Source of the DNA: Pseudomonadota bacterium
GTDB lineage: Bacteria; Pseudomonadota; Gammaproteobacteria; Xanthomonadales; Rhodanobacteraceae
Assembly (NCBI GenBank): GCA_021827205.1
Contig: JAKAWV010000021.1
Coordinates: 1 to 54,098, forward strand
Direction of reading: 5' to 3'
Length of the DNA: 54,098 nucleotides
The notes below the pieces were generated by a model. It saw nothing but the letters and a program-made list of their open reading frames with translations. It made no database searches and was not told where the DNA came from. This document shows positions 1 through 54,098 of the stretch, piece by piece. Position 1 is the first letter of the stretch; every line of letters begins with the position of its first letter. Both the position numbers and the translations under genes were made by a program.

Positions 1-111
1 GCCATTGACCACGTCCAGGGTCAGACCCTGGGCCAGCACGCGCGACGCCGGCAGACCACACAGGGCCAGCGCCAGCAGGGCAAGAAGGATCTTGTAACTG
101 CGCAATTTCAT
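1..111 (-). CDS. tolB: TolB, N-terminal part (cut by window edge)
   Basis: Only the first 37 codons are present; the gene continues off the left edge. They encode a classic Sec signal peptide (positive MKLRSYK, a Leu/Ala-rich core, then ASRVLA before Q) followed by GLTLDVVNG, where the mature protein begins. TolB is the periplasmic beta-propeller partner of Pal and TolA in the Tol-Pal system that draws the outer membrane inward at division. The ATG overlaps the tolA stop as ATGA (108-111), so the two are translationally coupled. Identity rests on the signal peptide plus position directly after tolQRA, where tolB is expected; the propeller itself is not visible. Confidence 0.85.
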   Translation of the reverse strand, partial: MKLRSYKILLALLALALCGLPASRVLAQGLTLDVVNG

Positions 112-1070
112 TGGTTCACCGAGAAGTTGATCGTCAATTCGGACGAGAACACGCTTTCAAAACCCTGGTAGGGCAAGGGCGAGGCGCGCAACACCGCGGC
201 CTCGACCGAATGCCGCGCCACCTCGTCGTAGGAGCAGCCCGGCAGGATGGTGGCGCTGATCACCTTGCCACCCGGAATCTGCATGATACGGATTGGGCAG
301 ATGACGTGTTTCTGAATATTGTCGGGCCGCAGCCAGTTTTGCTGGATGGCCTGCACCAGCGCGGCCTGATATTGCGCCAGCAGACTTTGCTGGTTGCCGC
401 CCATGCCGGTGACCGGCTTGGCCGCGCTGGCCAGGTTGGGCGCGGTGGCCGTGGGCAGGTTTTTCAGATCCTTGAGCTGCGCGTCCTTTTGCGCGGTCAG
501 ACGCGCGCGCCGGTCCAGCGCCTCGCGTTGTTGACGCAGATTGTTCATCTCGGCCAGCAGCTTCCGCACTTTGTCCTGCCGCGCAGCGTCGACCTCGCTC
601 ATGCGCTGCTGTTGGCGCTCGACCTGCGCCCGCTTGGCCTGCTCGGCCTTCTGCTGCGCCAGATCGACCACGCGCTGTTGCTCGCGCACATCGGGGCGCT
701 GCGGCGGCGGCGGCAGGGTGTGCACCGGCAGCTTGGGGCCTTGGGGGTTGGGAATCCGCACCGCCGGCGGCGGCGGCGCGGGCGGCTGCTTGATCTTCGG
801 CTGCCTGAGGTGCAGCGGCGCTGGCGGCGGCGCGGCCGCCAATCCAACCAGCTCGGCCTCGATCACCGGCCCGGCCAGCACTGCCGGCCGCGCGCATTGC
901 ACCGGATTCATCCACGGCGGAACCCCCAGCCAGGCGAAACCGCTTTCCCACGTACCACAGGACAGCGTAGCCATCAGCAGAAAACCGATGATGGCCAGGT
1001 GCAGCAGCGCCGAGAGAGCAACGGCGCGCGCATTGCCCTTAGCCGCGGCCATGGTGGGCATCGCCGGCAT
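108..1070 (-). CDS. tolA: TolA, envelope energy-transducing protein
   Basis: TolA links the TolQR inner-membrane motor to TolB/Pal at the outer membrane. The protein has one N-terminal transmembrane helix (VALSALLHLAIIGFLLMATL), a proline-rich stretch with PPAPPPP and LPPPPQRP blocks, a charged Gln/Arg/Ala coiled coil, and a C-terminal TolA/TonB-like domain beginning near LLAQYQAALVQAIQQNW, which holds two cysteines (VICPIRI and LPGCSYD). The open frame extends upstream into tolR, but the helix sets the start: ATGs at 1070, 1061 and 1052 are all possible, none with a clear Shine-Dalgarno site, and all overlap the end of tolR (1039). At about 314-320 aa it is a normal length. Confidence 0.9.
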   Translation of the reverse strand: MPAMPTMAAAKGNARAVALSALLHLAIIGFLLMATLSCGTWESGFAWLGVPPWMNPVQCARPAVLAGPVIEAELVGLAAAPPPAPLHLRQPKIKQPPAPPPPAVRIPNPQGPKLPVHTLPPPPQRPDVREQQRVVDLAQQKAEQAKRAQVERQQQRMSEVDAARQDKVRKLLAEMNNLRQQREALDRRARLTAQKDAQLKDLKNLPTATAPNLASAAKPVTGMGGNQQSLLAQYQAALVQAIQQNWLRPDNIQKHVICPIRIMQIPGGKVISATILPGCSYDEVARHSVEAAVLRASPLPYQGFESVFSSELTINFSVNQ

Positions 1071-1488
1071 CGGGCTGACTGGCCAGCCCGACCTTGGGCA
1101 CGCCGGCTTGCTGCAGCAGCACCATCGCCCGATAGACCACGTTGTAGCTGGCGCGCTTGTCGCCACTGATGAACACCGGGGCTTCCGGGTTGACGCGCAT
1201 CACCGCCGCGACCTTGGCCTTGAGCTCATCGGCATCGACCGGCTGGCGCTTGCCGCCGCCCAGATCGAGAAAATAATGGCCATCCTCGGTGACCTCGACC
1301 ACGACCGGGCGCTTGTCGGTGGTGATCGCCTTGGCCGCCGATTGCGGCAACTGGATGTTCACGCCCAGATTCAGCAGCGGCGCGGTCACCATGAAGATGA
1401 TCAGCAGCACGAGCATCACGTCGATGTACGGCACGACGTTGATCTCGCTCTTGAGCTTGCGCTTGCGCACGCGCAGGGAAGACTGCAT
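1039..1488 (-). CDS. tolR: TolR, Tol-Pal motor subunit
   Basis: A 149-aa ExbD/TolR family protein: short basic cytoplasmic N-terminus (RVRKRKLKSEINV), one transmembrane helix VVPYIDVMLVLLIIFMVTAP, then a periplasmic domain. Asp23 inside the helix is the conserved protonatable residue of this family. TolR works with TolQ as a proton-driven stator energising TolA. It begins 8 bases after tolQ and overlaps the start of tolA, in the conserved order tolQ-R-A-B. The C-terminus (QPDAGDAHHGRG) is polar and runs through the tolA start region, which makes the exact tolA start uncertain. Confidence 0.95.
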   Translation of the reverse strand: MQSSLRVRKRKLKSEINVVPYIDVMLVLLIIFMVTAPLLNLGVNIQLPQSAAKAITTDKRPVVVEVTEDGHYFLDLGGGKRQPVDADELKAKVAAVMRVNPEAPVFISGDKRASYNVVYRAMVLLQQAGVPKVGLASQPDAGDAHHGRG

Positions 1489-1496
1489 GGCGGGTC

Positions 1497-2183
1497 TCAG
1501 GCGTGCTCGTCAGCGACCGGACCCTGGCGCTGAAGAATGGAAAAGAACTCGTCCTGGAAGGTGTCAAAACGCACCGTCAAGCGCTCGACGCGCGTTGCGT
1601 AGCGGTTGTACGCCCACACCGCGGGGATCGCCGCGAACAGACCCATGGCGGTGGCCACCAGCGCCTCGGAGATGCCCGGCGCGACCATCGCGATGGTCGC
1701 CTCCTTGATGCTGCCGAGGCCCTGGAACGCGGCCATGATGCCCCACACCGTGCCAAACAAGCCTACATAAGGACTGATCGAGCCGACGTTGGCGAGAAAC
1801 TCCAGATTGTGCTCCATGCGATCCACCTCGCGCATCAGCGCCACGCGCATGGCGCGCTGCGCGGCTTCGAGCAGATTGCGCGTGTCCATGCGCCGCTGGC
1901 GCTGGCGCGCGAACTCGCGGAAACCCGCTTCGAAGATGCCTTCCATGCCGTGCACGCCCTCGCCGCGCGCGCTGGCTTCGCGGTACAGCGCGGCCAGATC
2001 CGAGCCGGACCAGAAGCGCTCCTCGAAGGCGTTGGCTTCGCGCTGCGTGTCGTCGAGCATCGCCTTCTTGCGGATGATGATCACCCACGACATGAACGAG
2101 AACACCAGGAGAATCAGCAGCACGGCCTTGACCGGCCAGCTCGCGTGCAGCACCAGATCGAGAATATTCAGATCGCCATTCAT
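1497..2183 (-). CDS. tolQ: TolQ, Tol-Pal motor subunit
   Basis: A 228-aa MotA/TolQ/ExbB family protein. Three transmembrane segments are visible: AVLLILLVFSFMSWVIII near the N-terminus, then NVGSISPYVGLFGTVWGIM and ALVATAMGLFAAIPAVWAY in the second half, separated by the long cytoplasmic loop typical of TolQ. The start [15 protein letters not shown] was chosen because its ATG overlaps the ybgC stop (ATGA, 2180-2183); the frame is open further upstream but lies inside ybgC. It forms the proton channel with TolR. Confidence 0.95.
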   Translation of the reverse strand: MNGDLNILDLVLHASWPVKAVLLILLVFSFMSWVIIIRKKAMLDDTQREANAFEERFWSGSDLAALYREASARGEGVHGMEGIFEAGFREFARQRQRRMDTRNLLEAAQRAMRVALMREVDRMEHNLEFLANVGSISPYVGLFGTVWGIMAAFQGLGSIKEATIAMVAPGISEALVATAMGLFAAIPAVWAYNRYATRVERLTVRFDTFQDEFFSILQRQGPVADEHA

Positions 2184-2602
2184 GGTTGGATTGTGGGCTC
2201 GGTCAGCAGGTTGCGGGGAATGGGGACGGGGCGGAAATCGGTGGCACTCACGCACGCCACGCGCACCGTCGCCTCGACCAGGGTCACGGCGTCGGCGACG
2301 CGCACCAGCGTCTGCGCAAACTCCAGCGCGGCGGCCTTGCGCGCCACCACGCGCAAGGTCGCGTCGATCTCGTCGTCCAGCGCGGCGGGGCGGCGAAAAC
2401 GCAGATTCATGCCATAGACCACGAATACCACGCCCTGTTCCGCGCGTACACGGGTTTGTTCAAGACCTTGCGCGCGCAGCCATTCGGTGCGGGCACGCTC
2501 AAGGAAACGCAGGTAACTGGCGTGGTAGACCACCCCGCCAGCGTCGGTATCTTCCCAATAAACGCGTATCCGCCAACTGAACAGCGACACGGGCGCGCTC
2601 AT
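2180..2602 (-). CDS. ybgC: YbgC, Tol-Pal-associated acyl-CoA thioesterase
   Basis: A 140-aa hotdog-fold thioesterase of the 4-hydroxybenzoyl-CoA thioesterase group. The catalytic region [19 protein letters not shown] holds the active-site Asp. YbgC proteins hydrolyse short acyl-CoAs and are almost always the first gene of the tol-pal cluster, as here. Its ATG overlaps the ruvB stop by four bases (2599-2602) and its stop overlaps the tolQ start, so ruvB-ybgC-tolQRAB is one coupled run. The exact substrate cannot be read from sequence. Confidence 0.95.
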
Positions 2603-3639
2603 GCCTCATCCGCGCCGGTGAACAGCGAACCCACCACCGGGCGCGGCGGAGCCAGGCCGAAATGCCGCCAGGCCTTGGCCGTGGCCATGCGCCCGCGCGC
2701 GGTGCGCATCAGGAATCCCTGCTGCAGCAGATACGGCTCGAGCACGTCCTCGATGGTGCCGCGATCCTCGCTGAGCGCCGCGGCCAGCGATTCCACGCCC
2801 ACCGGGCCGCCTTCGAAGGTGTCCAGGATCACGCGCAGCAGGCGCCGGTCGCTGTCGTCGAAGCCCTCGGCGTCCACCTTCAGCATCAGCAGCGCGGCGT
2901 CGGCCACGGCGCGGGTGATCTCGCCGTCGGCGCGCACTTCGGCGTAGTCGCGCACGCGGCGCAGCAGGCGATTGGCGATGCGTGGCGTGCCGCGCGCGCG
3001 GCGCGCGATCTCGGTGGCGCCATCGGCGGCGCAGCGGATGTCGAGGATGCGCGCGGCGCGGCGCACGATCTGGGTCAATTCCTCGACGCTGTAGAACTCG
3101 AGTCGCTGCACGATGCCGAAGCGGTCGCGCAGCGGGCCGGTGAGCAGTCCGGCGCGGGTGGTGGCGCCGACCAGGGTGAACGGCGGCAGGTCCAGCTTGA
3201 TCGAGCGCGCGGCCGGGCCCTCGCCGATCATGATGTCGATCTGGAAATCCTCCAGCGCCGGGTACAGCACCTCCTCGACCACCGGCGAGAGGCGATGAAT
3301 TTCGTCCACGAACAACACATCGCGCGGCTCGAGATTGGTCAGCAGCGCGGCCAGATCGCCGGCACGCTCCAGCACCGGTCCGGACGTGCTGCGCAGGTTG
3401 ACGCCCAACTCGTTGGCGATGATGTGACTGAGCGTGGTCTTGCCGAGGCCGGGGGGGCCGAAGATCAGCACGTGATCCAGCGCCTCGCCGCGCTTGCGCG
3501 CTGCCTCGATATACAGCCCCAATTGCTCGCGTACCGGCACCTGACCCAGATATTCGGACAGACGTTGCGGCCGGATCGAGGCTTCGATCACGGCGTCCTC
3601 GTTGGTTTCGGCGGGTGCCAACAGGCGCGAATCGGTCAT
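2599..3639 (-). CDS. ruvB: RuvB, Holliday-junction branch-migration motor
   Basis: A 346-aa AAA+ ATPase. Visible motifs are Walker A GPPGLGKT, Walker B DEIHR, sensor region [18 protein letters not shown], and the C-terminal winged-helix domain with the RTARGR segment. RuvB hexamers pump DNA through RuvA-bound Holliday junctions. MTDSRLLAP was chosen as start since family members begin about 20-30 residues before [11 protein letters not shown]; the longer open frame runs through repeat-rich intergenic DNA. An extended -10 sequence lies immediately upstream, so the mRNA may be nearly leaderless. Unlike the usual ruvAB pair it is separated from ruvA by kup. Confidence 0.96.
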
Positions 3640-3645
3640 GCCGGG

Positions 3646-3654
3646 ATTATGGCA
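3646..3654 (-). promoter_or_regulatory. Extended -10 promoter candidate for ruvB
   Basis: On the minus strand the sequence TGCCATAAT matches the extended -10 pattern TGnTATAAT with a single change. No -35 box lies at the right distance, which extended -10 promoters tolerate. Transcription would begin about 6-7 bases downstream, almost at the ruvB ATG (3639), implying a leaderless or very short leader mRNA. Sequence inference only. Confidence 0.4.
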
Positions 3655-3669
3655 GGAGAGCCGGGATTC

Positions 3670-3830
3670 GGGACTCGGGAAGAGCATGGTTGGACGGCGT
3701 GGGTATTGGGGGGCTTGCCATGCTGAACGCAGCAAGCATCTTCAACAGCGTGATGGTCTGCGCTGCTTGACCAACTGCCCTCAACAGGCATGCCGAGCCC
3801 CGATCTTTTCCCGAGTCCCGAGTCCCGAGT
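3670..3830. repeat. Inverted and tandem CCCGAGT repeats between ruvB and kup
   Basis: Three perfect tandem copies of CCCGAGT lie at 3810-3830, and the complement GGGACTCGGGAA at 3670-3681 matches TTCCCGAGTCCC at 3808-3819 exactly. The two arms are about 126 bases apart and could pair across most of the 197-base kup-ruvB gap. No gene is visible in the gap. Confidence 0.75.
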
Positions 3831-3836
3831 CCTGTA

Positions 3837-5738
3837 TCAAATCTCCACCTGCGTGCCCAACTCCACCAGACGGTTGCCGGGAATGCGGAAGAACGCGGTG
3901 GCCGGCATGGCGTTGCGAGCCAGGAAGGCGAACAGCTTGTCGCGCCACAATGCCATGCCTGTGCGCTCGCCGGCGACGATGTTTTCGCGGCTGAGGAAGA
4001 AAGTCGTGTCCATCATGTCGAAAGGCAGGCCCAGCTTCTGGCATTGCTGCAGGGTGCGTGGCACATCCGGTTCCTCGGAAAATCCGAAGCGCATGACCAG
4101 CCGGTAGAACTCGCGTCCCAGCGCGGTCAGTTCGACGCGCTCGCCGGAGTCCGCGGTGGGTGTGTCCAGCGTCTCCACGGTAAGCAACACATTGCGCTCG
4201 TGCAGCACCTTGTTGTGCTTGAGGTTGTGCAGCAGCGCGTGCGGCACCGAGTCCTGATTGGCGGTGAGGAAGATCGCCGTGCCCGGCACGCGCAGCGGCG
4301 GATGGTTGGCGATGCTGGCGATGAAGGTCTCCAGCGACAAGCCTCCCTGTTTCATCTCGCGCAGCACCAGCTCGCGCCCGCGTCGCCAGGTGCTCATCAC
4401 CACGAACACCAGCAGGCCCAGCGCCAACGGGAACCAGCCGCCATATTCGACCTTGATCAGGTTGGCCGAGAAAAACGCGAAATCGATGGTCAGCAATCCC
4501 GCGCCCAGCGGCGCCAGCACCAGCAGCGGCCAGTGCCACAGCTTGCGCGCCACCACCAGCAGCAGCACCGTGGTGCAGGCCATGGTGCCGGTCACGGCGA
4601 TACCGTAGGCCGCGGCCAGTGCGTCGGACGAGCGGAAGCCCAGCACTGCGATCAGCACCATGACCATCAGCATGGTATTGACCCAGGGCAGATAGATCTG
4701 GCCGCGATATTCATGCGAGGTGTGCTGCACCTGCATGCGTGGCGAGTAGCCCAGCAGCATGGCCTCGCTGGTCATCGAATAAGCGCCCGAGATCACTGCT
4801 TGAGACGCGATCACCGTGGCCACCATGGACAGCACGATCATCGGGTACAACAGGAACGGGGGCACCATCAGATAAAACGGGTTGGTCACCGCGCTGGGGT
4901 CGCGGATCAGCAGCGCGCCTTGACCGAAGTAGTTGAGCAGCAGCGCCGGCAGCACCAACGCGAACCAGGTATTGCGGATGGGCTTCTTGCCGAAGTGTCC
5001 CATATCGGCGTACAGCGCCTCGGCGCCGGTCAGGACCAGCACGATCGCGCCCAGCGCCAGAAACGCATCGGTGTGGTTGTGGATGAAAAACAGTACTGCG
5101 TAATGCGGGCTGAGCGCGAACAGCACCTGCGGATGCTGCACGATGCTCGCCGCGCCGAGCAGGCCGATGACGATGAACCACAGCACCATGATCGGACCGA
5201 AGAATGTACCCACGCGCGCAGTGCCGTGTTTTTGCACCCCGAACAACACCAGGATGATGGCCACCGTGATTGGCACCACGAATTCCGCCATCTTTGGCGT
5301 GGCGATTTCAACGCCCTCGACCGCGGACAGCACCGAGATCGCCGGGGTGATCACGCTATCGCCGTAAAAAAGTGCCGCGCCGAACAGCCCCAGCGTCAGC
5401 AGGAACAGGCGCATGCGCGGATTGTTCTTGACACCGCGCTGGGCCAGCGCCATCAGCGACATGATGCCGCCCTCACCCTTGTTGTCGGCGCGCATCACGA
5501 ACAGGATGTACTTCAGCGAGACCACGATGATCAACGCCCAGAACACCAGCGACAGCGCGCCCAGCACATTGTCCGGGGTGGCGTAGATCCCGTGCTCGCC
5601 GAAGGTCGACTGGATCGCGTACAGCGGGCTGGTGCCGATGTCGCCGTAGACCACACCGACGGCGCCCAGCATCATTGCCGCGAGGCGCTTGCCGGCGAGT
5701 TCCGGATTGGCGTTGGGGACTTCCGTGGGGTTGGCCAT
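3837..5738 (-). CDS. kup: Kup (TrkD) potassium uptake protein
   Basis: A 633-aa KUP/HAK/KT family K+/H+ symporter. Family signatures are MLGAVGVVYGDIGTSPLYAIQ at the N-terminus and DNKGEGGIMSLMALAQRG soon after. About 12 hydrophobic segments occupy the first 440 residues, followed by a cytoplasmic C-terminal domain of about 190 residues (LVLREMKQGGLSLETFIA onward). It imports potassium across the inner membrane. Its ATG lies 10 bases after the ruvA stop, so it is probably cotranscribed with ruvCA; sitting between ruvA and ruvB is a lineage-specific arrangement rather than a functional link. Confidence 0.96.
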   Translation of the reverse strand: MANPTEVPNANPELAGKRLAAMMLGAVGVVYGDIGTSPLYAIQSTFGEHGIYATPDNVLGALSLVFWALIIVVSLKYILFVMRADNKGEGGIMSLMALAQRGVKNNPRMRLFLLTLGLFGAALFYGDSVITPAISVLSAVEGVEIATPKMAEFVVPITVAIILVLFGVQKHGTARVGTFFGPIMVLWFIVIGLLGAASIVQHPQVLFALSPHYAVLFFIHNHTDAFLALGAIVLVLTGAEALYADMGHFGKKPIRNTWFALVLPALLLNYFGQGALLIRDPSAVTNPFYLMVPPFLLYPMIVLSMVATVIASQAVISGAYSMTSEAMLLGYSPRMQVQHTSHEYRGQIYLPWVNTMLMVMVLIAVLGFRSSDALAAAYGIAVTGTMACTTVLLLVVARKLWHWPLLVLAPLGAGLLTIDFAFFSANLIKVEYGGWFPLALGLLVFVVMSTWRRGRELVLREMKQGGLSLETFIASIANHPPLRVPGTAIFLTANQDSVPHALLHNLKHNKVLHERNVLLTVETLDTPTADSGERVELTALGREFYRLVMRFGFSEEPDVPRTLQQCQKLGLPFDMMDTTFFLSRENIVAGERTGMALWRDKLFAFLARNAMPATAFFRIPGNRLVELGTQVEI

Positions 5739-5748
5739 GCCGGTGCCT

Positions 5749-6345
5749 TCAGTTGCCGCCGCTGAGCGCGGCCTTGAGTGCCTTGCGGATCAGCGCCTCG
5801 GCGCTGTCGCCGGGCGCCTGGATATCACGCACCAGGCGCTGCGCCTCGGCCGGCTTGTAGCCGAGTTGCTGCAGCGCGGTCAGTGCTTCACTGTGTGGGT
5901 CGCGCGACGCACCGGCATTGATGCCGACGGGCACCGCGCTCATCGCACCCACGCGATCGCGCAATTCCAGCACGATGCGCTCGGCGGTTTTCTTGCCGAT
6001 GCCAGGCACGCGCGTCAGCGCGGTGACATCGCCGGCCTGCACCAGGCGCGCGAACTCATCCACTGATGCGCCGGAGAGCACGCTCAGCGCGATCTTGGCG
6101 CCGATGCCGCTGACCCGCAGCAGATTGCGAAACTGCGCGCGCTCGGCCTCGCGCAGGAAACCGTACAGGGCGACGGTGTCTTCCTTGTGCGCGTAGTGCA
6201 CGAACAGGATCACCTCGCGCCCCAGCTCGGGCAGGTCGTACAGCGTCGACATGGGCACTTCCAGCTCGTAGCCGATGCCGCCCGCCTCGATCATCACCCA
6301 GGGCGGCTGCTTGGCCACCAGCAATCCGCGCATGCGTCCGATCAT
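5749..6345 (-). CDS. ruvA: RuvA, Holliday-junction recognition subunit
   Basis: A 198-aa protein with the RuvA layout: N-terminal OB-fold ([20 protein letters not shown]), two helix-hairpin-helix motifs in the middle ([16 protein letters not shown] and [19 protein letters not shown]), and a C-terminal domain III ([19 protein letters not shown]) that contacts RuvB. It binds four-way junctions as a tetramer and loads RuvB. It starts 10 bases after ruvC, whose product cuts the same junctions, and is followed closely by kup. Confidence 0.96.
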
Positions 6346-6355
6346 CGCCCAGTTC

Positions 6356-6877
6356 TCATCGCCGCGTTCTCCAGTTGACGCGCGTCACGCCCATGCGTGT
6401 CGCCGAGGCGCGCACATGCGCGTGCGCGATCGCCACCGCCAACGCGTCGGCGGCGTCGGCTTGCGGCGCCATGTCCAGACCCAACAGCATTTTCACCATG
6501 TGCTGTACCTGTGTCTTGTCGGCGCGGCCGCCGCCGACCACGGCGCGCTTGATCTCGGTCGGCGCGTATTCGTGCACCGGCAACGTGCGCGTGAGCACCG
6601 CGCACAGCGCCGCGCCACGCGCCTGACCCAGCTTGAGCGCCGAGTCGGGATTGCGCGCCATGAACACGCGCTCGATGGCGACTTCATCCGGCTCGTATTC
6701 ATTCACCAAGCCCAGCAGGCCGTCGAAAATCGCTTTCAGCCGCAGCGGGAAATTGTCGGCATTGCCGACCACCAGCGCGGTATGGAACACATGCCGCGCG
6801 CGCCCATCGGGCGCGACATCGACGATGCCGACGCCGGTGCGCAGCGAGCCCGGATCAATGCCGAGAATGCGGGTCAT
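6356..6877 (-). CDS. ruvC: RuvC, Holliday-junction endonuclease
   Basis: A 173-aa RNase-H-fold resolvase. The first catalytic Asp is in [11 protein letters not shown], the Glu in [13 protein letters not shown], and the C-terminal acidic pair in [17 protein letters not shown]. The start at MTRILG gives the standard RuvC N-terminus; the frame is open well upstream but runs into yebC. It nicks Holliday junctions symmetrically for RuvAB. The C-terminal 20 residues ([18 protein letters not shown]) are basic and a little longer than usual. Confidence 0.96.
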
Positions 6878-6909
6878 GGGGCTGGGCGCGGCACATGCGT
6901 GGCGCGTGC

Positions 6910-7638
6910 CTAGTCCTGCGCATCCGGCAGCAGCGCGTTGTGAAACACCTCGTGCACGTCGTCCAGGTCGTGCAGCCAGTCGAGCAGATCCCGTAGCGGT
7001 TGCAACGCCTCGGCGGGCACCGGCACGCGATTGGCCGCGAGCATCTCCACGGCGGCATGCGCGATGGGCAGGCCGGCATCCTGCAGCGCCTTGTGCAGGG
7101 CCTCGAACTGCTCGGGCGCGCACAGCACGGTGCTTTGCCCGGCCTCGTTTTGCACATCATCGGCACCGGCATCGAGCGCGACTTCGAGCACTTTCTCCTC
7201 GATGCCCGCGTCCCCGGCGGAGTCGATCACCACCACGCCGCTGCGCTGAAACTGGAACGCCACCGAACCGCTGGTACCGAGATTGCCGCCATGTTTGCTC
7301 AGCGCGTGACGCACATCGGCCACGCTGCGCTGTGGGTTGTCGCTGAGGCAGTCGATGAGCAGCGCGACGCCGCCCGGACCATAGCCTTCGTAGCGGATTT
7401 CCTCGACGGCGCCACCCTCGAGCCCGGCGCCGCGACGGATCGCGCGCTCGATGCTGTCCTTGGGCATGTTGGCAACCAGCGCCTTGTCCACTGCCGCGCG
7501 CAGGCGCGCGTTGTTGGCCGGATCGGGCAAACCGCTGCGCGCAGCCACGCGGATATCGCGCGCCAGCTTGGTGAACGCCTGGCCGCGCCTGGCGTCGGAA
7601 GCATTCTTGCGGCCTTCGATGGATGGACCCCGGCCCAT
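6910..7638 (-). CDS. yebC: YebC/TACO1-family regulatory protein
   Basis: A 242-aa YebC family protein. The N-terminus [20 protein letters not shown] is the variant typical of Xanthomonadales instead of MAGHSKW. The core has [14 protein letters not shown] and [16 protein letters not shown], both family hallmarks. The start at 7638 was preferred to the in-frame ATG at 7644 because GAGGA then lies 6 bases upstream. Members are described as DNA-binding regulators and as translation factors helping ribosomes at poly-proline stretches; which applies here is not visible. Genes for aspS, yebC and ruvC adjoin in many proteobacteria. Confidence 0.93.
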
Positions 7639-7672
7639 TGCCATTCCTCGTCAGTGGTTTTCGCAGCGCAGC

Positions 7673-7678
7673 ATTCTA
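7673..7678 (-). promoter_or_regulatory. Possible -10 box upstream of yebC
   Basis: TAGAAT on the minus strand matches TATAAT at five of six bases and lies about 35 bases before the yebC ATG. No good -35 box is visible, so this is weak. It lies between aspS and yebC, together with a 6-bp hairpin (CCTGGC/GCCAGG, 7707-7722) that lacks a U-run. Confidence 0.3.
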
Positions 7679-7751
7679 CAACGCGGCGTGAACGCTCTCG
7701 TCCCCGCCTGGCGATTGCCAGGGTGTCGCCCAGCACCTCGCCGGATAGGAC

Positions 7752-9509
7752 TTATTTCTCGCGCACCGCGATATGCAGCTCGGCCAACTGCGCATCCGGC
7801 ACCGGCGAGGGAGCGCCGGTGAGCAGGCACTGCGCGCCGGTGGTCTTGGGAAAGGCGATTACCTCGCGGATCGAATCGGTGCCGGCCAGCAGCGCGGCCA
7901 GACGATCGATACCGAAGGCGATGCCACCGTGCGGTGGCGCGCCGTGGCCGAGCGCGCGCAGCAGAAAACCAAACTTGGCCTCGGCCTCCCCGGGGCTGAT
8001 GCCGAGCAGGTCGAACACCGCGCGCTGCATGTCAGGGCGGTGGATGCGGATCGAGCCGCCGCCGATCTCGTTGCCGTTGAGCACCATGTCGTAACCGCGG
8101 CTGACGGCGTTGGCCGGGTCGGCCCTGAGCGCGGCGATGTCGTCGACCCTGGGCGCGGTGAAGGGATGATGCAAGGCCACGTGGCGCTGCGCCGCGGCAT
8201 CCCACTCGAACATCGGAAAATCCGTGACCCAGAGCGGGCGCCAAGCGTTTTCGACCAGGCCCAGATCGCGGCCCAGCTTCAGGCGCAGCGCGCCCATGAA
8301 TTCGCTGGCGGTCTTGAAATCAGCCGCGCCGAAGAAGATCGCATCGCCGCTGGCCGCGCCGGTCGTCGACAGGATCGCCGCCAGCGTGGCGTCATCGAGA
8401 AACTTGGCGATCGGCGAGCTGATGCCCTCACGGCCCTTGGCACTATCCTCGACCTTCATCCACGCCAGACCCTTGGCGCCGTATTTGGCGGCATGCGCGG
8501 CGCAGTCGTCGATGGCCTTGCGCGACAGCGCCGCGCCGCCCGGTGCGCGCAGCGCGATCACGCGACCATCGGCGGCATTGGCCCAGTCGCTGAACACCTT
8601 GAACTCGCTGTGTTTCACCCGCGCGGCGATGTCGGTCAGTTCCATCGCGATGCGCAGATCGGGTTTGTCGGAGCCGTAGCGGGACATCGCCTCGTGCCAG
8701 CTCAGGCGCGGGAACGGATCGACCAGCGTGATCCCGCCGACCTCGGCGAACACCGCGCGAATCATGGCCTCGACCGTGTCCTGCACGGCGTGCTCGTCGA
8801 CGAAGGCGAACTCCATGTCGAGCTGGGTGAACTCGAGCTGGCGATCGGCGCGCAGCGCCTCGTCGCGGAAGCAGCGCGCGATCTGGTAGTAGCGGTCGAA
8901 GCCGGCGATCATCAGCAGTTGCTTGAACAACTGCGGCGACTGCGGCAGCGCGTAGAACTCGCCGGCGTGCATGCGCGCCGGCACCAGGAAATCGCGCGCG
9001 CCCTCGGGCGTGGCCTTGGTCAGGATCGGGGTTTCGATGTCCTGGAAGCCGCGCGCGTCCAACCAGCGCCGCAACGCCTGCACCAGGCGCGTGCGCGTGC
9101 GCAGGGCGTGCTGCATCTCGGGCCGGCGCAGGTCCAGATGCCGGTGCGCGAGACGCGTGTCCTCGTGGGTCGGCTCGTGCAGTGCGAATGGCAGATCGCG
9201 CGCGGCATTCAGCACCTCGACCCGTGCCGCCAGCACCTCGAAGGCGCCGGTGACGATGCGCTCATTGGCGCTGATGCGCTTGCGCACCGTGCCGAGCACG
9301 CGCAGGCACCATTCGTAGCTGGCGCCGGCCAGCGCGGCATAAGCCGCGGCGTTGTCCGGTTCGACCACGATCTGGGCGATGCCGGTATGGTCGCGCAGGT
9401 CCACAAACACCACGCCACTGTGATCGCGACGCGTGTCGACCCAGCCGCACAGGCTGACTTCGTGATCAATCAGGCCCGCATCAATCAGGCCGCAGTAATG
9501 GCTGCGCAT
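7752..9509 (-). CDS. aspS: Aspartyl-tRNA synthetase
   Basis: A 585-aa class II synthetase of the bacterial AspRS type: N-terminal OB-fold anticodon domain ([20 protein letters not shown]), class II core with [14 protein letters not shown] and [18 protein letters not shown], the bacterial GAD insertion in the middle, and motif 3 [16 protein letters not shown]. It charges tRNA-Asp, and in this lineage may also charge tRNA-Asn. [11 protein letters not shown] was chosen as start, with GGAG 8 bases upstream; the frame is open 13 codons further but those are not conserved. It follows the FmdB-like gene by 72 bases. Confidence 0.96.
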
Positions 9510-9581
9510 GGGTGGCTCCGCGCCTCGGTGGCGGTGCGAACCGCTCATGTTAGCAGCGCAACTTGACGCGGCGATGCGTGC

Positions 9582-9908
9582 TCAGCCGCAACCGCAACTG
9601 CTGCCGCAACTGTGCGCGCTGGCGCCGGCCGGCTTGGCCTCGGCCGCGGGCTTGGCCTCGGCGGCGGGCTTGTCGGCACCCGCGGCGACCGGAGCCTCGT
9701 CCTTGCGCACGACGTTGCGTTGGCCGTCCTTCTTGAAGTCGGTTTCGTACCAGCCGCTGCCAGCCAGGCGAAACGCCGGCGCAGTCACCTGGCGACGCAC
9801 CCGCGCCACGCCGCAGGCCGGGCATTGTTCGGGATCGGGATCGGCCAGTTTTTGCAGACGGTCGAAGCTGTGGCCACAGGCTTCGCATCGAAAGACGTAG
9901 ATCGGCAT
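9582..9908 (-). CDS. FmdB-type zinc-ribbon protein with Cys-rich tail
   Basis: A 108-aa protein whose N-terminus MPIYVFRCEACGHSFDRLQ and the second knuckle CPACG form the four-cysteine zinc ribbon of the FmdB/CxxC regulatory family. After this comes a linker with two copies of KPAAEA, encoded by an imperfect 18-base DNA repeat near 9632-9670, and a tail SAHSCGSSCGCG with three more cysteines. The family's role is poorly known; a regulatory or metal-related role is usually proposed. It lies directly before aspS, a common arrangement. Similarity is clear in the ribbon only. Confidence 0.88.
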   Translation of the reverse strand: MPIYVFRCEACGHSFDRLQKLADPDPEQCPACGVARVRRQVTAPAFRLAGSGWYETDFKKDGQRNVVRKDEAPVAAGADKPAAEAKPAAEAKPAGASAHSCGSSCGCG

Positions 9909-10250
9909 GGCGCTCGGGTTCGGACGGATCGAATGGCCGCGAATTTGTGGGCAGGCGCCACGGGTTCAAGTCCCGGCAACCGGCCCTGCTCGGGGGTGCG
10001 GCATCCTGGACCATCGCCGCCGCCGCGTCCACCTGGAATGCCAAGCGCAGGGTGATGTGCGGGGCGATCCGTGGTCCGGATCGCAGCCCTGTCCAGCCTA
10101 CTGTCGGCTTGCCTCGCTCGCGCATGCCGTCAGCCGGATGTGATCAATCCGCAATTGACGCACTGCGACAATAGCGTTACGGTTTCGTTAATGGAAGCCG
10201 GCGATGGGCCGGCGTGATCAGGGCCGATCCGACATCGAGGGGTAACACAC
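9909..10250. other. Intergenic region between fmdB-like gene and receptor gene
   Basis: 342 bases separating divergent genes. Near the right end is a good sigma-70 promoter for the receptor gene. At 9951-9990 an imperfect hairpin (GCAGG/CCTGC outer arms, CGGG/CCCG inner arms) has the loop TTCAAGT, which resembles a tRNA T-arm, but no matching acceptor or anticodon arms exist. I see no gene in it. Confidence 0.6.
10155..10183 (+). promoter_or_regulatory. Sigma-70 promoter for the TonB-dependent receptor
   Basis: TTGACG at 10155-10160 (five of six to TTGACA) and TACGGT at 10178-10183 (fits TAnnnT) are separated by exactly 17 bases. The start codon lies about 68 bases further, preceded by GAGGGG at 10237-10242 with 8-base spacing to ATG. 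I see no obvious Fur box. Confidence 0.55.
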
Positions 10251-12650
10251 ATGAAACTCGTACCCACACCGCGGCACGCGGTTTTGTTTGCCGCACTCGC
10301 CGCCGTCGGCGTCGCCCACGCGCAGGATGCGAACAAGCCCCAGCCGCCCAAGGCCAAGGAACTGCAGACCGTGGTGGTCACTGGCACGCGCATGGCCGAT
10401 CGCACCGTGGCCTATTCCATGGCGCCGATCGACGTGCTGACACCCAAGGATCTCGAGGCCACCGGCGCGCCGTCGCTGGCGCAAGCGCTGCGCACCTTGC
10501 TGCCTTCGTTCAATTTTCCACAGCCCTCGATCACCGACGGTACCGACGCGATCCAGCCGGCACAACTGCGCGGCCTCTCGCCGGACGAAACCCTGGTGCT
10601 GATCAACGGCAAGCGCCAGCACACCACCGCCATCGTCAATGTCAACGGCACGCTGGGGCGTGGCTCCTCGCCCGTGGATCTCAACGCCATCCCGATGAAC
10701 GCCATCGCGCGCATCGAGGTACTGCGCGACGGCGCCGCGGCGCAATACGGCTCGGACGCCATTGCCGGCGTGATCAACATCATCCTCAAGGGAGGCAATC
10801 ACGGCGGCTCGGTCACCGGCACGATGGGCCAGTACAGCAAACATGACAACGCCGACGGTCGTACCGTTCAGGGCGGCGCTGACGGCGGCTTCGCGCTCGG
10901 ACAGAAGGGCTGGATTTATCTGAGCGCTGATTACACGCACCAGGATCCGACCAATCTCGCCGGCCCGGATGTGCGCTTTCCGAGCGATCCCACCTACGGC
11001 CAAGTCACCTTCCACTACGGCATTCCGCTGCTCACGCAAAAGAATGCCGCGATCAACATGCAGTACGACCTGACCCCGCAGATGCAGTTCTACGCCTTCA
11101 GCGTGTTCAACAAGCGCAATGTCAGCGCCGGCGGCTTTTTTCGTTCGCTGTCGACGTACAAGAACAACAGCCCGGCCGCAGTGGCGGTGTACCCGGCCGG
11201 TTATCTGCCGATGGAGAACAGCTCCATCCTCGATACCTCGCTGGTCGCGGGCCTGCGCGGCACGGTGCTGGACGGCTGGCATTACGACCTCAGCTACAAC
11301 ACCGGCGGCAATCACTGGAAACTCAACACCAGCAACACCTTCAACTACTCGCTGGGCGCGGCCTCGCCCACCGGCTTTTACATCGGCACCCTGCTCAATC
11401 GCGAGGACGTGCTGAACGCCGACTTCAGCAAGGGCGTGGATCTGAGCTGGCTGAAGAATCCGCTGACCGTCGCCTGGGGCCTGGAACACCGCAAGGACTC
11501 GTTCACCATCCAGCAGGGTGATGCGGCCTCGTATGCGGGCGCCGGCGCGCAGGTGTTCCCCGGCTACCAGCCGCTGGATGCCGGCACCCATAGTCGCAGC
11601 GACGACGCCGAGTATCTGGATCTGGAAACCGACTTCAACGACCAGCTCTCCGGCGGCTTCGCGGTGCGCCACGAGAACTTCAGCGACTTCGGTGGCACGA
11701 CTTCATGGAAGCTGTCCGGTCGCTACGGATTCAATGACACGGTGGCGCTGCGCGCCACGGCCTCGACCGGCTTCCGCGCGCCCTCGCTGCAACAGGAGTG
11801 GTACTCCAGCACGGCGATCAACTTCGTCAACAATGGCACGACGCTGGTGCCATACACCATCCGCACCTTCCCGGTGAACAACCCGGCCGCAATCGCGCTG
11901 GGCGCACAACCACTGCAGCCGGAAAAGTCGCGCAACCTCAGCGTCGGCCTGGTGTTCACGCCACAAAGCGGGTTGTACGCCACGGTCGATTTTTACCGGA
12001 TCACCATCGACAATCGCATCATCCTCAGTGGCAATCTGGTCGGCGCCGCGGTGCAGAATTACCTGACCTCGGTGGGCATTCCATTCGTCAGCGGCGGTCG
12101 CTTCTTCACCAACGCGGTCAACACGCGCACGCGCGGCGTGGATGTGGTCGGCACCTATCCCGTGGAACTGGGCGACAGCAGCACACTGAAGTTCACCGGC
12201 GGCCTCAACTACAACAAGACCACGATCCTCTCGATCGCGCCCAACCCGCCGCAACTGGGTCTGGCCGGACTGACCTTGCCGGTGATCGACCGCACCAACC
12301 AGGGCTACATCACCGTCAGCACGCCCAAGGACAAGGCGTTCCTTGCCGCGGATTGGAGCCTGGGCAACTGGCGCGTGCATGGTCAGGTCACGCGCTACGG
12401 CACCTGGACGATCTACGGCGGCACGCCCTCGGGCGACCAGACTTTCAGTGCCAGGGTGCTGCTGGATGCCTCGGTCAGCTACTTCTGGAACAACTGGGAT
12501 CTCACCGTCGGCGCCAACAACCTGACCAACCAGTATCCGGAACGGAACAACGCCGCGAATAACTTCCGCGGCATCCTGCCCTATCCCAACTCCTCGCCGT
12601 TCGGATTCAGCGGTGCGTACTACTACGGCACGGCGACCTTCCGCTGGTAA
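10251..12650 (+). CDS. TonB-dependent outer-membrane receptor
   Basis: A 799-aa receptor. Residues 1-24 form a signal peptide ending in VAHA before QDANK. A TonB-box-like TVVVTGTR follows near residue 42, then the plug domain (LRGLSPDETLVLINGKRQ, IARIEVLRDGAAAQYGSDAI, VINIILKGG), then a 22-strand-type barrel ending in the aromatic TATFRW. Such proteins import iron complexes, vitamin B12, sugars or other scarce solutes using TonB energy. No adjacent gene points to the substrate; the barrel looks like the general iron/uncharacterised group of Xanthomonadales receptors. It is monocistronic, between its own promoter and terminator. Confidence 0.93.
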   Translation: MKLVPTPRHAVLFAALAAVGVAHAQDANKPQPPKAKELQTVVVTGTRMADRTVAYSMAPIDVLTPKDLEATGAPSLAQALRTLLPSFNFPQPSITDGTDAIQPAQLRGLSPDETLVLINGKRQHTTAIVNVNGTLGRGSSPVDLNAIPMNAIARIEVLRDGAAAQYGSDAIAGVINIILKGGNHGGSVTGTMGQYSKHDNADGRTVQGGADGGFALGQKGWIYLSADYTHQDPTNLAGPDVRFPSDPTYGQVTFHYGIPLLTQKNAAINMQYDLTPQMQFYAFSVFNKRNVSAGGFFRSLSTYKNNSPAAVAVYPAGYLPMENSSILDTSLVAGLRGTVLDGWHYDLSYNTGGNHWKLNTSNTFNYSLGAASPTGFYIGTLLNREDVLNADFSKGVDLSWLKNPLTVAWGLEHRKDSFTIQQGDAASYAGAGAQVFPGYQPLDAGTHSRSDDAEYLDLETDFNDQLSGGFAVRHENFSDFGGTTSWKLSGRYGFNDTVALRATASTGFRAPSLQQEWYSSTAINFVNNGTTLVPYTIRTFPVNNPAAIALGAQPLQPEKSRNLSVGLVFTPQSGLYATVDFYRITIDNRIILSGNLVGAAVQNYLTSVGIPFVSGGRFFTNAVNTRTRGVDVVGTYPVELGDSSTLKFTGGLNYNKTTILSIAPNPPQLGLAGLTLPVIDRTNQGYITVSTPKDKAFLAADWSLGNWRVHGQVTRYGTWTIYGGTPSGDQTFSARVLLDASVSYFWNNWDLTVGANNLTNQYPERNNAANNFRGILPYPNSSPFGFSGAYYYGTATFRW

Positions 12651-12677
12651 GCACAGCGGTCTGTTGAATTGAACCGG

Positions 12678-12704
12678 GCGGCCGGGGCAACCCGGCCGCT
12701 TTTT
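12678..12704 (+). terminator. Rho-independent terminator after the receptor gene
   Basis: A perfect 9-bp stem (GCGGCCGGG with CCCGGCCGC) closed by a GCAA loop and followed by five T residues, 27 bases after the receptor stop. The stem also lies just past the convergent clpB stop, but on that strand no U-run follows. Confidence 0.9.
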
Positions 12705-12711
12705 CCGTGGC

Positions 12712-15318
<2,607 letters not shown>

Positions 15319-15364
15319 GGTTGAGCCCCGCAAAATCAAGGCGGCTGCGCCGCCATTGCCGGCT

Positions 15365-15392
15365 AGATGCGGCTGCGCGCGCGGGAATCAAG
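15365..15392 (-). promoter_or_regulatory. Sigma-32 heat-shock promoter for clpB
   Basis: On the minus strand CTTGATT (-35, consensus CTTGAA) is followed after 13 bases by CCGCATCT (-10, consensus CCCCATnT, one change). Spacing is within the sigma-32 range and the predicted start is about 40 bases before the clpB ATG. ClpB is a known sigma-32 target in many proteobacteria. Confidence 0.6.
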
Positions 15393-15436
15393 CGCGCACC
15401 TGGCGACCCGGCACAAGGCCGGGCGCCGCTGCAGAT

Positions 15437-18205
<2,769 letters not shown>

Positions 18206-18405
18206 GCTCATGGCCTGACCGGATGATTCGACCCGGCAGGGTATCCCAGCGCCCGCGAGAGCGCCAAGACTGCGCAAGCGCGGCCATGCCGGCATCGCGA
18301 TGTCGGTGCCATGCACAACGCTTGTGCCGAAGAACGATCGCTTGCGCGCAACGGCATCGAACGTACGGCCGAGCTGCACGCCGACCACCGTGACATGATC
18401 CGCGC

Positions 18406-18672
18406 ATGACGACCAGCATCCCGCCCGGCGACTGGCTGGGTTATATCGCCGCCACGCTGACCACCGTTGCCTTCATTCCACAGGCATGGCGCACATGGCG
18501 CACGCGCGACACACGCGCGCTGTCGCTGTGCATGTATCTGGTTTTTACCGTGGGCGTCGCGTTCTGGCTGGGCTACGGGCTGGCGCTGGGTGCATGGCCG
18601 ATCATCATCTCCAACGCGATCACGCTCCCGCTGGCCGGCATGATCCTGATCCTGAAGCTGCGCCACGGTTGA
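18406..18672 (+). CDS. SemiSWEET-type sugar transporter
   Basis: An 88-aa protein with three hydrophobic helices: [37 protein letters not shown] and [20 protein letters not shown]. The first helix carries the PQ-loop signature (FIPQ) and the third the conserved Asn. This is the bacterial half-size SWEET layout (MtN3/PQ-loop), whose members act as dimers for facilitated sugar passage across the inner membrane. The substrate is not visible. It is divergent from leuS, with about 200 bases between them; a clear ribosome site is missing. Confidence 0.85.
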
Positions 18673-18816
18673 TGTGCCGCCACGCGCATGCATCGCGGAT
18701 GGCTCACGCGACCACGCGCTGAATGTGATCGCCAGCGGGCTCGACTGCGGGGAACTTGTGCTGACACCGCTGATCAGAACTGCATCGCCACCTTGCGGTT
18801 CTGCGTGCAGTCCTTC

Positions 18817-20493
18817 ATGCCCCTGTTCAAGCGGATCGCACTACGCCGCGGCTTCAACATCATCGGTGTGCTGCTGACGATGGCACTGCTCGGTGGATGC
18901 GCACCGCGCCGACCCGGCGGTGAAATCCACCACTACACCGTCGGCACTGCGCTGGCACCACCCGCGCAGCAGGTGTTCATCCGCAGCCTGGCCTCGTCGC
19001 CGCGCACGCTGGACCCTTCGCTGTCCACCGACGTGATGGGCTTCAACGTGCTCACTGACCTGTTCGAGGGGCTGACGCAATTCAACGCGCAAGGCCAGGT
19101 GGTGCCGGGCGTGGCCAGCCACTGGACGGTGAGCAAGAACGGCCTGCGCTGGACGTTCTTCCTGCGCCCTGATGCGCGCTGGAACAACGGCGCACCGGTG
19201 ACGGCGCAGGATTTCGCCTACGCCTGGCAGCGCGAGGTCAGCCCGGACACCGCCGCGCAATACGCCGACTCGCTGAGTATGATCGTCAACGCCAGCGCGG
19301 TCATCAACGGCACGCTGCCGACTTCGGCGCTGGGCGTGCACGCGCTGGGCGCGCGCACGCTGCAGGTGGATCTGGTGCATCCCACGCCGTACCTCACGGC
19401 AGCGCTGGCCAACACGTATTTCGACCCGCTGTATCCGCCGACCGTGCGCCGCTGGGGCCTGGCGTGGACGCAGCCGCCGCATCTGATCAGCGATGGCGCA
19501 TTCTACCTTGCGAGTGAGGTGGTCAACGGTCGCCTGATCCTGCTCAAGAATCCCTGGTTCTGGGACGCCGGCGCCGTGCGTCTGCGCGAGGAGATCGATT
19601 ACCCGATCAAGAACGCCGCCTCCAAGCTCGATCGCTATCTCGCCGACGATCTGGATTTTGCCGACGATCCGGCGTTTCCGCCCAGCGACATCGACTGGCT
19701 GCGCCATGCACTGGGTAGCCAGGTGCATGTGGCGCCGTACTACGGCACCGCGTACCTGGGCATGCTGGTGCACGAGCAACCCTTCGCAAATCGCGACCTG
19801 CGCCTGGCGCTGTCGATGGCGCTGGAGCGCAACGTGCTGGATGACAAGCTCGGCCGCGGCCTGTTCCTGCCGGCCTACTCGCTGATGCCGCCGCTGGCGG
19901 GCTACACGCAGCAATTGCCGGCCTGGGCGCGCTGGCCGCGCGCGCAGCGCCTGGCCGAGGCGCGCCGCCTGTACGCCGCCGCCGGTTACGGGCCCGGTCA
20001 CGAACTACGCGCGCGCTTGCTGTATCCCACGCAAGGCAGTGCGGCGCGCCACTACGTCGAGGCGGTGACGCTGATGTGGAAGGAAAACCTCGGCGCCGAC
20101 GTGCATCTGTGGAACGAGCAGTGGAAGGTCATGCTGCAGGACATCCAGTACAAGAACGCCAAGCTGTACTGGAGCGCATGGATCGGCAACTACCTCGATC
20201 CCGTCACCTTCATGCACCAGTTCCAGGTCGGTTATCCGATGAACTACGGCGATTTCTCGTATGCGCCGTTCCAGAAACTGCTGCAGGCCGCGCAATCCAG
20301 CAATGACAACGCGCAACGCTACCGGTATTTCGAGCAGGCCGAACGCGTGCTGGGTGCGCAGATGCCGTTCATCCCGCTGTACTTCTATACCGCGGACAAC
20401 CTGGTGAAACCCTACGTCACCGGCTGGCACAGCAACCTGCTCGATGTGCACCCGGCGCAGTACATCGCCATCCTGCAGCACACGGTGCACTGA
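18817..20493 (+). CDS. oppA: Peptide ABC transporter substrate-binding lipoprotein
   Basis: A 558-aa family 5 solute-binding protein. The N-terminus is a lipoprotein signal (MPLFKRIALRRGF..., LLGGC with Cys28). The mature part has RTLDPSLSTDVMGFNVLTDL, WTFFLRPDARWNNGAPVTAQDF and YWSAWIGNYLDPVTFM, typical of OppA/DppA. It captures oligopeptides in the periplasm for the membrane complex encoded next. Its stop overlaps the next start (TGATG, 20491-20495). The start was set by the signal peptide; the frame is open 43 codons further upstream without similarity. Peptide length preference cannot be told. Confidence 0.92.
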   Translation: MPLFKRIALRRGFNIIGVLLTMALLGGCAPRRPGGEIHHYTVGTALAPPAQQVFIRSLASSPRTLDPSLSTDVMGFNVLTDLFEGLTQFNAQGQVVPGVASHWTVSKNGLRWTFFLRPDARWNNGAPVTAQDFAYAWQREVSPDTAAQYADSLSMIVNASAVINGTLPTSALGVHALGARTLQVDLVHPTPYLTAALANTYFDPLYPPTVRRWGLAWTQPPHLISDGAFYLASEVVNGRLILLKNPWFWDAGAVRLREEIDYPIKNAASKLDRYLADDLDFADDPAFPPSDIDWLRHALGSQVHVAPYYGTAYLGMLVHEQPFANRDLRLALSMALERNVLDDKLGRGLFLPAYSLMPPLAGYTQQLPAWARWPRAQRLAEARRLYAAAGYGPGHELRARLLYPTQGSAARHYVEAVTLMWKENLGADVHLWNEQWKVMLQDIQYKNAKLYWSAWIGNYLDPVTFMHQFQVGYPMNYGDFSYAPFQKLLQAAQSSNDNAQRYRYFEQAERVLGAQMPFIPLYFYTADNLVKPYVTGWHSNLLDVHPAQYIAILQHTVH

Positions 20494-21425
20494 TGGGCGC
20501 GCTCGCACGCTACACCGCCCGGCGTCTGCTCGGCGCCATCCCGACCATGCTGGTGATCATCACGCTGTCGTTCTTCCTGCTGCGCGCGGCGCCGGGCGGG
20601 CCGTTCGACATGCAGCGCGCGCTGCCGCCGCAGGTCAAGCTCAATCTGGAGCGCATGTACCACCTCAACCTGCCGCTGTGGCAGCAGTATCTGGACTACC
20701 TGGGCAACATCCTGCGCGGCAATTTCGGGCCGTCGTTCGTGTATCGCGGCACCACGGTCAACCAGCTCATCGGCCAGGGCTTTCCGGTGGACATCGCCAT
20801 CGGCTTGCCGGCGCTGCTCGGCGCGCTGCTGCTGGGGATTCCGCTGGGCATCATCTCGGCGCTGAAGCAGAACAGCTGGCTGGATTACTTCCCGATGGCG
20901 CTGGCCATGGTCGGCATCTCGATTCCCACCTTCGTGGTCGCGCCAGTGCTGATCCTGGTGCTGGCGGTGATGCTGCACTGGCTGCCCGCGGGCGGCTGGT
21001 CGGCCGGCGATCCGCTGTACATGATCCTGCCCGCGGTGTCGCTGGGCTTGCCGCTGATCGCCTACGCCGCGCGCGTCATGCGCGGCAGCATGATCGAGGT
21101 GCTCAACAGCCCCTACATCCGCACCGCGCGCGCCAAGGGCCTGCCCGAGCGCACGGTGATCCTGCGCCACGCGCTGCGCCCGGCCATGCTGCCGATGGTG
21201 TCGTTTCTCGGCCCGGCGGTGGTCAACACCATCACCGGCTCGATCGTGGTCGAGGAGATCTTCGGCCTGCCCGGCATCGGGCGTTTCTTCGTCGATGGCG
21301 CCATGAACCGCGACTACACCCTGGTGATGGGCGTGACCGTGCTGTACGGCCTGCTGATCGTGTTGTTCAACCTCATCGCGGATGTGCTCTACGGCATCCT
21401 CGACCCGCGCGTGCGCTTCCAATGA
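20493..21425 (+). CDS. oppB: Peptide ABC transporter permease, OppB type
   Basis: A 310-aa inner-membrane permease with six helices. The N-terminus ARYTARRLLGAIPTMLVIIT is characteristic of OppB/DppB, and the cytoplasmic EAA loop reads IRTARAKGLPERTVILRHAL. It forms the translocation pore with the following OppC-type protein. The start overlaps the oppA stop, and the stop overlaps the oppC start as ATGA. Confidence 0.95.
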   Translation: MGALARYTARRLLGAIPTMLVIITLSFFLLRAAPGGPFDMQRALPPQVKLNLERMYHLNLPLWQQYLDYLGNILRGNFGPSFVYRGTTVNQLIGQGFPVDIAIGLPALLGALLLGIPLGIISALKQNSWLDYFPMALAMVGISIPTFVVAPVLILVLAVMLHWLPAGGWSAGDPLYMILPAVSLGLPLIAYAARVMRGSMIEVLNSPYIRTARAKGLPERTVILRHALRPAMLPMVSFLGPAVVNTITGSIVVEEIFGLPGIGRFFVDGAMNRDYTLVMGVTVLYGLLIVLFNLIADVLYGILDPRVRFQ

Positions 21426-22363
21426 GCGGGGCGCCACGCCGCGAATGGTTCAACTGGTATCCGGGGCGCGGCGCGGCGGCGCGCGCGCAGGCGCTGGCCG
21501 GCAGTGACGCCGCGCGCGGGCGCAGCCTGTGGCAGGACGCCTGGGCGCGCCTGCGCCGCAACCGCGCGGCGATGCTCAGCCTGATCGTGCTGGGCATCAT
21601 CACCGTGGCCTGCATCGTGCTGCCCTGGGTGTGGCCGTACAACTACGCCACGCCGGACTGGGATCTACTCAACCACGGTCCGACACTGGCCGGCATGCAC
21701 TGGTTCGGCACCGACGGCCTCGGCCGCGACCTGTTCGTGCGCGTGCTGTGGGGCTGCCGCATCTCGCTGATGGTCGGCGTGGTGGCCACGCTGGTGACGC
21801 TGCTGATCGGCGTCACCTGGGGCGCCGTCGCCGGCTATGTCGGCGGCTGGCTGGACGGCTTGATGATGCGCACCGTGGACGTGCTGTATTCGGTGCCGTT
21901 CATTCCCTTCGTGATCATCCTGATCGTACTGTTCGGGCGCAACATCCTGCTGATGTTCGCGGCCATCGGTGCGGTGTCGTGGCTGGACATCGCGCGCATC
22001 GTGCGCGGCCAGACGCTGAGCCTGAAACAAAGGGAATTCATCGAGGCCGCGCGTGCCGGCGGCGTGGGCAACGCCGGCATCATCCGCCGCCACATCGTGC
22101 CCAACCTGATCGGCATCGTCATCGTCTACATCACCCTGACCATTCCCTCGATCATCCTGTTCGAGGCCTTCCTCAGCTTCCTCGGCCTCGGCGTGCAGGC
22201 GCCGATGACCTCGCTGGGCGGTCTGGTCAGCAACGGTGCCGGCGTGCTGCAGTCGTACCCGTATCAACTGATCATCCCGTCGATTTTCCTGGCGGTGATC
22301 GTGTACTGCTTCAACTTCATCGGCGACGGTCTGCGCGACGCGCTGGACCCGAAAGACCGCTAG
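21422..22363 (+). CDS. oppC: Peptide ABC transporter permease, OppC type
   Basis: A 313-aa permease. It has the OppC N-terminal segment (SLWQDAWARLRRNRAAMLSL) before the first helix, a periplasmic stretch HWFGTDGLGRDLFVRVLWG, and the EAA loop FIEAARAGGVGNAGIIRRHI. The start at 21422 overlaps the oppB stop by ATGA. It partners OppB. Confidence 0.95.
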   Translation: MSGAPRREWFNWYPGRGAAARAQALAGSDAARGRSLWQDAWARLRRNRAAMLSLIVLGIITVACIVLPWVWPYNYATPDWDLLNHGPTLAGMHWFGTDGLGRDLFVRVLWGCRISLMVGVVATLVTLLIGVTWGAVAGYVGGWLDGLMMRTVDVLYSVPFIPFVIILIVLFGRNILLMFAAIGAVSWLDIARIVRGQTLSLKQREFIEAARAGGVGNAGIIRRHIVPNLIGIVIVYITLTIPSIILFEAFLSFLGLGVQAPMTSLGGLVSNGAGVLQSYPYQLIIPSIFLAVIVYCFNFIGDGLRDALDPKDR

Positions 22364-22381
22364 CCCGAGGACGCGCGCACC

Positions 22382-23367
<986 letters not shown>

Positions 23368-23371
<4 letters not shown>

Positions 23372-24387
23372 GCGAGCCGCTCGCGCCGCCGCTGCTCGAG
23401 GTCGATGATTTGTCCGTGCATTTCCGCGTGCCCGGCGGCGGCTGGCGCGAGCGCAAGCGCGTGCTGCGCGCGGTCGATGGCGTCAGCTTCAACGTGGCCG
23501 AACGCGAGACGCTGGGCATCGTCGGCGAATCCGGCTGCGGCAAATCCACGCTGGCGCGCGCGCTGCTGCGCCTGGTGCCGACCAGCGGCGGCCATTTGCA
23601 CTACGCCGGGCGCGATCTGCTGGCGCTGGATGCCGCGGCGCTGCGGCCGCTGCGCCGCGAGTTGCAAATCATCTTCCAGGACCCGCTGGCCGCGCTCGAT
23701 CCGCGCATGACCGTGGGCCAGATCATCGGCGAACCGCTGCGCGCGCTGCGCGCCGACCTGCCGCGCGCCGAGCGCCACGCGCGCGTGCTGGCGATGATGC
23801 AGCGCGTCGGCCTGCTGCCCAGCCAGGTCAACCGCTACGCGCACGAGTTTTCCGGCGGTCAGGCGCAGCGCATCGGCATCGCGCGCGCGCTGGCGGTGGA
23901 GCCGCGCCTGCTGGTCTGCGACGAGCCGGTGAGTTCGCTCGATGTCTCGATCAAATCGCAGGTGATCAACCTGCTGCAGGAACTCAAGGCCGAGCGCGCG
24001 CTGACCCTGGTGTTCATCGCCCACGACCTGGCCAGCGTGCGCCACATCGCGCAGCGCGTGCTGGTGCTGTATCTGGGTCGCGTGGTGGAGATCGCCGGCC
24101 GCGACGCGATCTTCGCGCGGCCCATGCACCCGTACACGCGCATGCTGTTCGCGGCCGCGCCGATTCCCGATCCGGACGCCGCGCGCCGCATGCGTGCCGC
24201 GCCGGTACGTGGCGAGATCCCCTCGCCGTTCAACCCGCCTTCGGGCTGCGCATTCCGCACGCGCTGCATGCACGCCATCGAGCGCTGCGGCGCCGAGCGT
24301 CCGGCCCTGCGCGCGCTGGGCGGCGGCCAGGTCGCCTGCCACCGCGCCGGGGAATGGCTGGCGCAGCCCTTCGCGCCCGCGGTCTGA
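23368..24387 (+). CDS. oppF: Peptide ABC transporter ATPase, OppF type
   Basis: A 339-aa ATPase: Walker A GESGCGKS, signature FSGGQAQRIGIARAL, Walker B LLVCDEPVSSLDVS, switch His in FIAHDLAS, and the C-terminal extension with CAFRTRCMHAIERCG. The cysteine cluster of this extension is a known feature of OppD/F-type subunits and can bind an iron-sulfur cluster in some. It is the last gene of the five-gene transporter. Confidence 0.95.
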
Positions 24388-24456
24388 GATTCACCGCGGC
24401 TCTTGTCAGGCGCGCGCCACGCCCCAATCATGCGGTATCCCGTTCCGGAGCCCGCC

Positions 24457-25338
24457 ATGACCGCCACCGCCCACGCCCTCGATGTCACCCAGGCCAACTT
24501 CGACAGCGCGGTGATGCAGGCCTCGATGCAACAGCCCGTGCTGATCGATTTCTGGGCCGGCTGGTGCGCGCCCTGCAGGCAGCTCAAGCCGATCCTGGAA
24601 AAACTGGCGGGCGAGTATGCCGGCGCGTTCCGGCTGGCCAGGATCGACAGCGATCAGGAAATGGCGCTGGCCGGCATGTTCGGCATCCGCTCGCTGCCCA
24701 CCGTGGTGCTGATCAAGGATGGCCAACCCGTGGACGGTTTCATGGGCGCCCTGCCCGAGGGCAGCGTGCGCGAATTTCTCGATCGTAACGGCATCAAGCC
24801 GGTGCTGGCGCAGGAAGATGCCGCCGCCGAGGCGCCGGCACTCGCGGCCCCCACGCAACCACTGGAAGCGCCCGGCGAAGCGCTGGCGCGATTGCAAACC
24901 GCGGTCGCCGCGCAGCCGGACAAGGACGAACTCAAGCTTGATCTGGCCGTGGCGCAGATGCGCGTCGGCCAGGCCGAGGCCGCCGCCGCCACGCTCGACG
25001 GCCTGCCCGCCAACCTCGCCAGCGATGCGCGTGCGCGGCGTCTGCGCGGCGAACTGGATTTCGCCCGGGCGCTGGCCAGCGCGCCCGCGCTGGACGAGCT
25101 GGAGCGTCGCATCGCCGCCGATCCCAAGGATTACGCCGCGCGCGATCTGCGCGCCGTGCGGCGCCTGCTCGGCGGCGCCGAAGCCGCCGCGCTGGAAGAC
25201 TGGCTGGCGCTGCTGGCCGAAGCGCGCGGCTGGAATGAGGGCCAGGCCAAGAAGCGCCTGGTTTCCGCGTTCGCGCTGAGCGACGACGCCGAGCTGGTCG
25301 CGCAGGCGCGGCGACGCATGAGCAGCCTGCTGTTCTGA
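24457..25338 (+). CDS. cnoX: Thioredoxin-TPR protein, CnoX/YbbN type
   Basis: A 293-aa protein with an N-terminal thioredoxin domain (residues about 10-115, active site WAGWCAPC with Cys37 and Cys40, cis-Pro in RSLPTVVL) and a C-terminal all-helical TPR-like domain. E. coli CnoX (YbbN) has lost one of the active cysteines and acts as a chaperone that hands substrates to GroEL; here the CxxC is intact, as in many other bacteria, so it may also reduce disulfides. The start at 24457 has GGAG 6 bases upstream. No signal peptide, so cytoplasmic. Confidence 0.88.
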   Translation: MTATAHALDVTQANFDSAVMQASMQQPVLIDFWAGWCAPCRQLKPILEKLAGEYAGAFRLARIDSDQEMALAGMFGIRSLPTVVLIKDGQPVDGFMGALPEGSVREFLDRNGIKPVLAQEDAAAEAPALAAPTQPLEAPGEALARLQTAVAAQPDKDELKLDLAVAQMRVGQAEAAAATLDGLPANLASDARARRLRGELDFARALASAPALDELERRIAADPKDYAARDLRAVRRLLGGAEAAALEDWLALLAEARGWNEGQAKKRLVSAFALSDDAELVAQARRRMSSLLF

Positions 25339-25339
25339 T

Positions 25340-25765
25340 GTGCAACTCGATCCACTTGCCCGGGGCGCGCTGATGTGGGAGCGACGCAGCGATGCACTGG
25401 CCCCGCGGCGCGTGTTCCTGCGCCGCGTCGGTCGCAATCTGCTGGCCGTCGCGCTGGTGGTGGCCGTCTCCTTGAGCATCGGCATGCTCGGTTATCACCA
25501 CTACGCGCACCTGGGCTGGGCCGACGCCTACGTCAACGCCGCCATGATCCTGTCCGGCATGGGTCCATTGGCTACGCCCGAGACGCTGGGCGCCAAGCTG
25601 TTTGCCGGCACCTATGCGCTGTACTGCGGGCTGCTGGTGGTGTTCCTCGCCGGCGTGCTGCTGGCGCCCTTCGCGCACCGGCTGCTGCATCGCTTTCATC
25701 TGGATCGCGAGCAGCACGCCACGCCGCACGCCGGGGCGACGTCCGCGCCGCGCAAACAGGACTGA
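25340..25765 (+). CDS. Small two-helix membrane protein, unknown
   Basis: 141 aa from a GTG directly after the cnoX stop, or 130 aa from ATG 25373. Two strong hydrophobic helices (NLLAVALVVAVSLSIGMLGY and LYCGLLVVFLAGVLLAPFA) flank a segment YVNAAMILSGMGPLATPE that looks like a re-entrant loop. The helix-loop-helix layout recalls two-helix potassium channels, but the loop lacks a TVGYG-type filter, so I do not assign that function. The N-terminus is basic and the C-terminus polar. Possibly cotranscribed with cnoX. Confidence 0.7.
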   Translation: MQLDPLARGALMWERRSDALAPRRVFLRRVGRNLLAVALVVAVSLSIGMLGYHHYAHLGWADAYVNAAMILSGMGPLATPETLGAKLFAGTYALYCGLLVVFLAGVLLAPFAHRLLHRFHLDREQHATPHAGATSAPRKQD

Positions 25766-25913
25766 AGCGCCGCGCGGACGCCCTCCGACGGCGCCGTCGC
25801 GATCGCGCGGGCTCACGAAATCCATGCGGCGCGTCGTCTATCGCGGACAGGCCGATGCGACGACAATCGCAGCAGCCGCGGCACCCCGTCGCGGACATGG
25901 CGGAGTGACCGGC

Positions 25914-27125
25914 ATGCCCGCCCGGGCGAGATCGCCACGGCATCTCCTTGCGTGCATCGCGCTGCTGCTCGGCGTCGGCTGCGTGCCGGTACCCGCGCAC
26001 GCTCTCGCCGCGGCACCGACGCTGGCGCCCGCTGCCGACGCGGCGGACCCTGCAACCAACAATCCGCGGGCACCGATTCCGCTGACGGCGAGCAGCAAGA
26101 CGCAGCCCTGGCGCGCACGCCTGTTGTGGGCCTTCGACGTGATGGATACCGCCAGCGGCGGCCGCGCGCGCGGCTGGAAAGCGCCGGCGCTGATCGACCT
26201 GCGCCTGACCCGGTACCAGCGCCTGGCGCACGGGCTGGACAGCTACTGGCATGTCGATCTGATCCGCATCTTTGGCAGCAATCCCTCGCGCGATGCCGGC
26301 GATATCCAGGTACTGGACAACCTCGCCGCGCACCATGCCTGGCGCCTGTACCGTGCGTTCTGGCAAGTGGGCGATGCGCGCGAGCATTGGGCGCTGCGGC
26401 TGGGTTGGCAGGGTTACGACGAACTGTTCGGCCTGGTGCCGGATGCTGGCGATCTGCTGAATTCATCATTCGGACAAATGCCCACCAGTTCGCAGGTAGG
26501 CACGCCGATCTATCCGCAGACCGCGCCCGGCGTCAGCGCGCGCTGGCACCCGCATGCGTTCTACGTGATGGCCGGGCTGTGGAGCGGCGTGCCGCGCGAT
26601 CCGGGCATTCCGCAGGGCTTGAATCTGCCGCGTCGCGGCGACGGCGGCTTGCAAGCTTTGGAACTGGGTCTCGATCGACACGGTCGCTACAAGCTGGCGC
26701 TGGGCGCGTGGGCCTTGCATCGCGCCGGTGTCGCGCAACAGGCGCACCGCGGTGTGTATGCACTGGCGGATATCGTCTTGCTCGGCGCCGGCAGCGCGCG
26801 GCACCTCGGTGGCTTCGTGCAGTGGGGCCAGACGCAGCCGTATCAAAGCGCGATCGGTCGTTATGTCGGCGCCGGCTTGCGCCTGGACACGCGCCGCCAC
26901 GGGCGCGTGAGCCTGGGCATGGCGCGCGCCCTGCTCAGCCCCAGCTTTCGCCTGCAACACCCGGGCAGCGCGCGCGCCGAAACCGCGTACGAGCTGACCT
27001 GGCGCAAGCGCATCGACGCCCAGCTCGCGCTGCAACCGGATGTGCAATACATCGTGCATCCCGCGCTGGCGCCGCGCGCCGGGCACGCGCTGGAGATCGG
27101 CTTGCGCGTGGATGGCAGTTTTTGA
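25914..27125 (+). CDS. OprB-family porin
   Basis: A 403-aa outer-membrane protein with a signal peptide ending in VPAHA. The body has alternating strands with family-like segments: LIDLRLTRYQRLAHGLDSYWH, DELFGLVPDAGDLLNSSFGQ, and near the C-terminus AYELTWRKRIDAQLALQPDVQ followed by YIVHPA, which is the OprB signature. OprB porins pass sugars in Pseudomonas. The start at 25914 has GGAG 8 bases upstream. A carbohydrate role is inferred from family only; no sugar genes adjoin except the distant SemiSWEET. Confidence 0.85.
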   Translation: MPARARSPRHLLACIALLLGVGCVPVPAHALAAAPTLAPAADAADPATNNPRAPIPLTASSKTQPWRARLLWAFDVMDTASGGRARGWKAPALIDLRLTRYQRLAHGLDSYWHVDLIRIFGSNPSRDAGDIQVLDNLAAHHAWRLYRAFWQVGDAREHWALRLGWQGYDELFGLVPDAGDLLNSSFGQMPTSSQVGTPIYPQTAPGVSARWHPHAFYVMAGLWSGVPRDPGIPQGLNLPRRGDGGLQALELGLDRHGRYKLALGAWALHRAGVAQQAHRGVYALADIVLLGAGSARHLGGFVQWGQTQPYQSAIGRYVGAGLRLDTRRHGRVSLGMARALLSPSFRLQHPGSARAETAYELTWRKRIDAQLALQPDVQYIVHPALAPRAGHALEIGLRVDGSF

Positions 27126-27228
27126 TCGCGCAGGGTGCCAGTCGCACGGAACCGGGAGTGGCGAGTCAGACCTCAGCCGTGACGCCGCGCTTGCCGCTAT
27201 GCTCGCGGCTTTTATGCGGAAGCCGTTG

Positions 27229-27918
27229 ATGAAGCGCCTGCGCGCCCTGCTGCCCCTGTTGCTGCTGATCGCGACCGGCGCCGTGCTGTTTTTCTCGGGC
27301 GCGCTGCGGCATTTCGATCCGCGCCATCTCGCCGCCGAGCACGCGCAGTTGCACCATCTGGCCGCGGCGTCGCCATGGCTGGCGCGCATGAGCTACCTCG
27401 GCATCATGGTGCTGGCGGTGGCCAGCGGCGTGCCCGGGCTGGTGCTGATCGCCATCGCCGGCGGGCTGATTTTCGGCATGCTCGAGGGCACGGTGCTGTC
27501 CACGCTGGGCCTGGTGCTGGGTTCACTGCTGCTGTTTCTGGCCGCGCGCTACGCGCTGGGCGCGGGCGATCGGCCCGCGCCGCGGCTGGCCGAGAAAATT
27601 CGCGCGGGGTTTCTGCACCATCCCGCCAGCTACACGCTGTTTCTGCGTCTGGTGCCGGTGTTTCCGTTTGGCGGCGTGACCCTGGGGTTGGCCTGGCTGC
27701 GCTGCCCGTTGTGGCTGTTCATGGCCGCCACCGCCGCCGGCGGTCTGGTGATGGAAGCCTTCGAGAGCGCGGTAGGCGCGGGCCTGAGCGAGGCCATCGC
27801 GCGCGGCGAACCGATCGGCGTGCACATGATGCTGGAGCCGCACGTGCTGCTGCCGCTGAGCGCGCTGGCGGTGCTGGCGCTGGCGCCGGTGCTGCTGGGT
27901 CAACGCAAGAAGCGCTGA
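27229..27918 (+). CDS. VTT/DedA-superfamily membrane protein (TVP38/TMEM64 type)
   Basis: A 229-aa membrane protein (ATG 27214 would add five residues). After an N-terminal helix come LGIMVLAVASGVPGLVLIAI, a glycine-rich GGLIFGMLEGTVLSTLGL, GSLLLFLAARYALG and the conserved FLRLVPVFPFGGVTLGLAWL. These are the hallmarks of the SNARE-associated/VTT domain family, whose members include lipid scramblases and undecaprenyl-phosphate flippases in bacteria. The particular substrate cannot be read. It follows the porin by about 100 bases and stops just before the convergent alkyltransferase-like gene. Confidence 0.8.
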   Translation: MKRLRALLPLLLLIATGAVLFFSGALRHFDPRHLAAEHAQLHHLAAASPWLARMSYLGIMVLAVASGVPGLVLIAIAGGLIFGMLEGTVLSTLGLVLGSLLLFLAARYALGAGDRPAPRLAEKIRAGFLHHPASYTLFLRLVPVFPFGGVTLGLAWLRCPLWLFMAATAAGGLVMEAFESAVGAGLSEAIARGEPIGVHMMLEPHVLLPLSALAVLALAPVLLGQRKKR

Positions 27919-27924
27919 GGCGGC

Positions 27925-28272
27925 TCAGCCGCGCCAGAGCAGCGCGTCCAGATCGCCGCCATCGACGAAATACTCGCGCGCCACGCGACCCTTGCGCACC
28001 GGCACACCCTCGGCGGCCAGGCGCCGCGTCTGCTCGCGCGCCAGCGTCGTGCCCGGCGGTGCTGCCAGACGGCCATCGCTGTGCAGCACGCGATGCCAGG
28101 GCAAGGCGGGGGTGTCGCCCTCGCGCAGCACGCGCCCGACCATGCGCGCGCGCCCACGCAAGCCGGCGCGCGCCGCGATCGCGCCATAGCTGCTGACATG
28201 CCCGGCCGGCACGGCGCGGATCGCGGCACGGATGGCCGCGCGTGCGGCCGGCGATCCGGATTCAGCGCTCAT
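27925..28272 (-). CDS. Alkyltransferase-like (ATL) DNA repair protein
   Basis: A 115-aa protein with the DNA-binding domain of O6-methylguanine methyltransferases (VPAGHVSSYGAIAARAG, ARMVGRVLREG). The active-site segment reads PWHRV with Trp59 in place of the reactive cysteine of PCHRV. This substitution defines ATL proteins, which bind O6-alkylguanine without repairing it and flag it for nucleotide excision repair. The start lies inside a 21-base inverted repeat shared with the divergent gene. Family assignment is firm because the motif is intact apart from Cys. Confidence 0.9.
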   Translation of the reverse strand: MSAESGSPAARAAIRAAIRAVPAGHVSSYGAIAARAGLRGRARMVGRVLREGDTPALPWHRVLHSDGRLAAPPGTTLAREQTRRLAAEGVPVRKGRVAREYFVDGGDLDALLWRG

Positions 28273-28290
28273 GGTAATCACGCTACCATG
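28270..28290. promoter_or_regulatory. Inverted repeat between divergent atl and unknown gene
   Basis: CATGGTA (28270-28276) and TACCATG (28284-28290) are perfect arms around 7 bases. The left arm contains the ATG of the ATL gene. TACCAT at 28284-28289 fits a plus-strand -10 box, and TGGTAGCGT on the minus strand fits an extended -10 whose transcript would start at the ATL ATG. Could be an operator or simply overlapping promoters. Confidence 0.4.
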
Positions 28291-28317
28291 CCGATATCGT
28301 TCAAACGGATACCGGCC

Positions 28318-28722
28318 ATGCTGAACTTCGAGTCCGTCCGCTCGCACATCGGCGGCCACTACACGCTGCGCACCAATGACCCGTACCTGATCAGTTTCGA
28401 CCTGGACCTGCGCCGCGCGCGTCATCAAGGCATCTATCTGGTCGAACTGGAGGGCGAGAACGGGCGCAAGTACCTGCGCGTTTCCACCCCGGTCGGTCCG
28501 GTGGTGGGCATGGATGCCGAGCGCTGCCTGCGTTTCAACTGGGAGCAGCGCGCCGGCTTTCTGGCGATCAGCGATCTGGAAGGCTCGCCCTACCTGCACC
28601 TGTGCGAAAACCGGCCCTATGACATTCTCTCGCTGGAAGAGCTCGAACGCCTGATCCGCGAGCTGGGCGTGCTCGGCGATCAGCTCGAACAGGCGCTGAG
28701 CGTGGAAGGCGACGCCTACTGA
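28318..28722 (+). CDS. Conserved small protein of unknown function
   Basis: 134 aa from ATG 28318; ATG 28288 would add ten residues (MPISFKRIPA) but lies in the promoter-like repeat. No signal peptide or membrane helix, acidic, with alternating strand-like segments (YLISFDLDLRR, GIYLVELEGENGRKYLRVSTP, LHLCENRPYDIL) and a helical C-terminus (LEELERLIRELGVLGDQLEQAL). This looks like a soluble alpha/beta protein, loosely reminiscent of YbjN or secretion-chaperone folds, but I cannot assign it. Coding quality is convincing: the frame is closed to frame noise, and the gene sits alone between repeats. Confidence 0.7.
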   Translation: MLNFESVRSHIGGHYTLRTNDPYLISFDLDLRRARHQGIYLVELEGENGRKYLRVSTPVGPVVGMDAERCLRFNWEQRAGFLAISDLEGSPYLHLCENRPYDILSLEELERLIRELGVLGDQLEQALSVEGDAY

Positions 28723-28905
28723 TCGGGCGCGGTGCGCGGTTGGCTGTCGGCCGCGCGTTGTCATCCCGGGCGCGGCGAAGGATCTCACCTTGCGCGATGG
28801 CGTGGTGGTTTGTGCATGCGTGAACGACTGTTCTCGCATTTTCCACGCGAGTTTCCCTTGTTCCTCGAGGCTGCCGCCGCGTGGAACAAGGCAATCTTGC
28901 CATCT

Positions 28906-29097
28906 GATTCGCGCTGAAGTTCAGCTGGTTTTTCCTTCTCCCGACGGGAGAAGGTGGCGCGAAGCGACGGATGAGGGTGCGGGACGGAGCATGGCGTTGC
29001 TGAATTCATGGTGACGATATGTCCTGCGCCGAACCCTCACCCCCAACCCCTCTCCCGGCGGGAGAGGGGCTTTTGCAGCTGAACTTCGACGCGAATC
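28906..29097. repeat. BIME-like inverted pair of palindromic repeats
   Basis: The outer arms 28906-28927 and 29076-29097 are complementary at 20 of 22 bases. Inside are two palindromes in opposite orientation: CCTTCTCCC-GAC-GGGAGAAGG (28934-28954) and CCCCTCTCCC-GGC-GGGAGAGGGG (29047-29069, followed by CTTTTG). The flanks GATGAGGGTGCGGGACGG and CCGAACCCTCACCCCCAACC are related too. This matches the layout of REP/BIME-type elements. Confidence 0.85.
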
Positions 29098-29334
29098 TAG
29101 GTCTTGCCAAACCCAGTGCAAGAGCGGTCATGCACGTACAACACATGCCAAGCAAGTGCGAACCCTTACCCGGCGCTGCGCGCCACCCACTCCGGCCCTC
29201 ACGCACAGCGCTCGGGCGTTCGGCAGCCCATGATCTGCCCGCGGCAGACCGGCAACGCGCCGAAAAGCGCGCGATCGTTCATACGTGGAGATGTACGTCA
29301 GTGCCCAGACCCGATCCGTGCGGTCATGGCCGCT

Positions 29335-29343
29335 TGCTACACT
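29335..29343 (+). promoter_or_regulatory. Extended -10 promoter before the CNNM/CorC gene
   Basis: TGCTACACT fits TGnTAnnnT. The predicted transcript would begin about 24 bases before the ATG at 29374. No -35 box is obvious. Confidence 0.4.
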
Positions 29344-29373
29344 CGATAGCATGTGCGCCATCGCTCTCCCGCC

Positions 29374-30693
29374 ATGCTGAGTGAACTGGGGCTGGTTCTG
29401 CTGTTGGCGCTGGCCAACGGCTTTTTCGCGCTATCGGAAATGGCCATCGTCACCGCGCGCCGTTCGCGCCTGAAGCAGATGGCGCGCAGCAGCAAGCGCG
29501 CGGCGCTGGCGCTGCGCCTGGCGGAGTCGCCGGAACGTTTTCTGTCCACCGTGCAGGTGGGCATCACCCTGATCGCGATCCTCACCGGTGTGGTCACCGG
29601 CGCCAACATCGGCGACCGCCTGGCGCTATGGCTGCGGGGACTGGGCTGGGTCGTGCTGCTGCCGTACGTGCGACCGCTGGGTTATGCGCTGGGCATCGCG
29701 TTGATCACCTACCTCAACATCGTCATCGGCGAGCTGGTGCCCAAGCGTCTGGCGCTGGTGGCGCCGGAGAAGCTCGCCATGATCGTGGGTGCGCCGATGC
29801 TGGCGCTGGCGCGCCTGGCCGCACCGTTCGTGCTGGTGCTGAACGCGTCCAGCAACGGCCTGCTGCGCCTGCTGCGCATGGGCCGCAGCAGCGCGCCCGA
29901 GCGCATCAACGAGGAGGAAATCCGCCTGCTGGTGGCCGAGAGCGCCGAGCAGGGCGTGCTCGACGAGGACGAGCGCGCCATGGTCAGCCGCGTGCTGCGT
30001 CTGGGCGATCGCACCGTCGGCAGCGTGATGACACCGCGCCCGCGCGTCGCCTGGCTGGATGCCGCCGCCAGTCTCGATGAAAACCTCGCAGTGCTGCGCG
30101 AGACGCCGTACTCGCGCTATCCGGTGTATCGCGGCAGCGAAAGCGACATCCTCGGCGTGCTGGAAGTGAAAAGCCTGCTCGAACCGCTGACCCGTGGCGA
30201 CATGCGCCTGGATCTGTTCCGCACCCTGGCCAAGCCGTTGTACGTGCCGGGCAGCGCGCGCGCGCTGGATCTGCTGGAGGAATTCCGCGACGCCGAGACG
30301 CCACTGGCGCTGGTGGTGGATGAATATGGCGACATCGAGGGTCTGGTGACCTTCAACAACCTGCTCGAAGCCGTGGTCGGCCGCCCCGCGCCGGCCGCCG
30401 ATGCGACCGCTGTCGATGCGCCCATCGTGCGCCGCGCCGATGGCAGTTTTCTGGTCGACGGCGCGCTGTCGATCGAGGATTTGCGCGAGCTGCTGGGCAA
30501 CGTGCAGTTGCCCGAGGAACCGGATCTGGATTACCACACCGTGGCCGGCTTGCTGATGGCGCGCGCCGGGCGCATCCCCGGCGTCGGCGAGGTCATCGAG
30601 TGGCAGGGCGTGCGCTTCGAGATTCTCGATCTGGATGGCACGCGCATCGACCGCGTGCTGCTCAGCCTGAGCGCGCCGGAACAGCGCGCATGA
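29374..30693 (+). CDS. CNNM/CorC-type membrane protein (DUF21-CBS-CorC_HlyC)
   Basis: A 439-aa protein with the full UPF0053 layout: DUF21 membrane domain with about four helices (LVLLLALANGFFALSEMAIV, QVGITLIAILTGVVTGANIG, IALITYLNIVIGELVPKRLAL), two CBS domains (MTPRPRVAWLDAAASLDENL; LALVVDEYGDIEGLVTFNNL) and a C-terminal CorC_HlyC domain (DGSFLVDGALSIEDLRELLG). Relatives take part in Mg2+/Co2+ efflux or resistance; the old name hemolysin is misleading. The start was chosen at the DUF21 N-terminus; a GTG at 29353 is less likely. Its stop overlaps the next gene by ATGA. Confidence 0.92.
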   Translation: MLSELGLVLLLALANGFFALSEMAIVTARRSRLKQMARSSKRAALALRLAESPERFLSTVQVGITLIAILTGVVTGANIGDRLALWLRGLGWVVLLPYVRPLGYALGIALITYLNIVIGELVPKRLALVAPEKLAMIVGAPMLALARLAAPFVLVLNASSNGLLRLLRMGRSSAPERINEEEIRLLVAESAEQGVLDEDERAMVSRVLRLGDRTVGSVMTPRPRVAWLDAAASLDENLAVLRETPYSRYPVYRGSESDILGVLEVKSLLEPLTRGDMRLDLFRTLAKPLYVPGSARALDLLEEFRDAETPLALVVDEYGDIEGLVTFNNLLEAVVGRPAPAADATAVDAPIVRRADGSFLVDGALSIEDLRELLGNVQLPEEPDLDYHTVAGLLMARAGRIPGVGEVIEWQGVRFEILDLDGTRIDRVLLSLSAPEQRA

Positions 30694-31295
30694 GCCCGCG
30701 CGCGCATGCGCCGCGCACCAGCGCGGTGCTGCAAGCGGCACTGGACGCGCAGCCCGGCGAGCAGATTCGCCTGGGCGATCTGGTCGAGCCACTGCACGAA
30801 CGCGCGTTCGGATTCCTGGTGCTGGTGCTGGCGTTGCCCAACTTCGTGCCGGTGCCGATCGGCATCGGCGGGCCGATGGGCGTGTTGATCGCGCTGGTCG
30901 GCCTGCAAATGCTGCTCGGACTTTCGCGCCCGTGGCTGCCGCGCGTGGTGGCCAATTTCCGCATCGCGCGCGGCAGCGCCGGCAAGGTGCTCAACCTCAG
31001 CCTGCCGTTGCTGACGCGCCTGGAAAAACTCGCGCGCCCGCGGCTGGAGACACTCACGCATCGCCCCGCCAGCCTGTTCAGCGGACTGCTGGTGGTGGCC
31101 ATCGGCGCGCTGCTGGCGCTACCGATTCCGTTCACCAACTGGCCGATCGGCGTGCTGCTGCTGCTCTACGGCATCGCGCTGATGGAGCGCGACGGCGCGC
31201 TGTTGCTGGCGAGCTGGCTGCTGTCGCTGCTGACGATTGGCGTGTTCGCCAGTGCCAGCGGCGTGATCGTGCATTACCTGCGCATGCTGTTTTGA
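30690..31295 (+). CDS. ExoD-family membrane protein
   Basis: A 201-aa protein that fits the ExoD family (exopolysaccharide synthesis protein D). After a soluble start (QIRLGDLVEPLHERAFGFL) it has LVLALPNFVPVPIGIGGPMG and ALLALPIPFTNWPIGVLLL, two similar hairpins that are the family's mark, and a final helix pair. ExoD is named for an alkaline-sensitive exopolysaccharide mutant of Sinorhizobium, but its biochemical role is unknown. It overlaps the preceding gene (ATGA) and is convergent with the next. Confidence 0.88.
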   Translation: MSPRAHAPRTSAVLQAALDAQPGEQIRLGDLVEPLHERAFGFLVLVLALPNFVPVPIGIGGPMGVLIALVGLQMLLGLSRPWLPRVVANFRIARGSAGKVLNLSLPLLTRLEKLARPRLETLTHRPASLFSGLLVVAIGALLALPIPFTNWPIGVLLLLYGIALMERDGALLLASWLLSLLTIGVFASASGVIVHYLRMLF

Positions 31296-31319
31296 GCGCT
31301 GTGGCATGGCTTGCGGTGC

Positions 31320-31631
31320 TCAACGGAACAACTGCAGCAGCGCCCACGCCATACCCAGCGTGAGATAGCCGAGCAGCAGCCAGAAGCTGCGGTCCAGATA
31401 CGCCTCGCCGGTGGTTTGCGAACGCGGGCTGCAGCGCTCGGCGAACCAGTCCGGCGCGATCAGCATGGCCGCGCCGGCCAGCGGCATCAGCAGCACCAGA
31501 CCAGCGCCGCGCGCGGCGCCGAGAATATCGCCGCCACGCGCCTCGAACAGGCCGGGAAACCACGCGCGCAGGTGCAGCAGCATCCACAGCCAGAACAACA
31601 GCGCGGCGATACCGAGAATGCGATGCGCCAT
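31320..31631 (-). CDS. Small membrane protein, unknown
   Basis: 103 aa with three likely helices: MAHRILGIAALLFWLWMLLH, GAGLVLLMPLAGAAMLIAPDW and SFWLLLGYLTLGMAWALLQL. It starts 7 bases after trmJ with GAGG about 6-7 bases before the ATG, so it is probably the second gene of a trmJ operon. I recognise no family. Confidence 0.7.
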   Translation of the reverse strand: MAHRILGIAALLFWLWMLLHLRAWFPGLFEARGGDILGAARGAGLVLLMPLAGAAMLIAPDWFAERCSPRSQTTGEAYLDRSFWLLLGYLTLGMAWALLQLFR

Positions 31632-31638
31632 GCGTGCC

Positions 31639-32400
31639 TCACTCGCGCATTGTTGCGTCGGGCCGCGCCAGTTGCGCCATGCGCTCGGCGTCGGCCAGCA
31701 TGCCGTGCAGGATGCGCAGCTCGCGCAGGCTGGGCTGCGCGCGCAGGAACAGGCGCCGCAGGCGGCGCTCGACCGTGTACGGCGCGCGGCCCTTGTGAAA
31801 ATCGATGGCGTCCAGCGTCTGCCACAGGTGCGCGAAGAATGTCTCGACCTCGCGCAGCCCGGCCGGCGGATCGGCGGCATCCATGGGCGCGACCGGGGCC
31901 GCGGCCAGCGCGCACAGGCGCAGCTCGTAAGCCATCAATTGCACCGCCTGCGCCAGATTCAGCGAGCTGAAATCGTCCACGCTGGGGATGCGCACCATGG
32001 CGTGACAACGCGCCAGTTCGTCGTTCTCCAGCCCGGTGCGCTCGTTGCCGAACAGCAGCGCCACGCGCCCGCCGGCGGCGGCGTGCGCGAAGGCGCGCGC
32101 CGCGCCGGCACGCGGATCGAGTTCGTCCAGGCGCACGCCGCGGCGACGCGCGCTCAGGCCCAGCGCCAGCGTGCAGCCGGCCAGCGTGGTGTCCAGCGTG
32201 GCGTGCACCGGCGCGGCATCGAGCAGCGCATCGGCACCCGCGGCCAGCGCATTCGCCTCGGCATCGGGAAAGCACCGCGGTGCCACCAGCAGCAGGCGCG
32301 ACAAGCCCATGGTGCGCAGCGCGCGTGCCGCCGCGCCGATGTTGCCGGGGTGCTGCGGGCGCACCAGCACGCAATCGATGTTGCTCAAAGCCGTGCCCAT
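31639..32400 (-). CDS. trmJ: TrmJ, tRNA 2'-O-methyltransferase (position 32)
   Basis: A SPOUT-class methyltransferase of about 253 aa. The N-terminal strand CVLVRPQHPGNIGAAARALRTMG and the knot motifs LLFGNERTGLEN and IPSVDDFSSLNLAQAVQLMAYEL are those of TrmJ, which methylates the 2'-OH of nucleotide 32 in certain tRNAs. The C-terminal helical extension is also present. The start is ambiguous: four in-frame ATGs at 32400, 32406, 32412 and 32418 arise from a (ATGGGC)4 repeat. It is divergent from suhB. Confidence 0.93.
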   Translation of the reverse strand: MGTALSNIDCVLVRPQHPGNIGAAARALRTMGLSRLLLVAPRCFPDAEANALAAGADALLDAAPVHATLDTTLAGCTLALGLSARRRGVRLDELDPRAGAARAFAHAAAGGRVALLFGNERTGLENDELARCHAMVRIPSVDDFSSLNLAQAVQLMAYELRLCALAAAPVAPMDAADPPAGLREVETFFAHLWQTLDAIDFHKGRAPYTVERRLRRLFLRAQPSLRELRILHGMLADAERMAQLARPDATMRE

Positions 32401-32418
32401 GCCCATGCCCATGCCCAT
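32395..32418 (-). repeat. (ATGGGC)4 repeat at the trmJ start
   Basis: Four perfect tandem copies of the hexamer, read ATG-GGC on the trmJ strand, give four consecutive in-frame start codons. Copy-number change would keep the frame but add or remove Met-Gly pairs and alter distance to upstream signals. Confidence 0.9.
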
Positions 32419-32463
32419 GACCAGACCCGATTGCAGATCCAACGCTGCGACCCGCGCGGCAAC

Positions 32464-32472
32464 TGGCATAAT
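32464..32472 (+). promoter_or_regulatory. Extended -10 promoter for suhB
   Basis: TGGCATAAT matches TGnTATAAT with one change and lies about 52 bases before the suhB ATG. No -35 match was found at 17 bases. Confidence 0.45.
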
Positions 32473-32523
32473 GCGCGCGCCGCGCCCGGCGCGGCCCCGT
32501 TCTTTTTCCACTGCGATCCGATC

Positions 32524-33327
32524 ATGCCCAGACCCGCCATCACGATCGCGGTACGCGCCGCGCGCGCCGCCGGCAACGTCATCCTGCGCTACCAGAACCG
32601 CGTCGAGGGCTTGGCCGTCGTCGAGAAACAGCGCATGGATTTCGCCAGCGAGGTCGATCGTCTCGCCGAGGCCGAAATCATACGCGAGATCCGCCGCGCC
32701 TATCCCGACCACGGCATCCTCGCCGAGGAATCCGGCGAGGTCGCCAAGGGCCGCCAGACCTGGGTGATCGATCCGCTGGACGGCACCCACAACTACCTGC
32801 GCGGCATTCCGCATTGCTGCGTGTCCATCGCCCTGCTCGAGCGCGGCGAACCGGTGATCGGGGTGATCTTCGATCCGCTGCGCAATGACTTGTTCATCGC
32901 CGGCAAGGGCGATGGCGCGTTCGTCAACGATCGCCGTATCCGCGTCAGCAAACGCGAGGGCCTGCCCGGCGCGATGCTGGCCACGGGTTTTCCGTGGCGC
33001 CAGCGCGCGCACCTCGATGTGCAGTTGAACATGGTGCGCGCCATGCTGACCGAGGCCGAGGATTTGCGCCGCAGCGGCTCGGCGGCGCTGGATCTGGCCT
33101 ACGTCGCCTGCGGGCGCTTCGACGGCTACTTCGAGATCGGACTGAAGCCCTGGGATCTGGCCGCCGGCTGCCTGCTGGTGCGCGAGGCCGGCGGTCGCTA
33201 CAGCGATTTCGCCGGACGCGAGGGTCTGCCAGCCAGCGGCAATGTCGTCGCCGGCAACCTGGCGGTAAGCAAGGCGCTGGTGGACACCATCAAGCCGCTG
33301 GCGCCGCCCGCGCTGCTGCGCGCATAG
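32524..33327 (+). CDS. suhB: SuhB, inositol-1-monophosphatase family
   Basis: A 267-aa phosphatase. Metal ligands are visible in GILAEESGE, in the signature WVIDPLDGTHNY, and in LKPWDLAAGCLLVREAGG. SuhB hydrolyses inositol monophosphate and, in E. coli, also binds RNA polymerase antitermination complexes that make rRNA. The start follows the family and has an extended -10 promoter upstream. It is divergent from trmJ, as in related bacteria. Confidence 0.95.
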   Translation: MPRPAITIAVRAARAAGNVILRYQNRVEGLAVVEKQRMDFASEVDRLAEAEIIREIRRAYPDHGILAEESGEVAKGRQTWVIDPLDGTHNYLRGIPHCCVSIALLERGEPVIGVIFDPLRNDLFIAGKGDGAFVNDRRIRVSKREGLPGAMLATGFPWRQRAHLDVQLNMVRAMLTEAEDLRRSGSAALDLAYVACGRFDGYFEIGLKPWDLAAGCLLVREAGGRYSDFAGREGLPASGNVVAGNLAVSKALVDTIKPLAPPALLRA

Positions 33328-33445
33328 GCCGTGCCGCGGCGGGGGTAGTGCCTGCCTGCGTGTCGGATGCTTGCGCCTGCCGCTTCAACACGACTCATGA
33401 CCAGATAGCCGGTGGCCGGGGATCGTTGCGGCACTTCCCGCTTGA

Positions 33446-33463
33446 TCATCCCGAGCGCGGCGA
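33446..33463. repeat. TCATCCCGAGCGCGGCGA intergenic element
   Basis: Matches 28761-28778 at 17 of 18 bases. It lies in the 198-base gap between suhB and holC, in which I see no gene. Confidence 0.6.
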
Positions 33464-33525
33464 GGGCACCCGGCGCACGGCCCGCGTCGCGCAACGCCCT
33501 CGCGGCAACGCGCATGCGCCGCATG

Positions 33526-33948
33526 CTACATATCGTGCTTGGCCAGCGTGTAACCGCGCTGCTGATACGCGCGCCAGCGTTCGCGCGAACCGCTGCGTGC
33601 GCCGGCGTCGGCCGGCACCACCTCGAGCAGGCGCTGGCAGGCGCGTGCGCAGGGCTCGTCGCGCAAGTTGATGATCAGCGCGCGGTCGGGCGTGTCGAGG
33701 CCAGGCGGCGCGATCAGCACGGCGGTGTCGACATCGTCGTCGTCGCCGGCGATCTGGTGCGGGATGAAGGCATCCTCGTCGAAGCTCCACAGCAGCTCAT
33801 CCAGCGCCTCGGCCTCGTCGAGGTCGCGCACCAGGATCAGCGTGGACTGGCGCTTGTCATAGGCACGCCGCGCCAGTTCGCACACCAGCAGCAGCGGCTG
33901 CTCGCGGAAGCGCGGTTTGTCGATCAGATAAAAGTCGGCCTGGGGCAT
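33526..33948 (-). CDS. holC: HolC, DNA polymerase III chi subunit
   Basis: A 140-aa protein with the chi N-terminus MPQADFYLIDKPRFREQPLL and segments VCELARRAYDKRQSTLILVR and DEAEALDELLWSFDEDAFIPH, matching HolC. Chi bridges the clamp loader (through psi) and single-strand DNA-binding protein. In many gammaproteobacteria it lies beside pepA and valS; here it is alone, followed upstream by the histidine kinase gene after 33 bases. Confidence 0.93.
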   Translation of the reverse strand: MPQADFYLIDKPRFREQPLLLVCELARRAYDKRQSTLILVRDLDEAEALDELLWSFDEDAFIPHQIAGDDDDVDTAVLIAPPGLDTPDRALIINLRDEPCARACQRLLEVVPADAGARSGSRERWRAYQQRGYTLAKHDM

Positions 33949-33981
33949 GGCCGCGACTTTACCCGCGCGCGCGGTACGCGG

Positions 33982-35304
33982 TCACGCGTCGCCGCGCATC
34001 GTGGCCGGCAGCAGCACGCGCACGCACAAGCCGCCGCCCTCGCGATTGACCAGCGCGACGCGGCCGCCATGCGCCTCGACGATCTCGCGCGCCAGCGCCA
34101 GGCCCAGCCCGCTGCCCGTGCGCTTGGTCGAATAGAACGGCAACAGGGCCTGCGCCAGCACCGCCTCGCTCATGCCCGGCCCGCGATCGCGTACCTCGAT
34201 GCGCCACGAGACGCCGCTGCGCATCACCTCCAGCTCCACCGCATCGGCCGGGCCACCGGCCTCGTGCGCGTTCTTGATCAGGTTCAGCAGCACCTGCTCC
34301 ATTTGCGCGGCGTCGAACTCGGCCAGCGCCTCGGGCACGGGATAAGGCAGGCGGAAGCGCGCATGCGCACCCAGCGCGGCGACGAACGCCGGCCACTGCA
34401 CCGGCTCGGGGCGCGGCGTGGGCAACTTGGCGATCTGCGCGTAATCGGCGATGAAACCGTGCAGATGGCGCGCGCGTTCGCCGATGCGCGCGAACACATC
34501 CGGCAGGCGCTGCGCCTCGCCGCGCCGCGCCAGCTCGGCGCCGGAATGCGCCAAGGATGTGATCGGCGCCAGCGAGTTGTTCAACTCGTGGCTGATCACG
34601 CGGATCACTTTCTTCCACACCGCAACCTCGGCGCGCGCCAGCTCGCGCGTCATGCGCCGCAGCAGGTACAGCCGGTGCGGGCGTCCGTGCAGGCGAAAGC
34701 CGCGCTGCGAGAGATGAAAACTCTCCTCCATGCCGTCCATTTCCAGCGAGAACAAACTGTCCTCGCCCAGTTCCAGCGCGCGCCGCAGGGCGTGCGGCAG
34801 GCTGGCCGCGAGGCGCTCGAAATCCTGCCCGACCAGGCTGCGCCCCTCGCCCAGCAACTGCCGCGCGGCCAGATTGGCCAGGGTCACGCGCCCGCTCGGA
34901 TCGACCAGCAGCAAGGCTACCGGCGAGTGCTGCACCACGGTGTCCAGCAGCAGCTCGCGCTGCGCCAGATTCTGCCGCTGCTCGCGCAGCGCGGCGCCGA
35001 GTGCGTTGTGCGTGTCGATCAGCGCGCCCAGCTCATCGCGACGCCGCGCCGCGATGCCGAAGCTGAAATCGCCGTCGCGGTAGCTGGCCACGCTGCTTTC
35101 CAGCGCGCGCAGCAGGCGCCGCAGCGGCGCCAGCACCGCGAACGCCAGCCACAGCAGCGGCAGCGCCAGCGCCAGCCACGCCAGCAGCAGCGCCGTCCAC
35201 GCCGGCACCGCGCGCGCCAGCAGCAACGCCAGCGCGGCGCCGGCCAGCGCCGCCAGCCACAGCAGCAGCGCCAGGCGACCAGTGGTGGAAAACAGGCGTC
35301 TCAT
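33982..35304 (-). CDS. NtrY-like sensor histidine kinase
   Basis: A 440-aa kinase. Two N-terminal helices (about residues 8-30 and 37-60) with almost no periplasmic loop between them, a HAMP-like linker (about 60-110), a PAS domain (about 115-220), phospho-acceptor His239 in VIRVISHELNNSLAP, N-box NLIKNAHEAGG, G1 RDRGPGM and G2 TGSGLGLALAREIVEAHGG. The lack of a sensor loop suggests membrane or cytoplasmic signals. The presumed partner is the response regulator just upstream (35599-36936). Start MRRLFSTTGRL is chosen before helix 1; no strong ribosome site. Confidence 0.93.
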   Translation of the reverse strand: MRRLFSTTGRLALLLWLAALAGAALALLLARAVPAWTALLLAWLALALPLLWLAFAVLAPLRRLLRALESSVASYRDGDFSFGIAARRRDELGALIDTHNALGAALREQRQNLAQRELLLDTVVQHSPVALLLVDPSGRVTLANLAARQLLGEGRSLVGQDFERLAASLPHALRRALELGEDSLFSLEMDGMEESFHLSQRGFRLHGRPHRLYLLRRMTRELARAEVAVWKKVIRVISHELNNSLAPITSLAHSGAELARRGEAQRLPDVFARIGERARHLHGFIADYAQIAKLPTPRPEPVQWPAFVAALGAHARFRLPYPVPEALAEFDAAQMEQVLLNLIKNAHEAGGPADAVELEVMRSGVSWRIEVRDRGPGMSEAVLAQALLPFYSTKRTGSGLGLALAREIVEAHGGRVALVNREGGGLCVRVLLPATMRGDA

Positions 35305-35377
35305 GCGAAGTTGCGATCCAAGATCGAGAAAGAACAGGTGGTCATCCTCGCGCAAAGCCTGCTCCCGTCCCGCCTCC

Positions 35378-35456
35378 CGTCATCCCCGTGAAGGCGGGGA
35401 ACCAGTCTTTCGTGCGGCGGGGAAAACCCTGGATTCCCGCCTGCGCGGGAATGACG
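35378..35456. repeat. Inverted CGTCATCCCCG/GGGAATGACG element
   Basis: CGTCATCCCCG...GGCGGGGAACCAG on the left faces CTGGATTCCCGC...GCGGGAATGACG on the right, giving nested hairpins. It occupies the gap between the response-regulator and kinase genes. Related copies lie at 37622-37838. The gap 35305-35598 otherwise shows no gene. Confidence 0.8.
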
Positions 35457-35598
35457 AAAAGGGCGTGGCGCACGTGAATCACGAAAGGGGTGAGGTGCAG
35501 GAATGACAATGGGCGTGGTGCGGTCGCCTGCGCGGGGACGACGGGGCCAAATGACCTGGCCGTTCGCATGTGGGTTCCTGTCTTGGTGCATGGACATA

Positions 35599-36936
<1,338 letters not shown>

Positions 36937-37037
36937 CGCGGTTCCCCGTGTGGATGGACTGATCGCGCCGGCGTCCTCGCGCGCGGCGCGGTCAGTGTAG
37001 TTCGGCGCTGGCCGCGTGCCGCTCTCCCCCACGCGCA

Positions 37038-37586
37038 TCAATTGTTGCGCGCATTGACCCAGCAACTCTTGACCGAGCGCTGGTCGATGGCCGCATACGG
37101 CGCGAACGCGGGAAGTTGCGCGACGAGCTGATCCTGCGTGCTGCGGATCGCGCCGATCTCCGCGCACAGGCGATCGACGTGACGGTCGAGGTTGGCCGTC
37201 TGCGCGTGCGCAGTGTCGTTGATGATGTGCGAGTCGTCGTGGAACAACGCGGAGAACAACGAACCGATGACGCTGCCGGCCATGCGCGCGCCGGCGAGTC
37301 CGGTTTGCTTGCCGTCGAACATCGCGATCTGCGCCTGCGTGAAATAGCGCGTGGTCAGCACGCGCTGCGCGGGCGTCAGCAGCACCGGCTTGCCGGCGAT
37401 GCGCAGGTCACCATTGCCCTTGATCTCCGCGGTGCCGCCGCCGCGGTCGCGGATCGAAATGCGGTCGGCGTGCATATGGATGATCTGCCCATCCATGTTG
37501 ATACGGGCGCCGCTGCCGCAGGCGCTCAGGCCCAGCGTCAACAGGCCGATCAAGGCGAATCGTGCGGCACAGCGTTGAAGGTACAT
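37038..37586 (-). CDS. Lipoprotein resembling DUF2884/YggN
   Basis: A 182-aa lipoprotein: signal MYLQRCAARFALIGLLTLGL with lipobox LSAC (Cys23). The mature part has repeated strand-like pieces (ARINMDGQIIHMHADRISIR, GTAEIKGNGDLRIAGKPVLL) then TPAQRVLTTRYFTQAQIAMF and a helical end with two cysteines. The NGDLRIAGKPV-LTPAQR order is like DUF2884 (E. coli YggN), of unknown function. The start has GGGAG 6-7 bases upstream; the open frame runs on into repeats, which is not coding. Confidence 0.75.
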   Translation of the reverse strand: MYLQRCAARFALIGLLTLGLSACGSGARINMDGQIIHMHADRISIRDRGGGTAEIKGNGDLRIAGKPVLLTPAQRVLTTRYFTQAQIAMFDGKQTGLAGARMAGSVIGSLFSALFHDDSHIINDTAHAQTANLDRHVDRLCAEIGAIRSTQDQLVAQLPAFAPYAAIDQRSVKSCWVNARNN

Positions 37587-37621
37587 GGCGTGCTCCCTTG
37601 CAGTGAGGCGTTTCATGGCTT

Positions 37622-37838
37622 CGTCATCCCCGCGCAGAGCCTGCCCCCAGCGAAGGCGAAGGCAAAGGCGGGGATCCAGTAACTTCAGAAAGCGATGGAT
37701 GACCAGCATCGCTGTGGAGAAGTGATTCCCGCCTGCGCGGGAATGACGAGAAATGGATGGGGCAGGCATGGCCGGGTGTTTTGGCTCGTCATCCCCGCGC
37801 TCCCACTGCTCGTCATCCCCGCGCAGGCGGGGATCCAG
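37622..37838. repeat. Cluster of CGTCATCCCCGC/GCGGGAATGACG elements
   Basis: At least four copies or halves: 37622-37679 (with an internal GAAGGCG-type expansion), 37725-37748 in opposite orientation, 37787-37799 (half), and 37811-37838 (complete CGTCATCCCCGC...GGCGGGGATCCA). They fill the gap between the permease array and the lipoprotein gene. The 37811-37838 hairpin could end transcription of the array, but lacks a U-run. Confidence 0.8.
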
Positions 37839-37865
37839 TAGCCATGTGCCCGATCCGCGCATATT

Positions 37866-37950
37866 TCACGCCGCCCGCATCGCGGTGGTCGGCGGCACGC
37901 GCGCCGCGCGCAGCGCGGGACCCAGCACGGCGAGCTGGCCCAGCAGCCAC
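37866..37950 (-). repeat. Sharp identity tract shared with 42966-43050
   Basis: The 3' ends of permeases 11 and 7 differ at only two of 85 bases and then diverge abruptly on both DNA and protein level. This looks like a gene-conversion tract. Confidence 0.85.
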
Positions 37951-39074
37951 ATGGCCAGCGCGCCGAATGCCACGTACTGCAGCGGCAGACGCGGCTGAGC
38001 GAAGCGCTGCATCAGCAACACATTGAGGCCGATGGTGAGTGCCGCGCCCAGCGCCACGCCCATGCTGACGATGATCAAGTTCTCGGCCTGGAAATGGCGC
38101 AGGATCGCGCCGCGCGTGGCGCCCAGCGCGCGCCGCGTGCCGATGTGGCGCGTGCGCTGCTGCACCCAGAAACTGGCCAGGCCACCGACGCCCAGCGCCG
38201 TGACGATCAGCAGGATCGCGGTGATCGCCATGAGGATGCGGTTGATGGCAGAGGCGCCGCGGAACACCATTTGGCGGATCTGCGCCATCGTCATGACCCG
38301 CGATGTCACATGCCCGGGATTGGCTTTTTGCAGTGCCTTCGCGGCCAGCGGAAGCACGCGTTTCAGTTGTCCCGGCTGGCTGCGGATCAGATACAGGCCA
38401 CCAAAGTCCTGATTGCCGACCCTGGTTTCGAGCAGTATCGAGTCGCCATCCGAATTCCGGCCTGTAATCGAGCCACGGAGCTCTCGCATCACACCAACGA
38501 TGCGCACTCCACCGCCACCGTGTTGACCCAGATACAGCATGCGCCCAAGCGGGCTTTGCTGCGGGTACAAACGCTGCGCCAAAGCTTGCGTGATGAGCCC
38601 TGGATCAATCTTTGCATTGCTTGATGGAAGCTCATCTTCTCGTGGCAGGCGACCCGCAATCACCTGCACACCCAAGGTCTTTGCATAACCTTGCGCACCT
38701 TCGAAGAGGTAGGGTGCTGCGAGGCGCTTGTGCAGATCAGGGTCGGCATAGACAGGGTACGTACTCGCACCCGCAAACGGCACATCGCCAAAGCTGGCGG
38801 CCACCACGCCCGGCACCCGGTCGAGCAAATCAATGTTGCCTGCCGCCGTGCCCGGATTCGGCGTGCCGATCACGCCGATGCTCTGGATCACGCCGATGTC
38901 GCGCCCCATCACCCCGGTGCGTTCATGCTCCAGCCGCATGCTCGCATTCACGATGAACAGCAGATTGCCCAGCACCGCCATGGTCAGGGCGATCTCCAGC
39001 ACCAGCAGCGTGACCGCGGCCTTGTGCCGGCGCAGGGCGGAAAAAATCGGGCGCAGCGACGAGAAAGGTTTCAT
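37866..39074 (-). CDS. Permease 11, class B (FtsX/MacB_PCD)
   Basis: 402 aa, last gene of the array. N-terminal helix after MKPFSSLRPIFSALRRHKAA, periplasmic domain (about 45-280), then three helices with FWVQQRTRHIGTRRALGA. Its membrane half differs from the other class B members in the middle (RGAILRHFQAENLIIVSMGV, LMQRFAQPRLPLQYVAFG), yet the last 85 bases match permease 7 at 83 of 85 positions (37866-37950 against 42966-43050). The start overlaps permease 10's stop (ATGA, 39071-39074). Together with permease 10 it makes the last A-B pair. Confidence 0.9.
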   Translation of the reverse strand: MKPFSSLRPIFSALRRHKAAVTLLVLEIALTMAVLGNLLFIVNASMRLEHERTGVMGRDIGVIQSIGVIGTPNPGTAAGNIDLLDRVPGVVAASFGDVPFAGASTYPVYADPDLHKRLAAPYLFEGAQGYAKTLGVQVIAGRLPREDELPSSNAKIDPGLITQALAQRLYPQQSPLGRMLYLGQHGGGGVRIVGVMRELRGSITGRNSDGDSILLETRVGNQDFGGLYLIRSQPGQLKRVLPLAAKALQKANPGHVTSRVMTMAQIRQMVFRGASAINRILMAITAILLIVTALGVGGLASFWVQQRTRHIGTRRALGATRGAILRHFQAENLIIVSMGVALGAALTIGLNVLLMQRFAQPRLPLQYVAFGALAMWLLGQLAVLGPALRAARVPPTTAMRAA

Positions 39075-40381
39075 AGCGATTTCACCACCAGGGCGGGGGC
39101 GATGCGCGCGGCGCGCCACGCCGGCCAGATGCCGGCCAGCAGGGTCGCCACGGCGGCCAGCAGCAGCGCGTACACCAACAGCAGCGGACTGACCTGCACC
39201 GTGGCCGCGTAGCTCACCGGCTGCTGGCGGATCAGCCACAGGCCCAGCCATACCAGCGGCAGGCCGACGATGCCACCGAGCAGGCCGATCAGCGCCGACT
39301 CGATCACGCACTGCGCGAACACATCGCGCTTGCGCGCACCCAGCGCGCGACGCACGCCGATCTCGCCGCCGCGGCGCAGGAACTTGGCCAGCAGCAGGCC
39401 CACCGCGTTGAGCAGGCAGATCACGAACACGCCGAAGGCGATCCAGGTCTGCATGCGCACGATCACCGGCACCACGTGCTTGTAGTTCAGCCACTGCATC
39501 ACGTCGTCCAGGCGCACGTTGGGCGCGCGCTGGAACCGCCCCAGCGCATGCTGCTGCTGGCTGTAGCGCACCAGCAAGTCACGATAGGCGCGCACCTGCG
39601 CCGGGGTATTCAATTGCACCCAGTACTGCGCCCAGGTGCACTGCGCCGCCTTGGGGTTGTGGTTGCCGGCGCCGGGATTGTCGCCCCAGCAATCCATCGG
39701 CCCGTAGCCGTAGTCCTGCGGCAGCTCCAGCCAGGTGAAAAACGGCAGGTAGATCTGCGCGGCGGCGCCGTAGGCGCCATCGTCCAGATCCCAGAAATGC
39801 GGCTGCGGGTTCCAGGACTTGATCACGCCGATGATGCGGAACAGCTTGGTGGCGATGATCAGCTCGCGCCCCACGCTGTCGGCGCCGCCAAACAACCGAT
39901 CGTTGAGTTTTTGCGAGATCACCACCACCTGCGCGCGGCGCGTGTCGTCCTGTGCGCTCCACGCCGCGCCGTACTGGAACGGCACGTCGAACATCGGAAA
40001 GAATCCGTGCGTGGTCGCGCGCGTGGTTTCCATGCGCAGCGGGCTGCCCGCCACCGTGCTGCGCAACGGCAGCCAGTTGGCACTCATCAGCGCGCGCCGG
40101 CTGGCCTGATCGAGGTGATACAGGTTCAGCGCATCGATGTAGGTGAGGTTGTCAGGCGGTGCGCGGCGCGCGCCCGGCAGGTCGGCTGGGCGCGGATCGA
40201 TCTGCGGATGGAGCACCTCATCGCCGCGTTGCGGCAGCGGATTGCCGTCCAGATTGTGCAGCACCGTGAACATGCTCATCGCCACGCCGATGCCCAGCGC
40301 CACCGCCAGCACCATCAATGCCGTGAGCACCGTGTTGCGGCGGAATCCGCGCAAGGCCAACTTGAATGCATAACCGAACAT
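39071..40381 (-). CDS. Permease 10, class A (FtsX/MacB_PCD)
   Basis: 436 aa. Starts MFGYAFKLALRGFRRNTVLT, helix 1 ALMVLAVALGIGVAMSMF, large periplasmic domain with the class A pair MDCWGDNPG...AAQCTWAQYWVQLN, then three helices with FLRRGGEIGVRRALGARKRD and the ending PAWRAARIAPALVVK. AGGAG lies 7 bases before the ATG; the frame is open seven codons further. Overlaps the next gene's start by ATGA. Closest in motif to permease 8 (LPQRGDEVLHPQIDP). Confidence 0.9.
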   Translation of the reverse strand: MFGYAFKLALRGFRRNTVLTALMVLAVALGIGVAMSMFTVLHNLDGNPLPQRGDEVLHPQIDPRPADLPGARRAPPDNLTYIDALNLYHLDQASRRALMSANWLPLRSTVAGSPLRMETTRATTHGFFPMFDVPFQYGAAWSAQDDTRRAQVVVISQKLNDRLFGGADSVGRELIIATKLFRIIGVIKSWNPQPHFWDLDDGAYGAAAQIYLPFFTWLELPQDYGYGPMDCWGDNPGAGNHNPKAAQCTWAQYWVQLNTPAQVRAYRDLLVRYSQQQHALGRFQRAPNVRLDDVMQWLNYKHVVPVIVRMQTWIAFGVFVICLLNAVGLLLAKFLRRGGEIGVRRALGARKRDVFAQCVIESALIGLLGGIVGLPLVWLGLWLIRQQPVSYAATVQVSPLLLVYALLLAAVATLLAGIWPAWRAARIAPALVVKSL

Positions 40382-40391
40382 GATGGACTCC

Positions 40392-41609
40392 TTATGCCGC
40401 ACGCATCGCCACCGTCGGCGCCACGCGCGCGGCGCGCAGCGCGGGGCCCAGCACGGCGAGTTGACCCAGACCCCACAGCAGCAGTGCGCCCAGCGGCAGA
40501 TACATCACTGGCAACCGCGGCACCGCGTAGTGCGCCATCAGCCAGACGTTGATGCCGATCGCGGCGGCACAGCCCAGCGCGATGCCGGCTGTCGCCAGCA
40601 GCAAGTTCTCGGTCTGGAAGTAGCGCAGGATGTCCACGCGGCGCGCGCCCAGCGCACGGCGCACACCGATCTGCCGCGTGCGCTGCTGCACCCAGAAGCC
40701 GGTCAGCCCCATGATGCCGAGCCCAGTCACCAGCATCAGCGCCACGATCACACCGCCCAGCAGACCGATCATGATGCGGTTGTTCTTCTCGAACGCGCGG
40801 CGGAGATCGGTGATGCTGCCGCTGCTGTCGCGGTCGACGACCAGCCTTGGGTCGATGCGCTGGATGGCGGCGTAGGCGGCATGCAGCACCGCCTGCCGGC
40901 GCGCCGGGTCCGTCCTCAGGACGTAGCTGCCGGTCTGCGGTGCGCCAAGCTCCGCCGGCAGGAATAGCGAGTCGTAGGCGTCCTCGATGCCCGCGTAGCC
41001 CGGATCGGGTCGCAGCACCGAAGCAGCGATACCGATGATCTGATAGTGGTGTTCCTTGCCTAACCAGATCGACCGACCCAGCGCGTTCCGCCCGGGCCAC
41101 AACAGCGTTGCGAGTTTCTGGCTGATGATCACTCCACCGGAAGGCGGCATCACTTTGAAGCCCCGGTATGCGCTCGAATCGAACTCTCGCCCCGCGATCA
41201 GGCGTACGCCCATGACATGCAAATAGCCCGGCGCGCCATAGTAGAAATCGGCGACACGCCCGAAGTGCGTTCCCGCCGAGTCCAGATCGAAGCCGGCCGT
41301 CCCTTCGCGCGGGCCGAAGGGCACCGTATTCACCGCTGCCGCGGACAGTACCCCGGGAATCCTTTGCAACGCATCGAGGATGGTGGCGTAGATCGCACCG
41401 ACATCAGGCCGATCGGTACCCGCAGTGTTGACGTAAACGAGATGGCTGCCGTCGTCAAGTCCGGTGCGCAACTGTAGTCTGGCCACGCGCTGCATGATCA
41501 GCGCGAACGCATTGCTGACCACGGCAAAGGTCAGCGCGATTTCCAGTACGAGGATCACCACCGAGGCGCGGTGGCGGGTGAGCGCGGAAACCATGGGACG
41601 GATGCTCAT
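40392..41609 (-). CDS. Permease 9, class B (FtsX/MacB_PCD)
   Basis: 405 aa. Starts MSIRPMVSALTRHRASVVIL; GAGG precedes the ATG by 5 bases. The periplasmic domain (LQLRTGLDDGSHLVYVNTAG, FYYGAPGYLHVMGVRLIAGR) is unlike its neighbours, whereas the last 104 residues (from GLTGFWVQQRTRQIGVRRAL) almost equal those of permeases 2, 4, 5 and 7. Helices 2-4 and the AMRAA ending are intact. Pairs with permease 8 (gap of 7 bases). Confidence 0.9.
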   Translation of the reverse strand: MSIRPMVSALTRHRASVVILVLEIALTFAVVSNAFALIMQRVARLQLRTGLDDGSHLVYVNTAGTDRPDVGAIYATILDALQRIPGVLSAAAVNTVPFGPREGTAGFDLDSAGTHFGRVADFYYGAPGYLHVMGVRLIAGREFDSSAYRGFKVMPPSGGVIISQKLATLLWPGRNALGRSIWLGKEHHYQIIGIAASVLRPDPGYAGIEDAYDSLFLPAELGAPQTGSYVLRTDPARRQAVLHAAYAAIQRIDPRLVVDRDSSGSITDLRRAFEKNNRIMIGLLGGVIVALMLVTGLGIMGLTGFWVQQRTRQIGVRRALGARRVDILRYFQTENLLLATAGIALGCAAAIGINVWLMAHYAVPRLPVMYLPLGALLLWGLGQLAVLGPALRAARVAPTVAMRAA

Positions 41610-41616
41610 GGCGACC

Positions 41617-42963
41617 TCACGGGGCTTTGATCTGCTGCGCGGGGGAGATGCGGCTGGCGCGCCAGGCCGGCCACAGGCCAAAGGCCACGCTGGCCAGCAG
41701 TGCAAGGCCCACCGTCAGCGCCAGCATGCGCGGGTCGGGCTGCGCGAGGTCGGCGTAGGCCACTGGCTGCTGGCGCACCATCCACAGCCCGGCCACCGCC
41801 AGCAGCAAGCCCAGCAGGCCACCCAGCAGTCCGATCACCAGCGCCTCCCACAGGCATTGCGCGAAGATCGCTTTCCTCGATGCACCCAGCGCGCGGCGCA
41901 CACCGTATTCGCTGGATCGCCGCAGCAACTTGGTCAGCAGCAGTCCCGCGACATTGACCAGGCAAATGGCCAGAAACGCCCAGGCGAGGATGGTCTGCAT
42001 GTGCACGTCGCTGGGAACGACGCGGTTGTAGGCCAGCCACTGCATCAGGTCCATCAGGCGCACGTTGGTCGGATGCGTGAAGCGCCCCAGTGCGCGCTGC
42101 TGGTCAGAGTAGTCGACCAGGTAACGATGGTAGGCCTGCGCCTTGGCGGCCGTATCCAGCTGCACCCACAGCGAGACCCAGTCGCAGGGCTGGTTCTCGA
42201 GGTTGACCGTATCCGTGGGAATTTTCCAGCAGGTGAACACCTGGAAGTGCCCGGCGTTGAGTTGCATGCCGGTGAAGAACGGTAGATAGACTTGTGGTGC
42301 TTTGACGTAGAACCCGGACGTGTCGCCATGGGAATAGCGGCCTGCCAAGACTTCGAAGAACATCGGCGCGGGCCGCCAGTGCTTCAGCACGCCGACGATG
42401 CGCACCGCGCCATGCGCCAACGGCAGCATGTGCCCCACGCTGTTGCCGCCGCCGAACAGGCGGTCGTTGAGCGACTTGGAGATGACCGCCACCTGCGCCC
42501 GCGCGGTGTCGTCCGCCACCGACCACGGTCCGCCGTACTGAAACGGCACGTCGAACATCGGAAAGAAATCGTGCGTGGTCTCCAGCGACGGCGCATCGAA
42601 CGCTGTGGTTCCGGCGCCCGTAGGCAGAATCTTGAGCGGACTGTTGGTCATCACCGCCTGGCGATCGGCGCGCTCCGACTTCCACAGGTCCACGGCCGAG
42701 GTGTAGTCCATCAGGTCCGGCGGATCGCGCCTGACAAAGGTGCTGGTTTCCGGGTCTACCTGCGGGTAGAAGATGCGGCTGCTCTTCTGCGGCAGCGGAT
42801 CGCCGGACAGCAGGTGGTAAACCGTCAGCGTGGTGATGCAGGCGCCGATGCCGAGTCCGATCGCCAGCACCATCAGTGCGCTGATCCAGGGCGTGCGCGC
42901 CACGCTGCGCAGCGCCAGTCGCAGGTAGTAGCCGTGGATATCGCGCATGTTCGCCAGCCTCAT
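41617..42963 (-). CDS. Permease 8, class A (FtsX/MacB_PCD)
   Basis: 448 aa, or 443 from ATG 42948 (MRDIHGYYLRLALRS), which has GAGG 9 bases upstream. Helix 1 WISALMVLAIGLGIGACITT; class A cysteines FTCWKIPTD...ENQPCDWVSLWVQLD; membrane part LLRRSSEYGVRRALGASRKA; end PAWRASRISPAQQIK. Shares SGDPLPQKSSRIFYPQVDP with other class A members. It begins just after the permease 7 stop. Confidence 0.9.
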   Translation of the reverse strand: MRLANMRDIHGYYLRLALRSVARTPWISALMVLAIGLGIGACITTLTVYHLLSGDPLPQKSSRIFYPQVDPETSTFVRRDPPDLMDYTSAVDLWKSERADRQAVMTNSPLKILPTGAGTTAFDAPSLETTHDFFPMFDVPFQYGGPWSVADDTARAQVAVISKSLNDRLFGGGNSVGHMLPLAHGAVRIVGVLKHWRPAPMFFEVLAGRYSHGDTSGFYVKAPQVYLPFFTGMQLNAGHFQVFTCWKIPTDTVNLENQPCDWVSLWVQLDTAAKAQAYHRYLVDYSDQQRALGRFTHPTNVRLMDLMQWLAYNRVVPSDVHMQTILAWAFLAICLVNVAGLLLTKLLRRSSEYGVRRALGASRKAIFAQCLWEALVIGLLGGLLGLLLAVAGLWMVRQQPVAYADLAQPDPRMLALTVGLALLASVAFGLWPAWRASRISPAQQIKAP

Positions 42964-42965
42964 GC

Positions 42966-43280
42966 TCACGCCGCCCGCATCGCGGTGGTCGGCGGCACGC
43001 GCGCCGCGCGCAGCGCGGGGCCCAGCACGGCGAGCTGGCCGAGCAGCCACAACGCCACGGCGCCGATGGGCAGATAGACGATCGGCAGTCGCGGCACCGC
43101 GTAGTGCGCCATCAGCCACACATTGATGCCGATCGCCGCCGCGCAGCCCAACGCGATGCCGGCCGTCGCCAGCAGCAAGTTCTCGGTCTGGAAGTAGCGC
43201 AGGATATCCACGCGGCGCGCGCCCAGCGCGCGGCGCACGCCGATCTGGCGCGTGCGCTGCTGCACCCAGAAGCCGGTCAG
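42966..43280 (-). repeat. Class B 3' homology tract (also at 49934, 47366, 46099, 40392)
   Basis: About 312 bases encoding helices 2-4 recur with high DNA identity at 49934-50248, 47366-47680, 46099-46413 and 40392-40706. For example GCACCGCGTAGTGCGCCATC followed by the same next 15-40 bases is present in all five. The periplasmic parts of the same genes do not align at DNA level. Confidence 0.8.
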
Positions 43281-44204
43281 CCCCATGATGCCGATCAGAG
43301 TGACGATGAGCACCACGAGGGTGACGCTGGACAGCAGCCAGACCGCCGCGCGACGCCCATGAAAGAAGGCTGCACGCGCAGCTTCAAAGGTTGCTATGCG
43401 GGGACGCGAATGCGCGGTCGCATCGTTGGACGGAAACGCGCGACGCAGTGCAACGGGTATGGACTTGAGTACCGCTGGCAGTGCGTTCGGATCGGCACGC
43501 ACAGCGTATTCGATGGCAGGAAAATCGATGAACCGGCCCGGGACGAGTAGCACGTTGCCCACGGCCGGCTGGTTCGCGCTGTTGAGATCATTGCGGAGCA
43601 AGTGTCCAACGACGCCGACTACGGTGTGGTAGCTCGGGTGCTTGCTGCCAACGCGGACTTGTTGTCCAAGCGGATTGGTGTCTGGAAACAGCCGTTGCGC
43701 TATCGCATGCGTGAGGATGACTGGCGCGTCAGTGTTCAGGCCTCCTTCGTTCTGCATCGTTGCATCGACCAGTTCGCTGGGCGAAAAGTTGCGACCTGCA
43801 ACCAGTTTCAAGCCCAACGCATTGACAAGATTGCTTCCAACATAGATCGCTGCATTGGCCTTGTGCTTGCCATTCGAAGAGAAAATCGAATCCGAGTCAT
43901 ACCAACCGCTCACCATAGGCAATGGAGACCCGGCACTTACCGCGATGACACCTGGAATGGCCCGGAGCTCGGCATACCCGGTCTGAATTTGTGCACCTGA
44001 CCAGCCCTTGCCAGTTGTGTTGTAGATATGGCTGATCAGGATGACTTGGTTGGCCGCGACCCCATCGTGCACGAGCAGCGGCGCCAGGCGTTGCTGCAAC
44101 AGCGACAGCGCATTGCACAGGATGGCCGTGGCCAGCGCGATCTGCATGACCACCAGCGTTGGCATCAGACGATGGCGGCGAAAGGTCTTGAGCATGGGTT
44201 GCAT
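42966..44204 (-). CDS. Permease 7, class B (FtsX/MacB_PCD)
   Basis: 412 aa. Starts MQPMLKTFRRHRLMPTLVV with GAGGGG 8 bases before. Its periplasmic region (HIYNTTGKGWSGAQIQTGYA, SIFSSNGKHKANAAIYVGSN) is distinctive and encoded by DNA poor in G+C for this genome: 43861-43920 has 29 G+C of 60, while 43081-43140 in the membrane part has 40 of 60. The last 104 residues equal the class B consensus. Pairs with permease 6. Confidence 0.9.
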   Translation of the reverse strand: MQPMLKTFRRHRLMPTLVVMQIALATAILCNALSLLQQRLAPLLVHDGVAANQVILISHIYNTTGKGWSGAQIQTGYAELRAIPGVIAVSAGSPLPMVSGWYDSDSIFSSNGKHKANAAIYVGSNLVNALGLKLVAGRNFSPSELVDATMQNEGGLNTDAPVILTHAIAQRLFPDTNPLGQQVRVGSKHPSYHTVVGVVGHLLRNDLNSANQPAVGNVLLVPGRFIDFPAIEYAVRADPNALPAVLKSIPVALRRAFPSNDATAHSRPRIATFEAARAAFFHGRRAAVWLLSSVTLVVLIVTLIGIMGLTGFWVQQRTRQIGVRRALGARRVDILRYFQTENLLLATAGIALGCAAAIGINVWLMAHYAVPRLPIVYLPIGAVALWLLGQLAVLGPALRAARVPPTTAMRAA

Positions 44205-44215
44205 GTGCGCGCCCC

Positions 44216-45538
44216 TCAGTTGGTTTTGACTTGCAGCGCAGGCGACAGCGTGCTTGCGCGCCAGGCCGGCAGCACGCCGACGATCAAACCCACGCCCACG
44301 GACACCGCGAACAGGGCGATGAACATGGGCAGGTTCAGATGCGCCACGCTGGCGTAGCCGATCTGCTGCTGGCGCACCAGCCACAGGCCGAACAGGGTCA
44401 GCGGCACCGCCAGCGCACCGCCCAGCAGGCTGACGCCACCGGCCTCGATCAGGTGTTGCGCGAACACGCCGGCACGCGTCGCGCCCAGCGTGCGCCGCAC
44501 CGCCACCTCGTGGCTGCCGCGCAGAAACCGCGCCAGCAGCAGGCCGGTGACGTTGACCATGCACAGAGCCAGAAACGCCAGCGACAGCCACAGGTTGATG
44601 GGCGCACTGCTGGGCACGCCGTTATTTTGCGCAACCCAGGCATTCATGCCGTGCAACGCAACCTTGGGCGCACGCTGGAAGCGGCCCGCCGCATGTTGCT
44701 GCATGGCGTAATCAAGCAGGTAACGGCGATAGGCCACCACCTGCTTCGGCGTGTCCAATTGCACCCAGGTTTCCAGCCAGTAGCAGTCTCCGACCTTGGA
44801 GCTACCAAACGCATACGCATGCGATGAGTGCTCACAAATTCCCGGGTGAATCGGCCCAATGGAAGCCGCAAGCGCAGATTGCGTCGGCAAAAAGATCGGA
44901 AACTGCGTGCCGGGCAGGAAATAAAGCTGCTCAAGATCAAAAAACTGGCGCCGGTACCTCCAGTTGGCCATGACTCCAATCACGCGGAACACATGCCCAT
45001 TAAGGCGCAGGCTGCGCCCCACGCCATCGGCCACGCCAAACAACTTGCGGCTGAGATGCTCGTCGATGATGGCCACGGGAGCACGCGCCACACTCTCCGC
45101 TGCGGTCCATGTGCGGCCATGACGCAATGGAATGCCAAACATCGCGATTGCCTGCGCCGAGGTCAGCCAGGTGAGTACGCTCGAATCGTGTGCGCCACCG
45201 GTGATGGTCGAGGCATTCACGTCCGCGATCGCCAGATACGTCTGCCGCACCGCCTTGCGTGCATCCACCAGCGCCTGCGCATCACGCAGCTTGAGCAAGG
45301 TGGGCGACGATGAAACCGCGCTGTGATCGCCCGGCTTGGGCAGCGGCTGCGAATCCATCGACACCAGATACAAATGCCGACTGCCATGCGCGATCGGATC
45401 GGCCATCAGCGCATTCAGAATCGTGTATGCGGTCATGCAGGATGCGATGCCGATGGCCATCGTCACGATGATCAACAGCGTCTGCGTGCGATGGCGCAGC
45501 AGTCCGCGCAGCGCCAGTTGCAGGTAATAACGCTTCAT
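44216..45538 (-). CDS. Permease 6, class A, divergent (FtsX/MacB_PCD)
   Basis: 440 aa. Starts MKRYYLQLALRGLLRHRTQT, helix 1 LLIIVTMAIGIASCMTAYTI. It is the most divergent class A member: it lacks SGDPLP and the YPQ-DP motif (ADPIAHGSRHLYLVSMDSQP) but keeps the cysteine pair (GICEHSSHAY...GDCYWLETWVQLD), FLRGSHEVAVRRTLGATRAG and the end PAWRASTLSPALQVK. First gene after the PDZ-like gene and a 94-base gap, the widest in the array, so a separate promoter is possible. Central DNA is relatively A+T-rich. Confidence 0.88.
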   Translation of the reverse strand: MKRYYLQLALRGLLRHRTQTLLIIVTMAIGIASCMTAYTILNALMADPIAHGSRHLYLVSMDSQPLPKPGDHSAVSSSPTLLKLRDAQALVDARKAVRQTYLAIADVNASTITGGAHDSSVLTWLTSAQAIAMFGIPLRHGRTWTAAESVARAPVAIIDEHLSRKLFGVADGVGRSLRLNGHVFRVIGVMANWRYRRQFFDLEQLYFLPGTQFPIFLPTQSALAASIGPIHPGICEHSSHAYAFGSSKVGDCYWLETWVQLDTPKQVVAYRRYLLDYAMQQHAAGRFQRAPKVALHGMNAWVAQNNGVPSSAPINLWLSLAFLALCMVNVTGLLLARFLRGSHEVAVRRTLGATRAGVFAQHLIEAGGVSLLGGALAVPLTLFGLWLVRQQQIGYASVAHLNLPMFIALFAVSVGVGLIVGVLPAWRASTLSPALQVKTN

Positions 45539-45632
45539 GGCTCACCTCACCCCTTCGTAGCCAAACTCCGGGGTGGTTCGACCCATCCCACAGACCTTCT
45601 TGCCACCCCCGAGTGCAGCACGCGACGAACAT

Positions 45633-46073
45633 TTAATTGCCACCGCCCGGCAGTGGCGGCAGCGGTGGCGGTGGCGGTGGCGGCAATGGCGGCTTCGGCG
45701 GCGTCGGCTGTCGCACGATCAGGTCGATGAACGGCGCGATCTGTGCCTGCGTGAAATCCATGCGACGGCCTTCGTGCAACACACCGAGGTGGACCTGCCC
45801 GCTGCGTGCCAGCACGCGCAGTTGCGCGGCGAAGGCATCCGGTGTGCGTACCGGCAGGCCATTGAGCGACACGATGCGATCACCCGCGCGCAGGGGCGTG
45901 GCGACACCCAGATGCAGACGTTCGATAAGCACGCCCACGCAGGCTGCCTGTGCATGCTGCGCACAGGATGCGGCGCTGCCCGCGGCCAGCAGCACCTGCT
46001 GCGGTCCACTGCGGATGGCGTAACGGTCACTGCTCATTTCTACGGTTGCGGCGGGTGGCAGGCTGTGCATCAC
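45633..46073 (-). CDS. Small PDZ-like protein with proline-rich tail
   Basis: 146 aa. Residues about 44-107 fit a PDZ fold of the HtrA/circular type: CVGVLIERLHLGVATPLRAG, DRIVSLNGLPVRTPDAFAAQ, LRVLARSGQVHLGVLHEGR. No signal peptide or membrane helix is convincing, although LLAAGSAASCAQHAQAAC is weakly hydrophobic. The C-terminus PTPPKPPLPPPPPPPLPPLP is almost pure proline, from a GGTGGC-type microsatellite (45652-45709). It sits between permeases 5 and 6, 25 bases after permease 5, in the same orientation. The function is unknown; a PDZ domain could bind a free C-terminus of a partner or cargo. Confidence 0.75.
   Translation of the reverse strand: MMHSLPPAATVEMSSDRYAIRSGPQQVLLAAGSAASCAQHAQAACVGVLIERLHLGVATPLRAGDRIVSLNGLPVRTPDAFAAQLRVLARSGQVHLGVLHEGRRMDFTQAQIAPFIDLIVRQPTPPKPPLPPPPPPPLPPLPGGGN
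45652..45709 (-). repeat. Proline-codon microsatellite
   Basis: Imperfect GGTGGC/GGCGGC repetition on the plus strand encodes the poly-proline tail of the PDZ-like protein. Such repeats are prone to length change, always in frame when whole hexamers move. Confidence 0.7.
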
Positions 46074-46098
46074 GGCGATTTCTCCGGTAGCGTTGAAT

Positions 46099-47331
46099 TC
46101 AGGCGGTTCGCATCGCCACCGTCGGCGCCACGCGCGCGGCGCGCAGCGCGGGGCCCAGCACGGCGAGTTGACCCAGACCCCACAGCAGCAGCGCGCCCAG
46201 CGGCAGGTAGATCACCGGCAGCCGCGGCACCGCGTAGTGCGCCATCAGCCACACGTTGATGCCGATCGCCGCCGCGCAGCCCAGCACGATGCCGGCCGTG
46301 GCCAGCAGAAAGTTCTCGGTCTGGAAATAGCGCAGGATGTCCACGCGGCGCGCGCCCAAGGCACGCCGCACGCCGATCTGCCGTGTGCGCTGCTGCACCC
46401 AGAAGCTGGCCAGGCCGACGATGCCGATCGCGGTGACGCCGAGCAGCGCGATCACCGTGGACAGCAGCAGCCAGGCCATGGAACGGTCATCGCGAAAATA
46501 GCGTTGTCGCATGTGCGTGAACGATTCCTGCGCGTTCAGCGTTTCGGTCGGATGCATGGCCTGGAGTTTCGCGGCACCCGCCTTGAGCACGCGTGCACAC
46601 TCGGCCGGCCGGCAGCGCAGGGCATACCACGCATTCAAGTCCGGACCGGCGCGAAACGGCGAGATGACGCCGTAACAGTTCGCCGGGTCATGCGCATCGG
46701 CGCTGATGTAGGGCCGAATGATGTTGGAGACGACGCCGACCACGAGCACCGGCGTCTCGCCCATGTACATGACCTTGCCCACGGCGCTCGCATGCGGCCA
46801 GAGCCGCTGTGCGAATGCCTGGGTGATCAGCGCCTGTCGGGCATTCACGAATGCCTTGAAAACGTCCTTGGGGCTGAGATCGCTGTAATCGCTCGGCTGA
46901 AACGCACTGCCCTGGATCACCCGGATGCCGAGCGTCTGCAGCAGCTCAGGTCCGCCAAAAAACACCGGCACCTGCACGCCATCCGAGAACACGCGCATCG
47001 GTCGCAGCGAGTAATCAAGAGCCCACTGCGAACTACTCAAGGGCAAGGTATTGATGGCGCTGGCCGATTCGACACCGGGAATCGCCCGCAGCGCGGCCAG
47101 ATCGGTTTGCGCCGAGGCGACCGAGCCATTTTGCTTGCCCGCCGTGGCGAGTTGCAGCAGGACCAGATTGCGTTCATCGATCCCGGAAGGCAGATCGACA
47201 CGCTGCAGGCGGCCGATCACCAGGTACACGGCATTGCTGACGATGGCGAAGGCCAGCGCGATTTCCAGCACGATCAGGAACGCGGCGATCTTGTGCCGGC
47301 GCAGCGCGGCAAGGATCGGCCGCACGCTCAC
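46099..47331 (-). CDS. Permease 5, class B, unpaired (FtsX/MacB_PCD)
   Basis: 410 aa from GTG 47331 (GGAG 7 bases upstream). N-terminus RPILAALRRHKIAAFLIVLE is nearly that of permease 2, as is SGIDERNLVLLQL; so the two are recent paralogues. The periplasmic domain carries ANCYGVISPFRAGPDLNAWY and RCRPAECARV, with three cysteines not seen in permease 2. It follows another class B gene (permease 4) rather than a class A gene, breaking the alternation. Ends AMRTA. Confidence 0.9.
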   Translation of the reverse strand: MSVRPILAALRRHKIAAFLIVLEIALAFAIVSNAVYLVIGRLQRVDLPSGIDERNLVLLQLATAGKQNGSVASAQTDLAALRAIPGVESASAINTLPLSSSQWALDYSLRPMRVFSDGVQVPVFFGGPELLQTLGIRVIQGSAFQPSDYSDLSPKDVFKAFVNARQALITQAFAQRLWPHASAVGKVMYMGETPVLVVGVVSNIIRPYISADAHDPANCYGVISPFRAGPDLNAWYALRCRPAECARVLKAGAAKLQAMHPTETLNAQESFTHMRQRYFRDDRSMAWLLLSTVIALLGVTAIGIVGLASFWVQQRTRQIGVRRALGARRVDILRYFQTENFLLATAGIVLGCAAAIGINVWLMAHYAVPRLPVIYLPLGALLLWGLGQLAVLGPALRAARVAPTVAMRTA

Positions 47332-47365
47332 GGCGCATCTCCGCTGATTCGCTGACTGGTCATCA

Positions 47366-48595
47366 TCATGCCGCCCGCATGGCGGTGGTCGGCGCCACGC
47401 GCGCCGCGCGCAGCGCCGGGCCCAGCACGGCGAGCTGGCCGAGCAGCCATAGCGTCACCGCGCCGATCGGCAGATAAATGATCGGCAACCGCGGTACCGC
47501 GTAGTGCGCCATCAGCCAGACGTTGATGCCAATCGCGGCGGCACAGCCCAGCGCGATGCCCGCCGTCGCCAGCAGGAAGTTCTCGGTCTGGAAATAGCGC
47601 AGGATGTCCACGCGGCGCGCGCCCAGCGCGCGGCGCACGCCGATCTGGCGCGTGCGCTGCTGCACCCAGAAGCTGGCCAGGCCAGCAATGCCGAAGGCCG
47701 TGGTCAACAGCAGCGCGGCGATCACCCCGACAAGGATGCCGGCCATGGCGCGATCGTTCTGGAAGTAGGCGTGGCGGATCTGTTCAAACGTGCGGTGCTT
47801 CAGCAGCACGCGGTTGGGATCGATGCGCTTGAGCGTGGCCACCGCGGCCTTCAGCACGCGCTCGCGGTCCTGCGGCGCGCAGCGGATGATGTAGCCTGCG
47901 GCCTGCTGCAGGCTGATACGTATCGGAAGCAGGATGCTGTAGTCGGCCCCAATGCTGGGCACCTCCGGACGCAACAGGTTCGTAATTACACCGATCACAC
48001 GGAACTGGATGCCGTTGCCCATGTAAAAGGTCTTGCCCAGCGCCGGTTGGCCTGGCCATAGCCGCTCGGCCAGCGCTTCCGTGACGATCACGATGTGTGG
48101 CAATTCTTTCTGGTTATCGGAATGCAGCGCCCTGACGACGGCACCGAAACCGAGGTATTCGCCAGGAGAAAATTTGCGGCCGGCGATCAGCCGCAACCCG
48201 AGCGTGCTGATGATGTTCTGTCCGAAATATTCCGCGACATGGACCGTATTCCACCTTTGCCGCGGGCCGAGCTTGATGCCGCCGTTCGAGGAACGGTCAG
48301 CGAACGGCAGCTGGTTGATCAGGGCGACATCACGCACGCCGGGAATCTGTCGCAGGGCAGCAATATCGACCTGTGCTCGCGCTTCGGCATCCGGCTCATT
48401 GCCGATATAGGCCATCTGCACCTGCACCAGCTGATGGTCTGCGACACCGCTGACGATGTCCATGCGCTGCAGCCGCTCGCGGATCAGGAACACCGCGTTG
48501 CTGACGATGGCGAAGGCCAGGGCGATCTCGAACACGATCAGGAGGGCTGCGATCCTGTGCCGCGACAGGCTGGCGATGATGGGACGGATGGCCAT
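47366..48595 (-). CDS. Permease 4, class B (FtsX/MacB_PCD)
   Basis: 409 aa from ATG 48595, with GAGGA 5 bases upstream; ATG 48607 overlaps permease 3's stop (ATGA) and adds MRTV. N-terminus MAIRPIIASLSRHRIAALLI; periplasmic domain SGVADHQLVQVQMAYIGNEP ... YFGQNIISTLGLRLIAGRKF; class B membrane part FWVQQRTRQIGVRRALGARR and AMRAA end. Pairs with permease 3. Confidence 0.9.
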   Translation of the reverse strand: MAIRPIIASLSRHRIAALLIVFEIALAFAIVSNAVFLIRERLQRMDIVSGVADHQLVQVQMAYIGNEPDAEARAQVDIAALRQIPGVRDVALINQLPFADRSSNGGIKLGPRQRWNTVHVAEYFGQNIISTLGLRLIAGRKFSPGEYLGFGAVVRALHSDNQKELPHIVIVTEALAERLWPGQPALGKTFYMGNGIQFRVIGVITNLLRPEVPSIGADYSILLPIRISLQQAAGYIIRCAPQDRERVLKAAVATLKRIDPNRVLLKHRTFEQIRHAYFQNDRAMAGILVGVIAALLLTTAFGIAGLASFWVQQRTRQIGVRRALGARRVDILRYFQTENFLLATAGIALGCAAAIGINVWLMAHYAVPRLPIIYLPIGAVTLWLLGQLAVLGPALRAARVAPTTAMRAA

Positions 48596-48603
48596 GACGG
48601 TCC

Positions 48604-49917
48604 TCATTGCGCTTTGAGTTGCAGCGCGGGCGGAATCAGGCACGCGCGCCACGCCGGCAAGGCGCCGGCCAGCAAGCTGCCCGCCAGCGCCAGCCCGAAT
48701 GTAGCCAGCAGCATGGTGGGGTCCAGATGCGCCAGCTTGGCGTAGTCGGAGGGCTGTTGCCGTACCGCCCAGAGTCCCAGCAGGGTCAGCAGGAGCCCGA
48801 GCACGCCACCCGCGAGGCCGACCAGACCGGATTCGATCAGCAGTTGCATGAAGATCGCCCGGCGCGATGCGCCCAGGGCCCTGCGCACGCCGATCTCGCC
48901 GCTGCGGCGCAGGAACTTGGCCAGCAGCAGGCCCACGGTGTTGACCAGGCACACCAGCAGGAAACCCAGCGCCAGCCAGGCCTGCATGCGCACGTCATCC
49001 GGCACCACCTGGTTGTAGGACAGCCACTGCATCAGGCTGCGCAGGCGCACGTTGGGCGGACGCTGGAAGCGCCCCAGCGACTTCTGCTGCGCCGAGTAAT
49101 TCACCAGGAACTGCCGGTAGGCCGCGACCTGGGCCGGGCTGTCCAGTTGCACCCAGAACTGCAGCCACACGCACGGCGCGGTATGTGCGGGCCGCGGGCC
49201 GCCACCGCCGTTGCCCCAGCAGTCGACGGGGCCATTGTGGTCCATCTTGATGTCCTGCGAGGTCGACAGCGGCAGGTACACGCCCTCGGGCTCGGCGTAG
49301 CTGCCGACGTACATGTCGTAGAAGTGCGGGCTGGGATGCCAGTCGCCCAGCACGCCGACCACGCGGAAGGCCGCGCCGTTGAGCCGCAGCACCTTGCCCA
49401 CGCTGTCGCCGCCGCCGAACACGCGCCGGTTCAGCGCGTCGCTGATCACCGCCACGCGAGCGCGCGAACTGTCGTCCGCTGCACCCCATGCATGGCCGTA
49501 GCGGAACGGCACGCCGAACATCGGAAAGAACTCCGCCGTGGTGTAGAGCGCATCCTCGAAGAACGGATCGACGCCGTTGCGGGTCGACTGCACGGCGACG
49601 GACCCGCCGGTCATCAATGCCTGCCGGTCGGCCCGATGCGCCTCCAACAGATTCATGCCGTCGGTCCACGTGACCTGCCCCATCGGTTCTTCGCCCGGGC
49701 GGTAGCTCAACGCATCACGTGGGTCGATCTGCGGGTAGTACAGGTCGCTGCTGCGCCCCGGCAGCGGATCGCCGGAGAGCACGTGCAGCACGGTCAGCGT
49801 GGTCATGCAGGTGCCGATACCCACCGCCAGCGCCAGCACCATCAGCGTGGTCAGCACCGGATTGCGCTGCAGCGCGCGCAGCGCGAGTTGCAGGTAATAG
49901 GCGTTTTGGCTGCTCAT
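48604..49917 (-). CDS. Permease 3, class A (FtsX/MacB_PCD)
   Basis: 437 aa. Starts MSSQNAYYLQLALRALQRNP with GAGGG 7 bases before. Helix 1 TLMVLALAVGIGTCMTTLTV; motif SGDPLPGRSSDLYYPQIDP shared with permease 1; class A cysteines VDCWGNGGGG...TAPCVWLQFWVQLD; membrane part FLRRSGEIGVRRALGASRRA; end PAWRACLIPPALQLK. Very similar to permease 1 throughout, so a recent duplicate. Confidence 0.9.
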   Translation of the reverse strand: MSSQNAYYLQLALRALQRNPVLTTLMVLALAVGIGTCMTTLTVLHVLSGDPLPGRSSDLYYPQIDPRDALSYRPGEEPMGQVTWTDGMNLLEAHRADRQALMTGGSVAVQSTRNGVDPFFEDALYTTAEFFPMFGVPFRYGHAWGAADDSSRARVAVISDALNRRVFGGGDSVGKVLRLNGAAFRVVGVLGDWHPSPHFYDMYVGSYAEPEGVYLPLSTSQDIKMDHNGPVDCWGNGGGGPRPAHTAPCVWLQFWVQLDSPAQVAAYRQFLVNYSAQQKSLGRFQRPPNVRLRSLMQWLSYNQVVPDDVRMQAWLALGFLLVCLVNTVGLLLAKFLRRSGEIGVRRALGASRRAIFMQLLIESGLVGLAGGVLGLLLTLLGLWAVRQQPSDYAKLAHLDPTMLLATFGLALAGSLLAGALPAWRACLIPPALQLKAQ

Positions 49918-49933
49918 CAGGAACCCTCTGTCT

Positions 49934-51160
49934 CTACGCCGCCCGCATCGCCACCGTCGGCGCCACGCGCGCCGCGCGTAGCGCCGGTCCCAGCACGGCG
50001 AGCTGGCCGAGCAGCCACAGCGCCACGGCACCGATCGGCAGATAAATGATCGGCAAGCGCGGCACCGCGTAGTGCGCCATCAGCCACACGTTGATGCCGA
50101 TCGCCGCCGCGCAGCCCAACGCGATGCCCGCCGTGGCCAGCAGGAAGTTCTCGGTCTGGAAGTAGCGCAGGATGTCGCGGCGGCGCGCGCCCAGCGCCCG
50201 GCGCACACCGATCTGCCGCGTGCGCTGCTGCACCCAGAAGCTGGCCAGGCCAACGATGCCGATGGCGGTGACGCCAAGCAGCGCAAGAATGGTGGACACC
50301 AGCAGCCAGGCCATGGCGCGGTCGTTGGCGAAGTACTCGCGGCGCATCTGCGACAGCGTGGCCTGTTTGGTGACGGTCTGCGTCGGGTGCATGGCCTGCA
50401 GCTTGGTCACTGCCGCCTTGAGCACGCGCTCGCGCGCGGCGGGCGCGGCGCGCAACACATACGAGGCGTCGAGATCGGGGCCGACGCGGAACGGCAGGAC
50501 GACCGCGTAGAAATTGCTGGGGTCGGTGCCCGAGTCACTCAACTGCGGGCGCACGATGTTGGACATCACGCCGACGATCTGGCCCTGACTTTTGTCCACA
50601 TACAGCAGTTTGCCGACCGCGTTCCCGCCGGGCCACAACTGCTCGGCGTAAGCCTTGCTCACGATCACCTGTGTGGGCTTGAAAAACGCGCTGAGCATGG
50701 TGGCCGGCGTCAGGTCGGTGTACTGGTCGCTGCTGAATCCGCGCCCGGCCAGAATCTTCACGCCCAGCGTCGGCAGCAGGTCGCGGCTGCCGAGGTAGAT
50801 GGTGGCCGGATAGCCCGTCGCGTCTTGCCCAGGCGTCTTGGTGAAATCCGAGTTCCAGGATGAGTTGGTGAACGGCAGCGAGTTGACCGCGCTGGCCGAT
50901 TGCACGCCGGGGATCGTGCGCAGCGCGGCCAGATCGGCCTCGGCCGATGGCACGCCCGCGTTGCCGGACGAGCTGATCTGCAGGGTGACCAGATCGCGCT
51001 CGTCGATGCCCGAGTGGATGTCCATGCGCTGCAGGCGCCCCATGACCAGGTACACGGCATTGCTGACGATGGCGAAGGCCAGCGCGATTTCCAGCACGAT
51101 CAGGAACGCGGCGATCTTGTGCCGGCGCAGCGCGGACAGGATGGGACGCGGCGTCATCAT
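49934..51160 (-). CDS. Permease 2, class B (FtsX/MacB_PCD)
   Basis: 408 aa. Starts MMTPRPILSALRRHKIAAFL with GAGG 6 bases before. Helix 1, then a periplasmic domain (SGIDERDLVTLQISSSGNAG, IYLGSRDLLPTLGVKILAGR), then the class B membrane part (GLASFWVQQRTRQIGVRRAL, PIIYLPIGAVALWLLGQL) and AMRAA end. Begins 8 bases after permease 1, its presumed partner. Confidence 0.92.
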   Translation of the reverse strand: MMTPRPILSALRRHKIAAFLIVLEIALAFAIVSNAVYLVMGRLQRMDIHSGIDERDLVTLQISSSGNAGVPSAEADLAALRTIPGVQSASAVNSLPFTNSSWNSDFTKTPGQDATGYPATIYLGSRDLLPTLGVKILAGRGFSSDQYTDLTPATMLSAFFKPTQVIVSKAYAEQLWPGGNAVGKLLYVDKSQGQIVGVMSNIVRPQLSDSGTDPSNFYAVVLPFRVGPDLDASYVLRAAPAARERVLKAAVTKLQAMHPTQTVTKQATLSQMRREYFANDRAMAWLLVSTILALLGVTAIGIVGLASFWVQQRTRQIGVRRALGARRRDILRYFQTENFLLATAGIALGCAAAIGINVWLMAHYAVPRLPIIYLPIGAVALWLLGQLAVLGPALRAARVAPTVAMRAA

Positions 51161-51168
51161 GGCGGGCC

Positions 51169-52470
51169 TCACGAGGATTTGAGTTGCAGCGCGGGCGCGA
51201 TCAGGCACGCGCGCCACGCCGGCAGCAGCCCGGCGACCAGGCTGGCCAGCAACGCCAGTGCCAGGGTGGCGACCAGCATCGCCGGTTGCAAATGCGCGAG
51301 GCTGGCGTAGTCGGACGGCTGCTGGCGCACCGCCCACAAGCCCAGCCAGGTCAGCAGCAGGCCGAGCAGCGCGCCGGCCGCACCGATCATGCCGGCCTCG
51401 ATCAGCAGTTGCGCGAAGATCGCCCGCCGCGAGGCGCCCAGCGCACGGCGCACGCCGATCTCCCCCGAACGGCGCAGGAACTTGGCCAGCAGCAGGCCCA
51501 CGGTGTTGACCACGCACACCAGCAAAAACCCCAGCGCCAGCCAGGCCTGCATGCGCACGTCCTCGGGCACGACGTGGTTGTACGCCAGCCACTGCATCAG
51601 GTCGTCCAGACGCACGTTGGGCTGGCGCTGGAAGCGCCCGGCGGCATGCTGCTGCGCGGAGTAGTCGGCCAGGAAGCGCCGGTAGGCGGCCGCGGCGCGG
51701 CGGCTGTCGAGCTGCACCCACATCTGGATGTAACCGCAGGGCGAGGTGTCCAGATTGCCGGTGGTCTGGCCATAGCAGTTGGTCGTACCGTTGACGCCCA
51801 GGTTCAGCGCGCGCGCGGTGTTGAAAGGAATGAACACGTCCTCGATCTGCCCGAAGCGCGAGGCGTTGAGGTCGTAGAAACGCGGCACCGGGCGCCAGTG
51901 CGCCAGCACGCCGACGATGCGGAAGCTGTGGCCACCGAAACCCAGCATGCGGCCGACGCTGTCGGCGCCGCCGAACAGCTTGCGGTCGAGCGACCGCGAG
52001 ATCACCGCCACGTGCGCGGCGCCGGCATCATCGGCCGCGGACCATGGCGCGCCGTAATGGAACGGCACCTCGAACATGCTGAAAAAGTCCCGCCCGGTCA
52101 GCCGCGAATTGACCACGAACGGATGCAGCGCCGAGCCCGCGGGCGGCTGCACCACGTCGCCGCCTTGGTACATCACCGCCGCGCGCGTGGCCTTACCCTG
52201 GTGCAGCAGGTTTTCGGCGTCGATGTAGGTGAGCAGGCCGGGCGGCTCCGGGTTGCCGTTGCTGCCGCGCGCCAGCGGCCGCGGATCGACCTGCGGGTAG
52301 TACAAGTGCGCACTGCGCCCCGGCAGCGGATCGCCGGAGAGCACGTGCAGCACGGTCAGCATGGTCATGCTGGCGCCGATGCCCACCGCCAGCGCCAGCA
52401 CCATCAGCGCGGTCAGCACCGGGCTGTTGCGCAGCGCGCGCAGGGCCAGACGCAGGTAGTAGGCACCCAT
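51169..52470 (-). CDS. Permease 1, class A (FtsX/MacB_PCD)
   Basis: 433 aa, first permease after the ATPase (3-base gap). Layout: short cytoplasmic start MGAYYLRLALRALRNS, helix 1 TALMVLALAVGIGASMTMLT, periplasmic MacB core domain of about 240 residues, then three helices that carry the FtsX domain (FLRRSGEIGVRRALGASRRA). Periplasmic Cys about 232 and 245 (NCYGQTTGN...SPCGYIQMWVQLD) are conserved in every class A protein of the array. MacB-type proteins do not carry substrates through the bilayer but use ATP to move a periplasmic stalk, expelling peptides, toxins or lipids. It has no fused ATPase domain. Confidence 0.92.
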   Translation of the reverse strand: MGAYYLRLALRALRNSPVLTALMVLALAVGIGASMTMLTVLHVLSGDPLPGRSAHLYYPQVDPRPLARGSNGNPEPPGLLTYIDAENLLHQGKATRAAVMYQGGDVVQPPAGSALHPFVVNSRLTGRDFFSMFEVPFHYGAPWSAADDAGAAHVAVISRSLDRKLFGGADSVGRMLGFGGHSFRIVGVLAHWRPVPRFYDLNASRFGQIEDVFIPFNTARALNLGVNGTTNCYGQTTGNLDTSPCGYIQMWVQLDSRRAAAAYRRFLADYSAQQHAAGRFQRQPNVRLDDLMQWLAYNHVVPEDVRMQAWLALGFLLVCVVNTVGLLLAKFLRRSGEIGVRRALGASRRAIFAQLLIEAGMIGAAGALLGLLLTWLGLWAVRQQPSDYASLAHLQPAMLVATLALALLASLVAGLLPAWRACLIAPALQLKSS

Positions 52471-52473
52471 GGC

Positions 52474-53208
52474 TCAACTCCGCGGCAGGCTGACATCGCC
52501 CGCGGTGCGCTCGCGCAGGCCGGGATGGAAGCGCGGCTCCTCGCTGACCCCGGTGGCCATGCCATCGACGATGTGCACGTTGCGCTGCGCGCGCGCGGCC
52601 AGCTCGGGATCGTGGGTGACCATGATGATGGTGGCGCCCTCGCGGTGGATTTCCTCGATCAGCTCCATCACCCCGCGCGCCATGGCGGTATCGAGGTTGC
52701 CGGTGGGCTCATCCGCGAGCAGCAGGCGTGGGCCGCCGGCCAGCGCGCGCGCGATGGCCACGCGCTGCTGCTGGCCGCCGGAGAGTTCAGCCGGGTAGTG
52801 CTTGAGGCGTGCCGACAGACCGACGCGCTCCAGCGCCGCCAGCGCGCGCTTGCGCCGCTCGCCGCCGCTCATGTGGCGGTAGTGCAGCGGCACCTCGACG
52901 TTGTCCAGCACGTTGAGGTCGGGGATCAGGTTGAAGGCCTGGAACACGAAACCGATCTTCTCGTTGCGCAGGCGCGAGCGCTGGTTGTCGTTCATGCCGT
53001 GCACGTTGACGTGGTCCAGCAGGTACTCGCCGCGGGTGAAATCCTCGAGCAGCCCGGCGATGGTCAGGAACGTGGTCTTGCCCGAGCCCGACGGCCCGGT
53101 GACGGCGACGAACTCGCCCTCGTCGACCTTGAGCGAGAAGCCGCGCAAGGCGTGGGTCTCGACGGTTTCGGTGCGGTACACCTTGGAAACTTCGCGCATC
53201 TCGAGCAT
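52474..53208 (-). CDS. ABC transporter ATPase, MacB/LolD type
   Basis: 244 aa with Walker A GPSGSGKT (38-45), Q-loop Gln90, signature LSGGQ (142-146), Walker B with Glu167 in LLLADEPTGNLD, and switch His199 in MVTHD. The FxxAFNLIPDLNVLDNVEVPL segment is typical of the MacB/LolD/FtsE class that drives FtsX-type permeases. MLEMREVSKVYRTE is taken as start. It is the only ATPase of the array in the window, so it presumably serves all eleven permeases. Gap of 3 bases to permease 1; a repeat-filled gap of 77 bases separates it from the adaptor. Confidence 0.95.
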   Translation of the reverse strand: MLEMREVSKVYRTETVETHALRGFSLKVDEGEFVAVTGPSGSGKTTFLTIAGLLEDFTRGEYLLDHVNVHGMNDNQRSRLRNEKIGFVFQAFNLIPDLNVLDNVEVPLHYRHMSGGERRKRALAALERVGLSARLKHYPAELSGGQQQRVAIARALAGGPRLLLADEPTGNLDTAMARGVMELIEEIHREGATIIMVTHDPELAARAQRNVHIVDGMATGVSEEPRFHPGLRERTAGDVSLPRS

Positions 53209-53230
53209 CACGTTCTCCGGGTTTGATGAA

Positions 53231-53280
53231 GCCCCTCGAGGGGCCGGGACGATCAAGCCCCTCTCCCGGCGGGAGAAGGG
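53231..53280. repeat. Palindromes between adaptor and ATPase genes
   Basis: A perfect 14-base palindrome GCCCCTCGAGGGGC (53231-53244) is followed by CCCCTCTCCC-GGC-GGGAGAAGGG (53258-53280, one mismatch), the same family as 28934-28954, 29047-29069 and the leuS insert. It may affect expression downstream of the adaptor. Confidence 0.8.
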
Positions 53281-53285
53281 ACTCT

Positions 53286-54098
53286 TCAGTGACTGATCAC
53301 CACGCGCGGCGCGTCGTGGAAACTCTCGGCGCCGGCGACCACCACGCGCTCGCCCGGCTGCAGCCCGGCGAGAATCTGCACGCGGTCGATGCTGCTGGGA
53401 CCGAGGCGCACCGGCGTGCGCACCGCGAGGTCGCCATGCAGCACATACACCGCGCTGCCGCCGTCGCTGTCCAGCGACGGGCCGCGCGCCACGGTGATGG
53501 CATCGGCCACGCGCTGCAGCACCACGCGCACGCTCAGGCGCTGGTTCTGCCGCAGCCCGGCCGGGCGCGCGCTGGCGAAGCGCACGCGCGCCGCCACTTC
53601 GCCACCGACCACCTCGGGCGAAATCGCCCCGACGACGCCCGGCCAGCGCTGGCCGTCGCCGCTGATCTCGGCGTGCATGCCCGGCGCCAGATCGCGCGCG
53701 AAGCTCTCCGGCACCTTGATCTCGACTTCCAGCGCGGACAAATCCACCACGCTCAGCAGCGCCGCGTCCTTGGCCACCTTGGTGCGATCGGCCACCGCCA
53801 ATTGCCCGACCTGGCCGGTGACCGGCGCGCGCAGGGTCAGCGCATCGACCTGACGCTGCAAGTCGGCCACGATCAGTTGCTGGCGCTCGGCGGCGAGGCG
53901 CTTGCTGCGAATCTCGAACGCGACCATGCGATTGTCCAGACCCTGATCCTGCTCGGCGTGGCGCAGGCTGATCTGCGCCTTGTCCAGCGCGTCCTGCGCG
54001 CGCAGCACGTTGATCTCGGGCACCGCGCCCATCTTGTAGGCGCGCGTGTTGCGATCGAGATCGGTCTGCGCGGATTTGAGGTCGATGCGCGCGTCCTC
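53286..54098 (-). CDS. Periplasmic adaptor (HlyD/MacA type), 5' end outside window
   Basis: The last 270 residues are visible; the frame is open to the window edge, so the N-terminus and membrane anchor lie beyond 54098. Visible are a helical hairpin (DLKSAQTDLDRNTRAYKMGA through FEIRSKRLAAERQQLIVADL), the second half of a lipoyl-like domain (LRAPVTGQVGQLAVADRTKV), a beta-barrel domain and a membrane-proximal end (LQPGERVVVAGAESF). This is the adaptor that links MacB-type pumps to an outer-membrane channel. No outer-membrane factor gene is in the window; one could lie upstream. Confidence 0.9.
   Translation of the reverse strand, partial: EDARIDLKSAQTDLDRNTRAYKMGAVPEINVLRAQDALDKAQISLRHAEQDQGLDNRMVAFEIRSKRLAAERQQLIVADLQRQVDALTLRAPVTGQVGQLAVADRTKVAKDAALLSVVDLSALEVEIKVPESFARDLAPGMHAEISGDGQRWPGVVGAISPEVVGGEVAARVRFASARPAGLRQNQRLSVRVVLQRVADAITVARGPSLDSDGGSAVYVLHGDLAVRTPVRLGPSSIDRVQILAGLQPGERVVVAGAESFHDAPRVVISH

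Follow-up and report, generated by a model that had tools for sequence, protein, structure and literature searches.

A recurrent Xanthomonadales module of paired MacB-like permeases encoded with one ABC ATPase and one adaptor

Introduction

How might a single ABC ATPase serve eleven permeases? The question is raised by the window, by which we mean the whole stretch of DNA analysed (54,098 bases), where positions 37866-54098 carry a permease array, an adaptor and an ATPase, all on the minus strand. Known MacB-type systems have one ATPase and one permease homodimer or heterodimer. The reading that we favour, with a probability of about 0.6, is that of a type VII (mechanotransmission) ABC system akin to MacB, in which the membrane heads can be exchanged. 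A dimer of the ATPase would drive one heterodimer of a class A and a class B permease at a time, the same motor and adaptor would be contested by pairs that differ in their periplasmic domains, and the HlyD/MacA-type adaptor would pass the periplasmic product on, the presumed recipient being a TolC-type channel encoded elsewhere. The operon would be controlled by a sigma-54 regulator and by a kinase that lacks a periplasmic sensor domain of its own, both most likely receiving their signal from the transporter. We infer the heterodimer, the motor exchange, the TolC partner, the kinase coupling, the peptide cargo, and the roles in substrate handling and sensing from the lines of evidence given below.

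Results

Organization of the locus

The coordinates confirm the original prediction of an adaptor, one ATPase and eleven permeases, in the order A-B-A-B-B-PDZ-A-B-A-B-A-B and with gaps mostly of 0-34 bases. The eleven MacB/FtsX-type permeases (five A and six B) are intact, with internal stops in 0/11. The features are as follows.

53286-54098, minus: HlyD/MacA-type periplasmic adaptor, C-terminal 270 residues; the 5' part lies beyond the contig end
52474-53208, minus: ABC ATPase, the single motor
51169-52470, minus: permease A1 of pair 1, type of the N-terminal half of ADOP (frame, profile match, model)
49934-51160, minus: permease B1 of pair 1, type of the C-terminal half of ADOP (frame, profile match, model)
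48604-49917, minus: permease A2 of pair 2 (frame, tree)
47366-48607, minus: permease B2 of pair 2 (frame, tree)
46099-47331, minus: permease B3, a solitary B, nearest to B1 of the relative G005
45633-46070, minus: small PDZ-like protein with a proline-rich tail, also present in some other arrays
44216-45538, minus: permease A3 of pair 3 (frame, tree)
42966-44204, minus: permease B4, partner of A3 (frame, tree)
41617-42963, minus: permease A4 of pair 4 (frame, tree)
40392-41609, minus: permease B5, assigned to A4 because of its position; its C-terminal part is homogenised with those of B1-B4
39071-40381, minus: permease A5 of pair 5 (frame, tree)
37866-39074, minus: permease B6, partner of A5, which it overlaps by 4 bases
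37038-37862, minus: DUF2884 protein (37.6 bits, cut-off 30.6; start uncertain)
35599-36939, minus: sigma-54-dependent response regulator (receiver, AAA+, Fis-type HTH)
33982-35355, minus: histidine kinase with two predicted transmembrane (TM) helices, a very short loop, and HAMP-like and PAS domains

The window is an entire contig, so the adaptor is truncated by the contig end. Intergenic gaps range from -4 to 34 bases, with the exception of 94 bases before A3. Where the unit is simple, class A starts lie 2553, 2575 and 2582 bases apart, reproducing the distances first reported. The start of the response regulator was picked by eye, the mechanical open reading frame extending to 37167. The PDZ match of the small protein is below cut-off (21.8 of 27 bits, Pfam scan), and the DUF2884 protein occurs, besides the window, in two of the 31 loci compared (G011 and G005). 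The identified genes of the row do not include a TolC gene.

Two permease classes related to the halves of ADOP

The permeases had originally been called MacB/FtsX-type. This call stands: MacB_PCD scores above cut-off in 9/11 (all except B2 and B6), and a Pfam scan of four of them gave MacB_PCD and FtsX for A1, B1 and A3 and FtsX only for B6. Missing from that account was the kinship with the ADOP duplicated permeases, in whose NCBIfam model TIGR03434 class A aligns to the first half (5-401) and class B to the second (about 410-802). Two adjoining genes here thus follow the order of the two halves in ADOP. The six window permeases scanned against this model (6/11) score 134.9-199.8 bits each, far under the cut-off of 622.3.

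The structural models of A1 and B1 each have four TM helices and a periplasmic domain of roughly 200 residues between TM1 and TM2. Their structure matches include MacB, LolCDE and FtsX, with MacB and MacB-like entries as the best solved relatives; Foldseek was run on the B1 model, and A1 was compared by a second aligner alone. Both models show the MacB fold.

Spread of the module in Xanthomonadales

The prediction that multi-permease clusters may exist in related genomes was borne out. A module of adaptor, ATPase, n A-B pairs, regulator and kinase recurs throughout Xanthomonadales, n ranging from 1 to 12, and some arrays are larger than that of the window. The layout is not unique to the window, and its recurrence in many genera shows that the succession of adaptor, ATPase and permeases is not due to chance. 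For the loci of relatives we kept the 80 best among 331 (78 loci), together with up to 10 kb of flanking sequence per side, which leaves long arrays incomplete in this set. We judged 49 of the 78 named loci, those whose stretch includes both adaptor and ATPase and has a readable 3' end. One genome survey scored the best 8 candidates per genome, its counts of 8 meaning at least 8, and another scored the best 12.

The window genome has a second module (contig C30) with three fused A.B proteins that match TIGR03434 over its full length. The first scores 625.4 bits and the others 485.2 and 524.1 (cut-off 622.3).

Several pairs might instead surround the adaptor ring at the same time, in a single mixed complex. 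The genes stand close together in one row and could be co-produced, and solitary B genes exist; the named loci contain 7 B-B neighbours and 0 A-A neighbours. These solitary genes suggest that a B may act without an A of its own, or that a divergent A was missed, as the score thresholds used for the 49 judged loci could hide one. Yet loci with a single pair carry the same module, and the solved MacB and Lol relatives have one permease dimer per ATPase dimer. We consider a mixed complex quite improbable.

One array-type ATPase in most genomes

The ATPase matches ABC_tran (Pfam) and is LolD/MacB-like. Its Walker A, signature, Walker B and H-loop motifs, judged by eye, appear undamaged. Its best NCBIfam match is DarD, at 241.4 bits and under the cut-off of 375. 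The adaptor, incomplete in this copy, matches HlyD_3 and HlyD_D23 over cut-off.

Exactly one array-type ATPase was found in 14/16 genomes searched, even in the presence of up to 17 A genes; G024 has two. We then considered the A-B pairs scattered away from the arrays. None of the 20 such pairs in four genomes (all of their pairs) has an array-type ATPase or adaptor beside it (0/20). The nearest approach is an ABC frame of 63 bits, which lies some 1.5 kb upstream of one pair (L191). In one of the genomes surveyed for scattered pairs (G183), the main array was placed from the positions of the A genes only. The two counts are the strongest evidence, though indirect, for the idea, put forward in the original prediction, that one motor may serve exchangeable heterodimers.

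The same observations bear on the possibility that the pairs are independent transporters borrowing different ATPases, the array being a storage arrangement. Other ABC ATPases are plentiful, a first look giving 67-103 candidates per genome. An ATPase of about 300 bits is also present in 11/16 genomes, and such ATPases could serve scattered pairs; the window genome has one, of 306 bits, in its fused module. G098 has six scattered pairs and no ATPase of about 300 bits at that cut-off. The single close ATPase in most genomes, the scattered pairs devoid of an array-type one, and the tight row with one ATPase make borrowing unlikely.

Inheritance of the pairs

That A and B belong together had been proposed from the repeat unit. 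Two trees of 74 proteins each, one for A and one for B (a single B fragment shorter than 300 residues was left out), are largely congruent for the individual pairs. Most pair types are moreover common to several genera, from which we conclude that the A-B pair is a heritable unit. Identities between A proteins correlate with those between their B partners (r=0.745), the maximum in 500 within-genome shuffles being 0.340; this analysis used 72 pairs, the solitary B rows having been dropped together with two A rows for which no partner was fetched. Natural A.B fusions concur with this result. Within the B tree, B5 and B2 of the window lie outside their expected groups.

Could the array result from neutral tandem duplication, with copies now decaying? 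The C-terminal parts of B1-B5 in the window are homogenised and one B is solitary, as such a process could leave them. But all frames are intact, and dN/dS ratios of 0.10-0.51 indicate purifying selection in 10/11 permeases (all but B5), with a second method (YN00) giving 0.061-0.315 in 12 of 15 comparisons. In addition, the periplasmic part has its best match within its own genome in 0/57 cases for A and 0/57 for B. For the C-terminal part these numbers are 2/57 (A) and 6/57 (B). A neutral, decaying array is therefore highly improbable, and the intact frames and purifying selection make mutated pairs, which had been named as a possible refutation, unlikely (B5 excepted). We reject a recent tandem duplication as the origin of the array on the grounds of the periplasmic matches and the trees. 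The notion of a repeated unit can thus be refined: the pairs are old types rather than recent local copies.

Regulator and kinase

The first account did not include the sigma-54 response regulator and the histidine kinase, both of which lie downstream, recur in relatives and belong to the array unit. The regulator is conserved at the array in 48/49 judged named loci. In the comparison of 31 loci, a same-strand regulator is present in 18/27 of those with adaptor and ATPase. It is missing in G020, G027, G031 and G035 despite at least 7 kb of downstream sequence. G034 and G039, also without it, have only 2.0 and 3.8 kb left before the contig end, and G002 and G006 stop within the array. G005 has a weaker match (249 bits) on the opposite strand.

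A hydropathy scan predicted two TM helices separated by a loop of 3-34 residues in 40/43 kinases and a single helix in 3/43 (44 were taken, and one without a recognised H-box was left out). By eye, the kinase that accompanies the fused module of the window genome looks alike. A search for sigma-54 -24/-12 elements near the adaptor and regulator genes, anchored on stop-to-stop frame edges and not on true starts, gave no support relative to 700-base pieces of the same locus. Only the adaptors of G036 and G035 reached 8 of 12, at control fractions of 0.062 and 0.036, respectively; in the remaining 44/46 rows the score was 5-7 and the control fraction at least 0.143.

Such kinases raise the possibility that the array is a sensor repertoire first and a pump second, A-B pairs detecting compounds and signalling to the intramembrane-type kinase as Gram-positive Bce modules do. 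Bce modules are not known to form an array and have a different regulator class. According to PMC5985334, BceS cannot sense alone and needs BceB and active BceA. This parallel, together with the short-looped kinases and the conserved regulator, fits a sensing role. The module nevertheless contains an adaptor, which is absent from BceAB, and BceB has ten TM helices against the four of the A1 and B1 models (PMC5985334). On balance, a primary sensing role seems rather unlikely.

Discussion

Exchangeable heads on one motor would set this module apart from several systems with which it shares components. Like MacAB-TolC, it has a four-TM permease with a large periplasmic domain, an ATPase and a HlyD/MacA-type adaptor. 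MacB is a homodimer. Its ATPase is fused to the permease (PMC5985334), whereas here the ATPase is separate, two permease classes are paired, up to 12 pairs stand in a row, and a sigma-54 two-component system is present. In ADOP, A corresponds to the first half and B to the second, and the fused relatives in the window genome match it full length; here the protein is split in two genes, each under 622.3 bits, beside an ATPase and an adaptor. The "orphan" in the name presumably means that ADOPs usually lack both as neighbours. The darobactin exporter DarBCD has one permease gene (DarB, a long permease with a 777-position model). It shares with the array the DarD-like ATPase, but that match is under cut-off and several permease pairs are found here.

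LolCDE, with one separate ATPase and two different four-TM permeases, and YbbAP, whose long permease consists of two MacB-like halves, are fold matches to the A1 and B1 models, but have a single permease pair and are not known to have an adaptor, array or regulator. Group II ECF importers share one energising module among many substrate-specific parts, some encoded elsewhere; they differ in being importers of unrelated fold with no known adaptor. Finally, the Bce module (BceAB-BceRS) resembles the present one by a permease with a large extracytoplasmic domain, a sensor-less kinase and a regulator in the same locus, and differs by the missing adaptor and the ten-TM permease noted above.

In line with the first account, which knew of no described system of this layout, we found no published description of an A-B permease array served by one ATPase, in a search whose coverage mostly left out subscription journals and preprints. 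A possible member has been published. According to PMC11928319, dssA of Rhodanobacter R179 codes for an ABC transporter permease, belongs to an operon of 17 genes and is required for the suppression of root immunity; it is conserved in Xanthomonadales and rare outside. With a single gap gene, the regulator and the kinase, a module of six pairs would likewise come to 17 genes, and by this analogy dssA may be a member. If so, the module, spread over an order of plant-associated bacteria, would be tied to a phenotype that has been measured on plant roots.

A more ambitious version of exchangeable heads, which we regard as tentative and rather unlikely as a whole, is that a genome has up to about 17 A-B receptor-pump heads, array-encoded or in scattered motorless pairs, for one motor and adaptor. 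Each head would handle a different periplasmic peptide, and motor occupancy would signal through the intramembrane-type kinase to sigma-54, switching on the whole array; in plant-associated species, the machine would be the dssA immune-modulation transporter.

The natural variation of the module (n from 1 to 12, fused or split, with scattered pairs) offers a direct test of head exchange on a type VII motor. It could also tell the part of the permease that meets the motor from the part that meets the cargo, and the homogenised C-terminal part of B, as opposed to the diverging periplasmic parts, suggests where to look.

The cargo likely consists of peptides or peptide-like compounds in the periplasm, for defence or export, a suggestion drawn from neighbouring genes and family names only. 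We searched for partners and cargo by clustering the frames on either side of the loci and in the gap that precedes the regulator, and recognised no recurrent short precursor peptide among them. Upstream, glmS is present in 21/49 loci, and downstream glmU is present in 19/28 readable named loci. DUF885 occurs in 17/32 gaps before the regulator. Other gap proteins, from a scan of one locus each, are an S33-type hydrolase, a YkuD-type protein, a DUF4440 protein, a PDZ protein and a further divergent permease.

Gene order in the window

The window is one whole contig of 54098 bases, among the 43 of a 3.04 Mb draft genome. Its minus strand carries, after the adaptor, a single ABC ATPase and eleven permeases that run A B A B B (PDZ-like) A B A B A B, where A and B are MacB/FtsX-type classes resembling the N and C halves of the ADOP duplicated permease (TIGR03434). 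We number them A1-A5 and B1-B6 from the adaptor side. Frames are intact throughout. Intergenic gaps span -4 to 34 bases, A3 alone being preceded by a longer one of 94, and A starts are spaced by 2553, 2575 and 2582 bases. Gene order, gaps and spacing all match the original prediction. The predicted permease row stands, but its end point was set too early, because the row continues with a DUF2884 protein, a sigma-54-dependent response regulator and a histidine kinase.

Features of the array and its relatives
Right end of the window, truncated by the contig end, minus strand: HlyD-type adaptor
Window 45633-46070, and relatives' loci L116:5294-5803 and L153:12439-12951: PDZ protein with proline-rich tail, array position variable
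L170:4791-17020 (contig C30 of the window genome, about 24.8-37.0 kb): second module, with adaptor, ATPase, three fused permeases, sigma-54 regulator and kinase

Short dispersed repeat units of the GATTCCCGCCTGCGCGGGAATGACG type form inverted pairs at 35368-35549 and 37616-37839 of the window, in the kinase-regulator intergenic stretch and within the DUF2884 frame, in its 5' part, respectively.

The A-B pair as the unit

When 74 A and 74 B proteins were placed in trees, the groupings of the two classes mostly coincided at the level of pairs. Over 72 pairs, the identities of the A and B periplasmic parts correlate at r = 0.745, whereas 500 within-genome shuffles of the pairing averaged 0.200 and never exceeded 0.340. 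The best partner agreed 554 times out of 807, where 189.8 agreements would be expected. The largely matching trees and the correlation support the A-B pair as the unit, as had been proposed. The exceptions in the trees are window B5, which does not track A4, and B2, which falls outside, though next to, the group of A2's relatives. In the A tree, four of the five window pairs group with other genera, and pair 1 only with its own genus. Among 57 pairs of multi-pair genomes, the nearest C-terminal part was in the same genome for 2 A and 6 B, and the nearest periplasmic part for none of either class; since the latter never lies in the own genome, the pair repertoire is old. The B1-B5 genes of the window share 81-95% DNA identity over roughly their last 100 codons, whereas their periplasmic parts mostly share 35-60% (up to about 70% among B1-B3), so exchange between copies has probably blurred the B tree. 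Fifteen comparisons covering 10 of the 11 window permeases indicate purifying selection (NG86 dN/dS 0.10-0.51).

In the loci of named genomes, 260 A and 260 B passed the filter, with 7 B-B neighbours versus 0 A-A. No solitary A was seen among these loci, although a divergent A might fall below the threshold. Solitary B permeases occur at window 46099-47331 (B3) and in L104, L106, L117, L125, L137, L141 and L147. Within window 46099-51160, B1 is closest to B1 of relative G011, and the solitary B3 to B1 of relative G005; one pair may have been replaced or recombined.

Spread and array size

The B alignment matched the window genome and all 40 relatives at E <= 0.001, ADOPs being among the matches; the array marker in this search was strong matches in rows ~2.6 kb apart. 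The loci fetched have the form adaptor-ATPase-(A-B)n, with n from 1 to 7, mostly followed by regulator and kinase. A was present at E <= 1e-50 in 188 of the family's 195 genomes. Among named genomes, drawn from the best 80 of 331 relatives, the module occurs in Dyella, Rhodanobacter, Frateuria, Oleiagrimonas and Fulvimonas, and also in Lysobacter, Luteimonas, Pseudoxanthomonas, Stenotrophomonas and Xanthomonas. Forty-nine named loci have an adaptor, an ATPase and a readable end: one pair is present in 20 of them, four in 15, five in 5, six in 4 and other numbers in 5, and a regulator lies downstream in 48. The largest arrays found have 12 (G195), 11 (G198) and 9 pairs (G199 and G147), each having a single adaptor and a single regulator-kinase set. 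The array ATPase of G199, a one-contig genome with nine pairs, reads as two overlapping frames (C1 near 1066600, L166), perhaps through sequencing error or loss. At G193:C44:64763-117292, nine A genes are present a second time in mirror image, both copies scoring the same; an assembly palindrome is the probable cause.

A class-wide sample of 140 genomes gave three matches at E <= 1e-80: the window genome itself, a second genome from its order and a third from a different family. The module is rare outside the order.

Fused modules

The three fused proteins of contig C30, ~820 residues each, align with the whole ADOP model at 625.4, 485.2 and 524.1 bits (cut-off 622.3), so the same layout also occurs with A and B as one chain. 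The kinase of this module has, by eye, two helices and a short loop. Elsewhere in the window genome (L171 and L172, contig C13, 108-129.7 kb) lie four permease frames that, at 831-901 codons, have the size of ADOPs; the fetched 21.7 kb held no adaptor or ATPase match beside them, and they are candidate true orphan ADOPs.

A proposed shared motor

Above 400 bits, an ATPase of the array type was found once in 14 of 16 genomes, among them G104, which has 17 A genes, and G098, which has 12; it was found twice in G024, and in no unbroken frame in G199. Neither such an ATPase nor an adaptor was found at the 20 scattered A-B pairs of G098, G104, G189 and G183 (stretches of 10-11 kb), one of them a single A.B frame (L200). 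Weak matches occur at two: a 63-bit ABC frame ~1.5 kb upstream (L191), and a kinase and regulator (L201). The single array-type ATPase and the motorless scattered pairs are the strongest evidence, albeit indirect, for a common motor, encoded elsewhere, that serves the pairs. This favours the shared motor originally proposed, but an additional ATPase of about 300 bits, of the fused-module type, is present in 11 of the 16 genomes (none in G098 at that cut-off) and could serve the scattered pairs instead. The interpretation originally offered is partly supported and is extended here: we read the module as MacB-type ABC transport in which a single motor serves many heterodimeric heads. Our literature search found no published description of this layout.

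A possible characterized member

One study (PMC11928319) describes dssA, a gene for an ABC transporter permease that lies in an operon of 17 genes in Rhodanobacter R179, a root commensal. Insertion and in-frame deletion mutants of dssA partly lose suppression of flg22-induced root growth inhibition, and the gene is conserved among Xanthomonadales but seldom present outside them. A six-pair module would reach the same count of 17 once one gap gene, a regulator and a kinase are included. At Rhodanobacter locus L140, six pairs accompany an adaptor and an ATPase, a DUF885 gene occupies the gap and the regulator is present; a kinase would lie beyond the fetched stretch. The phyletic pattern fits our class-wide search. 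Judging by gene count and phyletic pattern, we find it somewhat more likely than not that dssA belongs to the module.

Kinases and regulation

By a simple hydropathy scan, 40 of 43 kinases from named genomes have two transmembrane helices, separated by 3-34 residues; the 17 kinases of the fetched loci also have two, with a loop of about 7-35 residues. The kinases therefore lack a periplasmic sensor domain. Kinases of Bce modules likewise lack one; these depend on the transporter for sensing (PMC5985334) and form a complex with it (PMC10314905). A regulon analysis reports COG0577 permeases as enriched under sigma-54 in Gammaproteobacteria (PMC12316311); our promoter search at module loci gave no support for sigma-54 control.

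Neighbours and cargo

A DUF885 protein, which we take to be peptidase-like, lies between last permease and regulator in 17 of 32 gaps of named loci (e.g. L154:12705-14582). Other in-row neighbours among relatives are an S33-type hydrolase and a YkuD-type protein, and the small PDZ protein with its proline-rich tail was found in 11 of 109 loci scanned, once as a larger protein on the other strand. Because of these neighbours, our guess is that the cargo is peptides. In part of the named loci, with L154 and L137 as examples, glmS lies upstream of the module (21 of 49 readable loci) and glmU downstream (19 of 28).
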